Source of the DNA: Tritrichomonas musculus
Taxonomy: Eukaryota > Parabasalia > Tritrichomonadida > Tritrichomonadidae
Direction of reading: 5' to 3'
NCBI GenBank assembly: GCA_039105265.1
Contig: JAPFFF010000004.1
Coordinates: 7,607,501 to 7,671,500 of the forward strand
Length of the DNA: 64,000 nt
Part shown: positions 1 to 64,000 of the stretch, in pieces
Layout: each line of letters starts with the position of its first letter
Numbering within the stretch: the first letter of the stretch is position 1
The notes under the pieces: model-generated
What the model was told of the DNA's origin: nothing
Database searches by the model: none
The model's input: the letters and a program-made list of their open reading frames with translations, nothing else
Translations under genes and position numbers: made by a program

Positions 1-881
1 TCATGCAGTGGGCCTTCGATCGCACCGAGAGTTACCCAGACATCAACGAATTCCAGCCTTACTGCCTGTCGTTGTGCGCACTTCTTGATTCTTTCTATCC
101 AGACAAGATCAACTTCTACTCACTCGATCCGAAGAACACCAAGAAAAATGCAAAAATTGCAATCAAAGCGATGCAAGAACTCAGCATTCCTGTTTTGTTT
201 GATTTGGCTGACACGCAAAGCACGAAGATCGATGACAAGGCACTTCTCACGCAACTGGCAGTTATCAAGATCACAATTGAAAAAGTTTTACCATTACAAG
301 CAACGATTTCAAAGTCAAGAACATTGATTCTCGATGATGAATTTGTTCCGCATAAAGAGGAAGGAAATAACCGCCGTTACGCTGGACGAAAGTTTGGATT
401 GATCATGACGTTGAACGAAACAGATTACAGAAATGGTTCAAAAATTGATCCAAAGATCGAACAAGTCAGTTTTGGAGAAGAAGTCCAACTCGCACTTACA
501 TTGACAAACATCGAAAATCCTTACTTGAATCCATCGGGAAGAATGCTTGACATGACAGAGCCAAACATCAAGAACGATTCCCACCAACAATTTGTGTTTG
601 GCAAGGATGAATGGAACACTGTCATTGATTCAATCTTCCAGCAAGGAATGGTTTGGGATGTTGCTGATGAGTTTAATCCAAATCCACCTGAAGGAACGCC
701 ATTCTACGTTTTCCCATTCCATGGAAGGCACAATCAGCACTTCATTTACAAGAAGGGAATGATTTATGCCCAGCAAAATGGTCATGTTGTTACATATGTT
801 GGAGGCAATGAGCCACTTGTTATGATGCCACCAAGCAGGGCACTCAAAGCAAGACAGACATTCAGAATTCAACTCATTTAA
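1..881 (+). CDS. CH-domain protein with C-terminal lectin-like segment, 5' partial
   Basis: The frame is open from the window edge, with the first ATG at 3, so the gene probably begins upstream. Residues 1-95 read as most of a calponin homology domain: the segments CALLDSFYPDKINFYSLDP and ELSIPVLFD match the central and C-terminal helices of CH domains, which bind actin or other cytoskeletal partners. The last ~90 residues (FYVFPFHGRHNQHFIYKKG, then a short repeat-like stretch) resemble one lobe of a ricin-type beta-trefoil. CH plus lectin-like architectures occur in trichomonad cytoskeletal proteins; the lectin reading is weaker than the CH reading. The stop codon overlaps a TAAA, the poly(A) signal form known in trichomonads. 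A second CH domain is expected upstream if this is an actin-bundling type, but that cannot be seen here. Confidence 0.7.
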   Translation, partial: MQWAFDRTESYPDINEFQPYCLSLCALLDSFYPDKINFYSLDPKNTKKNAKIAIKAMQELSIPVLFDLADTQSTKIDDKALLTQLAVIKITIEKVLPLQATISKSRTLILDDEFVPHKEEGNNRRYAGRKFGLIMTLNETDYRNGSKIDPKIEQVSFGEEVQLALTLTNIENPYLNPSGRMLDMTEPNIKNDSHQQFVFGKDEWNTVIDSIFQQGMVWDVADEFNPNPPEGTPFYVFPFHGRHNQHFIYKKGMIYAQQNGHVVTYVGGNEPLVMMPPSRALKARQTFRIQLI

Positions 882-1179
882 ATATAAAAATATTTAAGTA
901 TGTTTTTATATAAAAATCATAGAAATTATAGAATAAACAAGCAATCACATCAAGCATCGATTTAAATTATTTCAATAACTTTATTCACTTTTTGAATGAA
1001 ATACGATCAATTTTTAAATAAGTATAAATTGGAAATTCTTTCAATGACAATAATAACTTTGAATGAAATCATATATGATTCAATTTATTAATAAGTGCTT
1101 TAAAAAGACAATAAAATAAATATTATATTGAGATCAAGTTATTTTTATTAATTGTTTCCTTTTGAAAATATTAATTTCA
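882..1179. other. AT-rich intergenic region between convergent genes
   Basis: About 300 bases of very AT-rich DNA between the ends of two convergent genes. It contains the short motif CACTTTTTGAATG near 986, which recurs in several intergenic regions of this window (near 7318 and 20470). No gene is visible. Confidence 0.5.
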
Positions 1180-4167
1180 TTAATTAAGATCAAATCCAAA
1201 TCCTTCATAAAATTCTTTCGAAATTTCTTTGATTTTTGGATTTTTTCGTTGTTGTGCTTCTTTTTCTTTTGTAATTTCATCAGACTGAATGGGTTCAAAC
1301 AAAACATTATATAAAAAATCGACGGTTTTGTATTCTAAATATTTCGACTCATAAAGAGATTTGTTAGATATGTAGTTTCCAATTATTGAAAGAATCACAG
1401 TTTTATATTTATTAAAATTGTTTGATTGTTCATTAAGTTTTGTTGTGATTGAATCAACATCATTCCCATATTTTTTGATTAATGAAATACACAATAATTC
1501 AAGTGATGGATAAAATCCTTCATTCAATGATCGAACTAATAAATCGATCGATTTATCAATGCTGCCTTTTATTGGTTCTTCATACAAATATAGATGTGCT
1601 AAATTGTACATTGACACTTTGTCATTCTTCTGTCTGATCGCTTCTTCAAAATATTCAATCGATGAGCCAAGCCTTGGTTCAATTTTGTCTTCAAATCCTT
1701 TTTTGTAAATTATTCCGAGGTTGTTCTTAGCATATTGAATGTTGAATGATGATGCTTCTTTATAAAAACGAATAGATTGTTCGATGTTTCTCTCCATGTA
1801 TTTTCCTTCATGATACAAATATCCAACTGCAAAGCACCCTTCCTTACAACCATTCATAGCTGACCTAATCAAATAATGAATGCTTTTTTTTATATACATT
1901 AATAAATAATTATCATCTCCAAGATTAAATTGTGTTTGCGAATCACTTTGATTAGCAGCAAGTGAATAATAATGAATAGCTTTATTAATATCTCGTGTTA
2001 TATATTCTCCTTCATAATAAATTACACCAAGATTAAATTGTGCTTCTGGATGATTATTATTAGCAGCAAGTGAAAAATAATGAATAGCTTTATTAATATC
2101 TCGTGTTATATATTCTCCTTCATAATAAATTACACCAAGATTAAATTGTGCTCCTGGATGATTATGATTAGCAGCAAGTGAAAAATAATGAATAGCTTTA
2201 TTAATATCTCGTGTTATATATTCTCCTTTATAATAAATTGCACCAAGATTAATTTGTGCTTCTGGATGATTATGATTAGCAGCAAGTGAAAAATAATAAA
2301 TAGCTTTATTAATATCTCGTGTTATATATTCTCCTTTATAATAAATTACACCAAGAATAAATTGTGCTCCTGGATGATTATTATTAGCAGCAAGTGAAAA
2401 ATAATAAATAGCTTTATTAATATCTCGTGTTATATATTCTCCTTCATAATAAATTACACCAAGAATAAATTGTGCTTCTGGATGATTATTATTAGCAGCA
2501 AGTGAAAAATAATAAATAGCTTTATTAATATCTCGTGTTATATATTCTCCTTTATAATAAATTGCACCAAGAATAAATTGTGCTTCTGGATGATTATTAT
2601 TAGCAGCAAGTGAAAAATAATAAATAGCTTTATTAATATCTCGTGTTATATATTCTCCTTTATAATAAATTGCACCAAGATTAAATTGTGCTTCTGGATG
2701 ATTATGATTAGCAGCAAGTGATAAATAATGAATAGCAATTTTTTTATATGCATCGCTGTGTTTATCAATATAAAATTTGTCTCTGTTATAAAAGGTTGTT
2801 GAATAATATTTTTCATTCGATTTAATTTTAGAATTAATTAGATTAGCTAATTGGTGATGCTTAAGTAAAAAAATTAATAGTTCATTAAATAAATCTTCAA
2901 TTGTCGGTCGTTTTATATGATCTTCTTCTATGCATCGTTTGAAAAGTTGGTTATCATTCAATAATATTTTGTTCAGTTCATTATTCTGAGTTGTATTATC
3001 GTCATTCGTTATTCTTTCCTCGCTTGGCAGTATTTCTGTCAAAATAAATGAAATCATTTGGCCAAGTGAGTAGACGTCACTTTGATATGATGGAATGCCG
3101 CTTTCTGTCCTATTGATTTCTGGGGCTACAAATACTGAAGAAAAATCTGTTGTGAATTTTGAATTATCTACTTCGTTTCGTCTGCCAAAGTTGATCATTG
3201 AATCAAAATCAATGAGAACAATTTGTTTGTTCTTGTCAAAAATGACGTTGTTTGGCTTCAAGTCTCGATAAATGTATTCTTTCGATTTAAGATAACTGAA
3301 TATGCACAGAAGATCAAAAATAATAGCAATTTTTTCTTCATCTTTCATTTTTGAAATCTGACTCAATGGTTGACCATTTATGTATTCAATAACAAGTGAC
3401 TTATTTGGTCCCTCTTGGATTGTTCCATAAAATCGAGGAATAAATGGATGGTTCATGTTTCGATAATTGTTAATTTCTCTTTCTATTAGCTTATTGTCTC
3501 TTTGGTTCGATGTTTTGATTACAACTAATACTTCTTTTTCAATGTAATAATACAATTGAATCAAAGCTGAAGGAGTTGATAAAATGTCTCGTAAAAATAT
3601 AAACTCATCTTTGGAAAAAGATTTTTCTTGTAGTTGTTCCCCATTAATTGCTTCAAAACGATGAAGTCGATTTTCACTATTTTTAATATAACTGGTTTTG
3701 ATTAAATATCCGGCGATGCATGAAAAAATAAGTCGGAATAAAGAATTTAGTTGTCTGATTAAGAGTCGTTCAATGAAGTTGGATATTTCATATTTAAATG
3801 TTTCGTCACAAATTATTTCTTCATATTGAATTTGAATGTGATCTTCAAACAATTCTTTAGAATTCGATAAAAAACAAATTTTCAAGTTTTTTTTATTTGA
3901 TAATAACGAGTAAAGGAAATTGATTGAAGTTTGTTTGATGTAAATTATTGTTCGCTCAAAGACAAGAATAAAATTATTTTCTTTATATTCGCTGATAATA
4001 ATAATTTTGGATTCGTCCATTAGTTGATATGTTTTTTGATTATTTTCAAAATCGAAAACTGAAGAAATTTCGAGAAAAGAATAATCTTGAATTACTAACT
4101 CAATATTATTATTTGTAATTCGAATTTTGTTATTTTCCAAGAGTTCTTTAAAAGAATTTGACTTCAT
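1180..4167 (-). CDS. Protein kinase fused to Sel1-like repeats
   Basis: A 995-residue protein with a kinase domain at about 200-450 and Sel1-like (TPR-type) repeats at about 490-880. Kinase signatures are VIK with the candidate ATP lysine at 218, Glu230 in helix C, YRDLKPNN (300-307, catalytic Asp302), DFD (320-322, in place of DFG), APE (348-350) and SDVYSLG. No clear glycine-rich loop is seen, so ATP binding may be atypical, but the catalytic Lys and Asp are present. The N-terminal ~190 residues are unrecognised and rich in Ile, Asn and Phe. Seven of the Sel1 units are nearly identical 36-residue copies (AAN-NHPEAQF-LG-IYY-GEYITRDINKAI), followed by four or five diverged ones. Kinase-Sel1 fusions are an expanded family in trichomonads and are presumed signalling proteins with a protein-binding scaffold. 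The ATG at 4167 is the first in frame. Substrate unknown. Confidence 0.85.
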   Translation of the reverse strand: MKSNSFKELLENNKIRITNNNIELVIQDYSFLEISSVFDFENNQKTYQLMDESKIIIISEYKENNFILVFERTIIYIKQTSINFLYSLLSNKKNLKICFLSNSKELFEDHIQIQYEEIICDETFKYEISNFIERLLIRQLNSLFRLIFSCIAGYLIKTSYIKNSENRLHRFEAINGEQLQEKSFSKDEFIFLRDILSTPSALIQLYYYIEKEVLVVIKTSNQRDNKLIEREINNYRNMNHPFIPRFYGTIQEGPNKSLVIEYINGQPLSQISKMKDEEKIAIIFDLLCIFSYLKSKEYIYRDLKPNNVIFDKNKQIVLIDFDSMINFGRRNEVDNSKFTTDFSSVFVAPEINRTESGIPSYQSDVYSLGQMISFILTEILPSEERITNDDNTTQNNELNKILLNDNQLFKRCIEEDHIKRPTIEDLFNELLIFLLKHHQLANLINSKIKSNEKYYSTTFYNRDKFYIDKHSDAYKKIAIHYLSLAANHNHPEAQFNLGAIYYKGEYITRDINKAIYYFSLAANNNHPEAQFILGAIYYKGEYITRDINKAIYYFSLAANNNHPEAQFILGVIYYEGEYITRDINKAIYYFSLAANNNHPGAQFILGVIYYKGEYITRDINKAIYYFSLAANHNHPEAQINLGAIYYKGEYITRDINKAIHYFSLAANHNHPGAQFNLGVIYYEGEYITRDINKAIHYFSLAANNNHPEAQFNLGVIYYEGEYITRDINKAIHYYSLAANQSDSQTQFNLGDDNYLLMYIKKSIHYLIRSAMNGCKEGCFAVGYLYHEGKYMERNIEQSIRFYKEASSFNIQYAKNNLGIIYKKGFEDKIEPRLGSSIEYFEEAIRQKNDKVSMYNLAHLYLYEEPIKGSIDKSIDLLVRSLNEGFYPSLELLCISLIKKYGNDVDSITTKLNEQSNNFNKYKTVILSIIGNYISNKSLYESKYLEYKTVDFLYNVLFEPIQSDEITKEKEAQQRKNPKIKEISKEFYEGFGFDLN
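1950..2735 (-). repeat. 108-bp tandem repeats encoding Sel1 units
   Basis: About seven 108-bp units inside the kinase/Sel1 gene are nearly identical at DNA level, differing mainly at a few recurrent positions (att/aat, gag/aag and Glu/Gly codons). The flanking Sel1 units are much more diverged, so this block was expanded or homogenised recently. Confidence 0.85.
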
Positions 4168-5942
4168 GCTAAAAAGTAGAACACTTTTTAATTTTTAAAA
4201 ATAAAAATGGAAAATTGGCACTTTTCATTCAAATCTCTCTCAAATTTTCCCATAAAATTTTTTGAATGTTTTAATTTAGAATTAGGGTTTTATATAAAAT
4301 TGCGGTTATCCTCAATTTTGAATGCCCCCTTGAAAATCAAATTCAATTTTTTCTGATAAAAGTACCGATTTCGAGATCACGATCAATAAATAAAATCATT
4401 AAAATCGATATGGGCCATTATATTATATATCATCAAACATGATTAGTTTACTGATTTATTTTGAGTCCTAGAAAGACTAGTTAGATTATTTTTTACATTT
4501 AATATATTTTTTTAAACTTTTGTTTTTGGTATGAAATATGGCAAAAATATTGAAATTGCGAATTTATAAATGTTTTTGGGTGTCTAGCATGAATTTTTTA
4601 GTTTTCTACTTATCATATTTGATATCTTTTAACAGATAATCCAGTTCATTAAAATAGTAAAAGAAAAAAGATCTTCCTGATATTTAGTAAATTTAAGTAT
4701 ACATAAATTAGCACATATACCTGAAATTTTAGATAATTTTTTGACATTTGAAAAATATAGTTTTCTAATAGAAAATACAAATATGATTATATTTATTATC
4801 ATTCCTAATGGTTTATGCAATACATAACATTTGATTTTAAAGTTTTTGAATATAGATAACTAATCAATAATTTGGAATAATTGAAAAATATTCATAATTA
4901 AATATTGATAATTAGTTCACAACTTTAATAATTATTATATTTATTAAATTAAAATCATATAGATGATTTAAATGTTGAGATAAATAAAAAACAAAGATTA
5001 AAATATTGAATAGTTTACATATTATGTTTTCTGAGTTTAAAAACCCTATTTAGAATGTTTTAATTCAAAATTTTGATAACTTTGAATACTTTCATTCAAT
5101 TTAGGAGAAAATTCAAAAATACAGAAAAAAGATTAATATAAAAAAATGTAAATATTTTAGTTTATTTTCATTTTAATATCTTTTACTCTTACTTTATATA
5201 CTAGTGCAATTGCTTGGATCGATTTTATGCTAATTTAATCACAGCCATATTTGTATAAGAGCGATTTGAGATTAATGAACTTGGATCTCCTAAAAATAGC
5301 CATTAACTATGTCACAGTAGCTACTTAATATTGTTTTTTGAATATATATGCTAATTGAAGCATCGATAATCATTAAATTTGGCTGAATTTTTTTGATAGT
5401 TTGTTGAAATTTTTAGAAGTTGGTTTTGCTTTTTCTTCACATATTAGTATTTGCAATGATGATAGCTCTATTTTTTCCCAAATTTTAACTGAACAAAAGA
5501 TTAAATTAATCATTTGAGTTACTGAGAGGTATTCATGTAGAGAAATTGACGAAATATTGTAATATTGATCATATTTTCTTTATTTTTATTTTGAAACTAA
5601 GAATGTACTTTAATGGATAAGAATTTTATACTTCTATTTTTGAGATATTTCTATTTTTATTTTTCTGAATAAAAATCGTTTTATAATTGATAGTCTATAT
5701 AGAGGTGAGGCTGCGAAAATTTTTGGTATTTTTTAATAATATTAATACATATTATTTTATTCCAGAATTAAATGTTATTTATGATAATTTCACTAATATT
5801 TTTTTCAACCTAAAATGAAATTCAAAAAAATTTTATCAACAGATTAACAACATTCAAAATTTAAAACATGACATTCAAAAATATTTTAAACTACTTTCCA
5901 AAAACTGGACCTCACAATTTTGTGAGAAAATTGAATTTTCTG
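4168..5942. other. AT-rich intergenic region, 1.8 kb
   Basis: No convincing coding frame. The DNA is extremely AT-rich with scattered short palindromes. The part next to 4167 is the upstream region of the kinase gene. The 63-codon minus-strand frame at 4629-4820 is low-complexity and unlikely to be a gene. Confidence 0.5.
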
Positions 5943-6185
5943 TTATATAAACTCATAAAATTGAAAATTCAAGCGATGAAAACATAGCTTTGATAATGTC
6001 GACGTCGCTTTTTTAAATTGGCAAAACTCTTCTTCATTGATAATAATGTCTAAGCAATCAGAAAGTTTGGTTGTGAAGCTGTTTTGCTTTTGGTCTCTCT
6101 GACCGAGAGCTGACCAGTTTGCTGGCTTCTTTTTCTGCCTTTCGAAGAACCTTTGAACAGAGTTATTATTCTGTGGATGAACAGA
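5943..6185 (-). other. Short gene-like open frame, possible gene remnant
   Basis: An 80-codon frame without an ATG start, in an island (about 5990-6230) visibly richer in G+C than its surroundings. The peptide is normal in composition (for example QRFFERQKKKPANWSALGQR) and unlike the Asn/Ile/Lys-rich noise of nearby frames. Its 5' edge falls close to CATCCACAG, which would do for an intron 3' end, although the full trichomonad 3' splice motif is not present. The opposite strand of the same island also carries protein-like frames (ATG near 6047, then a frame change), so the true strand is uncertain. I do not recognise the product. Confidence 0.25.
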
Positions 6186-6403
6186 TCAGAAGAAATATGG
6201 CAGAGGCTTTTTGCTCTTTATAATGATTAAAAACAGTCAATATCAACTCGATTTTTTGCATGAGTCAATATTCAGTCAAAAAAGAATCTGAATTTGAAAA
6301 AATATTTAAAGATGAAGTTTTGAATATTTTTTTTTTTATACAATTTCAGAGATATAGAATGAATATGCATTGATCAAAACCAAATACAATTCATTTATAT
6401 AAT

Positions 6404-6844
6404 TTAAGATTCAGCTCTTTTTTTTAAAGCTTTTTCATCGATTCCCAAATTGCCAACTGATAAAGAAAATGGAATTGAAATTTCTTTGAGTAAATGACAA
6501 TTTTCGAATACATTGCTACCAATGCTGATAACTGATGAAGGAATAAATATTTGAGTTAATGATTCACATCCCTTAAAAGCAAAATCACCAATCTTGGTAA
6601 CTGAGGATGGGATTTGGATAGATTTTAAAGATTTGCATCCAAAAAATGCATTTTCACCGATTTCTGTTATAAATGAAGGTATCTCTACTTGTTTTAAAAA
6701 GAAACAATCATAAAGTACTCCATCACCAAAACGAATTCTTTCATCGTTAAGCAAAAGAGAATTAATTTCTTGATTATTTTTTTTATATGCAATATAAAGC
6801 GGTGTCTTATTAATAAAAACATTTTTGAAACGTAATGAATAATT
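6404..6844 (-). pseudogene. Ankyrin repeat plus BspA-like LRR tail (terminal exon or gene remnant)
   Basis: The open frame has no in-frame ATG start, so it is either a last exon or a remnant. It begins with a single ankyrin repeat (NKTPLYIAYKKNNQEINSLLL, from 6811 downward) and continues into four BspA-type leucine-rich repeats of about 23 residues with the family pattern L-x-IPSSVTKIGDFAFKGC. BspA-like LRRs are a large surface-protein family in trichomonads and are also found fused to ankyrin repeats. The stop codon is part of TAAA. Two more isolated ankyrin cassettes and an ankyrin gene lie upstream on the same strand, so this is plausibly the 3' end of one larger gene at 6404-9142. Confidence 0.6.
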
Positions 6845-7174
6845 TTATGCAAATTTTGTTAAAATAAGTATGAAACTTCATTCAATATGCATTAATGAAC
6901 TTTATTTAAATATTTGATTGTATAAATGGTGTTTAAATTTCAAATTAAAAATGCCATTTAAATAAATATATGCGAAATTTCATTAGAATTATTATTTGTT
7001 GAAAAACATAATTAAAACACTTTAATATTGAATTACATTGAAAATAAAATGTTTGAATTAAATTAAAAACCAGCCCATAGAAATTTTATTTATAATATTT
7101 TATTTGCAATTTTATAAAAAAACAAATATTGCATTAAAATGTAATTAGAAACAAAAAAATAAAATTGATTTAAA

Positions 7175-7261
7175 ATTGACATCAGTTTTTTGGTCATTTA
7201 ATAAAAGTTTTACAATATCAACATTTTCTTTTCGAATTGCTATATGTAATGAAGTTTGATT
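7175..7261 (-). pseudogene. Isolated ankyrin-repeat cassette C
   Basis: Exactly 29 codons encode one ankyrin repeat core (starting NQTSLHIAIRKENVDIVKLLL and ending DVN). An in-frame TAA lies directly before it and the downstream frame soon closes. The repeat is well preserved although no start or continuous frame exists, which fits either an exon or a recently broken gene. Confidence 0.6.
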
Positions 7262-7648
7262 TTAAAAACTAAATATAAATCTTATAAATTCTATAGTGAA
7301 ATATAATTGAATATTTACTTTTTGAATGCAATTCAAAAATATAAATATTGAAAACAAGATTAAATAACTTTTGAAATTCTATTGAAAATAGCAAATGAAA
7401 ATTGCATTTAATCACTGAAAATCAAATATCACAAATGTTTTATATGTTTTAAATTTCATTTCAAAGTATAAATTGAAATTATATTTAAATGAATTTGATT
7501 GAAAATTAAATTTGAAAAAGATTCGATTTTGAATGTAATTTAAATTCAATAGAATTGAATTTTATTTAAAAACTAAAGAACCAATTTTATTAAAACGAAT
7601 AATTCTCAATTTTATTAATATAATTTTTTTTTATAAAACTTCGATAAG

Positions 7649-7735
7649 ATTGATATCAATTTCTGGATGGCTTAATAATAACTTGACAATTTCGACATTA
7701 CCTTGGTCAACCGCAATATGCAGTGCTGATTTATT
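7649..7735 (-). pseudogene. Isolated ankyrin-repeat cassette B
   Basis: Exactly 29 codons encode a near-consensus ankyrin repeat (NKSALHIAVDQGNVEIVKLLL, ending DIN). The frame stops a few codons later. The sequence just upstream (CGTTTCAAAAATAC) is also found upstream of the cassette at 6811 (CGTTTCAAAAATG), which suggests that cassette and spacer were duplicated together. Confidence 0.65.
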
Positions 7736-7942
7736 TATAAAGCAAATAAATATAAAATTTTACAATAAATGTATTTTTGAAACGATATATATTATATTGA
7801 TATTTAAAATTCTAAAAGAAATGATGATTATGGAATGTCATTTATTAAAACAATCAAAGGAAGAAATGAAATTAAAAAAATATTTTGGTGTGGAATTTCA
7901 TAAAAACAAAAAATAAAAAAAAAATTGGAGTTATAGTACAAT

Positions 7943-9142
7943 TTAAAACAAAAAAATATAAATTATTATGTAATTTATCTTGATATTCTTTGTTTGTAAT
8001 AGAATTTTAACAATATTAACATAATTTAACATACACAAGTGATAAAAAATGAAAGGATCATCAAGGTTATTTGGAAAGAAAGAATAATTATAATTGTTCA
8101 AACTTTCAATATCAAATAAACTTTGTACTATATTAAAATTGGGAATTGTATTTTTCTTCTGCATTTGTTTCATAAAACCAATTTTTTCCCAATCAAGTTT
8201 TTGGTCTTGAATGTAATTGATATAAAAGTAATTAGAGATGTCAATGTGATGACATTGAATTGAAAATTGATAACAATCAAAAATGAAGTCATAATCTTTT
8301 AAAAGATCTTTATTATTTTCTTCAATCAAATGGATTATTTCAGCATTTTCTCCATGAATTGCATAATAAATAATTGATTTATCTAGAGGAACACCATTCA
8401 AATACAAATATTTGAAAATTTGATTGGATCCAAAAAATGCTGAATATTTAATCAATGTCGTTTTTTTATAATACATATTTTGTGCAATTAAAAATGAATT
8501 TGTTTCGAATATTGAATGTGGAATCTCAGAATTTAATGATATGCAATTCTTATTTACAAATATAATGAATTCTTCAATCGAATCAGCTCTAATTAGCTGG
8601 CATATATAACTATCATTTTCGCCAATTTGACAATTTTCATCAAAATTATTAATATATTCTGAATTTTCTTTTTCAATTTCTTTTAGTATATTTTCATCAG
8701 TAATATATGATTTGAGTTCTTTAAACAAATAATTTAAATATCCTTCGAACCAAATCATCTTATTACTTGAAAAAAAATTAATAATATAAGAATCTATTTG
8801 TATTATTTGAGCCTTAATAAGAAATAAAAGGATTCGCTTGTTAATTTTAAATATATTGAATATTTCTTGATTTGAATATCTTTCTTGCAATTCTAATCTA
8901 AAATGTAAGAAAATTTTCTCTATTTTTTCAAAGAAATTTGGTGTTCGATGATGGTAATCGGATATTGTTAGCAATAAATGTATGAATTCATTAAATTCAT
9001 GAATATCTGAATGAATTTTTTGATTATGTAGTAAATTAAATATATTTTGTAACTCTTCTTCATTATATTTTGTTTCATCTAGGAATTCAATTAGTTTTTT
9101 CTGTATTGTTTTCTTTTTCTCTAAGTATTCTAGTATTTCCAT
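7943..9142 (-). CDS. Ankyrin/DUF3447-type protein, possibly the first exon of a longer gene
   Basis: 399 residues from an ATG at 9142. The N-terminal ~180 residues are helical and acidic/Lys-rich, as in trichomonad ankyrin proteins. The middle (about 215-345, with SFLIAQNMYYKKTTLIKYSA and IHGENAEIIHLIEEN) matches the DUF3447 region that typically precedes ankyrin repeats there. The end (about 362-391) is one ankyrin repeat finishing KNIKIN, followed by nine low-complexity residues (YIIIYIFLF) and a stop. That tail looks like read-through into spacer. The ankyrin repeat ends at the same point (after the Asn of xIN/DVN) as the cassettes at 7649 and 7175. Role unknown; ankyrin repeats bind proteins. 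A short motif shared with the HECT gene lies 22 bases upstream of the start. Confidence 0.7.
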   Translation of the reverse strand: MEILEYLEKKKTIQKKLIEFLDETKYNEEELQNIFNLLHNQKIHSDIHEFNEFIHLLLTISDYHHRTPNFFEKIEKIFLHFRLELQERYSNQEIFNIFKINKRILLFLIKAQIIQIDSYIINFFSSNKMIWFEGYLNYLFKELKSYITDENILKEIEKENSEYINNFDENCQIGENDSYICQLIRADSIEEFIIFVNKNCISLNSEIPHSIFETNSFLIAQNMYYKKTTLIKYSAFFGSNQIFKYLYLNGVPLDKSIIYYAIHGENAEIIHLIEENNKDLLKDYDFIFDCYQFSIQCHHIDISNYFYINYIQDQKLDWEKIGFMKQMQKKNTIPNFNIVQSLFDIESLNNYNYSFFPNNLDDPFIFYHLCMLNYVNIVKILLQTKNIKINYIIIYIFLF

Positions 9143-10178
9143 TTATTATCTTCTCTAGGTTTTGAAATTTGTTAAGGGAGGGCTATCGTTATTTTTTTTC
9201 ATTCAAAAATAATGTAAAAATATGATTTTGAAAATATTTATATCTTTGAATGTATTTAATTTTTCATTTATTCATTATATTAAAATAAATATATATTTAA
9301 TTTAATATTAATTTTTTAAAAAGGGGAAATTAAAAATGTTTTTATTATAGTTTTTCATCAACATTTTTAAAAGGTAAATTTTGTTAGATTAATTAAAAAA
9401 ACATGAATAAAATAAAATAGAATTTATAAATCCATAAAAATCATGCTCATTCTTCAATAAAGCATTTTAAATTATATGGAAATTGTTTGTTTTCTTATTT
9501 TACTTGAATACCCATGGCTCATAAATCACGAAATGCATTCAGCATTTCTATAGAAACTTCTTCTTATTTATGTGTGATGGTTGTTGAAATAAAATGAGTC
9601 TTAATTTATCGAATATATAAATTTTTATATGAAAAAAAAGAATGATCATCGATTTTTAAAAATTTTCAAATATTCATGGAAAAAAAAGAGATTTATCAAA
9701 AAAATTTTGATTTTTTTAATGCTTCAAATTTATATAATAAGTTCTATGAAATTAAACAGCAATTCGATATTCTAAATTTCTATGTGTGGATATAATGATT
9801 TAGCCAAAAATTTTCGCGTTTTTTTATTTTTATCATATGAAAAAACCGAATTGCAAAAATGAAAAAAATTGTGATAAAGACTACCATTTTTTTGAATGAT
9901 CACTAAGAAAAAATTGAAAAAATTGAAAAATAATAAAAATAGTAATGTATATGTTTATTTAAGCATTTAAATAAATAATCGTTTATTTGGATTATGATAA
10001 AAGTTCTTCAATCAGGAAATCGAAATTTGTTTTCATTTGCTAAATATTTGAATATTAATTCTAATATTCAAGTATTTACATATTTATAATTTGGGTATCA
10101 AGATAAAATTTGATTATTATAAAGTACTGAGCTTTTTTTGTCCATTTCTAGTCCATATTTTTATTAAATTTCTAAAAT
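9143..10178. other. AT-rich intergenic region upstream of the ankyrin gene
   Basis: About 1 kb of AT-rich, low-complexity DNA without a convincing frame. Its left end carries an inverted copy of the motif also found at 10480-10500, so this region may be the inside of a small TTAA-ended element (9172-10494). Confidence 0.4.
9165..9185 (-). promoter_or_regulatory. Motif TTAAGGGAGGGCTA upstream of the ankyrin gene
   Basis: Its reverse complement, CCTCCCTTAACAAATTT, is repeated at 10484-10500 upstream of the HECT gene, at 22 and 35 bases from the respective ATGs; over the 21-bp span only one position differs. The two copies are in divergent orientation, so they may be a shared core promoter element or the two ends of an inserted element. 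Confidence 0.4.
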
Positions 10179-10432
10179 CTAAATAGTTTTTGGCAAGTTT
10201 TTTACAACGCCGAAACCTCCCTCGTACATGTGTCCCAAATTGTAGAAAGATTCAGCGTTTCCCATATCAGCTGCTTTTATATAGAATTCAATCGAATTTG
10301 AATAATTCTGAGGTACACCGATTCCCTTTTCGTAAGCGAATCCGATATTTTTTAGCGGGTAACAATTTCATATTTCCGTTGCCTTCTCGAAGAATTCGAT
10401 TCCATTTTCTGAAAGTTCATCATAACAAAAAA
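10179..10432 (-). pseudogene. Sel1-repeat gene fragment with a nonsense codon
   Basis: Read on the minus strand this stretch encodes a clear Sel1-type segment: NIGFAYEKGIGVPQNYSNSI, then EFYIKAADMGNAESFYNLGH and MYEGGFGVVKNL. One unit upstream the frame is broken by a TGA where GGA (Gly) is expected in the repeat, and there is no start codon or remainder of a gene. The G+C content is higher than in the surrounding DNA. It is a remnant of another kinase/Sel1-type gene. The plus-strand 84-codon frame here is only its shadow. Confidence 0.75.
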
Positions 10433-10479
10433 TATTGTTTTTAGAAAAAATTGAAAGAAATTTTTGGAAAAAAATTTGG

Positions 10480-10500
10480 TAGTCCTCCCTTAACAAATTT
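10480..10500 (+). promoter_or_regulatory. Motif TCCTCCCTTAACAAATTT upstream of the HECT gene
   Basis: Inverted partner of the motif at 9165-9185; it lies 35 bases before the HECT start codon. Spacing and position are consistent with a core promoter element, but see the alternative of a transposon end. Confidence 0.4.
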
Positions 10501-10535
10501 TTAATTTATTTCTCAAAAAGTTCTTTTACCATTAT

Positions 10536-13500
10536 ATGGAATCTACTTTATTATTAAATTCTTCTTCAATTTTTGATAATTCTACAACCATTGATAGAAT
10601 TCGACAATCCTTTATTGATTTAAATGCTGATTGTGATGAAAACGAAGTTGAAGATCTTTTAACAAATCAACTTATTCCTTATTTAGAGAATTTTTTGTCT
10701 ATAGATGAGCAAAAAGAACTTTTCTCTCTTATTTTATCTTGCTTTAGTTATTGCTTAGATAAGTTCTTTCCACTTTTTGACACAATTTATTCCAAATCTC
10801 GATCAAATTCAAATTTTATCATAATTACTGCCTTAATTATATATTGCTTTTCAGAAAAATTAGCTAATATATCCAAATATGAATCGTTTGTTTCCGAAGG
10901 CTTAGAACAAGTTCAGCAACAAATTAAATCTCCAAATGAAACCACTTTTCAAGTCTTTGGGCACGAAATACCTCCAGAATTCTGCACCCAATTAATAGTT
11001 GATTTACTAATTTGTTCAAAACTTACGAAAGAACTTGTTTCTGACTTTTCTCCTTACATATTATCACATTACTCAATCATACTTAATACCGATATAAGCA
11101 AACTTTTTGCCAGAATTGTCAATGATGATCTTTCTTCCAGTTTTCCACAACCAATTACCATTGATACATCATTTTTCAATGATTTTAGCCAGAAAGAATA
11201 TATTGCCATTATTCCTCATTTGTCAGAAGAGACTTTCAAAGAACTTTTTGAGAGAATTGAGAGTCTAATACCGACCTGGACACTTGATCCCAATTTCTCA
11301 TTAGTATATCTTGACAGATGCTGTAAGTACAACATGAAAATAAAAACGGCTGAAAAGTTAATTAGTCCACTTTCGTATGACCAAATATCAAGTGAAATTT
11401 GGACTTATTTGAAACAGTTCAATTTTGTCATTCCATTTAATATGGCTCTTGATTTACATGATTTTCCAGATCGTGATTATTTGTTTCGAATTATTCCGAA
11501 ATTTTCCGGTTTTCCAGAGACTTCACTGAGTAAAATGATTCTTGAATGCAAAGATTTCAATACGTACGATCAAATTTTGTTTGTTCGTAAATTTGAGCAT
11601 GATATTTTTCATACGCAAGAATTCTGGAATCATATTTTATCTCTTTCTTCACATAGTGAATGTCCAAAGGCATTGATACCCAAATTTTCGCACTTTTTCA
11701 AGACAATTTTTGACATCGATTCTTTCTCTGAAATCATCGATGAAATGATCTTCTCAAATTATCCGTTAAATGAGAAAGAAATTTCATTCATCAGCTACTT
11801 TTTGGTCTCTCTTCGCTCGAAGTATCGAGAAGTCTTCACTTGCCAAGAACACATGAATTCATTTCTGAACAGAGTCCTTCAAAAAAACGTTATTCCACTT
11901 CCTCGTTTTTGGGAGCTTGTCACTTTTGATTCAATTTCTGAAAAGTTGAAATATGAATCGAAACCACTTTTGTTATATGGCTATGAATTTGCAAGAGGCA
12001 AGCATTACTCTAAACAAACTTCTCCGTCACTTTTTTACATCTTAAAACAAAGTGAAGAATCAAAAGAAAAATTGATTGAATTCATTCAAAAAAATAACAC
12101 TAAATATATTGTTGATATGAATGAAGAAGCATTGTCTTTAATTGCTTCTGCTTTTATTTTCACCAGTTTGAAAGAAAAAGTGAAAATTGATTCGCTGACA
12201 AAGAAAAACATTCTGCCTTTCTTCGCAATTTGTTTCAATTATTTGAATAAGTGTAACGGGAATTTGAATTTTACTTTCGATGAATATTCAGCAATGTTTC
12301 TTGAAAGTGTCAGAAGTTTGGCTAATAATGAATCACCTCTTTTGATAACTTCAATTGATTCCATTCTTTCTCATGCTTCTGAATTGTCTAATGAGAAATT
12401 GTTTCCTCAATCCATCTTTCTTATGATGATAGAAGATTTAATATCCATTCTTTTCAAAGACCAATATAAAGCAGACAAAATGGTTCTGTTATCTGCACTT
12501 TTTTACCTTTCAAATAATTTGAATTTGAAATTATTTTTTGAAAATCATGGAAAAGAGCTTTTTAACTTTATTTTGAAATACATGAATGAAATTGCTGAAA
12601 GTGACAAATTCAAGGATAATCAATTGAATATTCAATTGATTGGTGATGAAAAATATAGAAATTCTCTTATTTTTGATTACTTTAAGAAATCAAACTCTAA
12701 AGAATCTAGAAACATGATTTATTTCCTTTCAAAAATGTGTAAAAATATGAATTCAATCATGTTTAATGAATGTGACTTTTATGTGAATGCTTTAGAGGAA
12801 GCAATTATAGAAAAGAATTATAAAGATTTATTGTTACTTGATGAATTCAGAACAAAGCATTCTTTGTTTTTCTGGTGGATGAAGAAGAATATGCCATCAC
12901 CAATTGAAATTCCTCTTGAAGTGCAAATTAAAATGAAATATGAAGTTTCTATTGAAAAAATAAGAATTGATGACCTTTTATCTATAATTTTAAATGATCC
13001 AAAACCTGAATCAAACAAAATTTTGTTTGATTATTTGTTCAAAGTAATGATGAAAGATGAATCAATTTCTGTTGATTACATAGCAATTCTTCTTGAGAAT
13101 TTTTATGATGTTGAATGTCTTAATCCTAAAACAATTTTAACTTTTTGTTCAAGTGAATATGAAAATTATAAAAATAGTTTTATTGAGGCTATGAATCGTT
13201 TTTATCTTTATGATCAAAAATCTAAAACATTCATTAAAAGACCAGATTTTGATTGTTTAACATTGCCTGTTTCTCAATTTGGAGTTTTGATTATTTCTAA
13301 ATTGTTTAAAGCAATTGACGAGAAGCCAGGAAATTATCAAGCTTTCTTCTGTTTAAGAAGCATTGCTAATTCTTTTCCATTCCTTTTCATTGAGAATCCA
13401 CAGCAAGTTTTTGATCATGTTCTTCCTGTTTTGAATGATCTTCCACTTTTATCTGAGATGAAAGATGTAAAAGATGAAGAAATAATTAAGAAAATTAAAA

Positions 13501-16445
13501 CTGTTTCATCTGCTTTATCTTTCTTATTGTTTTCATTGTCATCGGTTAAAATTTTTGATGATTTCATTAATTGGTTTTTCGCAAATTTGAACGATTTTAG
13601 TATTTCGCAGATTTTTGGTTTCATTCTTATTATTCGTTGCATTCTTGGTGGCAGATCACATTTGATTATTTATTTAAAGAAGTTTAACTTCATTGAAATA
13701 TTTATGTCATTTCTTAAACGTGAAATTCCGACATCTTTCAAAGACAACTTCATTACCAATGTTTTCCAACTCTTTTCTGAATATTATGCAGCAATTCCAA
13801 CATTATCTAAAATTAGATACATTTCACTTGACACTTTTAATGATGTTGATGAAATGTTCTTCACTGTTTTTGATCATTGCATTGTTCATTTGCCAACTTA
13901 TAATCAACCTACATCTTTCCTTGACTTGCCTTCCAATGAAGTTGTTTCAAGTTACATAAAATTGGTCGATGAAATCAAGCCATATTATTTCACTTATGAT
14001 TATCGGAAAAACAAAAAAGAAATTGATAATAAAGTAATTGATGAATTTGTTAATAAATTCATCGTTACGAAAGATAACTCAAATGATAACAAAGAAGAAA
14101 AGAATGATTATTCATTGAAAGAACTTACAATTCCTAAAAATGGTTCAGTTAAGGATTACATCGTTACAGAAGATAGTTCAAATGATATTGAAGAAGAAGA
14201 AGAAAAAGAAAAAGATGTTTATTCATTAGATGATCTTCCAATTCCTAAAAGTTTAACAATTAAAATGATTCAGTATGTTACTAAAACAAGACAATGGATC
14301 ATTCGTTCTATTCTTTGTCATTATCAACTAACTTTGTTGCCTGAACATTATGAAGTTTTAATTCCAATTGTTGATGATTTGAACGAAATGGAGAATGATA
14401 TTATAAATAATTATAGAATAGAATATAATGAATTATATTCTCATGATTTATTTAAATTTGTCTTTAATAATCACAAATTATTGAATCCTTTCTTGACTCA
14501 AATTTTGAAAAATGACAACATTTTGCCGCATTTTTATGATTCAATTGAAGGAATTCTTAATGAAGAACCAACAGAACAAACATTGGATATAATCTTTACC
14601 ATCTTTGATATGTTACCTAATCTTGATTGGAAAAATAAATATTTCCAACAATTATCAAAGAAAATGATTAATGTATCATTAGAGCCACACATTCGAACAA
14701 ACATAAATACTATTCAAAAAGTTGCACAGTTCTTTTTATTGAACAATAATTGTAAGTTTCCAATTGAAATATCTCATCTTATTGGCTTCTTGCTCATTTC
14801 AAATGATAACTCGTTCTTAATGACAATTCTTAGATTATGTAATTGTGTTGGATTTGATAATTTAAAGAATGTAATTTACTTGTTAGAGAGAAAGTTCTGG
14901 AATGTGATTGATGACGAGATTATTAATTATGAATCGATTGGATTTGTTAAAGCAGTAGCAAATGAATATCCAGAATTATTGAATCGTTATCAAGGCAATA
15001 TTTATGAATTGCTTAAAAAGAAACTTCATGATTATTTCTTGAATGAGAATTCAAATGATCTTGATTTGTTCATTTGTTTGATTAAGGCAATTGCACCTAA
15101 GAAAAGAAATGATAGCAAAGTAGTCATGTCTGATCAATATCTTTATGATATTGCTAAACCAATCAAGGATCAATCATATCCAATTGTTCCAAGTATATTG
15201 AAATCACAGTCAACTTTTTGGGGTTTTTACGAATCAATTCAACCAGATTTTGTTAAATTATTGAATTCAAGACCACTAATAATTGACTCATTTCCATTTC
15301 TTTATGAATTCCCAGAAGTTCTTGATTTCAACACACGTTCCAAGTCCTTTTTAAAGAAAATGAAAGCTAGCATTTTTCATTATGATAGGCTTTTTGTTAT
15401 TGCTGATCGAATGGACATCATTGGGTCATCTTATGATCAACTTAAAGATTGCACTCCTAATGAATTAAAGAAAAGATTTAATGTTAATTTCATCGGAGAA
15501 GAAATAACAATAGATGAAGGTGGTGTTACTGCCAATTGGCTTTTTTTATTAACTCAACAATTGTTCAATCCAATCAATGGATTATTTGATTCATATTCGA
15601 CAAACGGTGGTTACAAACCTAGTTCTAAATCAAGTCAAAAACCTAATCATTTAAAGTACTTTAAATTTGCAGGTAGAATCATTGCACGAACAATCATGGA
15701 GAACGTTTGTGTTGATTGTCACATGGCTCCTTTCTTTTATAAATGCATTCTTCATCATCCGATTAAATTGGGAGACATGAAAGAGTTGGATGAAGAAAAA
15801 TATAATTCAATTAATTGGTGCCTAACAAACGACATCGATGAATCTGGCCTTGAATTATATTACGATGTTGACATTAAGAATGCAAATGATGAAATTGAAC
15901 ATATTGAACTGATTGAAAATGGTTCGAATATTAGAGTAACAAATGAAAATAAAGAAGACTACGCAATAAAACTAACTGAGTTTTATTTAATAGGCTCAAT
16001 TAAAGAACAAATTGACGCTTTTTGTCAAGGCTTTGATTCAATCATTCCTCATGATCAAATCGACATTTTTACTCAAGGCGAAATGGATTTGTTGATTTGT
16101 GGAATTTCTGAATTCACTGACGATGATTTCAAGAAATTGGTGAAATTCGAATCGCCTTATAATGAAAACACTCCTGTAATAAAGTTCTTCTTTAGCGCAG
16201 TGTCAAAATGGAGTAAAGAAGATCGTGCTAAACTTCTCTTGTTCATTACAAGCACTTCTAAGTTTCCAGCTAATATTAATAAAAATAATCAAATTTTGAT
16301 TACTTATAGACCAAGAAGTAACTTCCTCCCAATCGCTCACACGTGCTTTAGACAGCTCGAATTGCCTGAATACGAATCTGAGCAGATTCTCAATGATAAA
16401 TTATTATTTGCTGTTCAAAACTGCAACAAATTTGCACTTGCTTAG
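10536..16445 (+). CDS. Giant HECT-type E3 ubiquitin ligase
   Basis: 1,969 residues without introns. The C-terminal ~355 residues form a HECT domain: an N-lobe with ITIDEGGVTANWLFLLTQQL and FKFAGRIIARTIMENVCV, and a C-lobe ending RPRSNFLPIAHTCFRQLELP, where Cys1937 is the catalytic thioester cysteine that accepts ubiquitin from E2 and passes it to substrate lysines. The first ~1,590 residues are mostly helical and repetitive in character, as in Tom1/HUWE1-like ligases with HEAT/armadillo-type scaffolds, but I cannot assign a named domain. An acidic insert at about 1,175-1,240 is an internal duplication (IVTKDNSND... and IVTEDSSND..., each followed by YSL-(K/D)-(E/D)-L-x-IPK). The ATG at 10536 follows an in-frame-closed AT-rich leader. 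A stop TAG is followed within ten bases by TAAA. Substrates unknown. Confidence 0.9.
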   Translation: MESTLLLNSSSIFDNSTTIDRIRQSFIDLNADCDENEVEDLLTNQLIPYLENFLSIDEQKELFSLILSCFSYCLDKFFPLFDTIYSKSRSNSNFIIITALIIYCFSEKLANISKYESFVSEGLEQVQQQIKSPNETTFQVFGHEIPPEFCTQLIVDLLICSKLTKELVSDFSPYILSHYSIILNTDISKLFARIVNDDLSSSFPQPITIDTSFFNDFSQKEYIAIIPHLSEETFKELFERIESLIPTWTLDPNFSLVYLDRCCKYNMKIKTAEKLISPLSYDQISSEIWTYLKQFNFVIPFNMALDLHDFPDRDYLFRIIPKFSGFPETSLSKMILECKDFNTYDQILFVRKFEHDIFHTQEFWNHILSLSSHSECPKALIPKFSHFFKTIFDIDSFSEIIDEMIFSNYPLNEKEISFISYFLVSLRSKYREVFTCQEHMNSFLNRVLQKNVIPLPRFWELVTFDSISEKLKYESKPLLLYGYEFARGKHYSKQTSPSLFYILKQSEESKEKLIEFIQKNNTKYIVDMNEEALSLIASAFIFTSLKEKVKIDSLTKKNILPFFAICFNYLNKCNGNLNFTFDEYSAMFLESVRSLANNESPLLITSIDSILSHASELSNEKLFPQSIFLMMIEDLISILFKDQYKADKMVLLSALFYLSNNLNLKLFFENHGKELFNFILKYMNEIAESDKFKDNQLNIQLIGDEKYRNSLIFDYFKKSNSKESRNMIYFLSKMCKNMNSIMFNECDFYVNALEEAIIEKNYKDLLLLDEFRTKHSLFFWWMKKNMPSPIEIPLEVQIKMKYEVSIEKIRIDDLLSIILNDPKPESNKILFDYLFKVMMKDESISVDYIAILLENFYDVECLNPKTILTFCSSEYENYKNSFIEAMNRFYLYDQKSKTFIKRPDFDCLTLPVSQFGVLIISKLFKAIDEKPGNYQAFFCLRSIANSFPFLFIENPQQVFDHVLPVLNDLPLLSEMKDVKDEEIIKKIKTVSSALSFLLFSLSSVKIFDDFINWFFANLNDFSISQIFGFILIIRCILGGRSHLIIYLKKFNFIEIFMSFLKREIPTSFKDNFITNVFQLFSEYYAAIPTLSKIRYISLDTFNDVDEMFFTVFDHCIVHLPTYNQPTSFLDLPSNEVVSSYIKLVDEIKPYYFTYDYRKNKKEIDNKVIDEFVNKFIVTKDNSNDNKEEKNDYSLKELTIPKNGSVKDYIVTEDSSNDIEEEEEKEKDVYSLDDLPIPKSLTIKMIQYVTKTRQWIIRSILCHYQLTLLPEHYEVLIPIVDDLNEMENDIINNYRIEYNELYSHDLFKFVFNNHKLLNPFLTQILKNDNILPHFYDSIEGILNEEPTEQTLDIIFTIFDMLPNLDWKNKYFQQLSKKMINVSLEPHIRTNINTIQKVAQFFLLNNNCKFPIEISHLIGFLLISNDNSFLMTILRLCNCVGFDNLKNVIYLLERKFWNVIDDEIINYESIGFVKAVANEYPELLNRYQGNIYELLKKKLHDYFLNENSNDLDLFICLIKAIAPKKRNDSKVVMSDQYLYDIAKPIKDQSYPIVPSILKSQSTFWGFYESIQPDFVKLLNSRPLIIDSFPFLYEFPEVLDFNTRSKSFLKKMKASIFHYDRLFVIADRMDIIGSSYDQLKDCTPNELKKRFNVNFIGEEITIDEGGVTANWLFLLTQQLFNPINGLFDSYSTNGGYKPSSKSSQKPNHLKYFKFAGRIIARTIMENVCVDCHMAPFFYKCILHHPIKLGDMKELDEEKYNSINWCLTNDIDESGLELYYDVDIKNANDEIEHIELIENGSNIRVTNENKEDYAIKLTEFYLIGSIKEQIDAFCQGFDSIIPHDQIDIFTQGEMDLLICGISEFTDDDFKKLVKFESPYNENTPVIKFFFSAVSKWSKEDRAKLLLFITSTSKFPANINKNNQILITYRPRSNFLPIAHTCFRQLELPEYESEQILNDKLLFAVQNCNKFALA

Positions 16446-16850
16446 AAATAAATTCTTAATTATTATTTATTTTATTTATTTTTTATAAATTATTGGCATA
16501 GCGAATATAAATATATATAAAAGTTATTTTTATTTGTAATTCAAAAAGTTTACCAAATAACGAGATAATTGAAAATATTAACTAACAAACTAATTTCCAT
16601 CAAAAAGTTAAATATTATTTATTTAATTTCTATCCATTTGATCTATATTTTTCTTATATATGATTAAAATTAAATATATATCTATATATAATATATAAAT
16701 TTATTTTAATATATTTATATTTTCTAATTTTGAAAAAGATATATTCTTTTTTTTTTGGTTTTTTCAAAACTTGTAGTCAAAACTAACATCACTTCATTTT
16801 GAAATTTGAAAACAAGTTTTTTAAGAAATGGCACATCATTTTTATAATAG
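16446..16850. other. Intergenic region with promoter of the Q/H-rich gene
   Basis: AT-rich DNA containing an ATATAT-rich block around 16670-16720. Near the next start codon, TCATTTT at 16836-16842 matches the trichomonad initiator (TCA-Py-A/T) about 13 bases before the ATG, a typical distance for these very short leaders. A second TCATTTT sits at about 16794. Confidence 0.45.
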
Positions 16851-17375
16851 ATGGCTGAATCAGCACAAACACAAAACAAAGAATTAGAGGAACCAACTGT
16901 AGAACAACTTGATAAAGAAATTCATGCATTAAGTAAAAAACTTAATGATTTGTATGCCCATAAATGGCAATCTGAAATGAAAAAATATAAGGAATGGAAA
17001 CAGCAGCAACAACAAAATAATGAACATAAAAATACTAATAAAGATAATAAAAATGATAATAAAGAAAATCAACAAAATAATCCATATTTCCAGTGGTTTC
17101 AATGGTTTGAAAAGCATACCCCACCAAAAGGTCAATTTGAATGGAGAAAACCAGGCCCTCATCACCATCATCACCCAAATCCACAACTTCATAATACAAA
17201 TGAAAATAAAGTTGGCCCCTTTCATCATTTTAATCCTTTTTTTATGTGGATGGAATGGCAGCAGCAACATCAACCTCAAGATCAAAAAGATTGGTGTCCA
17301 TATGATGGACGCCGAGGCAATCCTAATGCTCAAGGTCAGAAAAACACAAATAATAAGCTAAGCCAGTGTGCATGA
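16851..17375 (+). CDS. Small Q/N/H/W-rich protein of unknown function
   Basis: 174 residues from ATG at 16851, preceded by an initiator-like TCATTTT. Residues 13-55 (EEPTVEQLDKEIHALSKKLN and the Lys/Trp-rich stretch after it) should form a short coiled coil. The rest is low complexity: a Gln/Asn/Lys tract (50-75), aromatic clusters (FQWFQWFEKH; FFMWMEWQQQH), a five-histidine run (about 124-128) and a C-terminal Gly/Asn/Gln tail ending in Cys-Ala. There is no signal peptide or membrane segment. Repeated W/F-rich motifs separated by Q/N/H linkers suggest a self-associating or metal-touching disordered protein, but this is inference. Codon use and the promoter-like leader support a real gene. 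I do not recognise a family. Confidence 0.6.
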   Translation: MAESAQTQNKELEEPTVEQLDKEIHALSKKLNDLYAHKWQSEMKKYKEWKQQQQQNNEHKNTNKDNKNDNKENQQNNPYFQWFQWFEKHTPPKGQFEWRKPGPHHHHHPNPQLHNTNENKVGPFHHFNPFFMWMEWQQQHQPQDQKDWCPYDGRRGNPNAQGQKNTNNKLSQCA

Positions 17376-17456
17376 AAGCCAAAATCTCAAGAAAAAAAAA
17401 ATTTCATTTTTATTTGAATAAAACTTTTTTTAATATAAAAATTTTTAAAGAATTGG

Positions 17457-17536
17457 AACAGGGATGTATATCGATAGTATCCAATAACTGCTTTTTTATT
17501 GAAGGCTAAAGCTTAGCTGCTCAAAAAATCCCTGTT
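17457..17536 (+). ncRNA. Candidate multi-branched structured element
   Basis: A perfect 9-bp outer stem, AACAGGGAT (17457-17465) with ATCCCTGTT (17528-17536), encloses two smaller perfect hairpins: CAATAA/TTATTG (17482-17501) and GCTAA/TTAGC (17505-17517), plus the palindrome TATCGATA near 17469. The fold resembles a small three-arm structure. It starts about 80 bases after the Q/H-rich gene, so it may belong to its 3' region, be an independent RNA, or be a tiny inverted-repeat element. No tRNA signature (T-loop GTTCRANNC) is present. Confidence 0.3.
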
Positions 17537-18201
17537 ATAAGATAATATCGTCATATATCAATAAAATATTAATAGGATAACATTAAATAATAATGTGTTT
17601 TGATAAATAACATTTTATCTATGAATAGATAAAAAAATGAATAAAATATTTGCAAATATCAGAATAATGCATTATTTCGTTTACATAGATTCTATGTTTA
17701 TGTTCTTTTTGTAAATTTAATTAAATTACTGCAAAATATCCATTTTTTAAGCCATTTATTAATTCATTTTTATTCATTCATAGATAAAGTGTTATAGAAA
17801 AAAAAAGAGATGCAGACACGGTGAAGTGAAATAGATTCTCCCCAAAATTGGTATACGATCATCATTTTTTATAAGGATTAAAAATGTATTAATTTTATTA
17901 AATTTCGTTCCGCCGATGCTGCTGTGGAGTATTACATTTTTTTTTTCTGAGAAAAAATATGTAAACTATTGAAAATATTTTATCTCTTCGTAAACTATTG
18001 AAATAGATAAATTGACTAAAAAATCTTATTTTTGCTTTTAAAATGATAAAAATGTTATATTTTTATTTTATATATTATTTATAGGGTGGCACTGGGTGGG
18101 CCAAAATTAAGAAAATGGGTCAAAAAGAAGTAAACATTTGGGTCACCATTTATCCTCTCAATTATTTGAATTGAATACGATTAAATAAGGTCAAATAATT
18201 G

Positions 18202-18238
<37 letters not shown>

Positions 18239-18481
18239 TTTGCGAAAATCCTTACGTGCGAGCGTGCGGAGAAAAAAATTAAAAATATTGATCGGCATGG
18301 TTAATTATTCTACCATAAAAAAAAGTTATTTGTTGAATATAAAAAAAAACTGAAAATTTTGAAATAATTTTTTATCTGCTCTCTTTCAATAAAATCTGAA
18401 TTTCAAAAGCATAAAAATTTAGTTTTTTTTCAATTTTTAAAAAATTATACATAAAAAGTTTATTATTTTTTTTTAAAAAAA
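17537..18481. other. AT-rich intergenic region with a 34-base T run
   Basis: No gene seen. It includes a homopolymer of 34 T at 18203-18236 and a sequence at 18082-18110 beginning TAGGGTGG and containing GGGCC blocks, which resembles the end of a hAT-type transposon (see 29605-29612 for an inverted counterpart). Confidence 0.45.
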
Positions 18482-18681
18482 TTAAGCTTGTAAAATATAC
18501 CCAAATGCAAAAAAAAGACCTGGTCTTGGTGATTCTTTCTGGTCTTTTGGCGATTTTAATAAATCTTTTAAAAAGTTATTTCTTATGAATTACTAAATAA
18601 AATGATTAAATGATATTTGATTAAATAATAATTCAATTTACGAATCAACATTCAATAAATTCAATGAATTTATTTAATTAC

Positions 18682-18785
18682 TCGGCTATATATATTCATA
18701 AAAATATAAATACTATTAATATTTCAATGCATTATTTATTATTCGGCTATATATATTCATAAAAATATAAATACTATTAATATTT
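18682..18785. repeat. Two tandem copies with a 61-bp period
   Basis: A segment of about 44 bases beginning TCGGCTATATATATTCATAA occurs at 18682 and again at 18743, identical except at the edges. Confidence 0.8.
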
Positions 18786-19005
18786 TAAATACATTTTATA
18801 TCGGTATATATTTAAAATATAAATGAAAAAAAAATTTATTTTCAATTGAAAAAATGTTTTTATTGATTTTATTATATATTTATATCTTATTTTTTTTTTT
18901 ATTTTATATATGATATTTTGAAAGCTTTACAAATCACCATCGCCAAAAAAACCGTTTTGGTGATCTCCAAAATATATGTAAACTATTCAAAATTGAATGC
19001 TGTCG

Positions 19006-19032
19006 CCAAAAGCCCAAGACCTGGGCTTTTGG
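19006..19032. repeat. Hairpin CCAAAAGCCCA/TGGGCTTTTGG
   Basis: Perfect 11-bp inverted repeat with a 5-base loop (AGACC), extendable by three pairs with one mismatch. It lies inside the 18482-19345 element. Confidence 0.75.
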
Positions 19033-19435
19033 TGAAATCGGTTATTTGGCTTTTCATCGTCAATATAATTGAGCTTTTTATTATTATTTTATATGATATA
19101 TTATACAAATCATACAATTATTTTGTAATATTCAAAAAATAACATTTTTTTACTGAGAAAATCTTATCGATTATTTATATGACTTTTGATAAAACTCATT
19201 TAATTCCTCTTTCAAATAATTCAATGGTTTATGACTTTTGATAAAACTAAATTTTATTAATAAAATTTATTTGACAATAATATGGTTACATTTGGTGATT
19301 TTTAAAACCCAAAAAACGTTTATTTCACCAAATTTACAAGCTTAAAAAAATTAATTCAAAAAGATTAATATCATATATTTTTAATAGTGGAAATGCTATA
19401 CTCAAAAAGTTGCAAAAGAGAATCAAAAATAAATT

Positions 19436-19478
19436 ATTAAGTAGCTTTTTGAGGCGAAGCCTCAAAAAGCTACTTAAT
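19436..19478. repeat. Perfect 20-bp stem, 3-base loop hairpin
   Basis: The left arm, ending CTTTTTGAGGC, and the right arm, starting GCCTCAAAAAG, pair perfectly over 20 bases around the loop GAA; pairing continues outward for about eight more bases with one mismatch. There is no T tract or neighbouring gene end to suggest a terminator. Confidence 0.8.
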
Positions 19479-20428
19479 CATTTATCTTAATATAATAAAA
19501 CAAAACCCCAAAAAAATAAGACCTGAACTTATCCAGCCATCATATTGTTTTAAAATATTTTGGATAATAATTAATTTAAGTATATTATTATTTGCATTTG
19601 TAATTATAATTGTAAACTATTTTATTTCTTTTTGATTAAGATATTTTAATAAAAAAAATTTTTCAGTTATTTTTTTCATAAAGCTCATAGAATTGAATTT
19701 TTTATTTTTAACGTCGTTTCAATAACCCTGTACCGATAATATTAACTATGTACCAGTTCAGAAAATTTCTGATACATTCAAATAATTGAAGCATAGCATG
19801 AACATATATTTTCTCAATTATAGAGTGGTACAATTCTCAATTATAAATTCAATCCATTGAATTTTAAATAAATAATAAAAATTTTTGATAACTTTATAAT
19901 TCGGTTATCACTTAACATCAAAGCCAAACAAAAATAACTAACCTCGATTTCTTCCAAAGATCACCATTTTTCTGCCAAGTCCTTTTGCTATTCTTTCAGT
20001 ACACCCAAAAAATTTCCTTTCAAACAATTTTCAGTCTGATACCGCTCCAATGCTGAATCAAATTTGCATCTTTTTTCAACATGTTCTAGTCAAATAACTT
20101 AAAAAAACTCTAGATAAAGTCATTAAATAAGTATATTCAAACCATTTCAATTACAGAAGGCTGTTATCAATGTTTTGTTATTAAGATTTTCGTCTAAATC
20201 AAAGTCGAATTTCCTCAAATGCAAACTTCTTATGTTACTACAAGCAAAACATTCAGTAATTTTATCATATTATTTGGTTTATCCTTAGAATTATATGATT
20301 ATTAAATTTTTTTTATTTATATTTAAATTTGAATTTCTTTATCTTTAAATAACTCAGTATATCTGTTTAATGAGTGATATCGTAAAAAATCTTTTAAACT
20401 TTTTTCACAAACTTTTTCTAATAAATGC
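19479..20428. other. AT-rich intergenic region left of the MULE
   Basis: No intact gene. On the minus strand at about 19930-20080 there is a weak protein-like stretch (CKFDSALERYQTENCLKGNF) interrupted by stops, possibly a decayed gene fragment. Otherwise low-complexity. Confidence 0.35.
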
Positions 20429-20437
20429 AATAGTAAA
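20429..20437. repeat. Left 9-bp target-site duplication AATAGTAAA
   Basis: Identical to 24841-24849 and directly abutting the inverted-repeat ends of the MULE. Nine-base duplications are characteristic of Mutator-like elements. Confidence 0.9.
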
Positions 20438-21506
20438 GGCGAATGGACATTTCCTTTTATTTTCCGGATTCACTTTTTGAATGTTTATCTGGTTTTTAAA
20501 CTTTTTCAATAAAATATCCATTCTCTCAAAAAGTTTGAAATAATTTGAGAACCAATAGAATTTATTAAGCTTTTTGTGAGTATTATCAAAAACGATCTAA
20601 AGCAGCCAAAAAAATAATAAAGTTTTATCAAAACGGCGCCATTTTGTTATTGATCTTAATAAGAGCACTCATCAGCTTCTCCAATCAAGCTCGATCCAAT
20701 TTACTTGCATTCAGAACAAGTATTAGTGGAATTGGAGCTTCTGATGTTTGCAATGCAGAAACCAATAATTATCATTTCTGCAACCTTTATATTCCGCACT
20801 CGTCAGCTTCTCCAATCAAGCTCGATCCAACTTACTTGCATTCAGAACAAGTATTAGTGGAATTGGAGCTTCTGATGTTTGCAATGCAGAAACCAATAAT
20901 TATCATTTCTGCAACCTTTATATTCCGCACTCGTCAGCTTCTCCAATCAAGCTCGATCCAACTTACTTGCATTCAGAACAAGTATTAGTGGAATTGGAGC
21001 TTCTGATGTTTGCAATGCAGAAACCAATAATTATCATTTCTGCAACCTTTATATTCCGCACTCGTCAGCTTCTCCAATCAAGCTCGATCCAATTTACTTG
21101 CATTCAGAACAAGTATTAGTGGAATTGGAGCTTCTGATGTTTGCAATGCAGAAACCAATAATTATCATTTCTGCAACCTTTATATTCCGCACTCGTCAGC
21201 TTCTCCAATCAAGCTCGATCCAACTTACTTGCATTCAGAACAAGTATTAGTGGAATTGGAGCTTCTGATGTTTGCAATGCAGAAACCAATAATTATCATT
21301 TCTGCAACCTTTATATTCCGCACTCAAACTCAGATCATGCTTTTTTGTTTTACATATAAATTTATTTATAAATGTCACTTTTTAAAATAAAAATAAAAAA
21401 ACATTTTTCAAATATCTTTTTTATTCAAAAAATTTGTTGCTTTTCATTAATTTATCAGCTTCTTGCCAACATTTGATTTTGAACTTTGCTAAGATTAGCG
21501 GCAATT
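20438..21506. repeat. MULE left terminal inverted repeat (1,069 bp)
   Basis: Mirror of 23772-24840. The inner end reaches into the transposase coding region and covers its last ~29 codons and stop. It contains five 131-bp tandem copies and, outside them, a segment rich in TTTTTGA motifs. Confidence 0.9.
20665..21319. repeat. Five 131-bp tandem copies in the left TIR
   Basis: Unit starts recur at 20665, 20796, 20927, 21058 and 21189 with an exact 131-base period and only scattered substitutions (AATTTACTTG versus AACTTACTTG). Each unit contains a long imperfect inverted repeat (CAGCTTCTCCAAT ... ATTGGAGCTTCTGA). The 114-codon frames here are translations of the repeat, not genes. Confidence 0.92.
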
Positions 21507-23715
21507 CACTTAATTTGTTTATATCAGGATGTTCAAAAACATAATCCATAAAAATATTAAAACAAATTGATTCTTCTTCTTTAGTTTTGAGCTTTGGATA
21601 TAATGTATATATTTCATATTGTGTTTCATGATATTTCTTTTTTATTAAACTTTTGACATCATCGTCTCCATTTTGAGCCCAATCTTTAATATCATCATAT
21701 TTAATTACGAATTCATCCTTTTTACTAAATCTTCGATTAAATGAAAATTCACGATTGTCTTCGTCTTTTAAGCAAATATTAGAATGATGATTTTGATTTA
21801 AATCAACATCTAAAAAATCTGGCAATTTATAAGTAAAGCACTGAATAAATTGCAGAATTATTTCTTCAACATCTTTTTGAAACTTTAACAAATTTGGATA
21901 TTTTTCAAAATAATAAATTGTGATTTTCTGAATTATTTCTGGTATTTTGTCATCAAATATTTTTCTTTCATAGATTGAATATGGACAAAACTTGATGCAA
22001 GTTAAAAATAACTCTTCAAAATCGATTAATTTGATTTTACTAATATTTTGAAATAATTCACTAGAAATTAAATTATATAAAACTGTGTGAACACAAGGAA
22101 ATTTCACACCATAAATATTCAAATTATATATTTCATCTTCACAATCACATTCTGAGAGAGCACATTTTAAATAACTATTTGGCCCACTCTTCAGAATTGT
22201 TCGAACTTTTTCAATTATTGAAATATGCTTTTTTTTAAATGATTCTCCATAAATATCTTTTCTTCTATTTAAATAATTGATTACATAATCAACAATTTTT
22301 GAAAATCCTGTTTTCATTGAAAATATTCCTGTTTTTGGAAGTGAATTATTTACATTTCCATGTAAACCCTCACAATGGTTTGAACATCTGGGCATGTGGT
22401 GTTTTCGTCTTTCCCAGTTTGCCCATTTTGTAAAATAATAATTATTTTCAATTATATTTTCACTGAATTTACCTTCTTCAATATCTTCAGGAAGTGCTAA
22501 CATAATTTTTAAATCAAAAATTTTACCGAGACGGTTTTGGTCAATAAAAGGTGAATCATTTATGATTGCTTCATATTCAAATAATTCTACTAAAATTTCT
22601 TCACGAATTATTAAATACTCATGAAACGTTTTTGTTTTTAGAATTTTGGCAACCCAAAATCCCATTCCACAATTTGAACCAAATCTTTCTATTATATGAC
22701 GATGACAAAAGTTGTTTGAATAAAAATGCTTTTTAGAGAACGATATGATTGCTGGGCCCATATCTGATAATACCTGTTTTGATTCAAATCGTGTTGAATC
22801 AAGATTAAATTTGTTTAAGCCGATGAAAAGCAATTCAAAAAGTTCTTCAGATTCAGATGGATGAAGAGAGATAGCAAAAGGAATGGAAGAATTAAAATAG
22901 ATACCATGATAAACGCAATAATAGTACGGACGAACAGCCTTATATGAAGCATCAATTTCGAGAAAATGTATTTTATCAATTACTCTAAAGGCCCAAGGCA
23001 TTATCCATATTAATGATTTAAGTATTTTTTTTGAATTATCCATTTGAAATAAAAAACCTCTTTTTTTATTTTCTTTTGTTAAAAAAGTTGAATTTTCTAA
23101 AACATTTTGATATAAAATATAAACATATCCTGGTAAATGATGGCACATTTGAAGAAAATCAGAGCACGACGATAAAATTGATTTTCGTCTCGATAGTGTT
23201 TTTGAAGTCAAGAACCCATTAAAAGCATATTTTAAAAAAATAGGTGTATTTGCTGTTTCTTTGGCTGCATACCTACCAAAAATATATAAAACAGAACTTT
23301 TGAATGGGAAGTTGCAATTCCATTTCGAATTTTCTGAAAAATAATTTATTTGTGAATTGTTAAGAGAAAAAGGATTAAAGCAAATGTAATTTATGCCATT
23401 GATATTGTCATATTGAATGTAATGGATTCCATCTCTAATAAAAACGTGAAAATCTGAAAAATTGTTATTGATTATTATTTTAATTGAAACTCCGGTTTCC
23501 AATTTGTTGTGCTTTGCTTTGATTGTGATTTTTCCTTGAGATTGCGTTAGTTTTAAACAAATATAATCTTTCGTAATTGCATCAATCAAATCAATTACTG
23601 TAACAAGATCGAAGTTTTCTTTTCCAATTGGTATTATTTCGATGAATTTTTCTCTTGTTAAGCTTGCGAAGTCGTCAAAAGTAATATTAACATATTTTCC
23701 TCGATATTTTAGCAT
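21421..23715 (-). CDS. MULE transposase
   Basis: The frame is open from 23751, but the first ATG is at 23715, giving 764 residues; upstream in-frame Met is excluded by a TGA. The catalytic DDE triad, numbered from the ATG, is Asp255 (LEIDASYKA), Asp318 (LSDMGPAI, followed by CHRHIIERF) and Glu449 (SNHCEGLHGNVNN). A SWIM-type zinc motif, CxC...CxH (CDCEDEIYN then FPCVHTV), follows at about 523-543. The N-terminal ~170 residues are unrecognised. The enzyme cuts the element at its inverted repeats and reinserts it with a 9-bp duplication. The C-terminal coding segment lies inside the left terminal repeat; TAAA overlaps the stop. No frameshift or internal stop is seen. Confidence 0.88.
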   Translation of the reverse strand: MLKYRGKYVNITFDDFASLTREKFIEIIPIGKENFDLVTVIDLIDAITKDYICLKLTQSQGKITIKAKHNKLETGVSIKIIINNNFSDFHVFIRDGIHYIQYDNINGINYICFNPFSLNNSQINYFSENSKWNCNFPFKSSVLYIFGRYAAKETANTPIFLKYAFNGFLTSKTLSRRKSILSSCSDFLQMCHHLPGYVYILYQNVLENSTFLTKENKKRGFLFQMDNSKKILKSLIWIMPWAFRVIDKIHFLEIDASYKAVRPYYYCVYHGIYFNSSIPFAISLHPSESEELFELLFIGLNKFNLDSTRFESKQVLSDMGPAIISFSKKHFYSNNFCHRHIIERFGSNCGMGFWVAKILKTKTFHEYLIIREEILVELFEYEAIINDSPFIDQNRLGKIFDLKIMLALPEDIEEGKFSENIIENNYYFTKWANWERRKHHMPRCSNHCEGLHGNVNNSLPKTGIFSMKTGFSKIVDYVINYLNRRKDIYGESFKKKHISIIEKVRTILKSGPNSYLKCALSECDCEDEIYNLNIYGVKFPCVHTVLYNLISSELFQNISKIKLIDFEELFLTCIKFCPYSIYERKIFDDKIPEIIQKITIYYFEKYPNLLKFQKDVEEIILQFIQCFTYKLPDFLDVDLNQNHHSNICLKDEDNREFSFNRRFSKKDEFVIKYDDIKDWAQNGDDDVKSLIKKKYHETQYEIYTLYPKLKTKEEESICFNIFMDYVFEHPDINKLSELPLILAKFKIKCWQEADKLMKSNKFFE

Positions 23716-23771
23716 TTTCGAAAAATGACCGTTTATTATTAATTTTGGCAAAAAGCTGTTTTTTCATAGTT

Positions 23772-24840
23772 AATTGCCGCTAATCTTAGCAAAGTTCAAA
23801 ATCAAATGTTGGCAAGAAGCTGATAAATTAATGAAAAGCAACAAATTTTTTGAATAAAAAAGATATTTGAAAAATGTTTTTTTATTTTTATTTTAAAAAG
23901 TGACATTTATAAATAAATTTATATGTAAAACAAAAAAGCATGATCTGAGTTTGAGTGCGGAATATAAAGGTTGCAGAAATGATAATTATTGGTTTCTGCA
24001 TTGCAAACATCAGAAGCTCCAATTCCACTAATACTTGTTCTGAATGCAAGTAAGTTGGATCGAGCTTGATTGGAGAAGCTGACGAGTGCGGAATATAAAG
24101 GTTGCAGAAATGATAATTATTGGTTTCTGCATTGCAAACATCAGAAGCTCCAATTCCACTAATACTTGTTCTGAATGCAAGTAAATTGGATCGAGCTTGA
24201 TTGGAGAAGCTGACGAGTGCGGAATATAAAGGTTGCAGAAATGATAATTATTGGTTTCTGCATTGCAAACATCAGAAGCTCCAATTCCACTAATACTTGT
24301 TCTGAATGCAAGTAAGTTGGATCGAGCTTGATTGGAGAAGCTGACGAGTGCGGAATATAAAGGTTGCAGAAATGATAATTATTGGTTTCTGCATTGCAAA
24401 CATCAGAAGCTCCAATTCCACTAATACTTGTTCTGAATGCAAGTAAGTTGGATCGAGCTTGATTGGAGAAGCTGACGAGTGCGGAATATAAAGGTTGCAG
24501 AAATGATAATTATTGGTTTCTGCATTGCAAACATCAGAAGCTCCAATTCCACTAATACTTGTTCTGAATGCAAGTAAATTGGATCGAGCTTGATTGGAGA
24601 AGCTGATGAGTGCTCTTATTAAGATCAATAACAAAATGGCGCCGTTTTGATAAAACTTTATTATTTTTTTGGCTGCTTTAGATCGTTTTTGATAATACTC
24701 ACAAAAAGCTTAATAAATTCTATTGGTTCTCAAATTATTTCAAACTTTTTGAGAGAATGGATATTTTATTGAAAAAGTTTAAAAACCAGATAAACATTCA
24801 AAAAGTGAATCCGGAAAATAAAAGGAAATGTCTACTCGCC
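23772..24840. repeat. MULE right terminal inverted repeat (1,069 bp)
   Basis: Mirror of 20438-21506. It therefore carries a second, reversed copy of the last codons of the transposase immediately upstream of the gene's start, and the transposase promoter must lie in or beside it. Confidence 0.9.
23959..24613. repeat. Five 131-bp tandem copies in the right TIR
   Basis: Exact mirror of the array in the left terminal repeat; copy number and even the order of unit variants agree as far as I compared. Confidence 0.9.
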
Positions 24841-24849
24841 AATAGTAAA
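24841..24849. repeat. Right 9-bp target-site duplication AATAGTAAA
   Basis: Second copy of the MULE target duplication. Confidence 0.9.
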
Positions 24850-24940
24850 ACAATTGGTATTCAATATATTGAATGAGATAATTCAAAATTGAATATATTA
24901 ATTAAAAAGTTTGTTTTTTTATGATAAAATGGGTTTTATA

Positions 24941-25187
24941 TTAAGGTACAAATCCAGTACGTTACGTAACCGCCATTTTTTTTGACACTTTATAAGAAAA
25001 AATCGACATGTTATATAAAAAATCGAATATCTGACTATTTTTTACATAACATGTCATTGAATTAAGAAAAATGTAAAATAAATGTCAAAAACACACCTTG
25101 TCAATTTAAACTTTTTCAAAGACCCCATCTATTCAAATAATAAACGTTCTCACTTACAAAAAATAACGTACTGGATTTGTACCTTAA
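24941..25187. mobile_element. 247-bp MITE with TTAA ends
   Basis: Perfect 24-bp terminal inverted repeats (24941-24964 and 25164-25187) begin TTAAGGTACAAATCCAGTAC. The interior adds a second inverted pair, GACATGTTAT near 25006 and ATAACATGTC near 25044. No ORF. The TTAA at each end may be a target duplication (piggyBac/Kolobok type), or TA within it if it is mariner-like. Confidence 0.75.
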
Positions 25188-25304
25188 ATAATTAAGATAT
25201 ATTGCTATAATATTTTAACAGATAGTAACAAATAAATAAAATATTAAAATAATAATTTTCACTAGGAAATAAAGATGAATTGATACATTTTTTAACTTTT
25301 TGAA

Positions 25305-26259
25305 GATGGGTCCCGACTCAATATGCTGGGACTTTTTGGGACTTAATAGGTTTTTTATTTAATCATATTATGATATGTTTAATTATATAAGATTTTCTTT
25401 AATTACACCGATACGATTATTATATATTTATTTATATTTAAAGATAATCATATTTTAATCTTAAAATATAAAATTGAAAGGAATATCATTCAAAATTTTG
25501 AGAGAAATTTAGTATTTATCATTCTATTTGAAACTTCTGAAAACTCATTTAAAACTAATTAACAATATTATAGTTGCTCTAATTGCCTGGAAATAAATGG
25601 ATTTTGAGTATTTTTTTCAAAACATCGAAATGTATTATTATATATAGTCCTTTTCCCTTAAATTTTCAACATTAATTATGAAAATTAAAAAAATTGGTAT
25701 TGATATTTTATTATTATGCATTTTTAATGTGAAATCTTCTTTGTTTTTGGAGGATTTCGTATATAATAAACTTAAAATTTAACTTTTTGAGAATATTATT
25801 TTCAAAAAAAAAATAATGTTTATATCTTAAAATTAAATCGCTAAAATTTAGAATAGATTATTTAATTATATTAAATTAAAGAATTAAATACTTTTAAAAT
25901 GCTTAAACATATAAATATATCCAAGATTCAAAGAGAAAAAACAAAAACAAATTTCTCCCATTTTTTGATATATTATACATTTATCTCGGTTAATAAACAA
26001 TATTTCGAAAATTTAATAAAATAATAAGTTGTTTAATTTATATATTATTTTATATTATGAATATAATCTGAAAATGATAAATTTTTAAATGAATAGATAA
26101 ATGTATTAGATCTTTCTTTTTACATAAATGATCGATTAAAATATAAAGAAATATATAACTATTTTATTCTTCAAATATGTTTATTAAAAAAATGAAAATA
26201 TAATAAGATAGATTTATTTTAAAATGAAAAAAATACGTTATTTCAAGTCGGAACCCATC
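25305..26259. repeat. Imperfect inverted repeat pair about 1 kb apart
   Basis: GATGGGTCCCGACTCA (25305-25320) faces TCAAGTCGGAACCCATC (26243-26259), its near-perfect reverse complement. The intervening 0.9 kb is AT-rich and non-coding. It may be a decayed element; no clear target duplication was found. Confidence 0.4.
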
Positions 26260-26291
26260 TCTTTTTGATAAAATTCAGAGGATGTAAAATA

Positions 26292-28056
26292 GGTACAAAG
26301 ATGTGTATAGTAACGAAAATAACGTATTTTGGATTATTCAATATTTTGAAAATATCCACCTAATTTTTTATTTTTTTACATTGTACTTTTAAAAATATTT
26401 ATTAATACTGCAATTATGATCTAAGATTCTAATTTTAAAGGGGGATTTTGAACTTTTTTAATATTATAATAATGATTATATCTTTCCTATCTAACATTAC
26501 TTGAGAAAGAATTAATAAATATAATACCTAATTCTGTATCATATATTGATATTAGCATGCTCCTGAGGTATATATTTAAAAATGAACTAAAATTTAAGGA
26601 ATTTTTTAAAAAATAATTGGTTTTTTGTTAAATTTTTATGATTTTGGAGAATTTTGGTTAATCTCATTACTAAAAAATTGAATATATTATTTTTATTCAT
26701 GTATAAAATAAAATGAACTGATAATTGCATCAAAATACTCGATAGGTGCATCTAAGAATTTCTTTTAAATATGGACCTCGATAATTTCATTAATACATTG
26801 ATATTAAATGTGATATCAATTTATAATATTTTATATTAAACATATTATATATATTAGATATAAATAAATGAATATATTTGTTTACAGTCAATGAATATTT
26901 ATATTAAAATTGTCATAAAATGTAAACACTTTTTAAAAGGTTATTTCAAATATTTCAATATCTCATAAATATTAAGATATATAGTAAGACGATAAACGAG
27001 TAAACATCAGAAAAACCGGTCGACATCGTAAACTTTTTCATAAAATCGCACTCAAATATTTCATAAAGATGTTCTAAATTGAATGAAAAATGATATTGAA
27101 AAGGCTCTCAAATATAACTCAAATATCTTTTTAAAAAGTTCTAAAAAATTTTTAAAATTTTATAATGTCTACCGGTTTTTGAATAAGAATCATAGAAAAG
27201 TATTCAGAGTATTTCTATGAGTTTAATGAAAAAGTTGATGATGTCGACCAGTTTTTCGTGATGTCGACCGGTTTATCGTCAAACTATATATTGATATATG
27301 TATTCAAAAATATTGAGAAATGAATTCAAAATACACTCTGAATTTATTTTTCAATGTTCTATTTTCTATTGATACTGAATAAATGAATAAATCTAAAAAT
27401 AAAATATAACAAAATTGAAATAATTATATTATCCTTTGAATTAATAAAAATATAAAATATAAAATATAAATTTTTTTATTCCAAAGAACGAAATTCCATT
27501 TTTTTATTGAATGAAACCAAGAAGAATTAAAATTTTGTGTACCAACGAGATATAAATTCATGTATTTAGAGAAATTTTAATGAATATGAGTTCTAGCATC
27601 AATTTTTATGTCAAAATAAAAATCAAACATTAATCATGCTGATGATAGTAATAATGTATTATTTTTTGCTCATAAGAGTAAAATAGCATGCTAAAATAAA
27701 GAAAAACATAAATATCTCCTTTGGTGTATAAATATAATAATAAAAAATAAAACAAATGCAAATATTTAAAGTTAAAGAAAATATAATTAATTTTACTAAT
27801 TTAACATTATAATATAAATATATAAAATAAATCGAAAAAGCAGTATCATATAAAGATATGAAAAAAAAATATTTTTATTAAATTGAATATTTATTGTAAT
27901 TATTTTTCACAAAAAATGTTTTTTGTTTACCGATGCATTTATCGATTAAAACGAGACAATATTATATTCATTTTTTAACAATACATTAAATACAATATAT
28001 ATTTAAAAAATAAAGCAATTTTATATTTTTGCCGTTACTATACACATGGTACAAAG
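26292..28056. mobile_element. 1,747-bp non-coding element with 9-bp target duplication
   Basis: GGTACAAAG occurs at 26292-26300 and 28048-28056, directly outside perfect 15-bp inverted repeats: ATGTGTATAGTAACG (26301-26315) and its complement (28033-28047). The interior is very AT-rich without any usable ORF, so it is non-autonomous. A 9-bp duplication fits the MULE group, but the ends are unlike those of the MULE at 20438. Confidence 0.75.
26990..27285. repeat. Inverted CGGTCGACATC motifs inside the 26301-28047 element
   Basis: GACGATAAAC and CCGGTCGACATC near 26990-27025 are mirrored by two copies of GATGTCGACC(A/G)GT near 27240-27275, ending GGTTTATCGTC. The motif is strikingly GC-rich for this AT-rich interior and may mark a nested small element. 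Confidence 0.5.
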
Positions 28057-28214
28057 TTAATAATTCGGTTCAATATTATTGAGACGACGTTATTTTTATT
28101 TTTTTTTTTTTAATTAATTAATTTATCAAAAAGAAATAAAATAGTTTAATCTCATAGCCAGATAAATCCCACAACCAGATAATCCTACCGCCAGATAATA
28201 TTATCTTAAATATT

Positions 28215-28740
28215 GACAAACATTGATGCTAGCAACAGATAAATATTGATGCTAACAACAGATAAACATCGATGCTAACAACAGACAAACATCGATGCTA
28301 ACAACAGATAAACATCTATGCTAACAACAGATAAACATTGATGCTTACAAAAGACAAACATCTATGCTAACAACATTCAAACATCGATGCTGACAACAGA
28401 AAAGCATCGATGCTAACAACAGATAAACATCTATGCTAACAACATTCAAACATCGATGCTGACAACAGAAAAACATCGATGCTAACAACAGATAAACATC
28501 TATGCTAACAACAGACAAACATCGATGCTGACAACAGAAAAACATCGATGCTAACAACAGATAAACATCTATGCTAACAACAGACAAACATCGATGCTAA
28601 CAACAGACAAACATTGATGCTTACAACAGACAAACATCTATGCTGGCAACATTCAAACATCAATGCTGACAACAGAAAATCATCGATGCTAACAACAGAT
28701 AAAAATCTATGCTAACAACAGACAAACATTGATGTTAATA
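28215..28740. repeat. 23-bp minisatellite, about 22 copies
   Basis: Units of the form ATGCTAACAACAGATAAACATCG repeat with a 23-base period, varying at a few positions (GATA/GACA/TTCA, ATCG/ATCT/ATTG). The minus-strand 80-codon frame across it is a by-product. Degenerate units fade out to the left from about 28145. Confidence 0.88.
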
Positions 28741-28916
28741 ACTGATTCGCGTTTTGGCTAATTACAAACTTTTGCTAGTTTTTTTACAGAAAGCATTAAT
28801 AAAGTTTTTTATGCTATGTTAATTTTTGAATAAAATTTTGACTAAATTATTGTTTATTTGAATGCCTTTTATATAGATATTGTCTTTTTTCTAAAAGAAA
28901 AAAACTGTGTACTAGA

Positions 28917-28943
28917 CACTTTTTGAACGCAGTTCAAAAAGTG
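28917..28943. repeat. Hairpin CACTTTTTGAAC/GTTCAAAAAGTG
   Basis: Perfect 12-bp inverted repeat around the loop GCA. The arm contains the CACTTTTTGAA motif that recurs in intergenic DNA of this window. Confidence 0.7.
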
Positions 28944-29081
28944 GCGTTCCTTGTTAAATAAAATTTAATTTTATCTTGTATAAAAAAGCATGAATTCATA
29001 ATATTCAACAAGGAAATGATGTTTATCATAATTATATATATCAGTTATTATTATATACTATGTAAACAAATAAATAAAATT

Positions 29082-29612
29082 TGGCCCATTTTGGCCCAAT
29101 TATAAATGGATGGGTCAACCAAATATCGTCTGAAATCTTCAGAAAATTATCCCAAAAATTTTGGGCTAAAATGGGCCAAGTTGGGCCAAAATGGGCCAAA
29201 TTTTTTTTTTTAAGCATATATATAAATTATTAATAATGTATACCTATATTTATAATATACATTACTATATTGTTTAATATCATAACTTTAAAGCTTTTTA
29301 TATAAGATATATTTATTTTTTTAATTATTAATTTTTGTGAAAATAAAAATTATTCTCTATGAAAAGTAAAAGACAATTTGAATGAAAATTTTTATTTTAA
29401 AAGATAAATTTATCTCTTCCATTCTATGTAAATCATTAATTTTTTCATATATATTTAAATAAATAATCTGATAGCGATTTGTAAATTGATAATTTATAAC
29501 TTTATATATAGAATCAAAACAATTTGAATTGGCCCACGTTGTGACACATTAAACCCACATTTTGGCCCACATTTTTTAAAAAATGCACATTTGGGCAAAT
29601 TTGACCACCCTA
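29082..29612. repeat. GGCCCA/TGGGCC-rich clusters ending in CCACCCTA
   Basis: TTTGGCCCA-type blocks occur five or more times around 29082-29205 and again at 29530-29600, finishing TTTGACCACCCTA at 29600-29612. The inverse, TAGGGTGG followed by TGGGCC, is at 18082-18102. The pattern resembles hAT transposon ends, but no paired end or 8-bp duplication was found locally. Confidence 0.35.
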
Positions 29613-29687
29613 ATTATTTAAAAATATTTATATCATTCATAATCCACATAACTTCAAAATTGGATGAAAAAGTATTCAATTTTCAAT

Positions 29688-31024
29688 TAGGCTTGTTAAG
29701 TCTCGATTTTCGATATCGATAATTGATCCATTTTTCTGATATCAATATCAAATCAAAAATTTTATCTCTGATATCAATAATGAAAAAAATAAAAGATCGA
29801 TTATCAATATTGAAAATTTTTTAACTTATCAAAATTTTGTAAACTTTTTTAACTGATTACTTCACATATCCGTTATAAAATTTAATAAAAGCTGATTCTT
29901 TAAGGGACAACAGACATATATTTTGTAAACCTTTGAATAATCAATAAACTCATAGAATATAAAATTGAATAGTAGCTTTTTAGGAAAAAGTTTAGGTCAA
30001 AAATTTTAATATTTCGCTAGAACGATCAATTTTTCTTCTTCTCAATTTATTCATTCTATCAAAAAAATTGGAATATGATAAAATTAAGAATAAATTTAAA
30101 CAGTATTTAAATAAAATAATTTATTGCAATAAGAATTTAATAAAAATATATTGAAAATAAAGATTATATGTATATAAGGCGAATTTTTGAGATAATTGGC
30201 CTTATCAATTTTTTTTATTTGGTTTTATTTTCCCGTCTTATTAGAACTATCACGAACTATTACATTAGAAAATCCTTACAAATATTATTCAACAATTCAA
30301 ATATTAAAAGAATCTAAGTTAACAAAAGCTTTTAAGTGTGAAAAATCAATACAAATTACCATAATCAATAAACCTGCTTATTAAAATGTTTCACAACTTC
30401 ATATAAAGAATCAATTAGATTGTAAGGTTGCAATATGATGACAATATTCGTTTTATTTGCATTTTATAAATATTCAAATCATAAATCAGTATTAGCATTT
30501 TTTACATCATAATAACAGTAAATTGCTTAAGTGGGTATATAATACTTTTAAAATTATATTATCTGAATCAAATTTTCATCCTTTATTTAATAAATATTTT
30601 TATTTCTATTTAATTTTTTATTTCTTTGGATAAGAAAATACTCAATATGATGTTCATGAATATATACAATATTAATAATTACTATTTCCCATTTTTAAAA
30701 AACAAGAATATTAAAAATTTCATTTTGTGGGAACTCATTGAATTTTACTCTTTCAATTTTCAAAATTTTGTCTGTTGTCCCTTAACATAATAAGTTGGAA
30801 TATATTTATTTTATGCCATTGAAATACTATTTTTAATGTTTTTTTCAGGTATTAATTTCGATTAATCAAGATTCGATATCAAAAGAATATTTTTTTTGTA
30901 TCACATTTCATACTTGATAATCGATTTTATCAATTAAAAGCTCCAATCGATAACATTTTATTATCGATTATCTGAGTTAAAAAAAGTGCCAAACCTGATA
31001 ATTGATATCAGAATAACAAGCCTA
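29688..31024. mobile_element. Putative MITE with TAGGCTTGTTA ends, split by another element
   Basis: Perfect 11-bp inverted ends (29688-29698 and 31014-31024) enclose subterminal ATATCGATAAT/ATTGATATCA-like motifs on both sides. Another inverted-repeat element (29900-30785) sits inside it, so the original element would be about 450 bp. Confidence 0.5.
29900..30785. mobile_element. Nested 886-bp element with TTAAGGGACAACAGACA ends
   Basis: Perfect 17-bp inverted ends (29900-29916 and 30769-30785), extendable imperfectly. It begins and ends with TTAA like the elements at 18482 and 24941. The only frame inside (62 codons near 30196, TTG start) is low-complexity and unconvincing. Confidence 0.65.
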
Positions 31025-31140
31025 TAAAAAAGTAATGGAAAAAACTAAAGTAAAAGCTGCTATTCAGCAAACAAATTGTAAAAATAATATGTTTTTCATT
31101 ATTATGATTTAAAATAATATTTATAGTAAATAGTACAGGG

Positions 31141-31498
31141 TGCGACATTCAAGTCGGGCCCAAATTTTAAATTGAATATAAACTGCAAAAAAAGATTCAA
31201 AATTGAATGAATTCAATTTTTTTTCTAGCGGTATAAATTTGAATGGATGCGACATTCAAGTCGGGCCCATTTTTTTTGAAAAAGTTTGTTTTTTGATGGA
31301 TTTTTTATTTTAATTTTTAATAATCTAATAAAGAAGTAAAGCACAATTTATTAAAAAAATATATATTATAAATAAAAAACTTTCGATATATATTTATTTA
31401 TTTATTTTTATTTTTTGAGAGAATGCGACATTCAAGTCGAGCTCTTTTTTATCACAAAAAATGAAAATTGAGAGAATGCGACATTCAAGTCGGGCCCA
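31141..31498. repeat. Four dispersed copies of TGCGACATTCAAGTCGGGCC
   Basis: Copies at 31141, 31248, 31424 (ending GAGCTC) and 31477, all in the same orientation with unequal spacing (107, 176, 53). They are conspicuously GC-rich islands in AT-rich DNA, three of them preceded by GAATG or GGG. Confidence 0.8.
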
Positions 31499-32152
31499 AA
31501 TAAATTTTATCGATTCTGTCTTCAATTAGAAAAATATTTAATTGAATAATGAATAAAAACTAAATAAAATATTCAGCTTTCTAGATAAACTAAATGGAAT
31601 TCTTTTCTCTTTTTTCAGCATGGTATATAGTTTTATTAAACATTATACAAATGCAATGGTTTTAACTTGGGTATAGATTGAAATAATATTTTCATTACCC
31701 CAAAATATTTTGAATGAAAAATATGGAAAAAAACTAGCCAATAATCTATTAACTTTGACAAAAAACTTAGACTTTGTCGGAGCCTGATTTTTGATTTAGG
31801 TCTATAAAAAAAAATATTAAATTTTTATTTTTCCATTTTGAATTAAAATGTAAATTTGGTTCCCTAGATCGCGAGATTGATTAGATTGAAATGCTATTTG
31901 CTAAAAAAAGATTTTTTGAAAACTTGTATTTGAAGAGTTATAAACGCCGGAAAAGGAACTTTTTTGGTGGTGAGGTGGGAAAATGAAAAAAAATTAAAAT
32001 AAAACTCAGAAATCCCCACAATTTTTGATAGAACGATCATTTTTTTGAGAGGCATCATGAGAGGCATGAGAGGTATGATAGAACGCCTTAACTCACTTAA
32101 CTTGAATACCTCTCATAAAAATTTTCAATTTGTCTTATTTTGTACAAAAGTG
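31499..32152. other. Unique AT-rich flank of the retrotransposon array
   Basis: No gene. This is the left boundary DNA of the array. It ends in a short repeated AGAGGCATGAGAGG-like stretch near 32049-32070. Confidence 0.5.
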
Positions 32153-34867
32153 TCATTTATCCATCATGATTACAAAAAATAAAGGGACCACCTTCTCATT
32201 GAACTCGAAGACGAACTTAGGCACCTCGATGACGGAAGTGATGACTTTCTCCTTCGTGACTACTTGATGATGATCGATGTGAGCAGTTGACGTGACAACC
32301 CGATCGTCGACGCCAACAGAATGATGAGTGATGTGAGCCGTTGACGTGACGGTTTGGTTGTCAACGTCAACGTTGTGGTGAGTGACGTGAGCTGTTGACG
32401 CGACAACCCGATTGTCAACGTCAACAGCATGATGAGCGACGTGAGCTGTTGACGTGACAGTCTGATTGTCAACGTCAACAGCATGATGAGCGACATGAGC
32501 TGTTGACTTGACAATCTGATTGTCAACGTCAACAGCATGATGAGCGACGTGAGCTGTTGACTTGACAGTCTGATTGTCAACGTCAACAGCGTGATTAGCG
32601 ACGTGAGCTGTTGACTTGACAATCTGATTGTCAACGTCAACAGTGTGATGAGCGACGTGAGCTGTTGACGCGACAACCCGATTGTCAACGTCAACAGTGT
32701 GATGAGCGACGTGAGCTGTTGACGCGACAACCCGATTGTCAACGTCAACAGCATGATGAGCGACGTGAGCTGTTGACGTGACAGTCTGATTGTCAACGTC
32801 AACAGCATGATGAGCGACATGAGCTGTTGACTTGACAATCTGATTGTCAACGTCAACAGTGTGATGAGCGACGTGAGCTGTTGACGCGACAACCCGATTG
32901 TCAACGTCAACAGCGTGATGAGCGACGTGAGCTGTTGACGTGACAGTCTGATTGTCAACGTCAACAGCATGATGAGCGACATGAGCTGTTGACTTGACAA
33001 TCTGATTGTCAACGTCAACAGTGTGATGAGCGACGTGAGCTGTTGACGCGACAACCCGATTGTCAACGTCAACAGCGTGATGAGCGACGTGAGCTGTTGA
33101 CGTGACAGTCTGATTGTCAACGTCAACAGCATGATGAGCGACGTGAGCTGTTGACGTGACAGTCTGATTGTCAACGTCAACAGCATGATGAGCGACATGA
33201 GCTGTTGACTTGACAATCTGATTGTCAACGTCAACAGTGTGATGAGCGACGTGAGCTGTTGACGCGACAACCCGATTGTCAACGTCAACAGCGTGATGAG
33301 CGACGTGAGCTGTTGACGCGACAACCCGATTGTCAACGTCAACAGCGTGATGAGCGACGTGAGCTGTTGACTTGACAGTCTGATTGTCAACGTCAACAGC
33401 ATGATGAGCGACATGAGCTGTTGACTTGACAATCTGATTGTCAACGTCAACAGTGTGATGAGCGACGTGAGCTGTTGACGCGACAACCCGATTGTCAACG
33501 TCAACAGCGTGATGAGCGACGTGAGCTGTTGACGCGACAACCCGATTGTCAACGTCAACAGCGTGATGAGCGACGTGAGCTGTTGACTTGACAGTCTGAT
33601 TGTCAACGTCAACAGCGTGATTAGCGACGTGAGCTGTTGACTTGACAGTCTGATTGTCAATGTCAACAGCGTGATTAGCAACAGATTCAACGTTGTGAGT
33701 ATCAGCACTCACAACATGGTTGTTCTCAAACGTGTTTGAGTCAGCAGGTTGAGAGATGGCACCAGCTGATTGACAACTAATATTAGCTGCTGAGTTTGGT
33801 GAGTAAGAATTAACAATATCACGCGTATCAATGTGCTGCGAAGAAAGGAAATAAAAGTTATTATTATTGATGTAACTCCATGACATGTGATGTGAAATGT
33901 CGGTGAAGTGAGATGTGTTGCACCCGATGTTGCATGTTCCTGAGAGAAAGAGCGAATTAACGATGTTGGACACATGCGAAACAAACGGGGAACATTTTGA
34001 GTGAAAATTGAATGGAACCGTTCGAATGCTAGACGAAGGAACGAAAGAATAGGGATCAAAAGCATTTAAACGAAGTTCTTCATCCGTTGATGGGATTGCT
34101 GGTCGATTCCTGTCGAATTTTGGTTGCTCATCGGAAATGATCAATTGTCCTCGAGCAACCAGAATTCCTTCGGATGACTTCTCATTCATATTATAAGCAA
34201 GAGGACAACGAGAAATCAATGAAGGATCGCACGTAACAACGATCCATGATGGGTTAGGAACTCCATCAGAATTCGACGGGTTATAGTGAACACCCGACTG
34301 TAAGAGCACTTCTGTCCCTCTAGAAGGATTATTTGAATTGCAGAAAATAGTTTCAGGTTCCTCAATTTCTTCATCGGAAATTGATATTGGATCACTATTA
34401 TCACTTTTTTCTGAATCTGAATTAATGTGCTCGAAATTGGTCATATCGTCATCAGGACACTTGGAAAGTGATTGTGAAGCTGGTCCAACCGGCGGGAGCC
34501 GCAGCTTCACATCATCACAAGGATATCTGCTAGTATCTTTTTTGCGGGGTGAGATTTGAGTTGCGTATCTTGTTTTATACGAGAAGTCAAGGTCGTCTAG
34601 TAGCGAATTGTCTTTGAAAAAGTCGAACTTATTGAGTTTTGGATGATGGGATATCTGTTCCCTAGAACAAGGAATCTTAAAACCTCCATCGTATTTGTTA
34701 TCGGAATGGCAATTGCTGTTGTGAATATGGGTAGGATTGTGACACCTATCGGTCATGATATCTCGATTATTAAAAAAATTTTCACCGATTTTTTCCGGAG
34801 TGGAATCAAACGAATCAGCATCTTCTGCTGATTCCAAAAATCTACTTTTCGTTGGGTAGATCAACAT
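32153..34867 (-). CDS. E1 N-terminal repeat protein (retrotransposon fragment)
   Basis: 904 residues from the ATG at 34867. Order: a diverged N-terminus with the shared ESAEDADSFDS motif, the conserved domain TEVLLQSGVHYNP...EGILVARGQ (about 180-265), a Ser/Asn-rich segment, then 26 repeats of 18 residues (pattern HHAVDVDNQTVKSTAHVA), the closing VPKFVFEFNEKVVPL and seven or so residues read from flanking DNA (FVIMMDK). It lacks all enzymatic domains. It may be expressed as a repeat-only protein, but could equally be a dead fragment. A second frame is open for 482 codons across the repeat array; it is a consequence of the 54-bp period. Confidence 0.75.
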   Translation of the reverse strand: MLIYPTKSRFLESAEDADSFDSTPEKIGENFFNNRDIMTDRCHNPTHIHNSNCHSDNKYDGGFKIPCSREQISHHPKLNKFDFFKDNSLLDDLDFSYKTRYATQISPRKKDTSRYPCDDVKLRLPPVGPASQSLSKCPDDDMTNFEHINSDSEKSDNSDPISISDEEIEEPETIFCNSNNPSRGTEVLLQSGVHYNPSNSDGVPNPSWIVVTCDPSLISRCPLAYNMNEKSSEGILVARGQLIISDEQPKFDRNRPAIPSTDEELRLNAFDPYSFVPSSSIRTVPFNFHSKCSPFVSHVSNIVNSLFLSGTCNIGCNTSHFTDISHHMSWSYINNNNFYFLSSQHIDTRDIVNSYSPNSAANISCQSAGAISQPADSNTFENNHVVSADTHNVESVANHAVDIDNQTVKSTAHVANHAVDVDNQTVKSTAHVAHHAVDVDNRVVASTAHVAHHAVDVDNRVVASTAHVAHHTVDVDNQIVKSTAHVAHHAVDVDNQTVKSTAHVAHHAVDVDNRVVASTAHVAHHAVDVDNRVVASTAHVAHHTVDVDNQIVKSTAHVAHHAVDVDNQTVTSTAHVAHHAVDVDNQTVTSTAHVAHHAVDVDNRVVASTAHVAHHTVDVDNQIVKSTAHVAHHAVDVDNQTVTSTAHVAHHAVDVDNRVVASTAHVAHHTVDVDNQIVKSTAHVAHHAVDVDNQTVTSTAHVAHHAVDVDNRVVASTAHVAHHTVDVDNRVVASTAHVAHHTVDVDNQIVKSTAHVANHAVDVDNQTVKSTAHVAHHAVDVDNQIVKSTAHVAHHAVDVDNQTVTSTAHVAHHAVDVDNRVVASTAHVTHHNVDVDNQTVTSTAHITHHSVGVDDRVVTSTAHIDHHQVVTKEKVITSVIEVPKFVFEFNEKVVPLFFVIMMDK

Positions 34868-34887
34868 ATTTGCAAAATAAAAAAAAA
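32181..34887 (-). mobile_element. Retrotransposon copy E1, truncated at its 3' side
   Basis: This copy has the element's 5' end (junction at 34888) and N-terminal coding region, then stops being similar to its relatives at about 32181-32185, in the codons after VPKFVFE-NEKVVPL. Everything downstream (zinc fingers, RT, endonuclease) is missing. Loss of the 3' part is the reverse of the usual 5' truncation of non-LTR elements and points to a deletion or recombination at the array edge. Confidence 0.8.
32270..33680 (-). repeat. 54-bp tandem array in E1, 26 units
   Basis: Each unit is 54 bases (TTGTCAACGTCAACAG core on the plus strand) and encodes 18 residues. Groups of units are repeated as higher-order blocks (RVVAS, then QIVKS, then QTVTS), showing expansion by unequal exchange. 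Confidence 0.9.
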
Positions 34888-35014
34888 TCTCCTCCCGTGT
34901 GGTAAATTCGTTTATTAATCATTAGAGTAAGTATAAAATACTAATAAACGAGAGTGATGATTCACTCACAATAAAATAAAAGGGGCGGGCCCCAATAAAA
35001 AAAAAAAAATCTGC
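34868..35014 (-). other. Junction E2 3' end / E1 5' end
   Basis: On the minus strand: the E2 stop, a GGGGCCCGCCCC stem, the hairpin GTGAGTGA-ATCA-TCACTC, a second stem CGTTTATT/AATAAACG enclosing CTTACTCTAATG, then CCACACGGGAGGAGA (34888-34902), a T tract and the E1 start codon. The A run beside the E2 end (13 A, plus view) is longer than in E4-E6 (6 A). Confidence 0.75.
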
Positions 35015-38000
35015 CTAAAATTCAGAAGAGGAGTGTTGGACTCCCTCCTCTTCGGTAGCGGAGGCAGGGTCGGCACCTTGAGTTTGGTTCCATAGTGTGG
35101 TGGTGCCTGGATTTTCCAGTACGTCATTTTCATCATCAGTAGTGTCAAGCTCAGACGGGGGGCCCGACCTGTCAACATCCGCACTTGCATCAATGAGATC
35201 CCGCCATTCTTCGTCGTCCAAGATGTTGACAGAGTTGTACTCATCGTCTGCGGACTCCCCGTCGGTAACATTGGAGCTAGTATCATTGAGATCATTAGAA
35301 TCATCGTCACCATCAGTATCAAGAACATTAACATTTTCAACATCGTTATCATAATCGTTACCATTATCGTTATCGTTATCGTTATCTTCATCTTCATTGT
35401 TGTCGTTAACCCTCTTCTTAATCTTAGTATCAATGTACAATATCATAGATTCACGTAAAGCGGCTGCTACCATCCTCCCTGCAAGTTTGAGTGCGTCTTT
35501 GGTCGTGACTGTCACTTTCTTGAGTTCATTGATGGTGTCATCGGGTATTGCACCGAGGGAGGAGACAATGAACACAAATAGAGACACATTGCAGTTCAAC
35601 TGGTTTCTGCAATCATCGACAAGCTTCTGGTATTTGTTCAACTTCTCTCTGCGTCGTATGACTAAGATAGATTCATCATCATCGCCAGATAACATTCCGT
35701 ATGGGATGGTGAATTCAGCTATCTTCAGCTGGTCACCGTCCCACCACCATACATCTGGTCTGAGAGAAGCAGAGTCACCAGTGATGTGTTCGTTGCTGCG
35801 TCCACGAACACTTTGGTTACAATGCACGATGACTCTCTTCTTTTCGGTAAGGTACTTGCAAAGTACCTTGACAACTTCGTCGTGTCTCTTTGTGAATTTG
35901 TGTTTGCACCGCTTGCACCCGTTTAAGATGTGATTGAGAGTTTCAATCTGTCCACAACGAGTGCAACGGTTACTCATTTGAGGGTTTCTGTGAGCAGCAA
36001 GTGATGCTGTCATGAGCGTATTCGTACGTGCTTTGATAGCGAATCTGACAACAGAGTCCGCCATCAAAGCATTGGGCTTCATGAAGTAGTTGCTCAATGG
36101 TGAGTTTTTCAATGTCGTGAATGTATGTCCTCTCATCTTGTGCAGACAAAGATCTGAATAGTAACGGTCACTCATGACTTTCATGATGTGTTTAACAACA
36201 TTAGAGGTGTTAACATCAAATGTGACATTACTATTCAGATCTTTGAGCGTAAACATATCATCTTTGAGTATCAGACCCATGTTAGCGTCGTGCAAAGCTT
36301 TAACACATCGGGCTAAGATGTTCGACGTCCCGCGGTTACGCTTTGCATCTAACGCACCATTGTCTTTAACTTTCAGGTGCAAGAACGGTGAAGTCAAGTC
36401 GATGGTAGCATCCCTGAAGATGATCTCGGCTTCATCAGAAGCCTTGACCATATCACGGATGCTTTTATCGTTAGACTCCATCAAGGCAATGTAGAGTCTG
36501 ATAATGAGAGCTTTCTGGCGATCTGTGAGTTTCTGTATGTAAAGACCGCCATCGTTTTTCGTCGTGTAGAACCAGGCGGTTGGAATACCAGCAGCACCGA
36601 TCATTTTGGACAGCTTGCCCCGAATGAGTTCATCTAAGCGACTGAGGCAATTTGTCGGTGCTGTGTTCGCCATCAGTTCGTAGTCAATCTTGGGAATCAC
36701 GAACCGTTTGATGGCGTCAACCGCCTGTGTGAACCGAAGAGCGCTGCCAGTAATTCGAATGACGTCCTTCGTCATGTCTTCGATTCGCCGAAAAACGTGA
36801 TGTTTACGCTGCGAAGATTTGCACGCGATTGGAAGTCCGAGATACGTTGTATTGTTCTGAATACTGATGTTATCAATACGTCCTCCAGCAATGGTGAAGT
36901 TGTCGTTCAACACACTGCGAGAACCATTGTGAGCAATGTATGTGAAAGCGTGGCACTTCTTGCAGTTGATCTTCATGTCGCCAGCATAACTGCAGAAGTG
37001 CTCCACGACCGAAAGCAAGTTCTTCATCCCGACTTCCGAGTCCGAGAACACGATGATGTCATCGGCGTAAGCTTGAACGGTTGTCGCTGAGTCCAACCAA
37101 TGATAACCGTCCTCCTTGCAAGCGTTCAACCGCGCGAGGAGAGGTTCGATACAAATGTTGAATAACGTCGGACTCAGCGGACAACCTTGCTTGACGCCTT
37201 TGCGAAAACAGATAGAATTAGATCGTCTGTTGTTGCTGATGATCTTCGTCGAAGAGTCTCTGTACGAATTAATAATCGTTTTAACAAAAGAAAGATCAAA
37301 GCCAATGTCTGTAAGATTCTTTTTAATAAGTTTATGTGGTACGGAACCAAATGCATCAGAAAAGTCGATCGTCGTGATGTAGAGTGACTTTTGGTTCCGT
37401 GCAGCATCGTGTATCATCTCATCAACCACAGTTGCATGCTCAGCCGCCCCAGCTGGAATACGCATGAATCCTTTCTGACTCGGTGATATGAACCTATGTT
37501 TTGAATTCAGCGTTTGAAGCGAGCGGCTGATGTGACACATCAGCATCCGATAAATCGTCGGAGTGATGGTGATAGGACGCCACGAATGGGCGTCGTCAGG
37601 GTCTCCTTTCTTAAACAACATGACGGTTTTGTTCATTTTCAACACCTCCGGAAAGAGACCCGTGTCAAGCATGCAACACAACTCATTCTTGATGATCGTC
37701 GCCGTGACACTCCCGCCAACCTTCTACACACCATTTGAAATGCCGTCGCATCCGACGGCAGACAGATTGGATCTCCATCTGACCGCTTTGAGAATAGCTT
37801 CTTCGTTGAGGATGAGTGATTTGAGTTCATCAGAATTATTCGATGAAATTCTACGCTGAAGAGTGTAAACACCATCTGGGTCATCCCCGAGAGCAGCAGC
37901 ATCGCTCCACGAGGACCCGTACACGTTCTCGAAATCTTCGACTGGGACGACACATTCTGGTGTGTCGTCGTTCAACACGAACCAGTCGAGTGTACGTTTG

Positions 38001-41000
38001 GCGTCTTCAGCGTAGAATTTCTGAAGGAACTTCTTGTAGCCAAGCGAGGAAGGAGAGTTGTTGAGAATCTCCAATTCCTCTAGCTTGGCACGTATGAATT
38101 TCATCCTTTCATCGTAATGCTCATCGTAAATCAAACCGTCAATTGAGTCCAAGTCACCACTCCCAAGAAGTTGAGAGAACTCCAAAGGAGCCTGTGACAG
38201 AAAGCGAACAAGCTTCTCTTTGATGTCTGCGATGACATTACGTTGAGGTTGATCGAGATCTTCATCAGTGATGTGAATGCGGGAATGCAGGAGTTCAATA
38301 CCAGCGATGAATTTGGAGGCCGACTTCATCTGAATCGGTGTCTCCAAGGAATGCGGGCGACGAATCTGATCTGAACCTCTCCGTGCCGAACGAACGAGCT
38401 TCCTAATCGACTTCCGTAGAATGAGAATGATTTCCGAAATCATCCCTTCGCAGAGAAGCATTCGGCTGCTCTTTTCCAAAGAGTCAGAGAGGTTAATAGC
38501 TTCATTATACCAATTGAGAACATCCTTGACTTCACTGTTAAACACTTCTTCGAACTTTTTCCTGTGCTTCGCTAAACGGTCACCCCACAGCTTCGGGAGG
38601 TGCACGAAATCATCATCTTCCTTCATGCACCTTGACTTCCAATTCTCAGCTTTGGACAGGCAACTCTCAATGTCCACGATCGAAGCTGACGCTGGGTGAG
38701 CCGGATGTTCATCAATTGTGTGAGTATCTTCTTCGCTAGATGAAGAGACTGAATGCAAGTGCGCCTCAGGTAGTCTCTCGTTGGCAGGTATGAACCCAGC
38801 CTGTCGTCTCCGTCTGCGTGAGTCTTCCCCGCGACGACGATCTTCCATCACTTGGAGATCCACCGATTCGTCTGCCCGAGGTTGCACTGGCATCTGTCTC
38901 TCATCATCTTGAGTGACTCTGTTCTCACTCCTCACAATCTTGATTCTCTCCAGGTCAGTGTTGGCTTCACGAATTTCATCGTCATCGGTTTCAGGCGAAA
39001 GCCAATTAACGGATATACTGATGTCGATTGCCTGAACCCGATGACCTTCAACATTGGCCTGGGGATGTGATCTGTTGGTATGCTGTTTGACTGTAGCTTT
39101 GTCTCTACCAACGAAGTCCTTGCATTTCATGCACAAGGAACCGTGCAGGTCATGGTAAACATCGCTAGCCACAAGTAATTTTCGATGTTTCTTAGCGTGC
39201 AGAATGCTCATCGCCCAGAAGACTCCAACTTCACGTTTAAGCGCTTCCATGTCCTGGTGCGATGAGCCCATGTGGCTGCTCAATGAGTTCGCTCTACTGA
39301 CCAAGTAGTCGCAGTCGCTGCACGGACAAACGTGAATGGTACGATAGTGAAAAGCGTCAGGCGGAAGGTGAGGTGAATCGATCTTCCACCTCAGCTTCCT
39401 GCCGACAATGTACTCGAACGCCGCTTGCTCCAGAGGAATATTATTCGTCGTGTGCGTCGATTTGAGGTGAAAAGACAAGGACGCACATGTGGGAAACGTT
39501 TTGTCGCAGCAAGGGCAGTAAAACTGCCCAACTCCTAACCATCTGTCTTTCTGATACATGAGGAGAATGATAGGAGTGTCAACGTCGCTAACGTTTGCGA
39601 ATGGTGAAGTGTCGATGTTTGCCACCTGCAAGATATCAATGAGAGACTTCATGTCTGTTTTGGTCTTCACACCAGCCAGTTCGCTCACGATCCAATCAAT
39701 GGAAGCATTGTCACCCACAGGTGAAGAAGGATTATCATCACTGCAACCGTGATTGTCATCATCGGAATGATCAGAGTGTTCAGAGTGAGAATGAGCATCG
39801 GTGAACTCTTCAGCACCACTAACAACGCTGCTTGTACCAGAAGAGTTACTGGTAGTTTGAGTACCTAAGGAGTTGGTTCGAGATCCGAGGAAATTATTGT
39901 TTGAGAATGTGTTAAGCAACGAATGGTTCCCAGAGAGAGTAAATAGTGGAACCACTTTCTCATTGATCTCGAACACAAACTTAGGTACCTCAATCACTGA
40001 TGTGAATAATTTCTCCTTCGTGACTACTTGATGATGATCGATGTGAGCAGTTGACGTGACAACCCGATCGTCGACGCCAACAGAATGATGCGTGATGTGA
40101 GCCGTTGACGTGACGGTTTGGTTGTCAACGTCAACGTTGTGGTGAGTGACGTGAGCTGTTGACGCGACAACCCGATCGTCGACGCCAACAGAATGATGCG
40201 TGATGTGAGCCGTTGACGTGACGGTTTGGTTGTCAACGTCAACGTTGTGGTGAGCGACGTGAGCTGTTGACTTGACAATCTGATTGTCAACATCAACAGC
40301 GTGATGAGCGACGTGAGCTGTTGACTTGACAATCTGATTGTCAACGTCAACATTATGATGTACCACGTGTGCCGTTGACGCGACAATCTGATTGTCGACG
40401 CCAACGCTATGATGAGCAACATGAGCCATTGACGCGACAACCCGATTGTCGACGTCAACGCTGTGGTGAGCTACATGAGCAGTTGACTCGACAGTCTGGT
40501 TGTCGACGTCAACGCTATGATGAACAAGATTAACATTGTTATGAGAAACATTATAGTTAGAGATATTATTATTAATGAAACTATTATTAGTGAAACTATT
40601 ACTATTATTAACATTGAACATATTGGTATTCATGACTGACATGTGATTTGAAAAGTCAGTGAAGTGATTATTGCAACCGATGTTGCACGAGAATGAGACC
40701 GCCAGCGAGTTTAATACATTGTATACATGGGAAACAAAAGGCGAACGTGGGAAGGAGCAAAAATTGAATGGAACCGCCGGAACCGTGCTCGGATGGACGA
40801 AGGTCTCAGGGAGGAGCACCTTCTGGCTGAGTTCTGCATCTGAAGCAGGTACTGCCGGGCGGTTACGGTCGAGTATTGGTTGCCCATTCGAAATGATCAT
40901 TTGTCCTCGGGCAACCAATACACCTTCAACTGACTTATCCTTTGCAAGGTAACTCAGAGGGGAACGGGCAGCCAGTGAAGGATCGCTCGTAATGACGAAC

Positions 41001-41617
41001 CATGAGGGGTTCTGACCACCCTCTGGATTTGTCGGATTATAGTGTACTCCTGACTGCAGGAGTACCTCTGTCGTCCTTTGTGTATTAGGAACTATGAGAT
41101 TTCTGGCGCAATTTGGTCGGCTCGTAGAATCACTTTGATGCGCATCTGATCTAAATTCTTCGGAATCTGAAAAGTCTGGGGAAACGTTGGAATCGCTCTG
41201 TGAGGTACTCCGTATGTTGATAGGAGCAGGTCCAACCGGCGGGTGCCGCTGCTCCGTAGGATATGAAATTCGATCTGTGAGTGAGTATTGCGCGGGAAGA
41301 TTATGAGGAACATTTGGAACATATCGAGGCTGTGTATTTGATTGAGTTGTGTTCGGGGCAAACTGGTCCCCGTTTTGGTGCGTCTTTGAATTGATCTCTC
41401 TTGAGTTGCGAGATATTGGAGAAGTAGCGATTTTGTTGTAATTTATATTGAAAGGGCTATCTACTGTATTAATTTGAGGCGAAAAACTGCGAAATTCGGG
41501 TGTTCCATTTCCATCATCATCTGAAAAATTTCCACCAAAATCATCAATTTTGGTATCAATCGAATCAGCGTCGAGTGCTAATTCGGAAAATCTAGGTTTG
41601 GTCGTGCAAAAAAGCAT
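35015..41617 (-). pseudogene. E2 R2-like polyprotein ORF interrupted by an amber codon
   Basis: The frame runs from the ATG at 41617 for 1,297 codons, meets TAG at 37724-37726 and stays open for another ~900 codons to 35015. In E4 and E5 the same position is TGG (Trp of NGVWKVGG), so a single base change separates E2 from an intact protein. The break falls just before the reverse transcriptase core; the RT (YADD), CCHC and endonuclease motifs are intact downstream. Nine 18-residue repeats are present. Unless the stop is read through or re-initiated (no ATG lies close by), E2 makes only the N-terminal and zinc-finger half. Confidence 0.88.
40030..40530 (-). repeat. 54-bp tandem array in E2, 9 units
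   Basis: Nine 18-residue units, including a duplicated pair (HHNVDVDNQTVTS then HHSVGVDDRVV-S) not present in E4/E5, so copy-number change occurred by duplication of different units in different copies. Confidence 0.88.
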
Positions 41618-41720
41618 ATATGAAAACTAAAAAAAAATCTCCTCCCGTGTGGATTGTTTATTAAAAACCATTAGAGTAAGAAAGCACGTAATCGTGCATA
41701 AAAGAAGCGTGAGTGATGGC
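41618..41720 (-). other. Junction E3 3' end / E2 5' end
   Basis: The E3 stop codon TGA lies inside the perfect 8-bp hairpin GTGAGTGA-GCCA-TCACTCAC. It is followed by a GCACG/CGTGC hairpin, the conserved CTTACTCTAATGGTT, AATAAAC and then CCACACGGGAGGAGA (41638-41652). The sequence otherwise differs from the E2-type end, so the shared elements stand out as conserved. Confidence 0.75.
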
Positions 41721-44700
41721 TCACTCACAGTTAGAAGTCGATGAAGAATCTGAAAAATCTGAAACATCATTAAGAATCATTCCCTCTGAATTGGCTTTTC
41801 TCCAATAAGGAACAGAACCTGAGTTAACAAGGACATCGTTGTCACTATCTGAGGAATCATCAGTAGAGGTTTTCGAAAAAGAACTATCAATAATAGGAGT
41901 AGAATGGTTACTGTCATCATTGATAAGTTGGTCCCAAGTATTATCATCAATGGAATTCATAGAACAATTCTGATAATCGGATTGAGATTGGATATCAGAA
42001 GAGGAAAGTTGATCATCAGAGTTTACTGAATTATCAGAATTAACTGAGATGTCGGTAGAGTTATGAGTTTGGTTGTTGGAAACAACAATGTTGTTGTGTG
42101 CAGGAGGATACCAATGATAAGCAATGAACATCGATTCGCGTAAAGATGTGATAACCATTTGCTTTGCTATTTTCTTCCAGTCTGCTTCCGTACCAGTAAT
42201 TCTTTTCAACTCATCTAACGTTTCACTGGGAATAGCACCAAGAGAAGATACAACGATTACAAAGAAATCAACATCGCAATTGAATTGAACTTTACAATCT
42301 TCGATGAGTGATTTGTATTTGTTCAACTTCTGTTGTCTTCTAAGATTGAGAGTTGAAATTGTACCATGTTCATCATCGTCAGTCAACATTCCATAAGGAA
42401 TCGTAATTTCAACGATGTGCAATTTGTCATTCTTCCACCAGAAAAGATCTGGTTTAAGATCAGCATTCTCACCTTCAAGTCGTCCGCCGTCGCGGCTCCG
42501 AACGACCTGGTTAGAATGAACTATGGCACGTTTATGATCAGTAATGTATTTATTGATAATAAGAGCAATAGCATCGTGTCTTTTAGTAAATTCGTGTTTT
42601 CTATAAGAGCAACCATTTAGCAAATGGTGAATGGTTTCGATCTGTCCACAACATTTACAATTGCCGTCATCTTGTCTATGAGTTTGTCTTCTTTTCATAC
42701 TGCCTGTAAAGAGAGAACCAAGTCTGGCTTTAAATGAAAAATTAACAATAGAATCAGCAGCATTAACTCTTTGAGAAATGTAGAAATTGCTAATAGGAGA
42801 ATTCTTCAGTGTTTCGAAAGTATGTCCTTTTAATCTATTCTTAAGAAGTGAAGATAAGTGTCTCTTTTGAATCACTTTCATGATTAACTTCATAACTTTC
42901 ATGTAATTAACTTTGATTTCAGTTTGCTCGTCATCAGTATTCAAAGGTTTAATTGAAAAACCGGTATCGTCATGATTCATTTGAAGATTGAGATCGTGCA
43001 AGGCTTTAACAGTGCGTGAAAGAAGGTTCGAAGTTCCGCACCGATTGTTGCCTTTAATTGCACCAAATTCGGTCACGGGCACATGCAAAAAAGGTGAATC
43101 ATCTTGGACATCAGCATCACGAAATTGCATTTCATCATTGTCTGAAGCAGTGATGAAGTGCTTGACGTTTTTGTCCTTAGATTCGTGCATTCCCATATAT
43201 AAGCGAATTGTAAGTGCTTTATGTCGTTCAGACAAGCATTGTAAGTTTAAACCACCATCATGTTTGGAAGAATAAAACCAATCCGTTGGAACACCAGCTA
43301 TACCGATTTTTTTTGAGATGCGTCCTCGTATGAATTCATCTAATTCATTGAGTTTGGTCGTAGAAACTGCGTTGATCATCAATTCATAATCCAATTGAGG
43401 GAGTATGAACTTTTTGATAGCATCTACTGATTGCATCGTCCTCAGGGCACTAGATGTGATTTTGCTCACATCTCTTTTGAGGTCAAGGATTTTTTGAAAG
43501 ATGTGATGTTTTCTTCGAGAGAGTTTAGCCGCTAGAGGTAAACCCAAGTAGTGTAAAGAACCTTGAATGCTGATATTTTTAACAGATTCCCCGTTAATTG
43601 AAAAGTGATTCTGCATTGAAGCTCGAGTTCTGTTGTCCATTGTGAATGCAAATGAAGCACACTTGTTCACATTAATTTTCATGTTGCCTGCATATTTACA
43701 AAACGATTGAACGACATCGATGAGATTATTCATGCCCATTTCTGAATCAGAAAAGAGAACAATGTCGTCAGCATAAGCCTGGACAGAAGTAGATCTGTCA
43801 TACCAGTGATAACCCTCATCTTGTGCAAGGTCATTTAATTTGACCAATAACGGTTCTATTCCAACATTGAACAATGTAGGGCTAAGTGGGCAACCCTGTT
43901 TGACACCTTTGGCAAATTCAATTTCATCACTAATGCGTCCATTAGAGACGATTCTGGTGGAAGCGTTTTTATAAGATGCAAGAATGCTCTTGACAAAAAG
44001 TTTGTCAAAACCGAGGTCCAGAAGGTTCTTCTTAAAGAGTTCATGTGGGATTGACCCAAAGGCATCCTTGAAATCTATCGTCAAAATGTAAAGATTCTTC
44101 TGATGTCGAGCTGCATGATGAATCATCTCATCAGCGGTAACGATATGCTCTGCGGCACCAGAAGGAATTTTCATAAAACCTTTCTGTTGGCAATTAATGA
44201 ATCTCCTGTATTCATTTAAAGTTTGGAGAGTGCGTGAGATATGGCACATTATAATTCTGTATAGAGTGGATGTTATGGTGATCGGTCTCCAAGATCTAGT
44301 GTTGTTGACTTCACCTTTCTTGTATAGCATTATCGTTTTACAGGATTTAAGAATGGACGGGAAACTACCAGTTGATAACATTACATTCAGAGTCGTTTTG
44401 ACAATGCGCGTTGAAACATCATTGCCTAGCTTCCAGATGGAATTACAAATACCATCACAGCCAACCGCAGAAAGGTTAGATCTACTTTTGATCGCATCTT
44501 TAATGGATTTATCCGACATGAGAAGCTCAGTGAAATACGAGTTGTCTTCATCTGAAAGAATATGATCAAGTGTGAATTTTTGGCGAGGTTCGAAGTCCGC
44601 GACCTCACTCCAAGCCTTGCCATAGTCTTCCACAAAACTTTCGACTGGAACGGTGCATTCAGGGGTATCACTGTTAAGAATGAACCAATCGAGAGTTTTT

Positions 44701-47700
44701 TTGGAGTCTTCTTGATAAGCTTTCTGGATGAATTTCTTGTAACCATCGGATGAGTTCTCTTTGTATTTCGACTCAAGGTCAAATAATTTCGCTTTGAGGA
44801 ATGATAGTTTATCTTCGAAATTACCTGCGTTGAGAATTGCATCCACTGTATCAATGTCACGACCTCCCACGAGTACCACAAAATCGTCAGGAGCGCGTGA
44901 AAGGAAGTCAATTAATTTATCTTTCAGGTCGGCAATCAGATTTAAAGTTGGCTGATCATTAATGTCGCCTTCAGTCAAAGTGTGCAGCAACTCAATGCCG
45001 GCAGTGAATTTGCTAGCGGCTTTGAGTTGAATAGGAACTTCAAAAGACCGAGGCTTTTTCTTTTTCTTCTTTTTAGAGTTGAATGCTGGAATGTGCAGAG
45101 CACCACGGATTTCTTTCCTGAGAATGAGAAAGATTTTGGCCAGTACACCATTCCAAAGCAAGAGACGATCGTCGTCAGACAAAACAAGAGACTTATTAGA
45201 AGTGAGATAAGTGAACTTGTCAATGAGGATAGAAATTTTACCTTCAAAGACATTAGATATCTTTTTTCTAATCTTTTGAATCCGTTCGCCCCAAATCTTA
45301 GGGAGATATACAATGCCGTCATTTTCTTCTTTGCATTTATTGATCCAGGAAACGGATTTATCAAGGAAGGAAGACAGATCTTCCTGAATCTCAGAAGTAG
45401 GAGGCGAAATAGACTGAATATCATCATCATTGGATTGAGCAGTCGTGTCAGCATCGGAATTACCATTAAGCGCATGAAGACGTTCTTCAGGCATTCCCTC
45501 ATTGACAATAAGAATGCCGTTTCTACGTCGAGCACGCAGTCTTTGTTCACGAGATCTCCTATTCACCATCGCAGCAGCATGATCAGGGTTGTCACCTTCA
45601 GGTTCAATAGGAAGATCTCGTTCAATTTCAACATTGTGAGAATGAGTGGAGAGATCACGAACTGCATCGGCAATGTCTTTGTTAGACTGAGAGATGACAT
45701 CATCATCTAAGTCAACATCTAGCCATCTAGCATTAAGGGAAATATTCATGAAGTATCTCCTACTGCCTTCGACATTGGCAGCGGGATGAGAAGATTTAGT
45801 GTGTTGCTGAACTTTCTTTTTATCTTGACCGATAAAATGTTTGCAACGCATACATAAACAACCAGAGACATTATGAAATAGATCATTACCAGTGAGCAAT
45901 TTGTTTTTGTGTTTAGCATGACAGCAGATCGCTGCCCAAAGCAATCCGATTTCGCGGCGAAGAACATCAAGATCTTGATGATTATGTTTAATGTGGCAAG
46001 CTAAAGCACTGGCGTTGTTGACGATATAATTGCAATCAGCGACAGGACATTTATGTATAATCCTGAATTTTGGTAAGTCAGATGGGAAGTCATCATCGAT
46101 AATTTCCCATCTCAGCTTACAATTGTATACAAATTCAACTGCAGCATGCTCATTGGGTAAGAACCTGTCTCCATGCTTGAATTTCCAATGAGCATGCAGA
46201 GCTGCGCATGATTGAAAGACGTCCTCACATAGCGGGCAATAAAATTGTCCTACTCCAAGCCATCTGAGCGTTTTTTTCATGTACAGAATGATAGGAATAT
46301 TAAAGAACTCAACATCAGAAAATTGATGAAAGTTGATATGCGCATCTTTAACTTTCTTAAGAAAGTCAACTAGCTGGACTTTCGTTTCAATGGATTTAAG
46401 ACCGTCAATAATCCATTGTAATGAAAGATCGACATCATGATCACTATAAGAATTAGAATCATTATGATCACCATCATCAGAGTTTCTAGAAGTTAACGAT
46501 GAGTTAGAGGAAGTAAGATCCGTGTCAGAGTTATTCTGACTTTGTGCTGGAAAGTCGGATGAGTGAAAATCTGAGCCGGAGATCGTCGAGTCAGATTCAG
46601 AGGTCAAATCGGAATGAGTGCCACAAGAAGTGTGTGAACAAGAACGCGAGCTAGCCAATAAATAAATAGCATTTGCAAGCTTCTCGATCTTGTCAGTGAG
46701 TGGGCGGTCCTCTGGAAGAGTATGCAGAGGAATCTCTTTATCCTTCCACTCAACAGTGAACTTCGGGACATGAACAACTGTTTTAACAGTGTCATCGACG
46801 ACTTCGACTATATGATTTTGAATGTGCGCTGTTGAAGAAATAAATTGATTTTGAACCTCGACAGCGTGATTTTGTACTGTTGCTTGAGAGATTAACTTAC
46901 TTTGATTGACATCAACTTGGTGACTTTGAACGTTAGCTGTTGATGAAATGATATGATTATTAACATCAACAGTATGATTTTGAACGGTAGCTTGAGAGAT
47001 GAAATTACTTTGATTAACGTCCACTTGATGGTTTTGGACAATAGCTGTTGATGAAATAATTTGATTCTCTATATCAACAGCATGATTCTGAACTGTAGCA
47101 TTAGATAATAAATTGATAGAGTTTACATCAATGTGGTGGTTTTGAACGTTAGCTGTTGATGAGATCAGCTGGTTACTGACATCAACAGCGTGACTTTGGA
47201 CTGTAGCTTGGGTAGTCAAACAGTTTTGAGTTACATCGACATGGTGGTTTTGAACGTTAGCTGTTGACGAGATCAGCTGGTTACTGACATCAACAGCGTG
47301 ACTTTGGACTGTAGCTTGGGTAGTCAAACAGTTTTGAGTTACATCGACATGGTGGTTTTGAACGTTAGCTGTTGACGAGATCAGCTGGTTACTGACATCA
47401 ACAGCGTGACTTTGAACTGTAGCCTGGGTGCATAAGTTATTTTTAATAACGTCAACTAGGTGGTTTTGGACTAGTGCTGTTGATGAAATAACTTGATTAT
47501 TAACATCAACAGTGTGATTTTGAACTGCAGCTTTAGTAATTAAGTTGCTATGATCAACTTCAACTTGATGATTCTGAACCTTTGCTTTCGAAGATAACCA
47601 TTGAAAGTCGACATCAACGGAGTGATTTTCGATAGTCGCAGTGGATGGGGAAGGATCGTTCTTCAAAGCGACTAGAGGAGCGGGAACAGAAGCAGGCAGA

Positions 47701-48809
47701 GAAGGAGGGATTTCACCGGAAATGGTAGGCAAACACTGCAATTGAGGATTGCTAGTAGGCGAGATGAAGTTGTAAAAGACATTGGTAGGATTAAAGGACC
47801 AACTGGAACGGATGTTTTGCAAGACTGAGTTGAAAAAGGTTCGGTTGCACAAATAATTGCCATTAAAAAGGTTATTGAAATTAACATTTTGTGTAGAATT
47901 ATTCACAAAGGTAAGTTGGAAAATATGAGCAACATTTTGGACTAACTGAGAGTTATTTTGATCGAATGTATATGGAGGAACAGGAATACAGTCAGGAGGT
48001 AGAAATGAGGAAGGAACAACAGTCTTAGAAGCGGATTCTTCCTCCGAAGGAGGGATAAAGGGAGCAAGACTGTTAATAAGAGGTTGACCATTTGTGATCA
48101 AAAATTGACCTCTCCCAACAAGAACACCTTCCGCTGAAATATTGTTTTGTTTATAGAATAAAGGCAAGTGTGGCGCTAAAGAGGGGTCACAGGTGACAAT
48201 AATCCACAAAGGATTGGGATGATGATTATCAATCATCGGATTGTAATGAATGCCCGCCTGTAAAATAATTTCAGAGCCATGTAAACGGGTAGAATTTGTA
48301 GGTGAAATCTCGGAAGGTTCCTCTACTGAAGTTGCTGAATTAACATTTGCATTAGGTGAATCAGCGAAGTCGTTAGGTGGTGGAGAGGGAATGTCGGGTG
48401 GAGGTTGCGAACGATTGGGTGAGGTGAAAGAATCGATAGGTTGAGTTCTCCTACCCAAATTTAACATTGAGCATTTACAAGGGCGATTCCGATGAGAGAG
48501 GTCGTAGCGATCATATTCTACACCTATAGTAGGGTCGAAGTTGGTAGTAGAATTGACGAAATCGAACCCCCTCTGATTAAGATATTTTTGAATATCATGC
48601 CGCGGAGCATGGTTAAGCTTTGAGAATTGGCAAGATGAATTGTAATCGTTAGCAAATGAGGTTCCATTTGTTGGAATTTGAGGTGAATTGATATTCGAGA
48701 TATTATTTCGATTATTGTAGAAATTGTCAATAAAATCGTCGTGAGCGGTATCAATCGATTCAGCTCTTTGCGCTGATTCGGAAAATATACAATTTGTCGG
48801 GTAAAACAT
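41721..48809 (-). CDS. E3 R2/NeSL-type retrotransposon polyprotein
   Basis: 2,362 residues, no internal stop. Approximate order: conserved N-terminal domain (180-265; EIILQAGIHYNP ... EGVLVGRGQ), about 16 repeats of 18 residues (393-670) partly as 36-residue pairs (VQSHAVDVSNQLISSTAN with VQNHHVDVTQNCLTTQAT), zinc fingers at 855, 921 and 985 (FYCPLC, HKCPVADC, LCMRCKHF), a Lys run (KKKKKKK) near 1,247, reverse transcriptase with SWRPITI (1,506), VKQGCPLSPTLFN and AYADDI (1,680), CCHC motif CKCCGQIETIHHLLNGC (2,053) and a restriction-like endonuclease with KPDLFWW ... IVEITIPY (2,118). It is expected to bind target DNA, nick it and prime reverse transcription of its own RNA there. The C-terminus is Ser/Asp-rich instead of the Asp/Asn tail of E2-type copies. 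Confidence 0.9.
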   Translation of the reverse strand: MFYPTNCIFSESAQRAESIDTAHDDFIDNFYNNRNNISNINSPQIPTNGTSFANDYNSSCQFSKLNHAPRHDIQKYLNQRGFDFVNSTTNFDPTIGVEYDRYDLSHRNRPCKCSMLNLGRRTQPIDSFTSPNRSQPPPDIPSPPPNDFADSPNANVNSATSVEEPSEISPTNSTRLHGSEIILQAGIHYNPMIDNHHPNPLWIIVTCDPSLAPHLPLFYKQNNISAEGVLVGRGQFLITNGQPLINSLAPFIPPSEEESASKTVVPSSFLPPDCIPVPPYTFDQNNSQLVQNVAHIFQLTFVNNSTQNVNFNNLFNGNYLCNRTFFNSVLQNIRSSWSFNPTNVFYNFISPTSNPQLQCLPTISGEIPPSLPASVPAPLVALKNDPSPSTATIENHSVDVDFQWLSSKAKVQNHQVEVDHSNLITKAAVQNHTVDVNNQVISSTALVQNHLVDVIKNNLCTQATVQSHAVDVSNQLISSTANVQNHHVDVTQNCLTTQATVQSHAVDVSNQLISSTANVQNHHVDVTQNCLTTQATVQSHAVDVSNQLISSTANVQNHHIDVNSINLLSNATVQNHAVDIENQIISSTAIVQNHQVDVNQSNFISQATVQNHTVDVNNHIISSTANVQSHQVDVNQSKLISQATVQNHAVEVQNQFISSTAHIQNHIVEVVDDTVKTVVHVPKFTVEWKDKEIPLHTLPEDRPLTDKIEKLANAIYLLASSRSCSHTSCGTHSDLTSESDSTISGSDFHSSDFPAQSQNNSDTDLTSSNSSLTSRNSDDGDHNDSNSYSDHDVDLSLQWIIDGLKSIETKVQLVDFLKKVKDAHINFHQFSDVEFFNIPIILYMKKTLRWLGVGQFYCPLCEDVFQSCAALHAHWKFKHGDRFLPNEHAAVEFVYNCKLRWEIIDDDFPSDLPKFRIIHKCPVADCNYIVNNASALACHIKHNHQDLDVLRREIGLLWAAICCHAKHKNKLLTGNDLFHNVSGCLCMRCKHFIGQDKKKVQQHTKSSHPAANVEGSRRYFMNISLNARWLDVDLDDDVISQSNKDIADAVRDLSTHSHNVEIERDLPIEPEGDNPDHAAAMVNRRSREQRLRARRRNGILIVNEGMPEERLHALNGNSDADTTAQSNDDDIQSISPPTSEIQEDLSSFLDKSVSWINKCKEENDGIVYLPKIWGERIQKIRKKISNVFEGKISILIDKFTYLTSNKSLVLSDDDRLLLWNGVLAKIFLILRKEIRGALHIPAFNSKKKKKKKPRSFEVPIQLKAASKFTAGIELLHTLTEGDINDQPTLNLIADLKDKLIDFLSRAPDDFVVLVGGRDIDTVDAILNAGNFEDKLSFLKAKLFDLESKYKENSSDGYKKFIQKAYQEDSKKTLDWFILNSDTPECTVPVESFVEDYGKAWSEVADFEPRQKFTLDHILSDEDNSYFTELLMSDKSIKDAIKSRSNLSAVGCDGICNSIWKLGNDVSTRIVKTTLNVMLSTGSFPSILKSCKTIMLYKKGEVNNTRSWRPITITSTLYRIIMCHISRTLQTLNEYRRFINCQQKGFMKIPSGAAEHIVTADEMIHHAARHQKNLYILTIDFKDAFGSIPHELFKKNLLDLGFDKLFVKSILASYKNASTRIVSNGRISDEIEFAKGVKQGCPLSPTLFNVGIEPLLVKLNDLAQDEGYHWYDRSTSVQAYADDIVLFSDSEMGMNNLIDVVQSFCKYAGNMKINVNKCASFAFTMDNRTRASMQNHFSINGESVKNISIQGSLHYLGLPLAAKLSRRKHHIFQKILDLKRDVSKITSSALRTMQSVDAIKKFILPQLDYELMINAVSTTKLNELDEFIRGRISKKIGIAGVPTDWFYSSKHDGGLNLQCLSERHKALTIRLYMGMHESKDKNVKHFITASDNDEMQFRDADVQDDSPFLHVPVTEFGAIKGNNRCGTSNLLSRTVKALHDLNLQMNHDDTGFSIKPLNTDDEQTEIKVNYMKVMKLIMKVIQKRHLSSLLKNRLKGHTFETLKNSPISNFYISQRVNAADSIVNFSFKARLGSLFTGSMKRRQTHRQDDGNCKCCGQIETIHHLLNGCSYRKHEFTKRHDAIALIINKYITDHKRAIVHSNQVVRSRDGGRLEGENADLKPDLFWWKNDKLHIVEITIPYGMLTDDDEHGTISTLNLRRQQKLNKYKSLIEDCKVQFNCDVDFFVIVVSSLGAIPSETLDELKRITGTEADWKKIAKQMVITSLRESMFIAYHWYPPAHNNIVVSNNQTHNSTDISVNSDNSVNSDDQLSSSDIQSQSDYQNCSMNSIDDNTWDQLINDDSNHSTPIIDSSFSKTSTDDSSDSDNDVLVNSGSVPYWRKANSEGMILNDVSDFSDSSSTSNCE
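46800..47630 (-). repeat. E3 array of 18-residue repeats (54/108-bp period)
   Basis: About 16 units; the two to three most similar pairs (47155-47410) repeat with a 108-bp period. The DNA is very different from the arrays in E1, E2, E4 and E5, but the residue pattern x-x-H-x-V-D-V is kept. Confidence 0.85.
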
Positions 48810-48954
48810 CGAATAAAATTCCTAAAAAAAAAAATCTCCTCCCGTGTGGTAAATTCGTTTATTAATCATTAGAGTAAGTATAAAATACTAATAAACGAGA
48901 GTGATGATTCACTCACAATAAAATAAAAGGGGCGGGCCCCAATAAAAAATCTGC
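48810..48954 (-). other. Junction E4 3' end / E3 5' end
   Basis: Same E2-type 3' end as at 34868-35014, then CCACACGGGAGGAGA (48835-48849), an 11-base T tract and the E3 leader. The E3 leader is unlike the E2 leader except for the T tract. Confidence 0.75.
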
Positions 48955-51900
48955 CTAAAATTCAGAAGAGGAGTGTTGGACTCCCTCCTCTTCGGTAGCG
49001 GAGGCAGGGTCGGCACCTTGAGTTTGGTTCCATAGTGGGGTGGTGCCTGGATTTTCCAGTACGTCAGTTTCATCATCAGTAGTGTCAAGCTCAGACGGGG
49101 GCCCCGACCTGTCAACATCCGCACTTGCATCAATGAGTTCCCGCCATTCTTCGTCGTCCAGGATGTTGACAGAGTTGTACTCATCGTCTGCGGACTCCCC
49201 GTCGGTAACATTGGAGCTAGTATCATTGAGATCATTAGAATCATCGTCACCATCAGTATCAAGAACATTAACATTTTCAACATCGTTATCATAATCGTTA
49301 CCATTATCGTTATCGTTATCGTTATCTTCATCTTCATTGTTGTCGTTAACCCTCTTCTTAATCTTAGTATCAATGTACAATATCATAGATTCACGTAAAG
49401 CGGCTGCTACCATCCTCCCTGCAAGTTTGAGTGCGTCTTTGGTCGTGACTGTCACTTTCTTGAGTTCATTGATGGTGTCATCGGGTATTGCACCGAGGGA
49501 GGAGACAATGAACACAAATAGCGACACATTGCAGTTCAACTGGTTTTTGCAATCATCGACAAGCTTCTGGTACTTGTTCAACTTCTCTCTGCGTCGTATG
49601 ACTAAGGTGGATTCATCATCATCGCCAGATAACATTCCGTATGGGATGGTGAATTCAGCTATCTTCAGCTGGTCACCGTCCCACCACCATACATCTGGTC
49701 TGAGAGAAGCAGAGTCACCAGTGATGTGTTCGTTGCTGCGTCCACGAACACTTTGGTTACAATGCACGATGACTCTCTTCTTTTCGGTAAGGTACTTGCA
49801 AAGTACCTTGACAACTTCGTCGTGTCTCTTTGTGAATTTGTGTTTGCACCGCTTGCACCCGTTTAAGATGTGATTGAGAGTTTCAATCTGTCCACAACGA
49901 GTGCAACGGTTACTCATTTGAGGGTTTCTGTGAGCAGCAAGTGATGCTGTCATGAGCGTATTCGTACGTGCTTTGATAGCGAATCTGACAACAGAGTCCG
50001 CCATCAAAGCATTGGGCTTCATGAAGTAGTTGCTCAATGGTGAGTTTTTCAATGTCGTGAATGTATGTCCTCTCATCTTGTGCTGACAAAGATCTGAATA
50101 GTAACGGTCACTCATGACTTTCATGATGTGTTTAACAACATTAGAGGTGTTAACATCATATGTGACATTACTATTCAGATCTTTGAGCGTAAACATATCA
50201 TCTTTGAGTATCAGACCCATGTTAGCGTCGTGCAAAGCTTTAACACATCGGGCTAAGATGTTCGACGTCCCGCGGTTACGCTTTGCATCTAACGCACCAT
50301 TGTCTTTAACTTTTAGGTGCAAGAACGGTGAAGTCAAGTCGATGGTAGCATCCCTGAAGATGATCTCGGCTTCATCAGAAGCCTTGACCATATCACGGAT
50401 GCTTTTATCGTTAGACTCCATCAAAGCAATGTAGAGTCTGATAGTGAGAGCTTTCTGGCGATCTGTGAGTTTCTGTATGTAAAGACCGCCATCGTTTTTC
50501 GTCGTGTAGAACCAGGCGGTTGGAATACCAGCAGCACCGATCATTTTGGACAGCTTGCCCCGAATGAGTTCATCTAAGCGACTGAGGCAATTTGTCGGTG
50601 CTGTGTTCGCCATCAGTTCGTAGTCAATCTTGGGAATCACGAACCGTTTGATGGCGTCAACCGCTTGTGTGAACCGAAGAGCGCTGCTAGTAATTCGAAT
50701 GACGTCCTTCGTCATGTCTTCGATTCGCCGAAAAACGTGATGTTTACGCTGCGAAGATTTGCACGCGATTGGAAGTCCGAGATACGTTGTATTGTTCTGA
50801 ATACTGATGTTATCAATACGTCCTCCAGCAATGGTGAAGTTGTCGTTCAACACACTGCGAGAACCATTGTGAGCAATGTATGTGAAAGCGTGGCACTTCT
50901 TGCAGTTGATCTTCATGTCGCCTGCATAACTGCAGAAGTGCTCCACGACCGAAAGCAAGTTCTTCATCCCGACTTCCGAGTCCGAGAACACGATTATGTC
51001 ATCGGCGTAAGCTTGAACGGTTGTCGCTGAGTCCAACCAATGATAACCGTCCTCCTTGCAAGCGTTCAACCGCGCGAGGAGAGGTTCGATACAAATGTTG
51101 AATAACGTCGGACTCAGCGGACAACCTTGCTTGACGCCTTTGCGAAAACAGATAGAATTAGATCGTCTGTTGTTGCTGATGATCTTCGTCGAAGAGTCTC
51201 TGTACGAATTAATAATCGTTTTAACAAAAGAAAGATCAAAGCCAATGTCTGTAAGATTCTTTTTAATAAGTTTATGTGGTACGGAACCAAATGCATCAGA
51301 AAAGTCGATCGTCGTGATGTAGAGTGACTTTTGGTTCCGTGCAGCATCGTGTATCATCTCATCAACCACAGTTGCATGCTCAGCCGCCCCAGCTGGAATA
51401 CGCATGAATCCTTTCTGACTCGGTGATATGAACCTATGTTTTGAATTCAGCGTTTGAAGCGAGCGGCTGATGTGACACATCAGCATCCGATAAATCGTCG
51501 GAGTGATGGTGATAGGACGCCACGAATGGGCGTCGTCAGGGTCTCCTTTCTTAAACAACATGACGGTTTTGTTCATTTTCAACACCTCCGGAAAGAGACC
51601 AGTGTCAAGCATGCAACACAACACATTCTTGATGATCGTCGCCGTGACACTCCCGCCAACCTTCCACACACCATTTGAAATGCCGTCGCATCCGACGGCA
51701 GACAGATTGGATCTCGATCTGACCGCTTTGAGAATAGCTTCTTCGTTGAGGATGAGTGATTTGAGTTCATCAGAATTATTCGATGAAATTCTACGCTGAA
51801 GAGTGTAAACACCATCTGGGTCATCCCCGAGAGCAGCAGCATCGCTCCACGAGGACCCGTACACGTTCTCGAAATCTTCGACTGGGACGACACATTCCGG

Positions 51901-54900
51901 TGTGTCGTCGTTCAACACGAACCAGTCGAGTGTACGTTTGGCGTCTTCAGCGTAGAATTTCTGAAGGAACTTCTTGTAGCCAAGCGAGGAAGGAGAGTTG
52001 TTGAGAATCTCCAATTCCTCTAGCTTGGCACGTATGAATTTCATCCTTTCATCGTAATGCTCATCGTAAATCAAACCGTCAATTGAGTCCAAGTCACCAC
52101 TCCCAAGAAGTTGAGAGAACTCCAAAGGAGCCTGTGACAGAAAGCGAACAAGCTTCTCTTTGATGTCTGCGATGACATTACGTTGAGGTTGATCGAGATC
52201 TTCATCAGTGATGTGAATGCGGGAATGCAGGAGTTCAATACCAGCGATGAATTTGGAGGCCGACTTCATCTGAATCGGTGTCTCCAAGGAATGCGGGCGA
52301 CGAATCTTATCTGAACCTCTCCGTGCCGAACGAACGAACTTCCTAATCGACTTCCGTAGAATGAGAATGATTTTCGAAATCATCCCTTCGCAGAGAAGCA
52401 TTCGGCTGCTCTTTTCCAAAGAGTCAGAGAGGTTAATAGCTTCATTATACCAATTGAGAACATCCTTGACTTCACTGTTAAACACTTCTTCGAACTTTTT
52501 CCTGTGTTTCGCTAAACGGTCACCCCACAGCTTCGGGAGGTGCACGAAATCATCATCTTCCTTCATGCACCTCGACTTCCAATTCTCAGCTTTGGACAGG
52601 CAACTCTCAATGTCCACGATCGAAGCTGACGCTGGGTGAGCCGGATGTTCATCAATTGTGTGAGTATCTTCTTCGCTAGATGAAGAGACTGAATGCAAGT
52701 GCGCCTCAGGCAGTCTCTCGTTGGCAGGTATGAACCCAGCCTGTCGTCTCCGTCTGCGTGAGTCTTCCCCGCGACGACGATCTTCCATCACTTGGAGATC
52801 CACCGATTCGTCTGCCCGAGGTTGCACTGGCATCTGTCTCTCATCATCTTGAGTGACTCTGTTCTCACTCCTCACAATCTTGATTCTCTCCAGGTCAGTG
52901 TTGGCTTCACGAATTTCATCGTCATCGGTTTCAGGCGAAAGCCAATTAACGGATATACTGATGTCGATTGCCTGAACCCGATGACCTTCAACATTGGCCT
53001 GGGGATGTGATCTGTTGGTATGCTGTTTGACTGTAGCTTTGTCTCTACCAACGAAGTCCTTGCATTTCATGCACAAGGAACCGTGCAGGTCATGGTAAAC
53101 ATCGCTAGCCACAAGTAATTTCCGATGTTTCTTAGCGTGCAGAATGCTCATCGCCCAGAAGACTCCAACTTCACGTTTAAGCGCTTCCATGTCCTGGTGC
53201 GATGAGCCCATGTGGCTGCTCAATGAGTTCGCTCTGCTGACCAAGTAGTCGCAGTCGCTGCACGGACAAACGTGAATGGTACGATAGTGAAAAGCGTCAG
53301 GCGGAAGGTGAGGTGAATCGATCTTCCACCTCAGCTTCCTGCCGACAATGTACTCGAACGCCGCTTGCTCCAGAGGAATGTTATTCGTCGTGTGCGTCGA
53401 TTTGAGGTGAAAAGACAAGGACGCACATGTGGGAAACGTTTTGTCGCAGCAAGGGCAGTAAAACTGCCCAACTCCTAACCATCTGTCTTTCTGATACATG
53501 AGGAGAATGATAGGAGTGTCAACGTCGCTAACGTTTGCGAATGGTGAAGTGTCGATGTTTGCCACCTGCAAGATATCAATGAGAGACTTCATGTCTGTTT
53601 TGGTCTTCACACCAGCCAGTTCGCTCACGATCCAATCAATGGAAACATTGTCACCCACAGGTGAAGAAGGATTATCATCACTACCACCGTGATTGTCATC
53701 ATCGGAATGATCAGAGTGTTCAGAGTGAGAATGAGCATCGGTGAACTCTTCAGCACCACTAACAACGCTGCTTGTACCAGAAGAGTTACTGGTAGTTTGA
53801 GTACCTAAGGAGTTGGTTCGAGATCCGAGAAAATTATTGTTTGAGAATGTGTTAAGCAACGAATGGTTCCCAGAGAGAGTAAATAGTGGAACCACTTTCT
53901 CATTGATCTCGAACACAAACTTAGGTACCTCAATCACTGATGTGAATAATTTCTCCTTCGTGACTACTTGATGATGATCGATGTGAGCAGTTGACGTGAC
54001 AACCCGATCGTCGACGCCAACAGAATGGTGCGTGATGTGAGCCGTTGACGTGACGGTTTGGTTGTCAACGTCAACGTTGTGGTGAGTGACGTGAGCTGTT
54101 GACGCGACAACCCGATTGTCAACGTCAACAGCGTGATGAGCGACGTGAGCTGTTGACTTGACAATCTGATTGTCAACGTCAACAGCGTGATGAGCGACGT
54201 GGGCTGTTGACTTGACAATCTGATTGTCAACGTCAACAGCGTGATTAGCAACGTGAGCTGTTGACTTGACAGTCTGATAGTCAACGTCAACAGCGTGATG
54301 AGCGACGTGGGCTGTTGACTTGACAGTCTGATAGTCAACGTCAACAGCGTGATTAGCAACGTGGGCTGTTGACTTGACAATCTGATTGTCAACGTCAACA
54401 TTATGATGTACCACGTGTGCCGTTGACGCGACAATCTGATTGTCGACGTCAACGCTATGATGAGCAACATGAGCCATTGACGCGACAACCCGATTGTCGA
54501 CGTCAACGCTGTGGTGAGCTACATGAGCAGTTGACTCGACAGTCTGGTTGTCGACGTCAACGCTATGATGAACAAGATTAACATTGTTATGAGAAACATT
54601 ATAGTTAGAGATATTATTATTAATGAAACTATTATTAGTGAAACTATTACTATTATTAACATTGAACATATTGGTATTCATGACTGACATGTGATTTGAA
54701 AAGTCGGTGAAGTGATTATTGCAACCGATGTTGCACGAGAATGAGACCGCCAGCGAGTTTAATACATTATATACATGGGAAACAAAAGGCGAACGTGGGA
54801 AGGAGCAAAAATTGAATGGAACCGCCGGAACCGTGCTCGGATGGACGAAGGTCTCAGGGAGGAGCACCTTCTGGCTGAGTTCTGCATCTGAAGCAGGTAC

Positions 54901-55665
54901 TGCCGGGCGGTTTCGGTCGAGTATTGGTTGCCCATTCGAAATGATCATTTGTCCTCGGGCAACCAATACACCTTCAACTGACTTATCCTTTGCAAGGTAA
55001 CTCAGAGGGGAACGGGAAGCCAGTGAAGGATCGCTCGTAATGACGAACCAAGAGGGGTTCTGACCACCCTCTGGATTCGTCGGATTATAGTGTACTCCTG
55101 ACTGCAGGAGTACCTCTGTCGTCCTTTGTGTATTAGGAACTATGAGATTTCTGGCGCAATTTGGTCGGCTCGTAAAATCACTTTGATGCGCATCTGATCT
55201 AAATTCTTCGGAATCTGAAAAGTCTGGGGAAACGTTGGAATCGCTCTGTGAGGTACTCCGTATGTTGATAGGAGCAGGTCCAACCGGCGGGTGCCGCTGC
55301 TCCGTAGGATATGAAATTCGATCTGTGAGTGAGTATTGCGCGGGAAGATTATGAGGAACATTTGGAACATATCGAGGCTGTGTATTTGATTGAGTTGTGT
55401 TCGGGGCAAACTGGTCCCCGTTTTGGTGCGTCTTTGAATTGATCTCTCTTGAGTTGCGAGATATTGGAGAAGTAGCGAGTTTGTTGTAATTTATATTGAA
55501 AGGGCTATCTACTGTACTAATTTGAGGCGAAAAACTGCGAAATTCGGGTGTTCCATTTCCATCATCATCAGAAAAATTTCCACCAAAATCATCAATTTTG
55601 GTATCAATCGAATCAGCGTCGAGTGCTAATTCGGAAAATCTAGGTTTGGTCGTGCAAAAAAGCAT
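48955..55665 (-). CDS. E4 R2/NeSL-type retrotransposon polyprotein
   Basis: 2,236 residues. Approximate order: Ser/Asn-rich N-terminus; conserved domain of unknown function (182-262); eleven 18-residue repeats (368-567); zinc fingers at about 735 (FYCPCCDKTF...H), 800 (HVCPCSDCDYL) and 865 (LCMKCKDFV); reverse transcriptase with SWRPITI (1,382), TIDFSDAFGSVPH, GVKQGCPLSPTLFN and AYADDI (1,553); CCHC motif CTRCGQIETLNHILNGC (1,918); restriction-like endonuclease with KRHD, RPDVWWWDGDQLKIAEFTIPY split around 1,990, and REKLNKY; then an acidic Asp/Asn tail (about 2,105-2,170) encoded by TTATCG hexamers. R2 proteins are about half this size; the extra length is the N-terminal half and the acidic tail. 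All visible catalytic residues are present, so it may be active. Confidence 0.93.
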   Translation of the reverse strand: MLFCTTKPRFSELALDADSIDTKIDDFGGNFSDDDGNGTPEFRSFSPQISTVDSPFNINYNKLATSPISRNSREINSKTHQNGDQFAPNTTQSNTQPRYVPNVPHNLPAQYSLTDRISYPTEQRHPPVGPAPINIRSTSQSDSNVSPDFSDSEEFRSDAHQSDFTSRPNCARNLIVPNTQRTTEVLLQSGVHYNPTNPEGGQNPSWFVITSDPSLASRSPLSYLAKDKSVEGVLVARGQMIISNGQPILDRNRPAVPASDAELSQKVLLPETFVHPSTVPAVPFNFCSFPRSPFVSHVYNVLNSLAVSFSCNIGCNNHFTDFSNHMSVMNTNMFNVNNSNSFTNNSFINNNISNYNVSHNNVNLVHHSVDVDNQTVESTAHVAHHSVDVDNRVVASMAHVAHHSVDVDNQIVASTAHVVHHNVDVDNQIVKSTAHVANHAVDVDYQTVKSTAHVAHHAVDVDYQTVKSTAHVANHAVDVDNQIVKSTAHVAHHAVDVDNQIVKSTAHVAHHAVDVDNRVVASTAHVTHHNVDVDNQTVTSTAHITHHSVGVDDRVVTSTAHIDHHQVVTKEKLFTSVIEVPKFVFEINEKVVPLFTLSGNHSLLNTFSNNNFLGSRTNSLGTQTTSNSSGTSSVVSGAEEFTDAHSHSEHSDHSDDDNHGGSDDNPSSPVGDNVSIDWIVSELAGVKTKTDMKSLIDILQVANIDTSPFANVSDVDTPIILLMYQKDRWLGVGQFYCPCCDKTFPTCASLSFHLKSTHTTNNIPLEQAAFEYIVGRKLRWKIDSPHLPPDAFHYRTIHVCPCSDCDYLVSRANSLSSHMGSSHQDMEALKREVGVFWAMSILHAKKHRKLLVASDVYHDLHGSLCMKCKDFVGRDKATVKQHTNRSHPQANVEGHRVQAIDISISVNWLSPETDDDEIREANTDLERIKIVRSENRVTQDDERQMPVQPRADESVDLQVMEDRRRGEDSRRRRRQAGFIPANERLPEAHLHSVSSSSEEDTHTIDEHPAHPASASIVDIESCLSKAENWKSRCMKEDDDFVHLPKLWGDRLAKHRKKFEEVFNSEVKDVLNWYNEAINLSDSLEKSSRMLLCEGMISKIILILRKSIRKFVRSARRGSDKIRRPHSLETPIQMKSASKFIAGIELLHSRIHITDEDLDQPQRNVIADIKEKLVRFLSQAPLEFSQLLGSGDLDSIDGLIYDEHYDERMKFIRAKLEELEILNNSPSSLGYKKFLQKFYAEDAKRTLDWFVLNDDTPECVVPVEDFENVYGSSWSDAAALGDDPDGVYTLQRRISSNNSDELKSLILNEEAILKAVRSRSNLSAVGCDGISNGVWKVGGSVTATIIKNVLCCMLDTGLFPEVLKMNKTVMLFKKGDPDDAHSWRPITITPTIYRMLMCHISRSLQTLNSKHRFISPSQKGFMRIPAGAAEHATVVDEMIHDAARNQKSLYITTIDFSDAFGSVPHKLIKKNLTDIGFDLSFVKTIINSYRDSSTKIISNNRRSNSICFRKGVKQGCPLSPTLFNICIEPLLARLNACKEDGYHWLDSATTVQAYADDIIVFSDSEVGMKNLLSVVEHFCSYAGDMKINCKKCHAFTYIAHNGSRSVLNDNFTIAGGRIDNISIQNNTTYLGLPIACKSSQRKHHVFRRIEDMTKDVIRITSSALRFTQAVDAIKRFVIPKIDYELMANTAPTNCLSRLDELIRGKLSKMIGAAGIPTAWFYTTKNDGGLYIQKLTDRQKALTIRLYIALMESNDKSIRDMVKASDEAEIIFRDATIDLTSPFLHLKVKDNGALDAKRNRGTSNILARCVKALHDANMGLILKDDMFTLKDLNSNVTYDVNTSNVVKHIMKVMSDRYYSDLCQHKMRGHTFTTLKNSPLSNYFMKPNALMADSVVRFAIKARTNTLMTASLAAHRNPQMSNRCTRCGQIETLNHILNGCKRCKHKFTKRHDEVVKVLCKYLTEKKRVIVHCNQSVRGRSNEHITGDSASLRPDVWWWDGDQLKIAEFTIPYGMLSGDDDESTLVIRRREKLNKYQKLVDDCKNQLNCNVSLFVFIVSSLGAIPDDTINELKKVTVTTKDALKLAGRMVAAALRESMILYIDTKIKKRVNDNNEDEDNDNDNDNGNDYDNDVENVNVLDTDGDDDSNDLNDTSSNVTDGESADDEYNSVNILDDEEWRELIDASADVDRSGPPSELDTTDDETDVLENPGTTPLWNQTQGADPASATEEEGVQHSSSEF
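53980..54574 (-). repeat. 54-bp tandem array in E4, 11 units
   Basis: Eleven 18-residue units (HHSVDVDNQTVESTAHVA type) ending in HHQVVTKEK before the conserved VPKFVFEINEKVVPL. Confidence 0.88.
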
Positions 55666-55805
55666 ATATGAAAACTAAAAAAAAATCTCCTCCCGTGTGG
55701 TAAATTCGTTTATTAATCATTAGAGTAAGTATAAAATACTAATAAACGAGAGTGATGATTCACTCACAATAAAATAAAAGGGGCGGGCCCCAATAAAAAA
55801 TCTGC
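55666..55805 (-). other. Junction E5 3' end / E4 5' end
   Basis: Identical in layout to the E6/E5 junction, with the 15-bp sequence at 55686-55700. The E4 leader between it and the ATG is only about 20 bases (T tract then AGTTTTCATAT). TCATA fits the trichomonad initiator consensus, so transcription could start here with a very short leader. Confidence 0.7.
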
Positions 55806-58800
55806 CTAAAATTCAGAAGAGGAGTGTTGGACTCCCTCCTCTTCGGTAGCGGAGGCAGGGTCGGCACCTTGAGTTTGGTTCCATAGTGGGGTGGTGCCTG
55901 GATTTTCCAGTACGTCATTTTCATCATCAGTAGTGTCAAGCTCAGACGGGGGCCCCGACCTGTCAACATCCGCACTTGCATCAATGAGTTCCCGCCATTC
56001 TTCGTCGTCCAGGATGTTGACAGAGTTGTACTCATCGTCTGCGGACTCCCCGTTGGTAACATTGGAGCTAGTATCATTGAGATCATTAGAATCATCGTCG
56101 CCATCAGTATCAAGAACATTAACATTTTCAACATCGTTATCATAATCGTTACCATTATCGTTATCGTTATCGTTATCTTCATCTTCATTGTTGTCGTTAA
56201 CCCTCTTCTTAATCTTAGTATCAATGTACAATATCATAGATTCCCGTAAAGCGGCTGCTACCATCCTCCCTGCAAGTTTGAGTGCGTCTTTGGTCGTGAC
56301 TGTCACTTTCTTGAGTTCATTGATGGTGTCATCGGGTATTGCACCGAGGGAGGAGACAATGAACACAAATAGCGACACATTGCAGTTCAACTGGTTTCTG
56401 CAATCATCGACAAGCTTCTGGTACTTGTTCAACTTCTCTCTGCGTCGTATGACTAAGGTGGATTCATCATCATCGCCAGATAACATTCCGTATGGGATGG
56501 TGAATTCAGCTATCTTCAGCTGGTCACCGTCCCACCACCATACATCTGGTCTGAGAGAAGCAGAGTCACCAGTGATGTGTTCGTTGCTGCGTCCACGAAC
56601 ACTTTGGTTACAATGCACGATGACTCTCTTCTTTTCGGTAAGGTACTTGCAAAGTACCTTGACAACTTCGTCGTGTCTCTTTGTGAATTTGTGTTTGCAC
56701 CGCTTGCACCCGTTTAAGATGTGATTGAGAGTTTCAATCTGTCCACAACGAGTGCAACGGTTACTCATTTGAGGGTTTCTGTGAGCAGCAAGTGATGCTG
56801 TCATGAGCGTATTCGTACGTGCTTTGATAGCGAATCTGACGACAGAGTCCGCCATCAAAGCATTGGGCTTCATGAAGTAGTTGCTCAATGGTGAGTTTTT
56901 CAATGTCGTGAATGTATGTCCTCTCATCTTGTGCAGACAAAGATCTGAATAGTAACGGTCACTCATGACTTTCATGATGTGTTTAACAACATTAGAGGTG
57001 TTAACATCATATGTGACATTACTATTCAGATCTTTGAGCGTAAACATATCATCTTTGAGTATCAGACCCATGTTAGCGTCGTGCAAAGCTTTAACACATC
57101 GGGCTAAGATGTTCGACGTCCCGCGGTTACGCTTTGCATCTAACGCACCATTGTCTTTAACTTTTAGGTGCAAGAACGGTGAAGTCAAGTCGATGGTAGC
57201 ATCCCTGAAGATGATCTCGGCTTCATCTGAAGCCTTGACCATATCACGGATGCTTTTATCGTTAGACTCCATCAAAGCAATGTAGAGTCTGATAGTGAGA
57301 GCTTTCTGGCGATCTGTGAGTTTCTGTATGTAAAGACCGCCATCGTTTTTCGTCGTGTAGAACCAGGCGGTTGGAATACCAGCAGCACCGATCATTTTGG
57401 ACAGCTTGCCCCGAATGAGTTCATCTAAGCGACTGAGGCAATTTGTCGGTGCTGTGTTCGCCATCAGTTCGTAGTCAATCTTGGGAATCACGAACCGTTT
57501 GATGGCGTCAACCGCTTGTGTGAACCGAAGAGCGCTGCTAGTAATTCGAATGACGTCCTTCGTCATGTCTTCGATTCGCCGAAAAACGTGATGTTTACGC
57601 TGCGAAGATTTGCACGCGATTGGAAGTCCGAGATACGTTGTATTGTTCTGAATACTGATGTTATCAATACGTCCTCCAGCAATGGTGAAGTTGTCGTTCA
57701 ACACACTGCGAGAACCATTGTGAGCAATGTATGTGAAAGCGTGGCACTTCTTGCAGTTGATCTTCATGTCGCCAGCATAACTGCAGAAGTGCTCCACGAC
57801 CGAAAGCAAGTTCTTCATCCCGACTTCCGAGTCCGAGAACACGATTATGTCATCGGCGTAAGCTTGAACGGTTGTCGCTGAGTCCAACCAATGATAACCG
57901 TCCTCCTTGCAAGCGTTCAACCGCGCGAGGAGAGGTTCGATACAAATGTTGAATAACGTCGGACTCAGCGGACAACCTTGCTTGACGCCTTTGCGAAAAC
58001 AGATAGAATTAGATCGTCTGTTGTTGCTGATGATCTTCGTCGAAGAGTCTCTGTACGAATTAATAATCGTTTTAACAAAAGAAAGACCAAAGCCAATGTC
58101 TGTAAGATTCTTTTTAATAAGTTTATGTGGTACGGAACCAAATGCATCAGAAAAGTCGATCGTCGTGATGTAGAGTGACTTTTGGTTCCGTGCAGCATCG
58201 TGTATCATCTCATCAACCACAGTTGCATGCTCAGCCGCCCCAGCTGGAATACGCATGAATCCTTTCTGACTCGGTGATATGAACCTATGTTTTGAATTCA
58301 GCGTTTGAAGCGAGCGGCTGATGTGACACATCAGCATCCGATAAATCGTCGGAGTGATGGTGATAGGACGCCACGAATGGGCGTCGTCCGGGTCTCCTTT
58401 CTTAAACAACATGACGGTTTTGTTCATTTTCAACACCTCCGGAAAGAGACCAGTGTCAAGCATGCAACACAACACATTCTTGATGATCGTCGCCGTGACA
58501 CACCCGCCAACCTTCCACACACCATTTGAAATGCCGTCGCATCCGACGGCAGACAGATTGGATCTCGATCTGACCGCTTTGAGAATAGCTTCTTCGTTGA
58601 GGATGAGTGATTTGAGTTCATCAGAATTATTCGATGAAATTCTACGCTGAAGAGTGTAAACACCATCTGGGTCATCCCCGAGAGCAGCAGCATCGCTCCA
58701 CGAGGACCCGTACACGTTCTCGAAATCTTCGACTGGGACGACACATTCCGGTGTGTCGTCGTTCAACACGAACCAGTCGAGTGTACGTTTGGCGTCTTCA

Positions 58801-61800
58801 GCGTAGAATTTCTGAAGGAACTTCTTGTAGCCAAGCGAGGAAGGAGAGTTGTTGAGAATCTCCAATTCCTCTAGCTTGGCGCGTATGAATTTCATCCTTT
58901 CATCGTAATGCTCATCGTAAATCAAACCGTCAATTGAGTCCAAGTCACCACTCCCAAGAAGTTGAGAGAACTCCAAAGGAGCCTGTGACAGAAAGCGAAC
59001 AAGCTTCTCTTTGATGTCTGCGATGACATTACGTTGAGGTTGATCGAGATCATCATCAGTGATGTGAATGCGGGAATGCAGGAGTTCAATACCAGCGATG
59101 AATTTGGAGGCCGACTTCATCTGAATCGGTGTCTCCAAGGAATGCGGGCGACGAATCTTATCTGAACCTCTCCGTGCCGAACGAACGAACTTCCTAATCG
59201 ACTTCCGTAGAATGAGAATGATTTTCGAAATCATCCCTTCGCAGAGAAGCATTCGGCTGTTCTTTTCCAAAGAGTCAGAGAGGTTAATAGCTTCATTATA
59301 CCAATTGAGAACATCCTTGACTTCACTGTTAAACACTTCTTCGAACTTTTTCCTGTGCTTCGCTAAACGGTCACCCCACAGCTTCGGGAGGTGCACGAAA
59401 TCATCATCTTCCTTCATGCACCTCGACTTCCAATTCTCAGCTTTGGACAGGCAACTCTCAATGTCCACGATCGAAGCTGACGCTGGGTGAGCCGGATGTT
59501 CATCAATTGTGTGAGTATCTTCTTCGCTAGATGAAGAGACTGAATGCAAGTGCGCCTCAGGCAGTCTCTCGTTGGCAGGTATGAACCCAGCCTGTCGTCT
59601 CCGTCTGCGTGAGTCTTCCCCGCGACGACGATCTTCCATCACTTGGAGATCCACCGATTCGTCTGCCCGAGGTTGCACTGGCATCTGTCTCTCATCATCT
59701 TGAGTGACTCTGTTCTCACTCCTCACAATCTTGATTCTCTCCAGGTCAGTGTTGGCTTCACGAATTTCATCGTCATCGGTTTCAGGCGAAAGCCAATTAA
59801 CGGATATACTGATGTCGATTGCCTGAACCCGATGACCTTCAACATTGGCCTGGGGATGTGATCTGTTGGTATGCTGTTTGACTGTAGCTTTGTCTCTACC
59901 AACGAAGTCCTTGCATTTCATGCACAAGGAACCGTGCAGGTCATGGTAAACATCGCTAGCCACAAGTAATTTCCGATGTTTCTTAGCGTGCAGAATGCTC
60001 ATCGCCCAGAAGACTCCAACTTCACGTTTAAGCGCTTCCATGTCCTGGTGCGATGAGCCCATGTGGCTGCTCAATGAGTTCGCTCTGCTGACCAAGTAGT
60101 CGCAGTCGCTGCACGGACAAACGTGAATGGTACGATAGTGAAAAGCGTCAGGCGGAAGGTGAGGTGAATCGATCTTCCACCTCAGCTTCCTGCCGACAAT
60201 GTACTCGAACGCCGCTTGCTCCAGAGGAATATTATTCGTCGTGTGCGTCGATTTGAGGTGAAAAGACAAGGACGCACATGTGGGAAACGTTTTGTCGCAG
60301 CAAGGGCAGTAAAACTGCCCAACTCCTAACCATCTGTCTTTCTGATACATGAGGAGAATGATAGGAGTGTCAACGTCGCTAACGTTTGCGAATGGTGAAG
60401 TGTCGATGTTTGCCACCTGCAAGATATCAATGAGAGACTTCATGTCTGTTTTGGTCTTCACACCAGCCAGTTCGCTCACGATCCAATCAATGGAAACATT
60501 GTCACCCACAGGTGAAGAAGGATTATCATCACTACCACCGTGATTGTCATCATCGGAATGATCAGAGTGTTCAGAGTGAGAATGAGCATCGGTGAACTCT
60601 TCAGCACCACTAACAACGCTGCTTGTACCAGAAGAGTTACTGGTAGTTTGAGTACCTAAGGAGTTGGTTCGAGATCCGAGAAAATTATTGTTTGAGAATG
60701 TGTTAAGCAACGAATGGTTCCCAGAGAGAGTAAATAGTGGAACCACTTTCTCATTGATCTCGAACACAAACTTAGGTACCTCAATCACTGATGTGAATAA
60801 TTTCTCCTTCGTGACTACTTGATGATGATCGATGTGAGCAGTTGACGTGACAACCCGATCGTCGACGCCAACAGAATGGTGCGTGATGTGAGCCGTTGAC
60901 GTGACGGTTTGGTTGTCAACGTCAACGTTGTGGTGAGTGACGTGAGCTGTTGACGCGACAACCCGATTGTCAACGTCAACAGCGTGATGAGCGACGTGAG
61001 CTGTTGACTTGACAATCTGATTGTCAACGTCAACAGCGTGATGAGCGACGTGGGCTGTTGACTTGACAATCTGATTGTCAACGTCAACAGCGTGATTAGC
61101 AACGTGAGCTGTTGACTTGACAGTCTGATAGTCAACGTCAACAGCGTGATGAGCGACGTGGGCTGTTGACTTGACAGTCTGATAGTCAACGTCAACAGCG
61201 TGATTAGCAACGTGGGCTGTTGACTTGACAATCTGATTGTCAACGTCAACATTATGATGTACCACGTGTGCCGTTGACGCGACAATCTGATTGTCGACGT
61301 CAACGCTATGATGAGCAACATGAGCCATTGACGCGACAACCCGATTGTCGACGTCAACGCTGTGGTGAGCTACATGAGCAGTTGACTCGACAGTCTGGTT
61401 GTCGACGTCAACGCTATGATGAACAAGATTAACATTGTTATGAGAAACATTATAGTTAGAGATATTATTATTAATGAAACTATTATTAGTGAAACTATTA
61501 CTATTATTAACATTGAACATATTGGTATTCATGACTGACATGTGATTTGAAAAGTCGGTGAAGTGATTATTGCAACCGATGTTGCACGAGAATGAGACCG
61601 CCAGCGAGTTTAATACATTATATACATGGGAAACAAAAGGCGAACGTGGGAAGGAGCAAAAATTGAATGGAACCGCCGGAACCGTGCTCGGATGGACGAA
61701 GGTCTCAGGGAGGAGCACCTTCTGGCTGAGTTCTGCATCTGAAGCAGGTACTGCCGGGCGGTTTCGGTCGAGTATTGGTTGCCCATTCGAAATGATCATT

Positions 61801-62516
61801 TGTCCTCGGGCAACCAATACACCTTCAACTGACTTATCCTTTGCAAGGTAACTCAGAGGGGAACGGGAAGCCAGTGAAGGATCGCTCGTAATGACGAACC
61901 AAGAGGGGTTCTGACCACCCTCTGGATTCGTCGGATTATAGTGTACTCCTGACTGCAGGAGTACCTCTGTCGTCCTTTGTGTATTAGGAACTATGAGATT
62001 TCTGGCGCAATTTGGTCGGCTCGTAAAATCACTTTGATGCGCATCTGATCTAAATTCTTCGGAATCTGAAAAGTCTGGGGAAACGTTGGAATCGCTCTGT
62101 GAGGTACTCCGTATGTTGATAGGAGCAGGTCCAACCGGCGGGTGCCGCTGCTCCGTAGGATATGAAATTCGATCTGTGAGTGAGTATTGCGCGGGAAGAT
62201 TATGAGGAACATTTGGAACATATCGAGGCTGTGTATTTGATTGAGTTGTGTTCGGGGCAAACTGGTCCCCGTTTTGGTGCGTCTTTGAATTGATCTCTCT
62301 TGAGTTGCGAGATATTGGAGAAGTAGCGAGTTTGTTGTAATTTATATTGAAAGGGCTATCTACTGTACTAATTTGAGGCGAAAAACTGCGAAATTCGGGT
62401 GTTCCATTTCCATCATCATCAGAAAAATTTCCACCAAAATCATCAATTTTGGTATCAATCGAATCAGCGTCGAGTGCTAATTCGGAAAATCTAGGTTTGG
62501 TCGTGCAAAAAAGCAT
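55806..62516 (-). CDS. E5 R2/NeSL-type retrotransposon polyprotein
   Basis: 2,236 residues with the same domain order and motifs as E4. I noticed eight residue differences from E4, among them SSRML/NSRML, DEDLDQ/DDDLDQ, GGSVTA/GGCVTA, GFDLSF/GFGLSF, CQHK/CLHK, CKNQ/CRNQ, TDGES/TNGES and DDETD/DDEND. None touches a catalytic motif. The near-identity dates the E4/E5/E6 expansion as recent, or shows ongoing gene conversion. Confidence 0.93.
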   Translation of the reverse strand: MLFCTTKPRFSELALDADSIDTKIDDFGGNFSDDDGNGTPEFRSFSPQISTVDSPFNINYNKLATSPISRNSREINSKTHQNGDQFAPNTTQSNTQPRYVPNVPHNLPAQYSLTDRISYPTEQRHPPVGPAPINIRSTSQSDSNVSPDFSDSEEFRSDAHQSDFTSRPNCARNLIVPNTQRTTEVLLQSGVHYNPTNPEGGQNPSWFVITSDPSLASRSPLSYLAKDKSVEGVLVARGQMIISNGQPILDRNRPAVPASDAELSQKVLLPETFVHPSTVPAVPFNFCSFPRSPFVSHVYNVLNSLAVSFSCNIGCNNHFTDFSNHMSVMNTNMFNVNNSNSFTNNSFINNNISNYNVSHNNVNLVHHSVDVDNQTVESTAHVAHHSVDVDNRVVASMAHVAHHSVDVDNQIVASTAHVVHHNVDVDNQIVKSTAHVANHAVDVDYQTVKSTAHVAHHAVDVDYQTVKSTAHVANHAVDVDNQIVKSTAHVAHHAVDVDNQIVKSTAHVAHHAVDVDNRVVASTAHVTHHNVDVDNQTVTSTAHITHHSVGVDDRVVTSTAHIDHHQVVTKEKLFTSVIEVPKFVFEINEKVVPLFTLSGNHSLLNTFSNNNFLGSRTNSLGTQTTSNSSGTSSVVSGAEEFTDAHSHSEHSDHSDDDNHGGSDDNPSSPVGDNVSIDWIVSELAGVKTKTDMKSLIDILQVANIDTSPFANVSDVDTPIILLMYQKDRWLGVGQFYCPCCDKTFPTCASLSFHLKSTHTTNNIPLEQAAFEYIVGRKLRWKIDSPHLPPDAFHYRTIHVCPCSDCDYLVSRANSLSSHMGSSHQDMEALKREVGVFWAMSILHAKKHRKLLVASDVYHDLHGSLCMKCKDFVGRDKATVKQHTNRSHPQANVEGHRVQAIDISISVNWLSPETDDDEIREANTDLERIKIVRSENRVTQDDERQMPVQPRADESVDLQVMEDRRRGEDSRRRRRQAGFIPANERLPEAHLHSVSSSSEEDTHTIDEHPAHPASASIVDIESCLSKAENWKSRCMKEDDDFVHLPKLWGDRLAKHRKKFEEVFNSEVKDVLNWYNEAINLSDSLEKNSRMLLCEGMISKIILILRKSIRKFVRSARRGSDKIRRPHSLETPIQMKSASKFIAGIELLHSRIHITDDDLDQPQRNVIADIKEKLVRFLSQAPLEFSQLLGSGDLDSIDGLIYDEHYDERMKFIRAKLEELEILNNSPSSLGYKKFLQKFYAEDAKRTLDWFVLNDDTPECVVPVEDFENVYGSSWSDAAALGDDPDGVYTLQRRISSNNSDELKSLILNEEAILKAVRSRSNLSAVGCDGISNGVWKVGGCVTATIIKNVLCCMLDTGLFPEVLKMNKTVMLFKKGDPDDAHSWRPITITPTIYRMLMCHISRSLQTLNSKHRFISPSQKGFMRIPAGAAEHATVVDEMIHDAARNQKSLYITTIDFSDAFGSVPHKLIKKNLTDIGFGLSFVKTIINSYRDSSTKIISNNRRSNSICFRKGVKQGCPLSPTLFNICIEPLLARLNACKEDGYHWLDSATTVQAYADDIIVFSDSEVGMKNLLSVVEHFCSYAGDMKINCKKCHAFTYIAHNGSRSVLNDNFTIAGGRIDNISIQNNTTYLGLPIACKSSQRKHHVFRRIEDMTKDVIRITSSALRFTQAVDAIKRFVIPKIDYELMANTAPTNCLSRLDELIRGKLSKMIGAAGIPTAWFYTTKNDGGLYIQKLTDRQKALTIRLYIALMESNDKSIRDMVKASDEAEIIFRDATIDLTSPFLHLKVKDNGALDAKRNRGTSNILARCVKALHDANMGLILKDDMFTLKDLNSNVTYDVNTSNVVKHIMKVMSDRYYSDLCLHKMRGHTFTTLKNSPLSNYFMKPNALMADSVVRFAIKARTNTLMTASLAAHRNPQMSNRCTRCGQIETLNHILNGCKRCKHKFTKRHDEVVKVLCKYLTEKKRVIVHCNQSVRGRSNEHITGDSASLRPDVWWWDGDQLKIAEFTIPYGMLSGDDDESTLVIRRREKLNKYQKLVDDCRNQLNCNVSLFVFIVSSLGAIPDDTINELKKVTVTTKDALKLAGRMVAAALRESMILYIDTKIKKRVNDNNEDEDNDNDNDNGNDYDNDVENVNVLDTDGDDDSNDLNDTSSNVTNGESADDEYNSVNILDDEEWRELIDASADVDRSGPPSELDTTDDENDVLENPGTTPLWNQTQGADPASATEEEGVQHSSSEF
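60831..61425 (-). repeat. 54-bp tandem array in E5, 11 units
   Basis: Same eleven units in the same order as in E4, unlike the nine of E2 and 26 of E1. Confidence 0.88.
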
Positions 62517-62656
62517 ATATGAAAACTAAAAAAAAATCTCCTCCCGTGTGGTAAATTCGTTTATTAATCATTAGAGTAAGTATAAAATACTAATAAACGA
62601 GAGTGATGATTCACTCACAATAAAATAAAAGGGGCGGGCCCCAATAAAAAATCTGC
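62517..62656 (-). other. Junction E6 3' end / E5 5' end
   Basis: 15-bp junction sequence at 62537-62551; the order of stems and T tract is the same as at 55666-55805. Confidence 0.75.
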
Positions 62657-64000
62657 CTAAAATTCAGAAGAGGAGTGTTGGACTCCCTCCTCTTCGGTAG
62701 CGGAGGCAGGGTCGGCACCTTGAGTTTGGTTCCATAGTGGGGTGGTGCCTGGATTTTCCAGTACGTCATTTTCATCATCAGTAGTGTCAAGCTCAGACGG
62801 GGGCCCCGACCTGTCAACATCCGCACTTGCATCAATGAGTTCCCGCCATTCTTCGTCGTCCAGGATGTTGACAGAGTTGTACTCATCGTCTGCGGACTCC
62901 CCGTTGGTAACATTGGAGCTAGTATCATTGAGATCATTAGAATCATCGTCGCCATCAGTATCAAGAACATTAACATTTTCAACATCGTTATCATAATCGT
63001 TACCATTATCGTTATCGTTATCGTTATCTTCATCTTCATTGTTGTCGTTAACCCTCTTCTTAATCTTAGTATCAATGTACAATATCATAGATTCCCGTAA
63101 AGCGGCTGCTACCATCCTCCCTGCAAGTTTGAGTGCGTCTTTGGTCGTGACTGTCACTTTCTTGAGTTCATTGATGGTGTCATCGGGTATTGCACCGAGG
63201 GAGGAGACAATGAACACAAATAGCGACACATTGCAGTTCAACTGGTTTCTGCAATCATCGACAAGCTTCTGGTACTTGTTCAACTTCTCTCTGCGTCGTA
63301 TGACTAAGGTGGATTCATCATCATCGCCAGATAACATTCCGTATGGGATGGTGAATTCAGCTATCTTCAGCTGGTCACCGTCCCACCACCATACATCTGG
63401 TCTGAGAGAAGCAGAGTCACCAGTGATGTGTTCGTTGCTGCGTCCACGAACACTTTGGTTACAATGCACGATGACTCTCTTCTTTTCGGTAAGGTACTTG
63501 CAAAGTACCTTGACAACTTCGTCGTGTCTCTTTGTGAATTTGTGTTTGCACCGCTTGCACCCGTTTAAGATGTGATTGAGAGTTTCAATCTGTCCACAAC
63601 GAGTGCAACGGTTACTCATTTGAGGGTTTCTGTGAGCAGCAAGTGATGCTGTCATGAGCGTATTCGTACGTGCTTTGATAGCGAATCTGACGACAGAGTC
63701 CGCCATCAAAGCATTGGGCTTCATGAAGTAGTTGCTCAATGGTGAGTTTTTCAATGTCGTGAATGTATGTCCTCTCATCTTGTGCAGACAAAGATCTGAA
63801 TAGTAACGGTCACTCATGACTTTCATGATGTGTTTAACAACATTAGAGGTGTTAACATCATATGTGACATTACTATTCAGATCTTTGAGCGTAAACATAT
63901 CATCTTTGAGTATCAGACCCATGTTAGCGTCGTGCAAAGCTTTAACACATCGGGCTAAGATGTTCGACGTCCCGCGGTTACGCTTTGCATCTAACGCACC
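62537..64000 (-). mobile_element. Retrotransposon copy E6, continues beyond the window
   Basis: 3' part of a sixth unit in the same register (6,851 bp after E5). The array therefore extends further to the right. Confidence 0.9.
62657..64000 (-). CDS. E6 polyprotein, C-terminal 447 residues (partial)
   Basis: The frame is open from the window edge to the stop at 62657. It contains the end of the RT-to-CCHC connector, the CCHC motif, the restriction-like endonuclease and the acidic tail. It shares with E5 the variants TNGES and DDEND that distinguish both from E4. Confidence 0.9.
   Translation of the reverse strand, partial: GALDAKRNRGTSNILARCVKALHDANMGLILKDDMFTLKDLNSNVTYDVNTSNVVKHIMKVMSDRYYSDLCLHKMRGHTFTTLKNSPLSNYFMKPNALMADSVVRFAIKARTNTLMTASLAAHRNPQMSNRCTRCGQIETLNHILNGCKRCKHKFTKRHDEVVKVLCKYLTEKKRVIVHCNQSVRGRSNEHITGDSASLRPDVWWWDGDQLKIAEFTIPYGMLSGDDDESTLVIRRREKLNKYQKLVDDCRNQLNCNVSLFVFIVSSLGAIPDDTINELKKVTVTTKDALKLAGRMVAAALRESMILYIDTKIKKRVNDNNEDEDNDNDNDNGNDYDNDVENVNVLDTDGDDDSNDLNDTSSNVTNGESADDEYNSVNILDDEEWRELIDASADVDRSGPPSELDTTDDENDVLENPGTTPLWNQTQGADPASATEEEGVQHSSSEF

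What the first reader, a model, noticed from the sequence alone, without database searches (positions are those of the whole stretch)
32181..64000. Heterotypic head-to-tail array of R2-type retrotransposons sharing one junction sequence
At least six elements from three families (E1; E2/E4/E5/E6; E3) stand end to end, all on one strand, with no host DNA between them. Each of the five junctions carries the same 15 bp (TCTCCTCCCGTGTGG, plus view) followed by an A tract. Tandem duplication by unequal exchange would explain E4-E6, but not the clean placing of the diverged E3 and E1 between E2-type copies. Inference: these elements insert at a fixed site that is regenerated by each insertion, probably their own terminus, making a self-stacking array. 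Giardia Genie elements form comparable head-to-tail arrays.
Basis: partly seen in the sequence, partly recalled or inferred. Interest (0 to 1): 0.88.

Follow-up and report, generated by a model that had tools for sequence, protein, structure and literature searches.

The report
Retrotransposons stacked behind tRNA-Asn genes
In what is very probably the mouse gut protist Tritrichomonas musculus, jumping genes insert at one exact spot in asparagine-tRNA genes and leave the tRNA gene whole, so that new copies pile up behind it in long head-to-tail stacks.

Summary
In detail: six head-to-tail elements share five identical 15-bp junctions. The 15 bp is not the elements' own terminus. It is the 3' end of a tRNA-Asn(GTT) gene, and the 'A tract' is that gene's T-run. 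The window's array runs on 12.6 kb past the window's right edge to a whole tRNA-Asn gene.

Genome-wide, 56 tRNA-Asn genes match a pattern. Of 36 read, 22 are whole and directly followed by an element, 13 are empty, and one is split by a 95-bp 5'-truncated copy exactly at the inferred nick. Of 53 checkable A/B-type 3' ends, 52 abut the tRNA fragment. Arrays mix ~7-kb R2-like elements with non-coding 0.86-1.1-kb units.

Best model: target-primed insertion in the tRNA T-loop with a duplication that restores the tRNA, so copies stack. Block duplications also occur. Age order is only partly supported (7 to 9 of 10 arrays, by how they are counted). tRNA-specific elements of this type and U2-anchored arrays are in print, so this is a new variant of a known kind.

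The parts
62552..64000 (-).
55701..62551 (-). A-type element u3 with its upstream 15-mer (62537-62551); intact frame 55806-62516, 2236 aa
48850..55700 (-). A-type element u4 with its upstream 15-mer (55686-55700); intact frame 48955-55665; 17 differences from u3 in 6851 bp
41653..48849 (-).
34903..41652 (-). A-type element u6 with its upstream 15-mer (41638-41652); frame interrupted (37724-41617 and 35015-37681)
32177..34902 (-).
62537..62551 (-). tRNA-Asn 3' fragment X: in element sense CCACACGGGAGGAGA followed by T9
55686..55700 (-). tRNA-Asn 3' fragment X
48835..48849 (-). tRNA-Asn 3' fragment X
41638..41652 (-). tRNA-Asn 3' fragment X
34888..34902 (-). tRNA-Asn 3' fragment X
32213..33754 (-). 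54-bp (18-aa) in-frame tandem repeat in the N-terminal half of the u7 frame; homologous repeats with other copy numbers lie in the other A/B units

Best explanation
The array is a stack of tRNA-Asn-specific, R2-like retrotransposons with a restriction-like endonuclease (RLE), mixed elsewhere with short non-coding units. Shown by sequence: element 3' ends abut the tRNA fragment X, which starts at C60; whole tRNA-Asn genes with their T-run stand directly upstream of elements; empty genes exist; one 5'-truncated copy splits a tRNA gene exactly at T59|C60. [quoted passage not shown] the top strand is cut about 15-24 nt downstream, in or behind the T-run, so X is duplicated. The upstream X completes the tRNA gene and the downstream X stays behind the element. 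Because the tRNA gene is whole again, the next element of any family can insert there and pushes older ones outward. Copies near the tRNA should then on average be younger, and X copies are fossils of the tRNA 3' end. Unequal exchange additionally duplicates blocks.
For: X is the 3' end of tRNA-Asn(GTT). Of 36 tRNA-Asn genes read out of 56 found, 22 are whole and directly followed by an element start, and ARAGORN calls all 22 as tRNA-Asn. L076: tRNA up to T59 joined to the last 95 bp of a C-type element (1 mismatch), then X. 52 of 53 checkable A/B 3' ends are directly followed by X. The 15-mer occurs 241 times in the genome, reversed control 0. In the window's array the two outermost units are the damaged ones. 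X variants: non-standard ones all lie outside the standard ones in 9 of 10 mixed arrays (P 3.6e-6) or 7 of 10 when counted strictly (P 7e-4). At least 20 copies besides the query have a 2203-2329-aa frame without stops and 98-100% identity in the matched stretches. An independent metagenome contig repeats 3' end - X - different neighbour.
Against: 7 of 59 checkable RT copies lack a listed X at the expected downstream distance, 10 of 59 lack it upstream, and one of them (C18) has no listed X on either side; one A/B 3' end (C1:898252) is not followed by a listed X. Order exceptions: C14 minus (variant-standard-variant); C14 plus if its own tRNA variant is counted; C27 minus if it belongs to the tRNA 49.8 kb away. 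The P values assume independent junctions, which block duplications violate. Block duplications (C1, C58) show that insertion is not the only array-builder. X order does not by itself exclude insertion at inner X copies. No reads, transcripts or enzyme assays were available; the exact 5' boundary inside the T-run is ambiguous.
Confidence: 0.85

Rival explanations
1. Insertion at any X: the protein recognises mainly the X and T-run side, so inner junctions (older element's 3' end plus X) are targets too. It can act alongside insertion at the tRNA.
For: An inner insertion gives exactly the same junctions and keeps the order of X variants, so searches do not exclude it.
Against: Whole tRNA-Asn genes stand at the head of 22 of 36 genes read, so insertion at the tRNA itself certainly occurs; nothing found here requires inner insertion.
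Confidence: 0.25
2. Few founding insertions and many unequal exchanges: most array members are block duplicates.
For: u3 and u4 have the same length and are 99.75% identical; identical 873- and 889-bp units recur in the C1 array; RT copies on C58 repeat at 25,226 and 22,976 bp.
Against: It does not explain occupied tRNA genes on many contigs by different element types (A, B, C and two short families) nor mixed orders within arrays.
Confidence: 0.1
3. Assembly artefact of repeats.
For: Repetitive arrays are hard to assemble; no reads were available here.
Against: The same exact junction recurs on many contigs and in an independently assembled metagenome contig (L078).
Confidence: 0.02

Closest known systems
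NeSL-1_TV (tRNA-Pro), LIN15_SM (tRNA-Arg), LIN25_SM (tRNA-Glu); PMC4640811, phylogeny section read
   Same: RLE non-LTR elements specific for one kind of tRNA gene; the name NeSL-1_TV suggests Trichomonas vaginalis, also a parabasalid (my reading of the abbreviation).
   Different: Other tRNAs. The parts I read (passages, first of three parts of the Results, phylogeny section) describe no stacks for them; the supplement was not seen.
Utopia in U2 snRNA genes (PMC4640811, passages and first part of the Results read)
   Same: RLE elements of several families in arrays at a small RNA gene; elements followed by a fragment of the gene, intact genes in front; 20-bp duplications in reptile families; occasional tandem insertion in Nasonia.
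   Different: U2, not tRNA; low copy number in Phytophthora (most abundant family 14 copies); the authors explain intact U2 genes upstream mainly by deletion and leave duplication open.
R2 of 28S rRNA genes
   Same: Closest solved proteins; zinc fingers, RT, CCHC, PD..E order.
   Different: Target is a tRNA gene; much longer N-terminal region with an 18-aa repeat.
Dictyostelium TRE elements (listing and passages)
   Same: Non-LTR elements that use tRNA genes as safe sites.
   Different: They insert near tRNA genes (about 50 bp upstream for TRE5-A, about 100 bp downstream for others), not at one nucleotide inside the gene; their clade (L1-like) is recalled.
Giardia GilM/GilT and Drosophila HeT-A/TART arrays (passages of PMC10088271; Giardia array layout recalled)
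   Same: Head-to-tail non-LTR arrays.
   Different: Telomeric; here at tRNA-Asn genes, in the cases located well inside contigs.

Membership tests
RLE-encoding non-LTR retrotransposons (R2/NeSL grade) | LINE-type reverse transcriptase | tested here: met
   RVT_1 E 2.2e-34 (u3), 4.3e-31 (u5); R2 solved structures E 9.4e-54
RLE-encoding non-LTR retrotransposons (R2/NeSL grade) | C-terminal CCHC motif and PD..D/E endonuclease motif | tested here: met
   C1921, C1924, H1932, C1937, P1990, D1991, E2004 invariant in 12 of 12 aligned relatives; phmmer aligns 1867-2093 to the same region of R2. Motif meaning is recalled; no structure was predicted
RLE-encoding non-LTR retrotransposons (R2/NeSL grade) | N-terminal C2H2 zinc fingers | tested here: met
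   C800/C805/H818/H823 and C865/C868/H882/H887 invariant in 12 of 12; a first finger with C737 and H753 invariant
R2 sensu stricto | insertion in 28S rRNA genes | tested here: not met
   52 of 53 checkable A/B 3' ends abut the tRNA-Asn fragment
NeSL clade | grouping with NeSL/Utopia/R5 in an RT tree | not tested
   no named NeSL or NeSL-1_TV sequence was available to me; no tree was built
Telomeric arrays (Giardia GilM/GilT type) | location at chromosome ends | tested here: not met
   arrays at 5.2 of 11.4 Mb (C1), 5.05 of 9.0 Mb (C3), 7.6 of 8.4 Mb (C4); some arrays lie on small contigs where this cannot be judged
Non-autonomous partners (SINE-like) | no coding capacity, termini shared with the autonomous element | tested here: inconclusive
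   22 distinct units of 861-1106 bp, longest open stretch 141 aa, ~72% identity to long units only over the first ~100 bp, AATAAAC near the 3' end; mobilisation by the long elements is inferred

The most novel reading that the evidence does not exclude
The elements carry the tRNA 3' end, or at least the T-run, in their own RNA, for example from a tRNA-element co-transcript cut by tRNase Z, and an insertion can overwrite the host gene's last 14 nt with the element's copy. The tRNA gene would be promoter, target and repaired product at once, and the X copies of a stack a record of that gene's history. Hints: empty genes ending GGGAAGAGA have T6 then G, while the three occupied ones with that ending have T9-T10 and then the element; acceptor chimeras (T3 with G70) occur in 3 of 6 occupied T3 genes, two of which look like a duplicate pair, and in 0 of 11 empty ones (p 0.03, or 0.08 without the duplicate); one array reads variant-standard-variant. 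Gene conversion among tRNA genes is not excluded.
Probability: 0.3. Interest if true: 0.8.

Novelty: new variant of a known kind. Interest (0 to 1): 0.62.

Why it matters
It shows a retroelement that appears to use essential tRNA genes as landing sites again and again without destroying them, and that builds long stacks of mixed families. Such stacks could allow relative dating of insertions and of changes in the target gene. They also offer a natural set of RLE enzymes with an exact target in a conserved RNA gene, of interest for targeted DNA insertion. Intact U2 genes in front of Utopia elements, which their authors explained mainly by deletion, might have the same cause; that becomes testable.

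Tried and rejected
Own-terminus target: rejected, since X is the 3' end of tRNA-Asn and is present in empty genes. Telomeric array: rejected by position for the arrays on large contigs. Ribozyme or other known RNA at the element ends: Rfam with E up to 1 over 30000-64000 gave only miRNA-family matches, far below their gathering scores; those in the outputs lie in the 54-bp-repeat stretches. ARAGORN finds no whole tRNA in the window. Relatives by DNA scan: none in viral contigs, one in genome contigs, in a bacterial bin (L078).

Literature: searches (open-licence PubMed Central, no preprints; result lists partly capped) showed me no report of tRNA-Asn-specific elements or of such stacks in Tritrichomonas. 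Trichomonas and Tritrichomonas genome papers were seen as listings only. PMC5035012, PMC10088271, PMC5006619 and PMC2861651 were seen as passages.

Limits: only 100 of 241 15-mers, 100 of 114 A/B 3' ends and 100 of 132 RT motifs were listed, so 53 3' ends and 59 RT copies could be judged; X variants other than the three patterns searched were not seen. 36 of 56 tRNA-Asn genes were read. Left out of these counts: the second C14 plus block (taken as a duplicate), C58 and the C28 array at 1.915 Mb (standard junctions not listed), and arrays with one X state only. C58 has variant junctions at repeated places and would not fit a simple order.
Full report
What is in the window. Five exact copies of a 15-mer stand between head-to-tail units on the minus strand, from about 32177 to the right edge. 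Units are 6.75-7.2 kb, apart from the truncated one, and carry a long reading frame with a LINE-type reverse transcriptase. The frame is intact in u3, u4 and u5, and also in u1 and u2, which reach beyond the window; it is interrupted in u6; u7 has lost its 3' part. Across 12 relatives, 21-54% identical to the u3 protein, two full C2H2 zinc fingers, one C and one H of a third, RT core residues, a CCHC motif and PD..E are invariant. The nearest solved proteins are R2 proteins.

What the 15-mer is. In element sense it reads CCACACGGGAGGAGA and is followed in nearly every copy read by 8-11 T (one has 22). In the own genome (193.4 Mb, 746 contigs) it occurs 241 times, against none for the reversed control. 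At several places it is preceded not by an element 3' end but by the rest of a tRNA-Asn(GTT) gene. By standard tRNA numbering (my assignment) the junction lies between T59 and C60 in the T-loop, inside the B box; the fragment X is C60 to the discriminator base plus one base, and the T-run looks like an ordinary pol III terminator. The window's own array reaches such a tRNA gene at C4:7684135-7684210, 12.6 kb beyond the window.

Sites with and without elements. A pattern search with up to 3 mismatches found 56 tRNA-Asn genes. I could read 36: 22 are directly followed by an element start, one is split, 13 are empty. The other 20 were not read for want of letters. All 22 are still called as tRNA-Asn by ARAGORN; the split one and one degenerate empty one (L074) are not. 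The split one (L076) joins the tRNA up to T59 to the last 95 bp of a C-type element (1 mismatch, shared GAT at the joint) and then X, as expected for a 5'-truncated target-primed insertion. Genes with C3 in the acceptor stem are occupied or split in 17 of 19 cases, genes with T3 in 6 of 17 (p 0.001).

Strictness. Of 53 A/B-type 3' ends in the fully listed part of the genome, 52 are directly followed by a listed X variant. Of 59 RT motifs there, 52 have X 2.04-2.20 kb downstream and 49 have X 4.5-5.5 kb upstream. The misses may be X variants that I did not search, or copies elsewhere; one RT copy (C18) has no listed X on either side. A protein search scored 21 candidates; besides the query itself, 20 copies have frames of 2203-2329 aa without stops and 98-100% identity in their best stretch, so the population looks young.

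Array anatomy. Laid out from the tRNA outwards, arrays are runs of about 7-kb units with RT and of 0.86-1.1-kb units without. In the loci held, 22 distinct short units of 861-1106 bp have no open stretch above 141 aa, share about 72% identity with long units over the first ~100 bp only, and end in an AATAAAC-containing tail. The 3' ends of A/B and C fold far better than shuffles (z -4.3, -4.6), the short families' less so (z -2.1, -2.6, -1.1). One 1329-bp unit has a B-type 5' part and a short-family 3' end.

Order in time. If each insertion leaves a copy of the tRNA 3' end behind, X variants record that gene's history. In 9 of 10 arrays with more than one variant the non-standard ones all lie outside the standard ones (P 3.6e-6). 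Counted strictly, with the C14 plus head variant included and C27 minus joined to the tRNA 49.8 kb away, it is 7 of 10 (P 7e-4); gap-free arrays give 5 of 6, P 0.004. These values assume independent junctions, which duplications violate. In the window's array the two outermost units are the damaged ones. Block duplications are equally plain: identical units recur on C1, and RT copies on C58 repeat at 25,226 and 22,976 bp. Both processes act.

Mechanism. Shown: the site, the common orientation, the whole tRNA gene beside elements, a truncated insertion at the nick. Inferred: bottom-strand nick at T59|C60, target-primed reverse transcription, top-strand cut in or behind the T-run, duplication of X. 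At least part of the T-run seems to come with the element: empty genes ending GGGAAGAGA have T6 then G, while the three occupied ones with that ending have T9-T10. How the RNA 5' end arises is open, and insertion at inner X copies is not excluded.

Host. Contig lengths given for Tritrichomonas musculus proteins (8390746, 9756398, 3818690, 2238950, 5773586) equal those of C4, C2, C14, C27 and C10, so the assembly is very probably that parabasalid. An independent metagenome contig shows the same 3' end, X and T8 with a different neighbour.

Known relatives. PMC4640811 (passages, first part of the Results, phylogeny section) reports RLE elements specific for tRNA-Pro, tRNA-Arg and tRNA-Glu genes, and Utopia arrays on U2 genes with intact U2 genes in front. 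The kind is therefore known. What I did not find reported (searches, open-licence library only) are the tRNA-Asn target, the restored tRNA gene, the scale, the short units and the ordered X variants.

Noticed in passing
32213-33754 and the homologous stretches of the other A/B units: A 54-bp (18-aa) in-frame tandem repeat lies in the N-terminal half of the element frame, with copy number differing between units; its His-rich translation triggers a chance Pfam match.
   Followed up: partly
proteins P0030, P0033, P0035, P0044 and P0029, P0039, P0040: Relatives from metagenomes carry an N-terminal ubiquitin-hydrolase (PF00443) or Myb-type (PF00249) domain besides the RT; their insertion sites could not be read.
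   Followed up: no
L078 (CAMWTP010000157.1) and P0040: A retrotransposon contig close to this one sits in a Lachnospiraceae metagenome bin, and a relative carries a Helicobacter typhlonius label: protist sequence in bacterial records.
   Followed up: partly
C5:5556533-5595597 and C14:2104196-2259054 of the own genome: tRNA-Asn genes are clustered there on both strands, many with elements, which looks like large inverted and direct duplications.
   Followed up: partly
L037 (C3 array head), 1329-bp unit: A unit with a B-type 5' part and a short-family 3' end, as from template switching or recombination.
   Followed up: no
tRNA-Asn genes with C3 versus T3 in the acceptor stem: Two gene kinds differ in occupancy: 17 of 19 against 6 of 17. 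Whether the enzyme prefers one or arrays multiplied with it is unknown.
   Followed up: partly
window 1180-4167 and 10536-16445: Host genes left of the array: a Sel1-repeat protein kinase and a HECT ubiquitin ligase.
   Followed up: no
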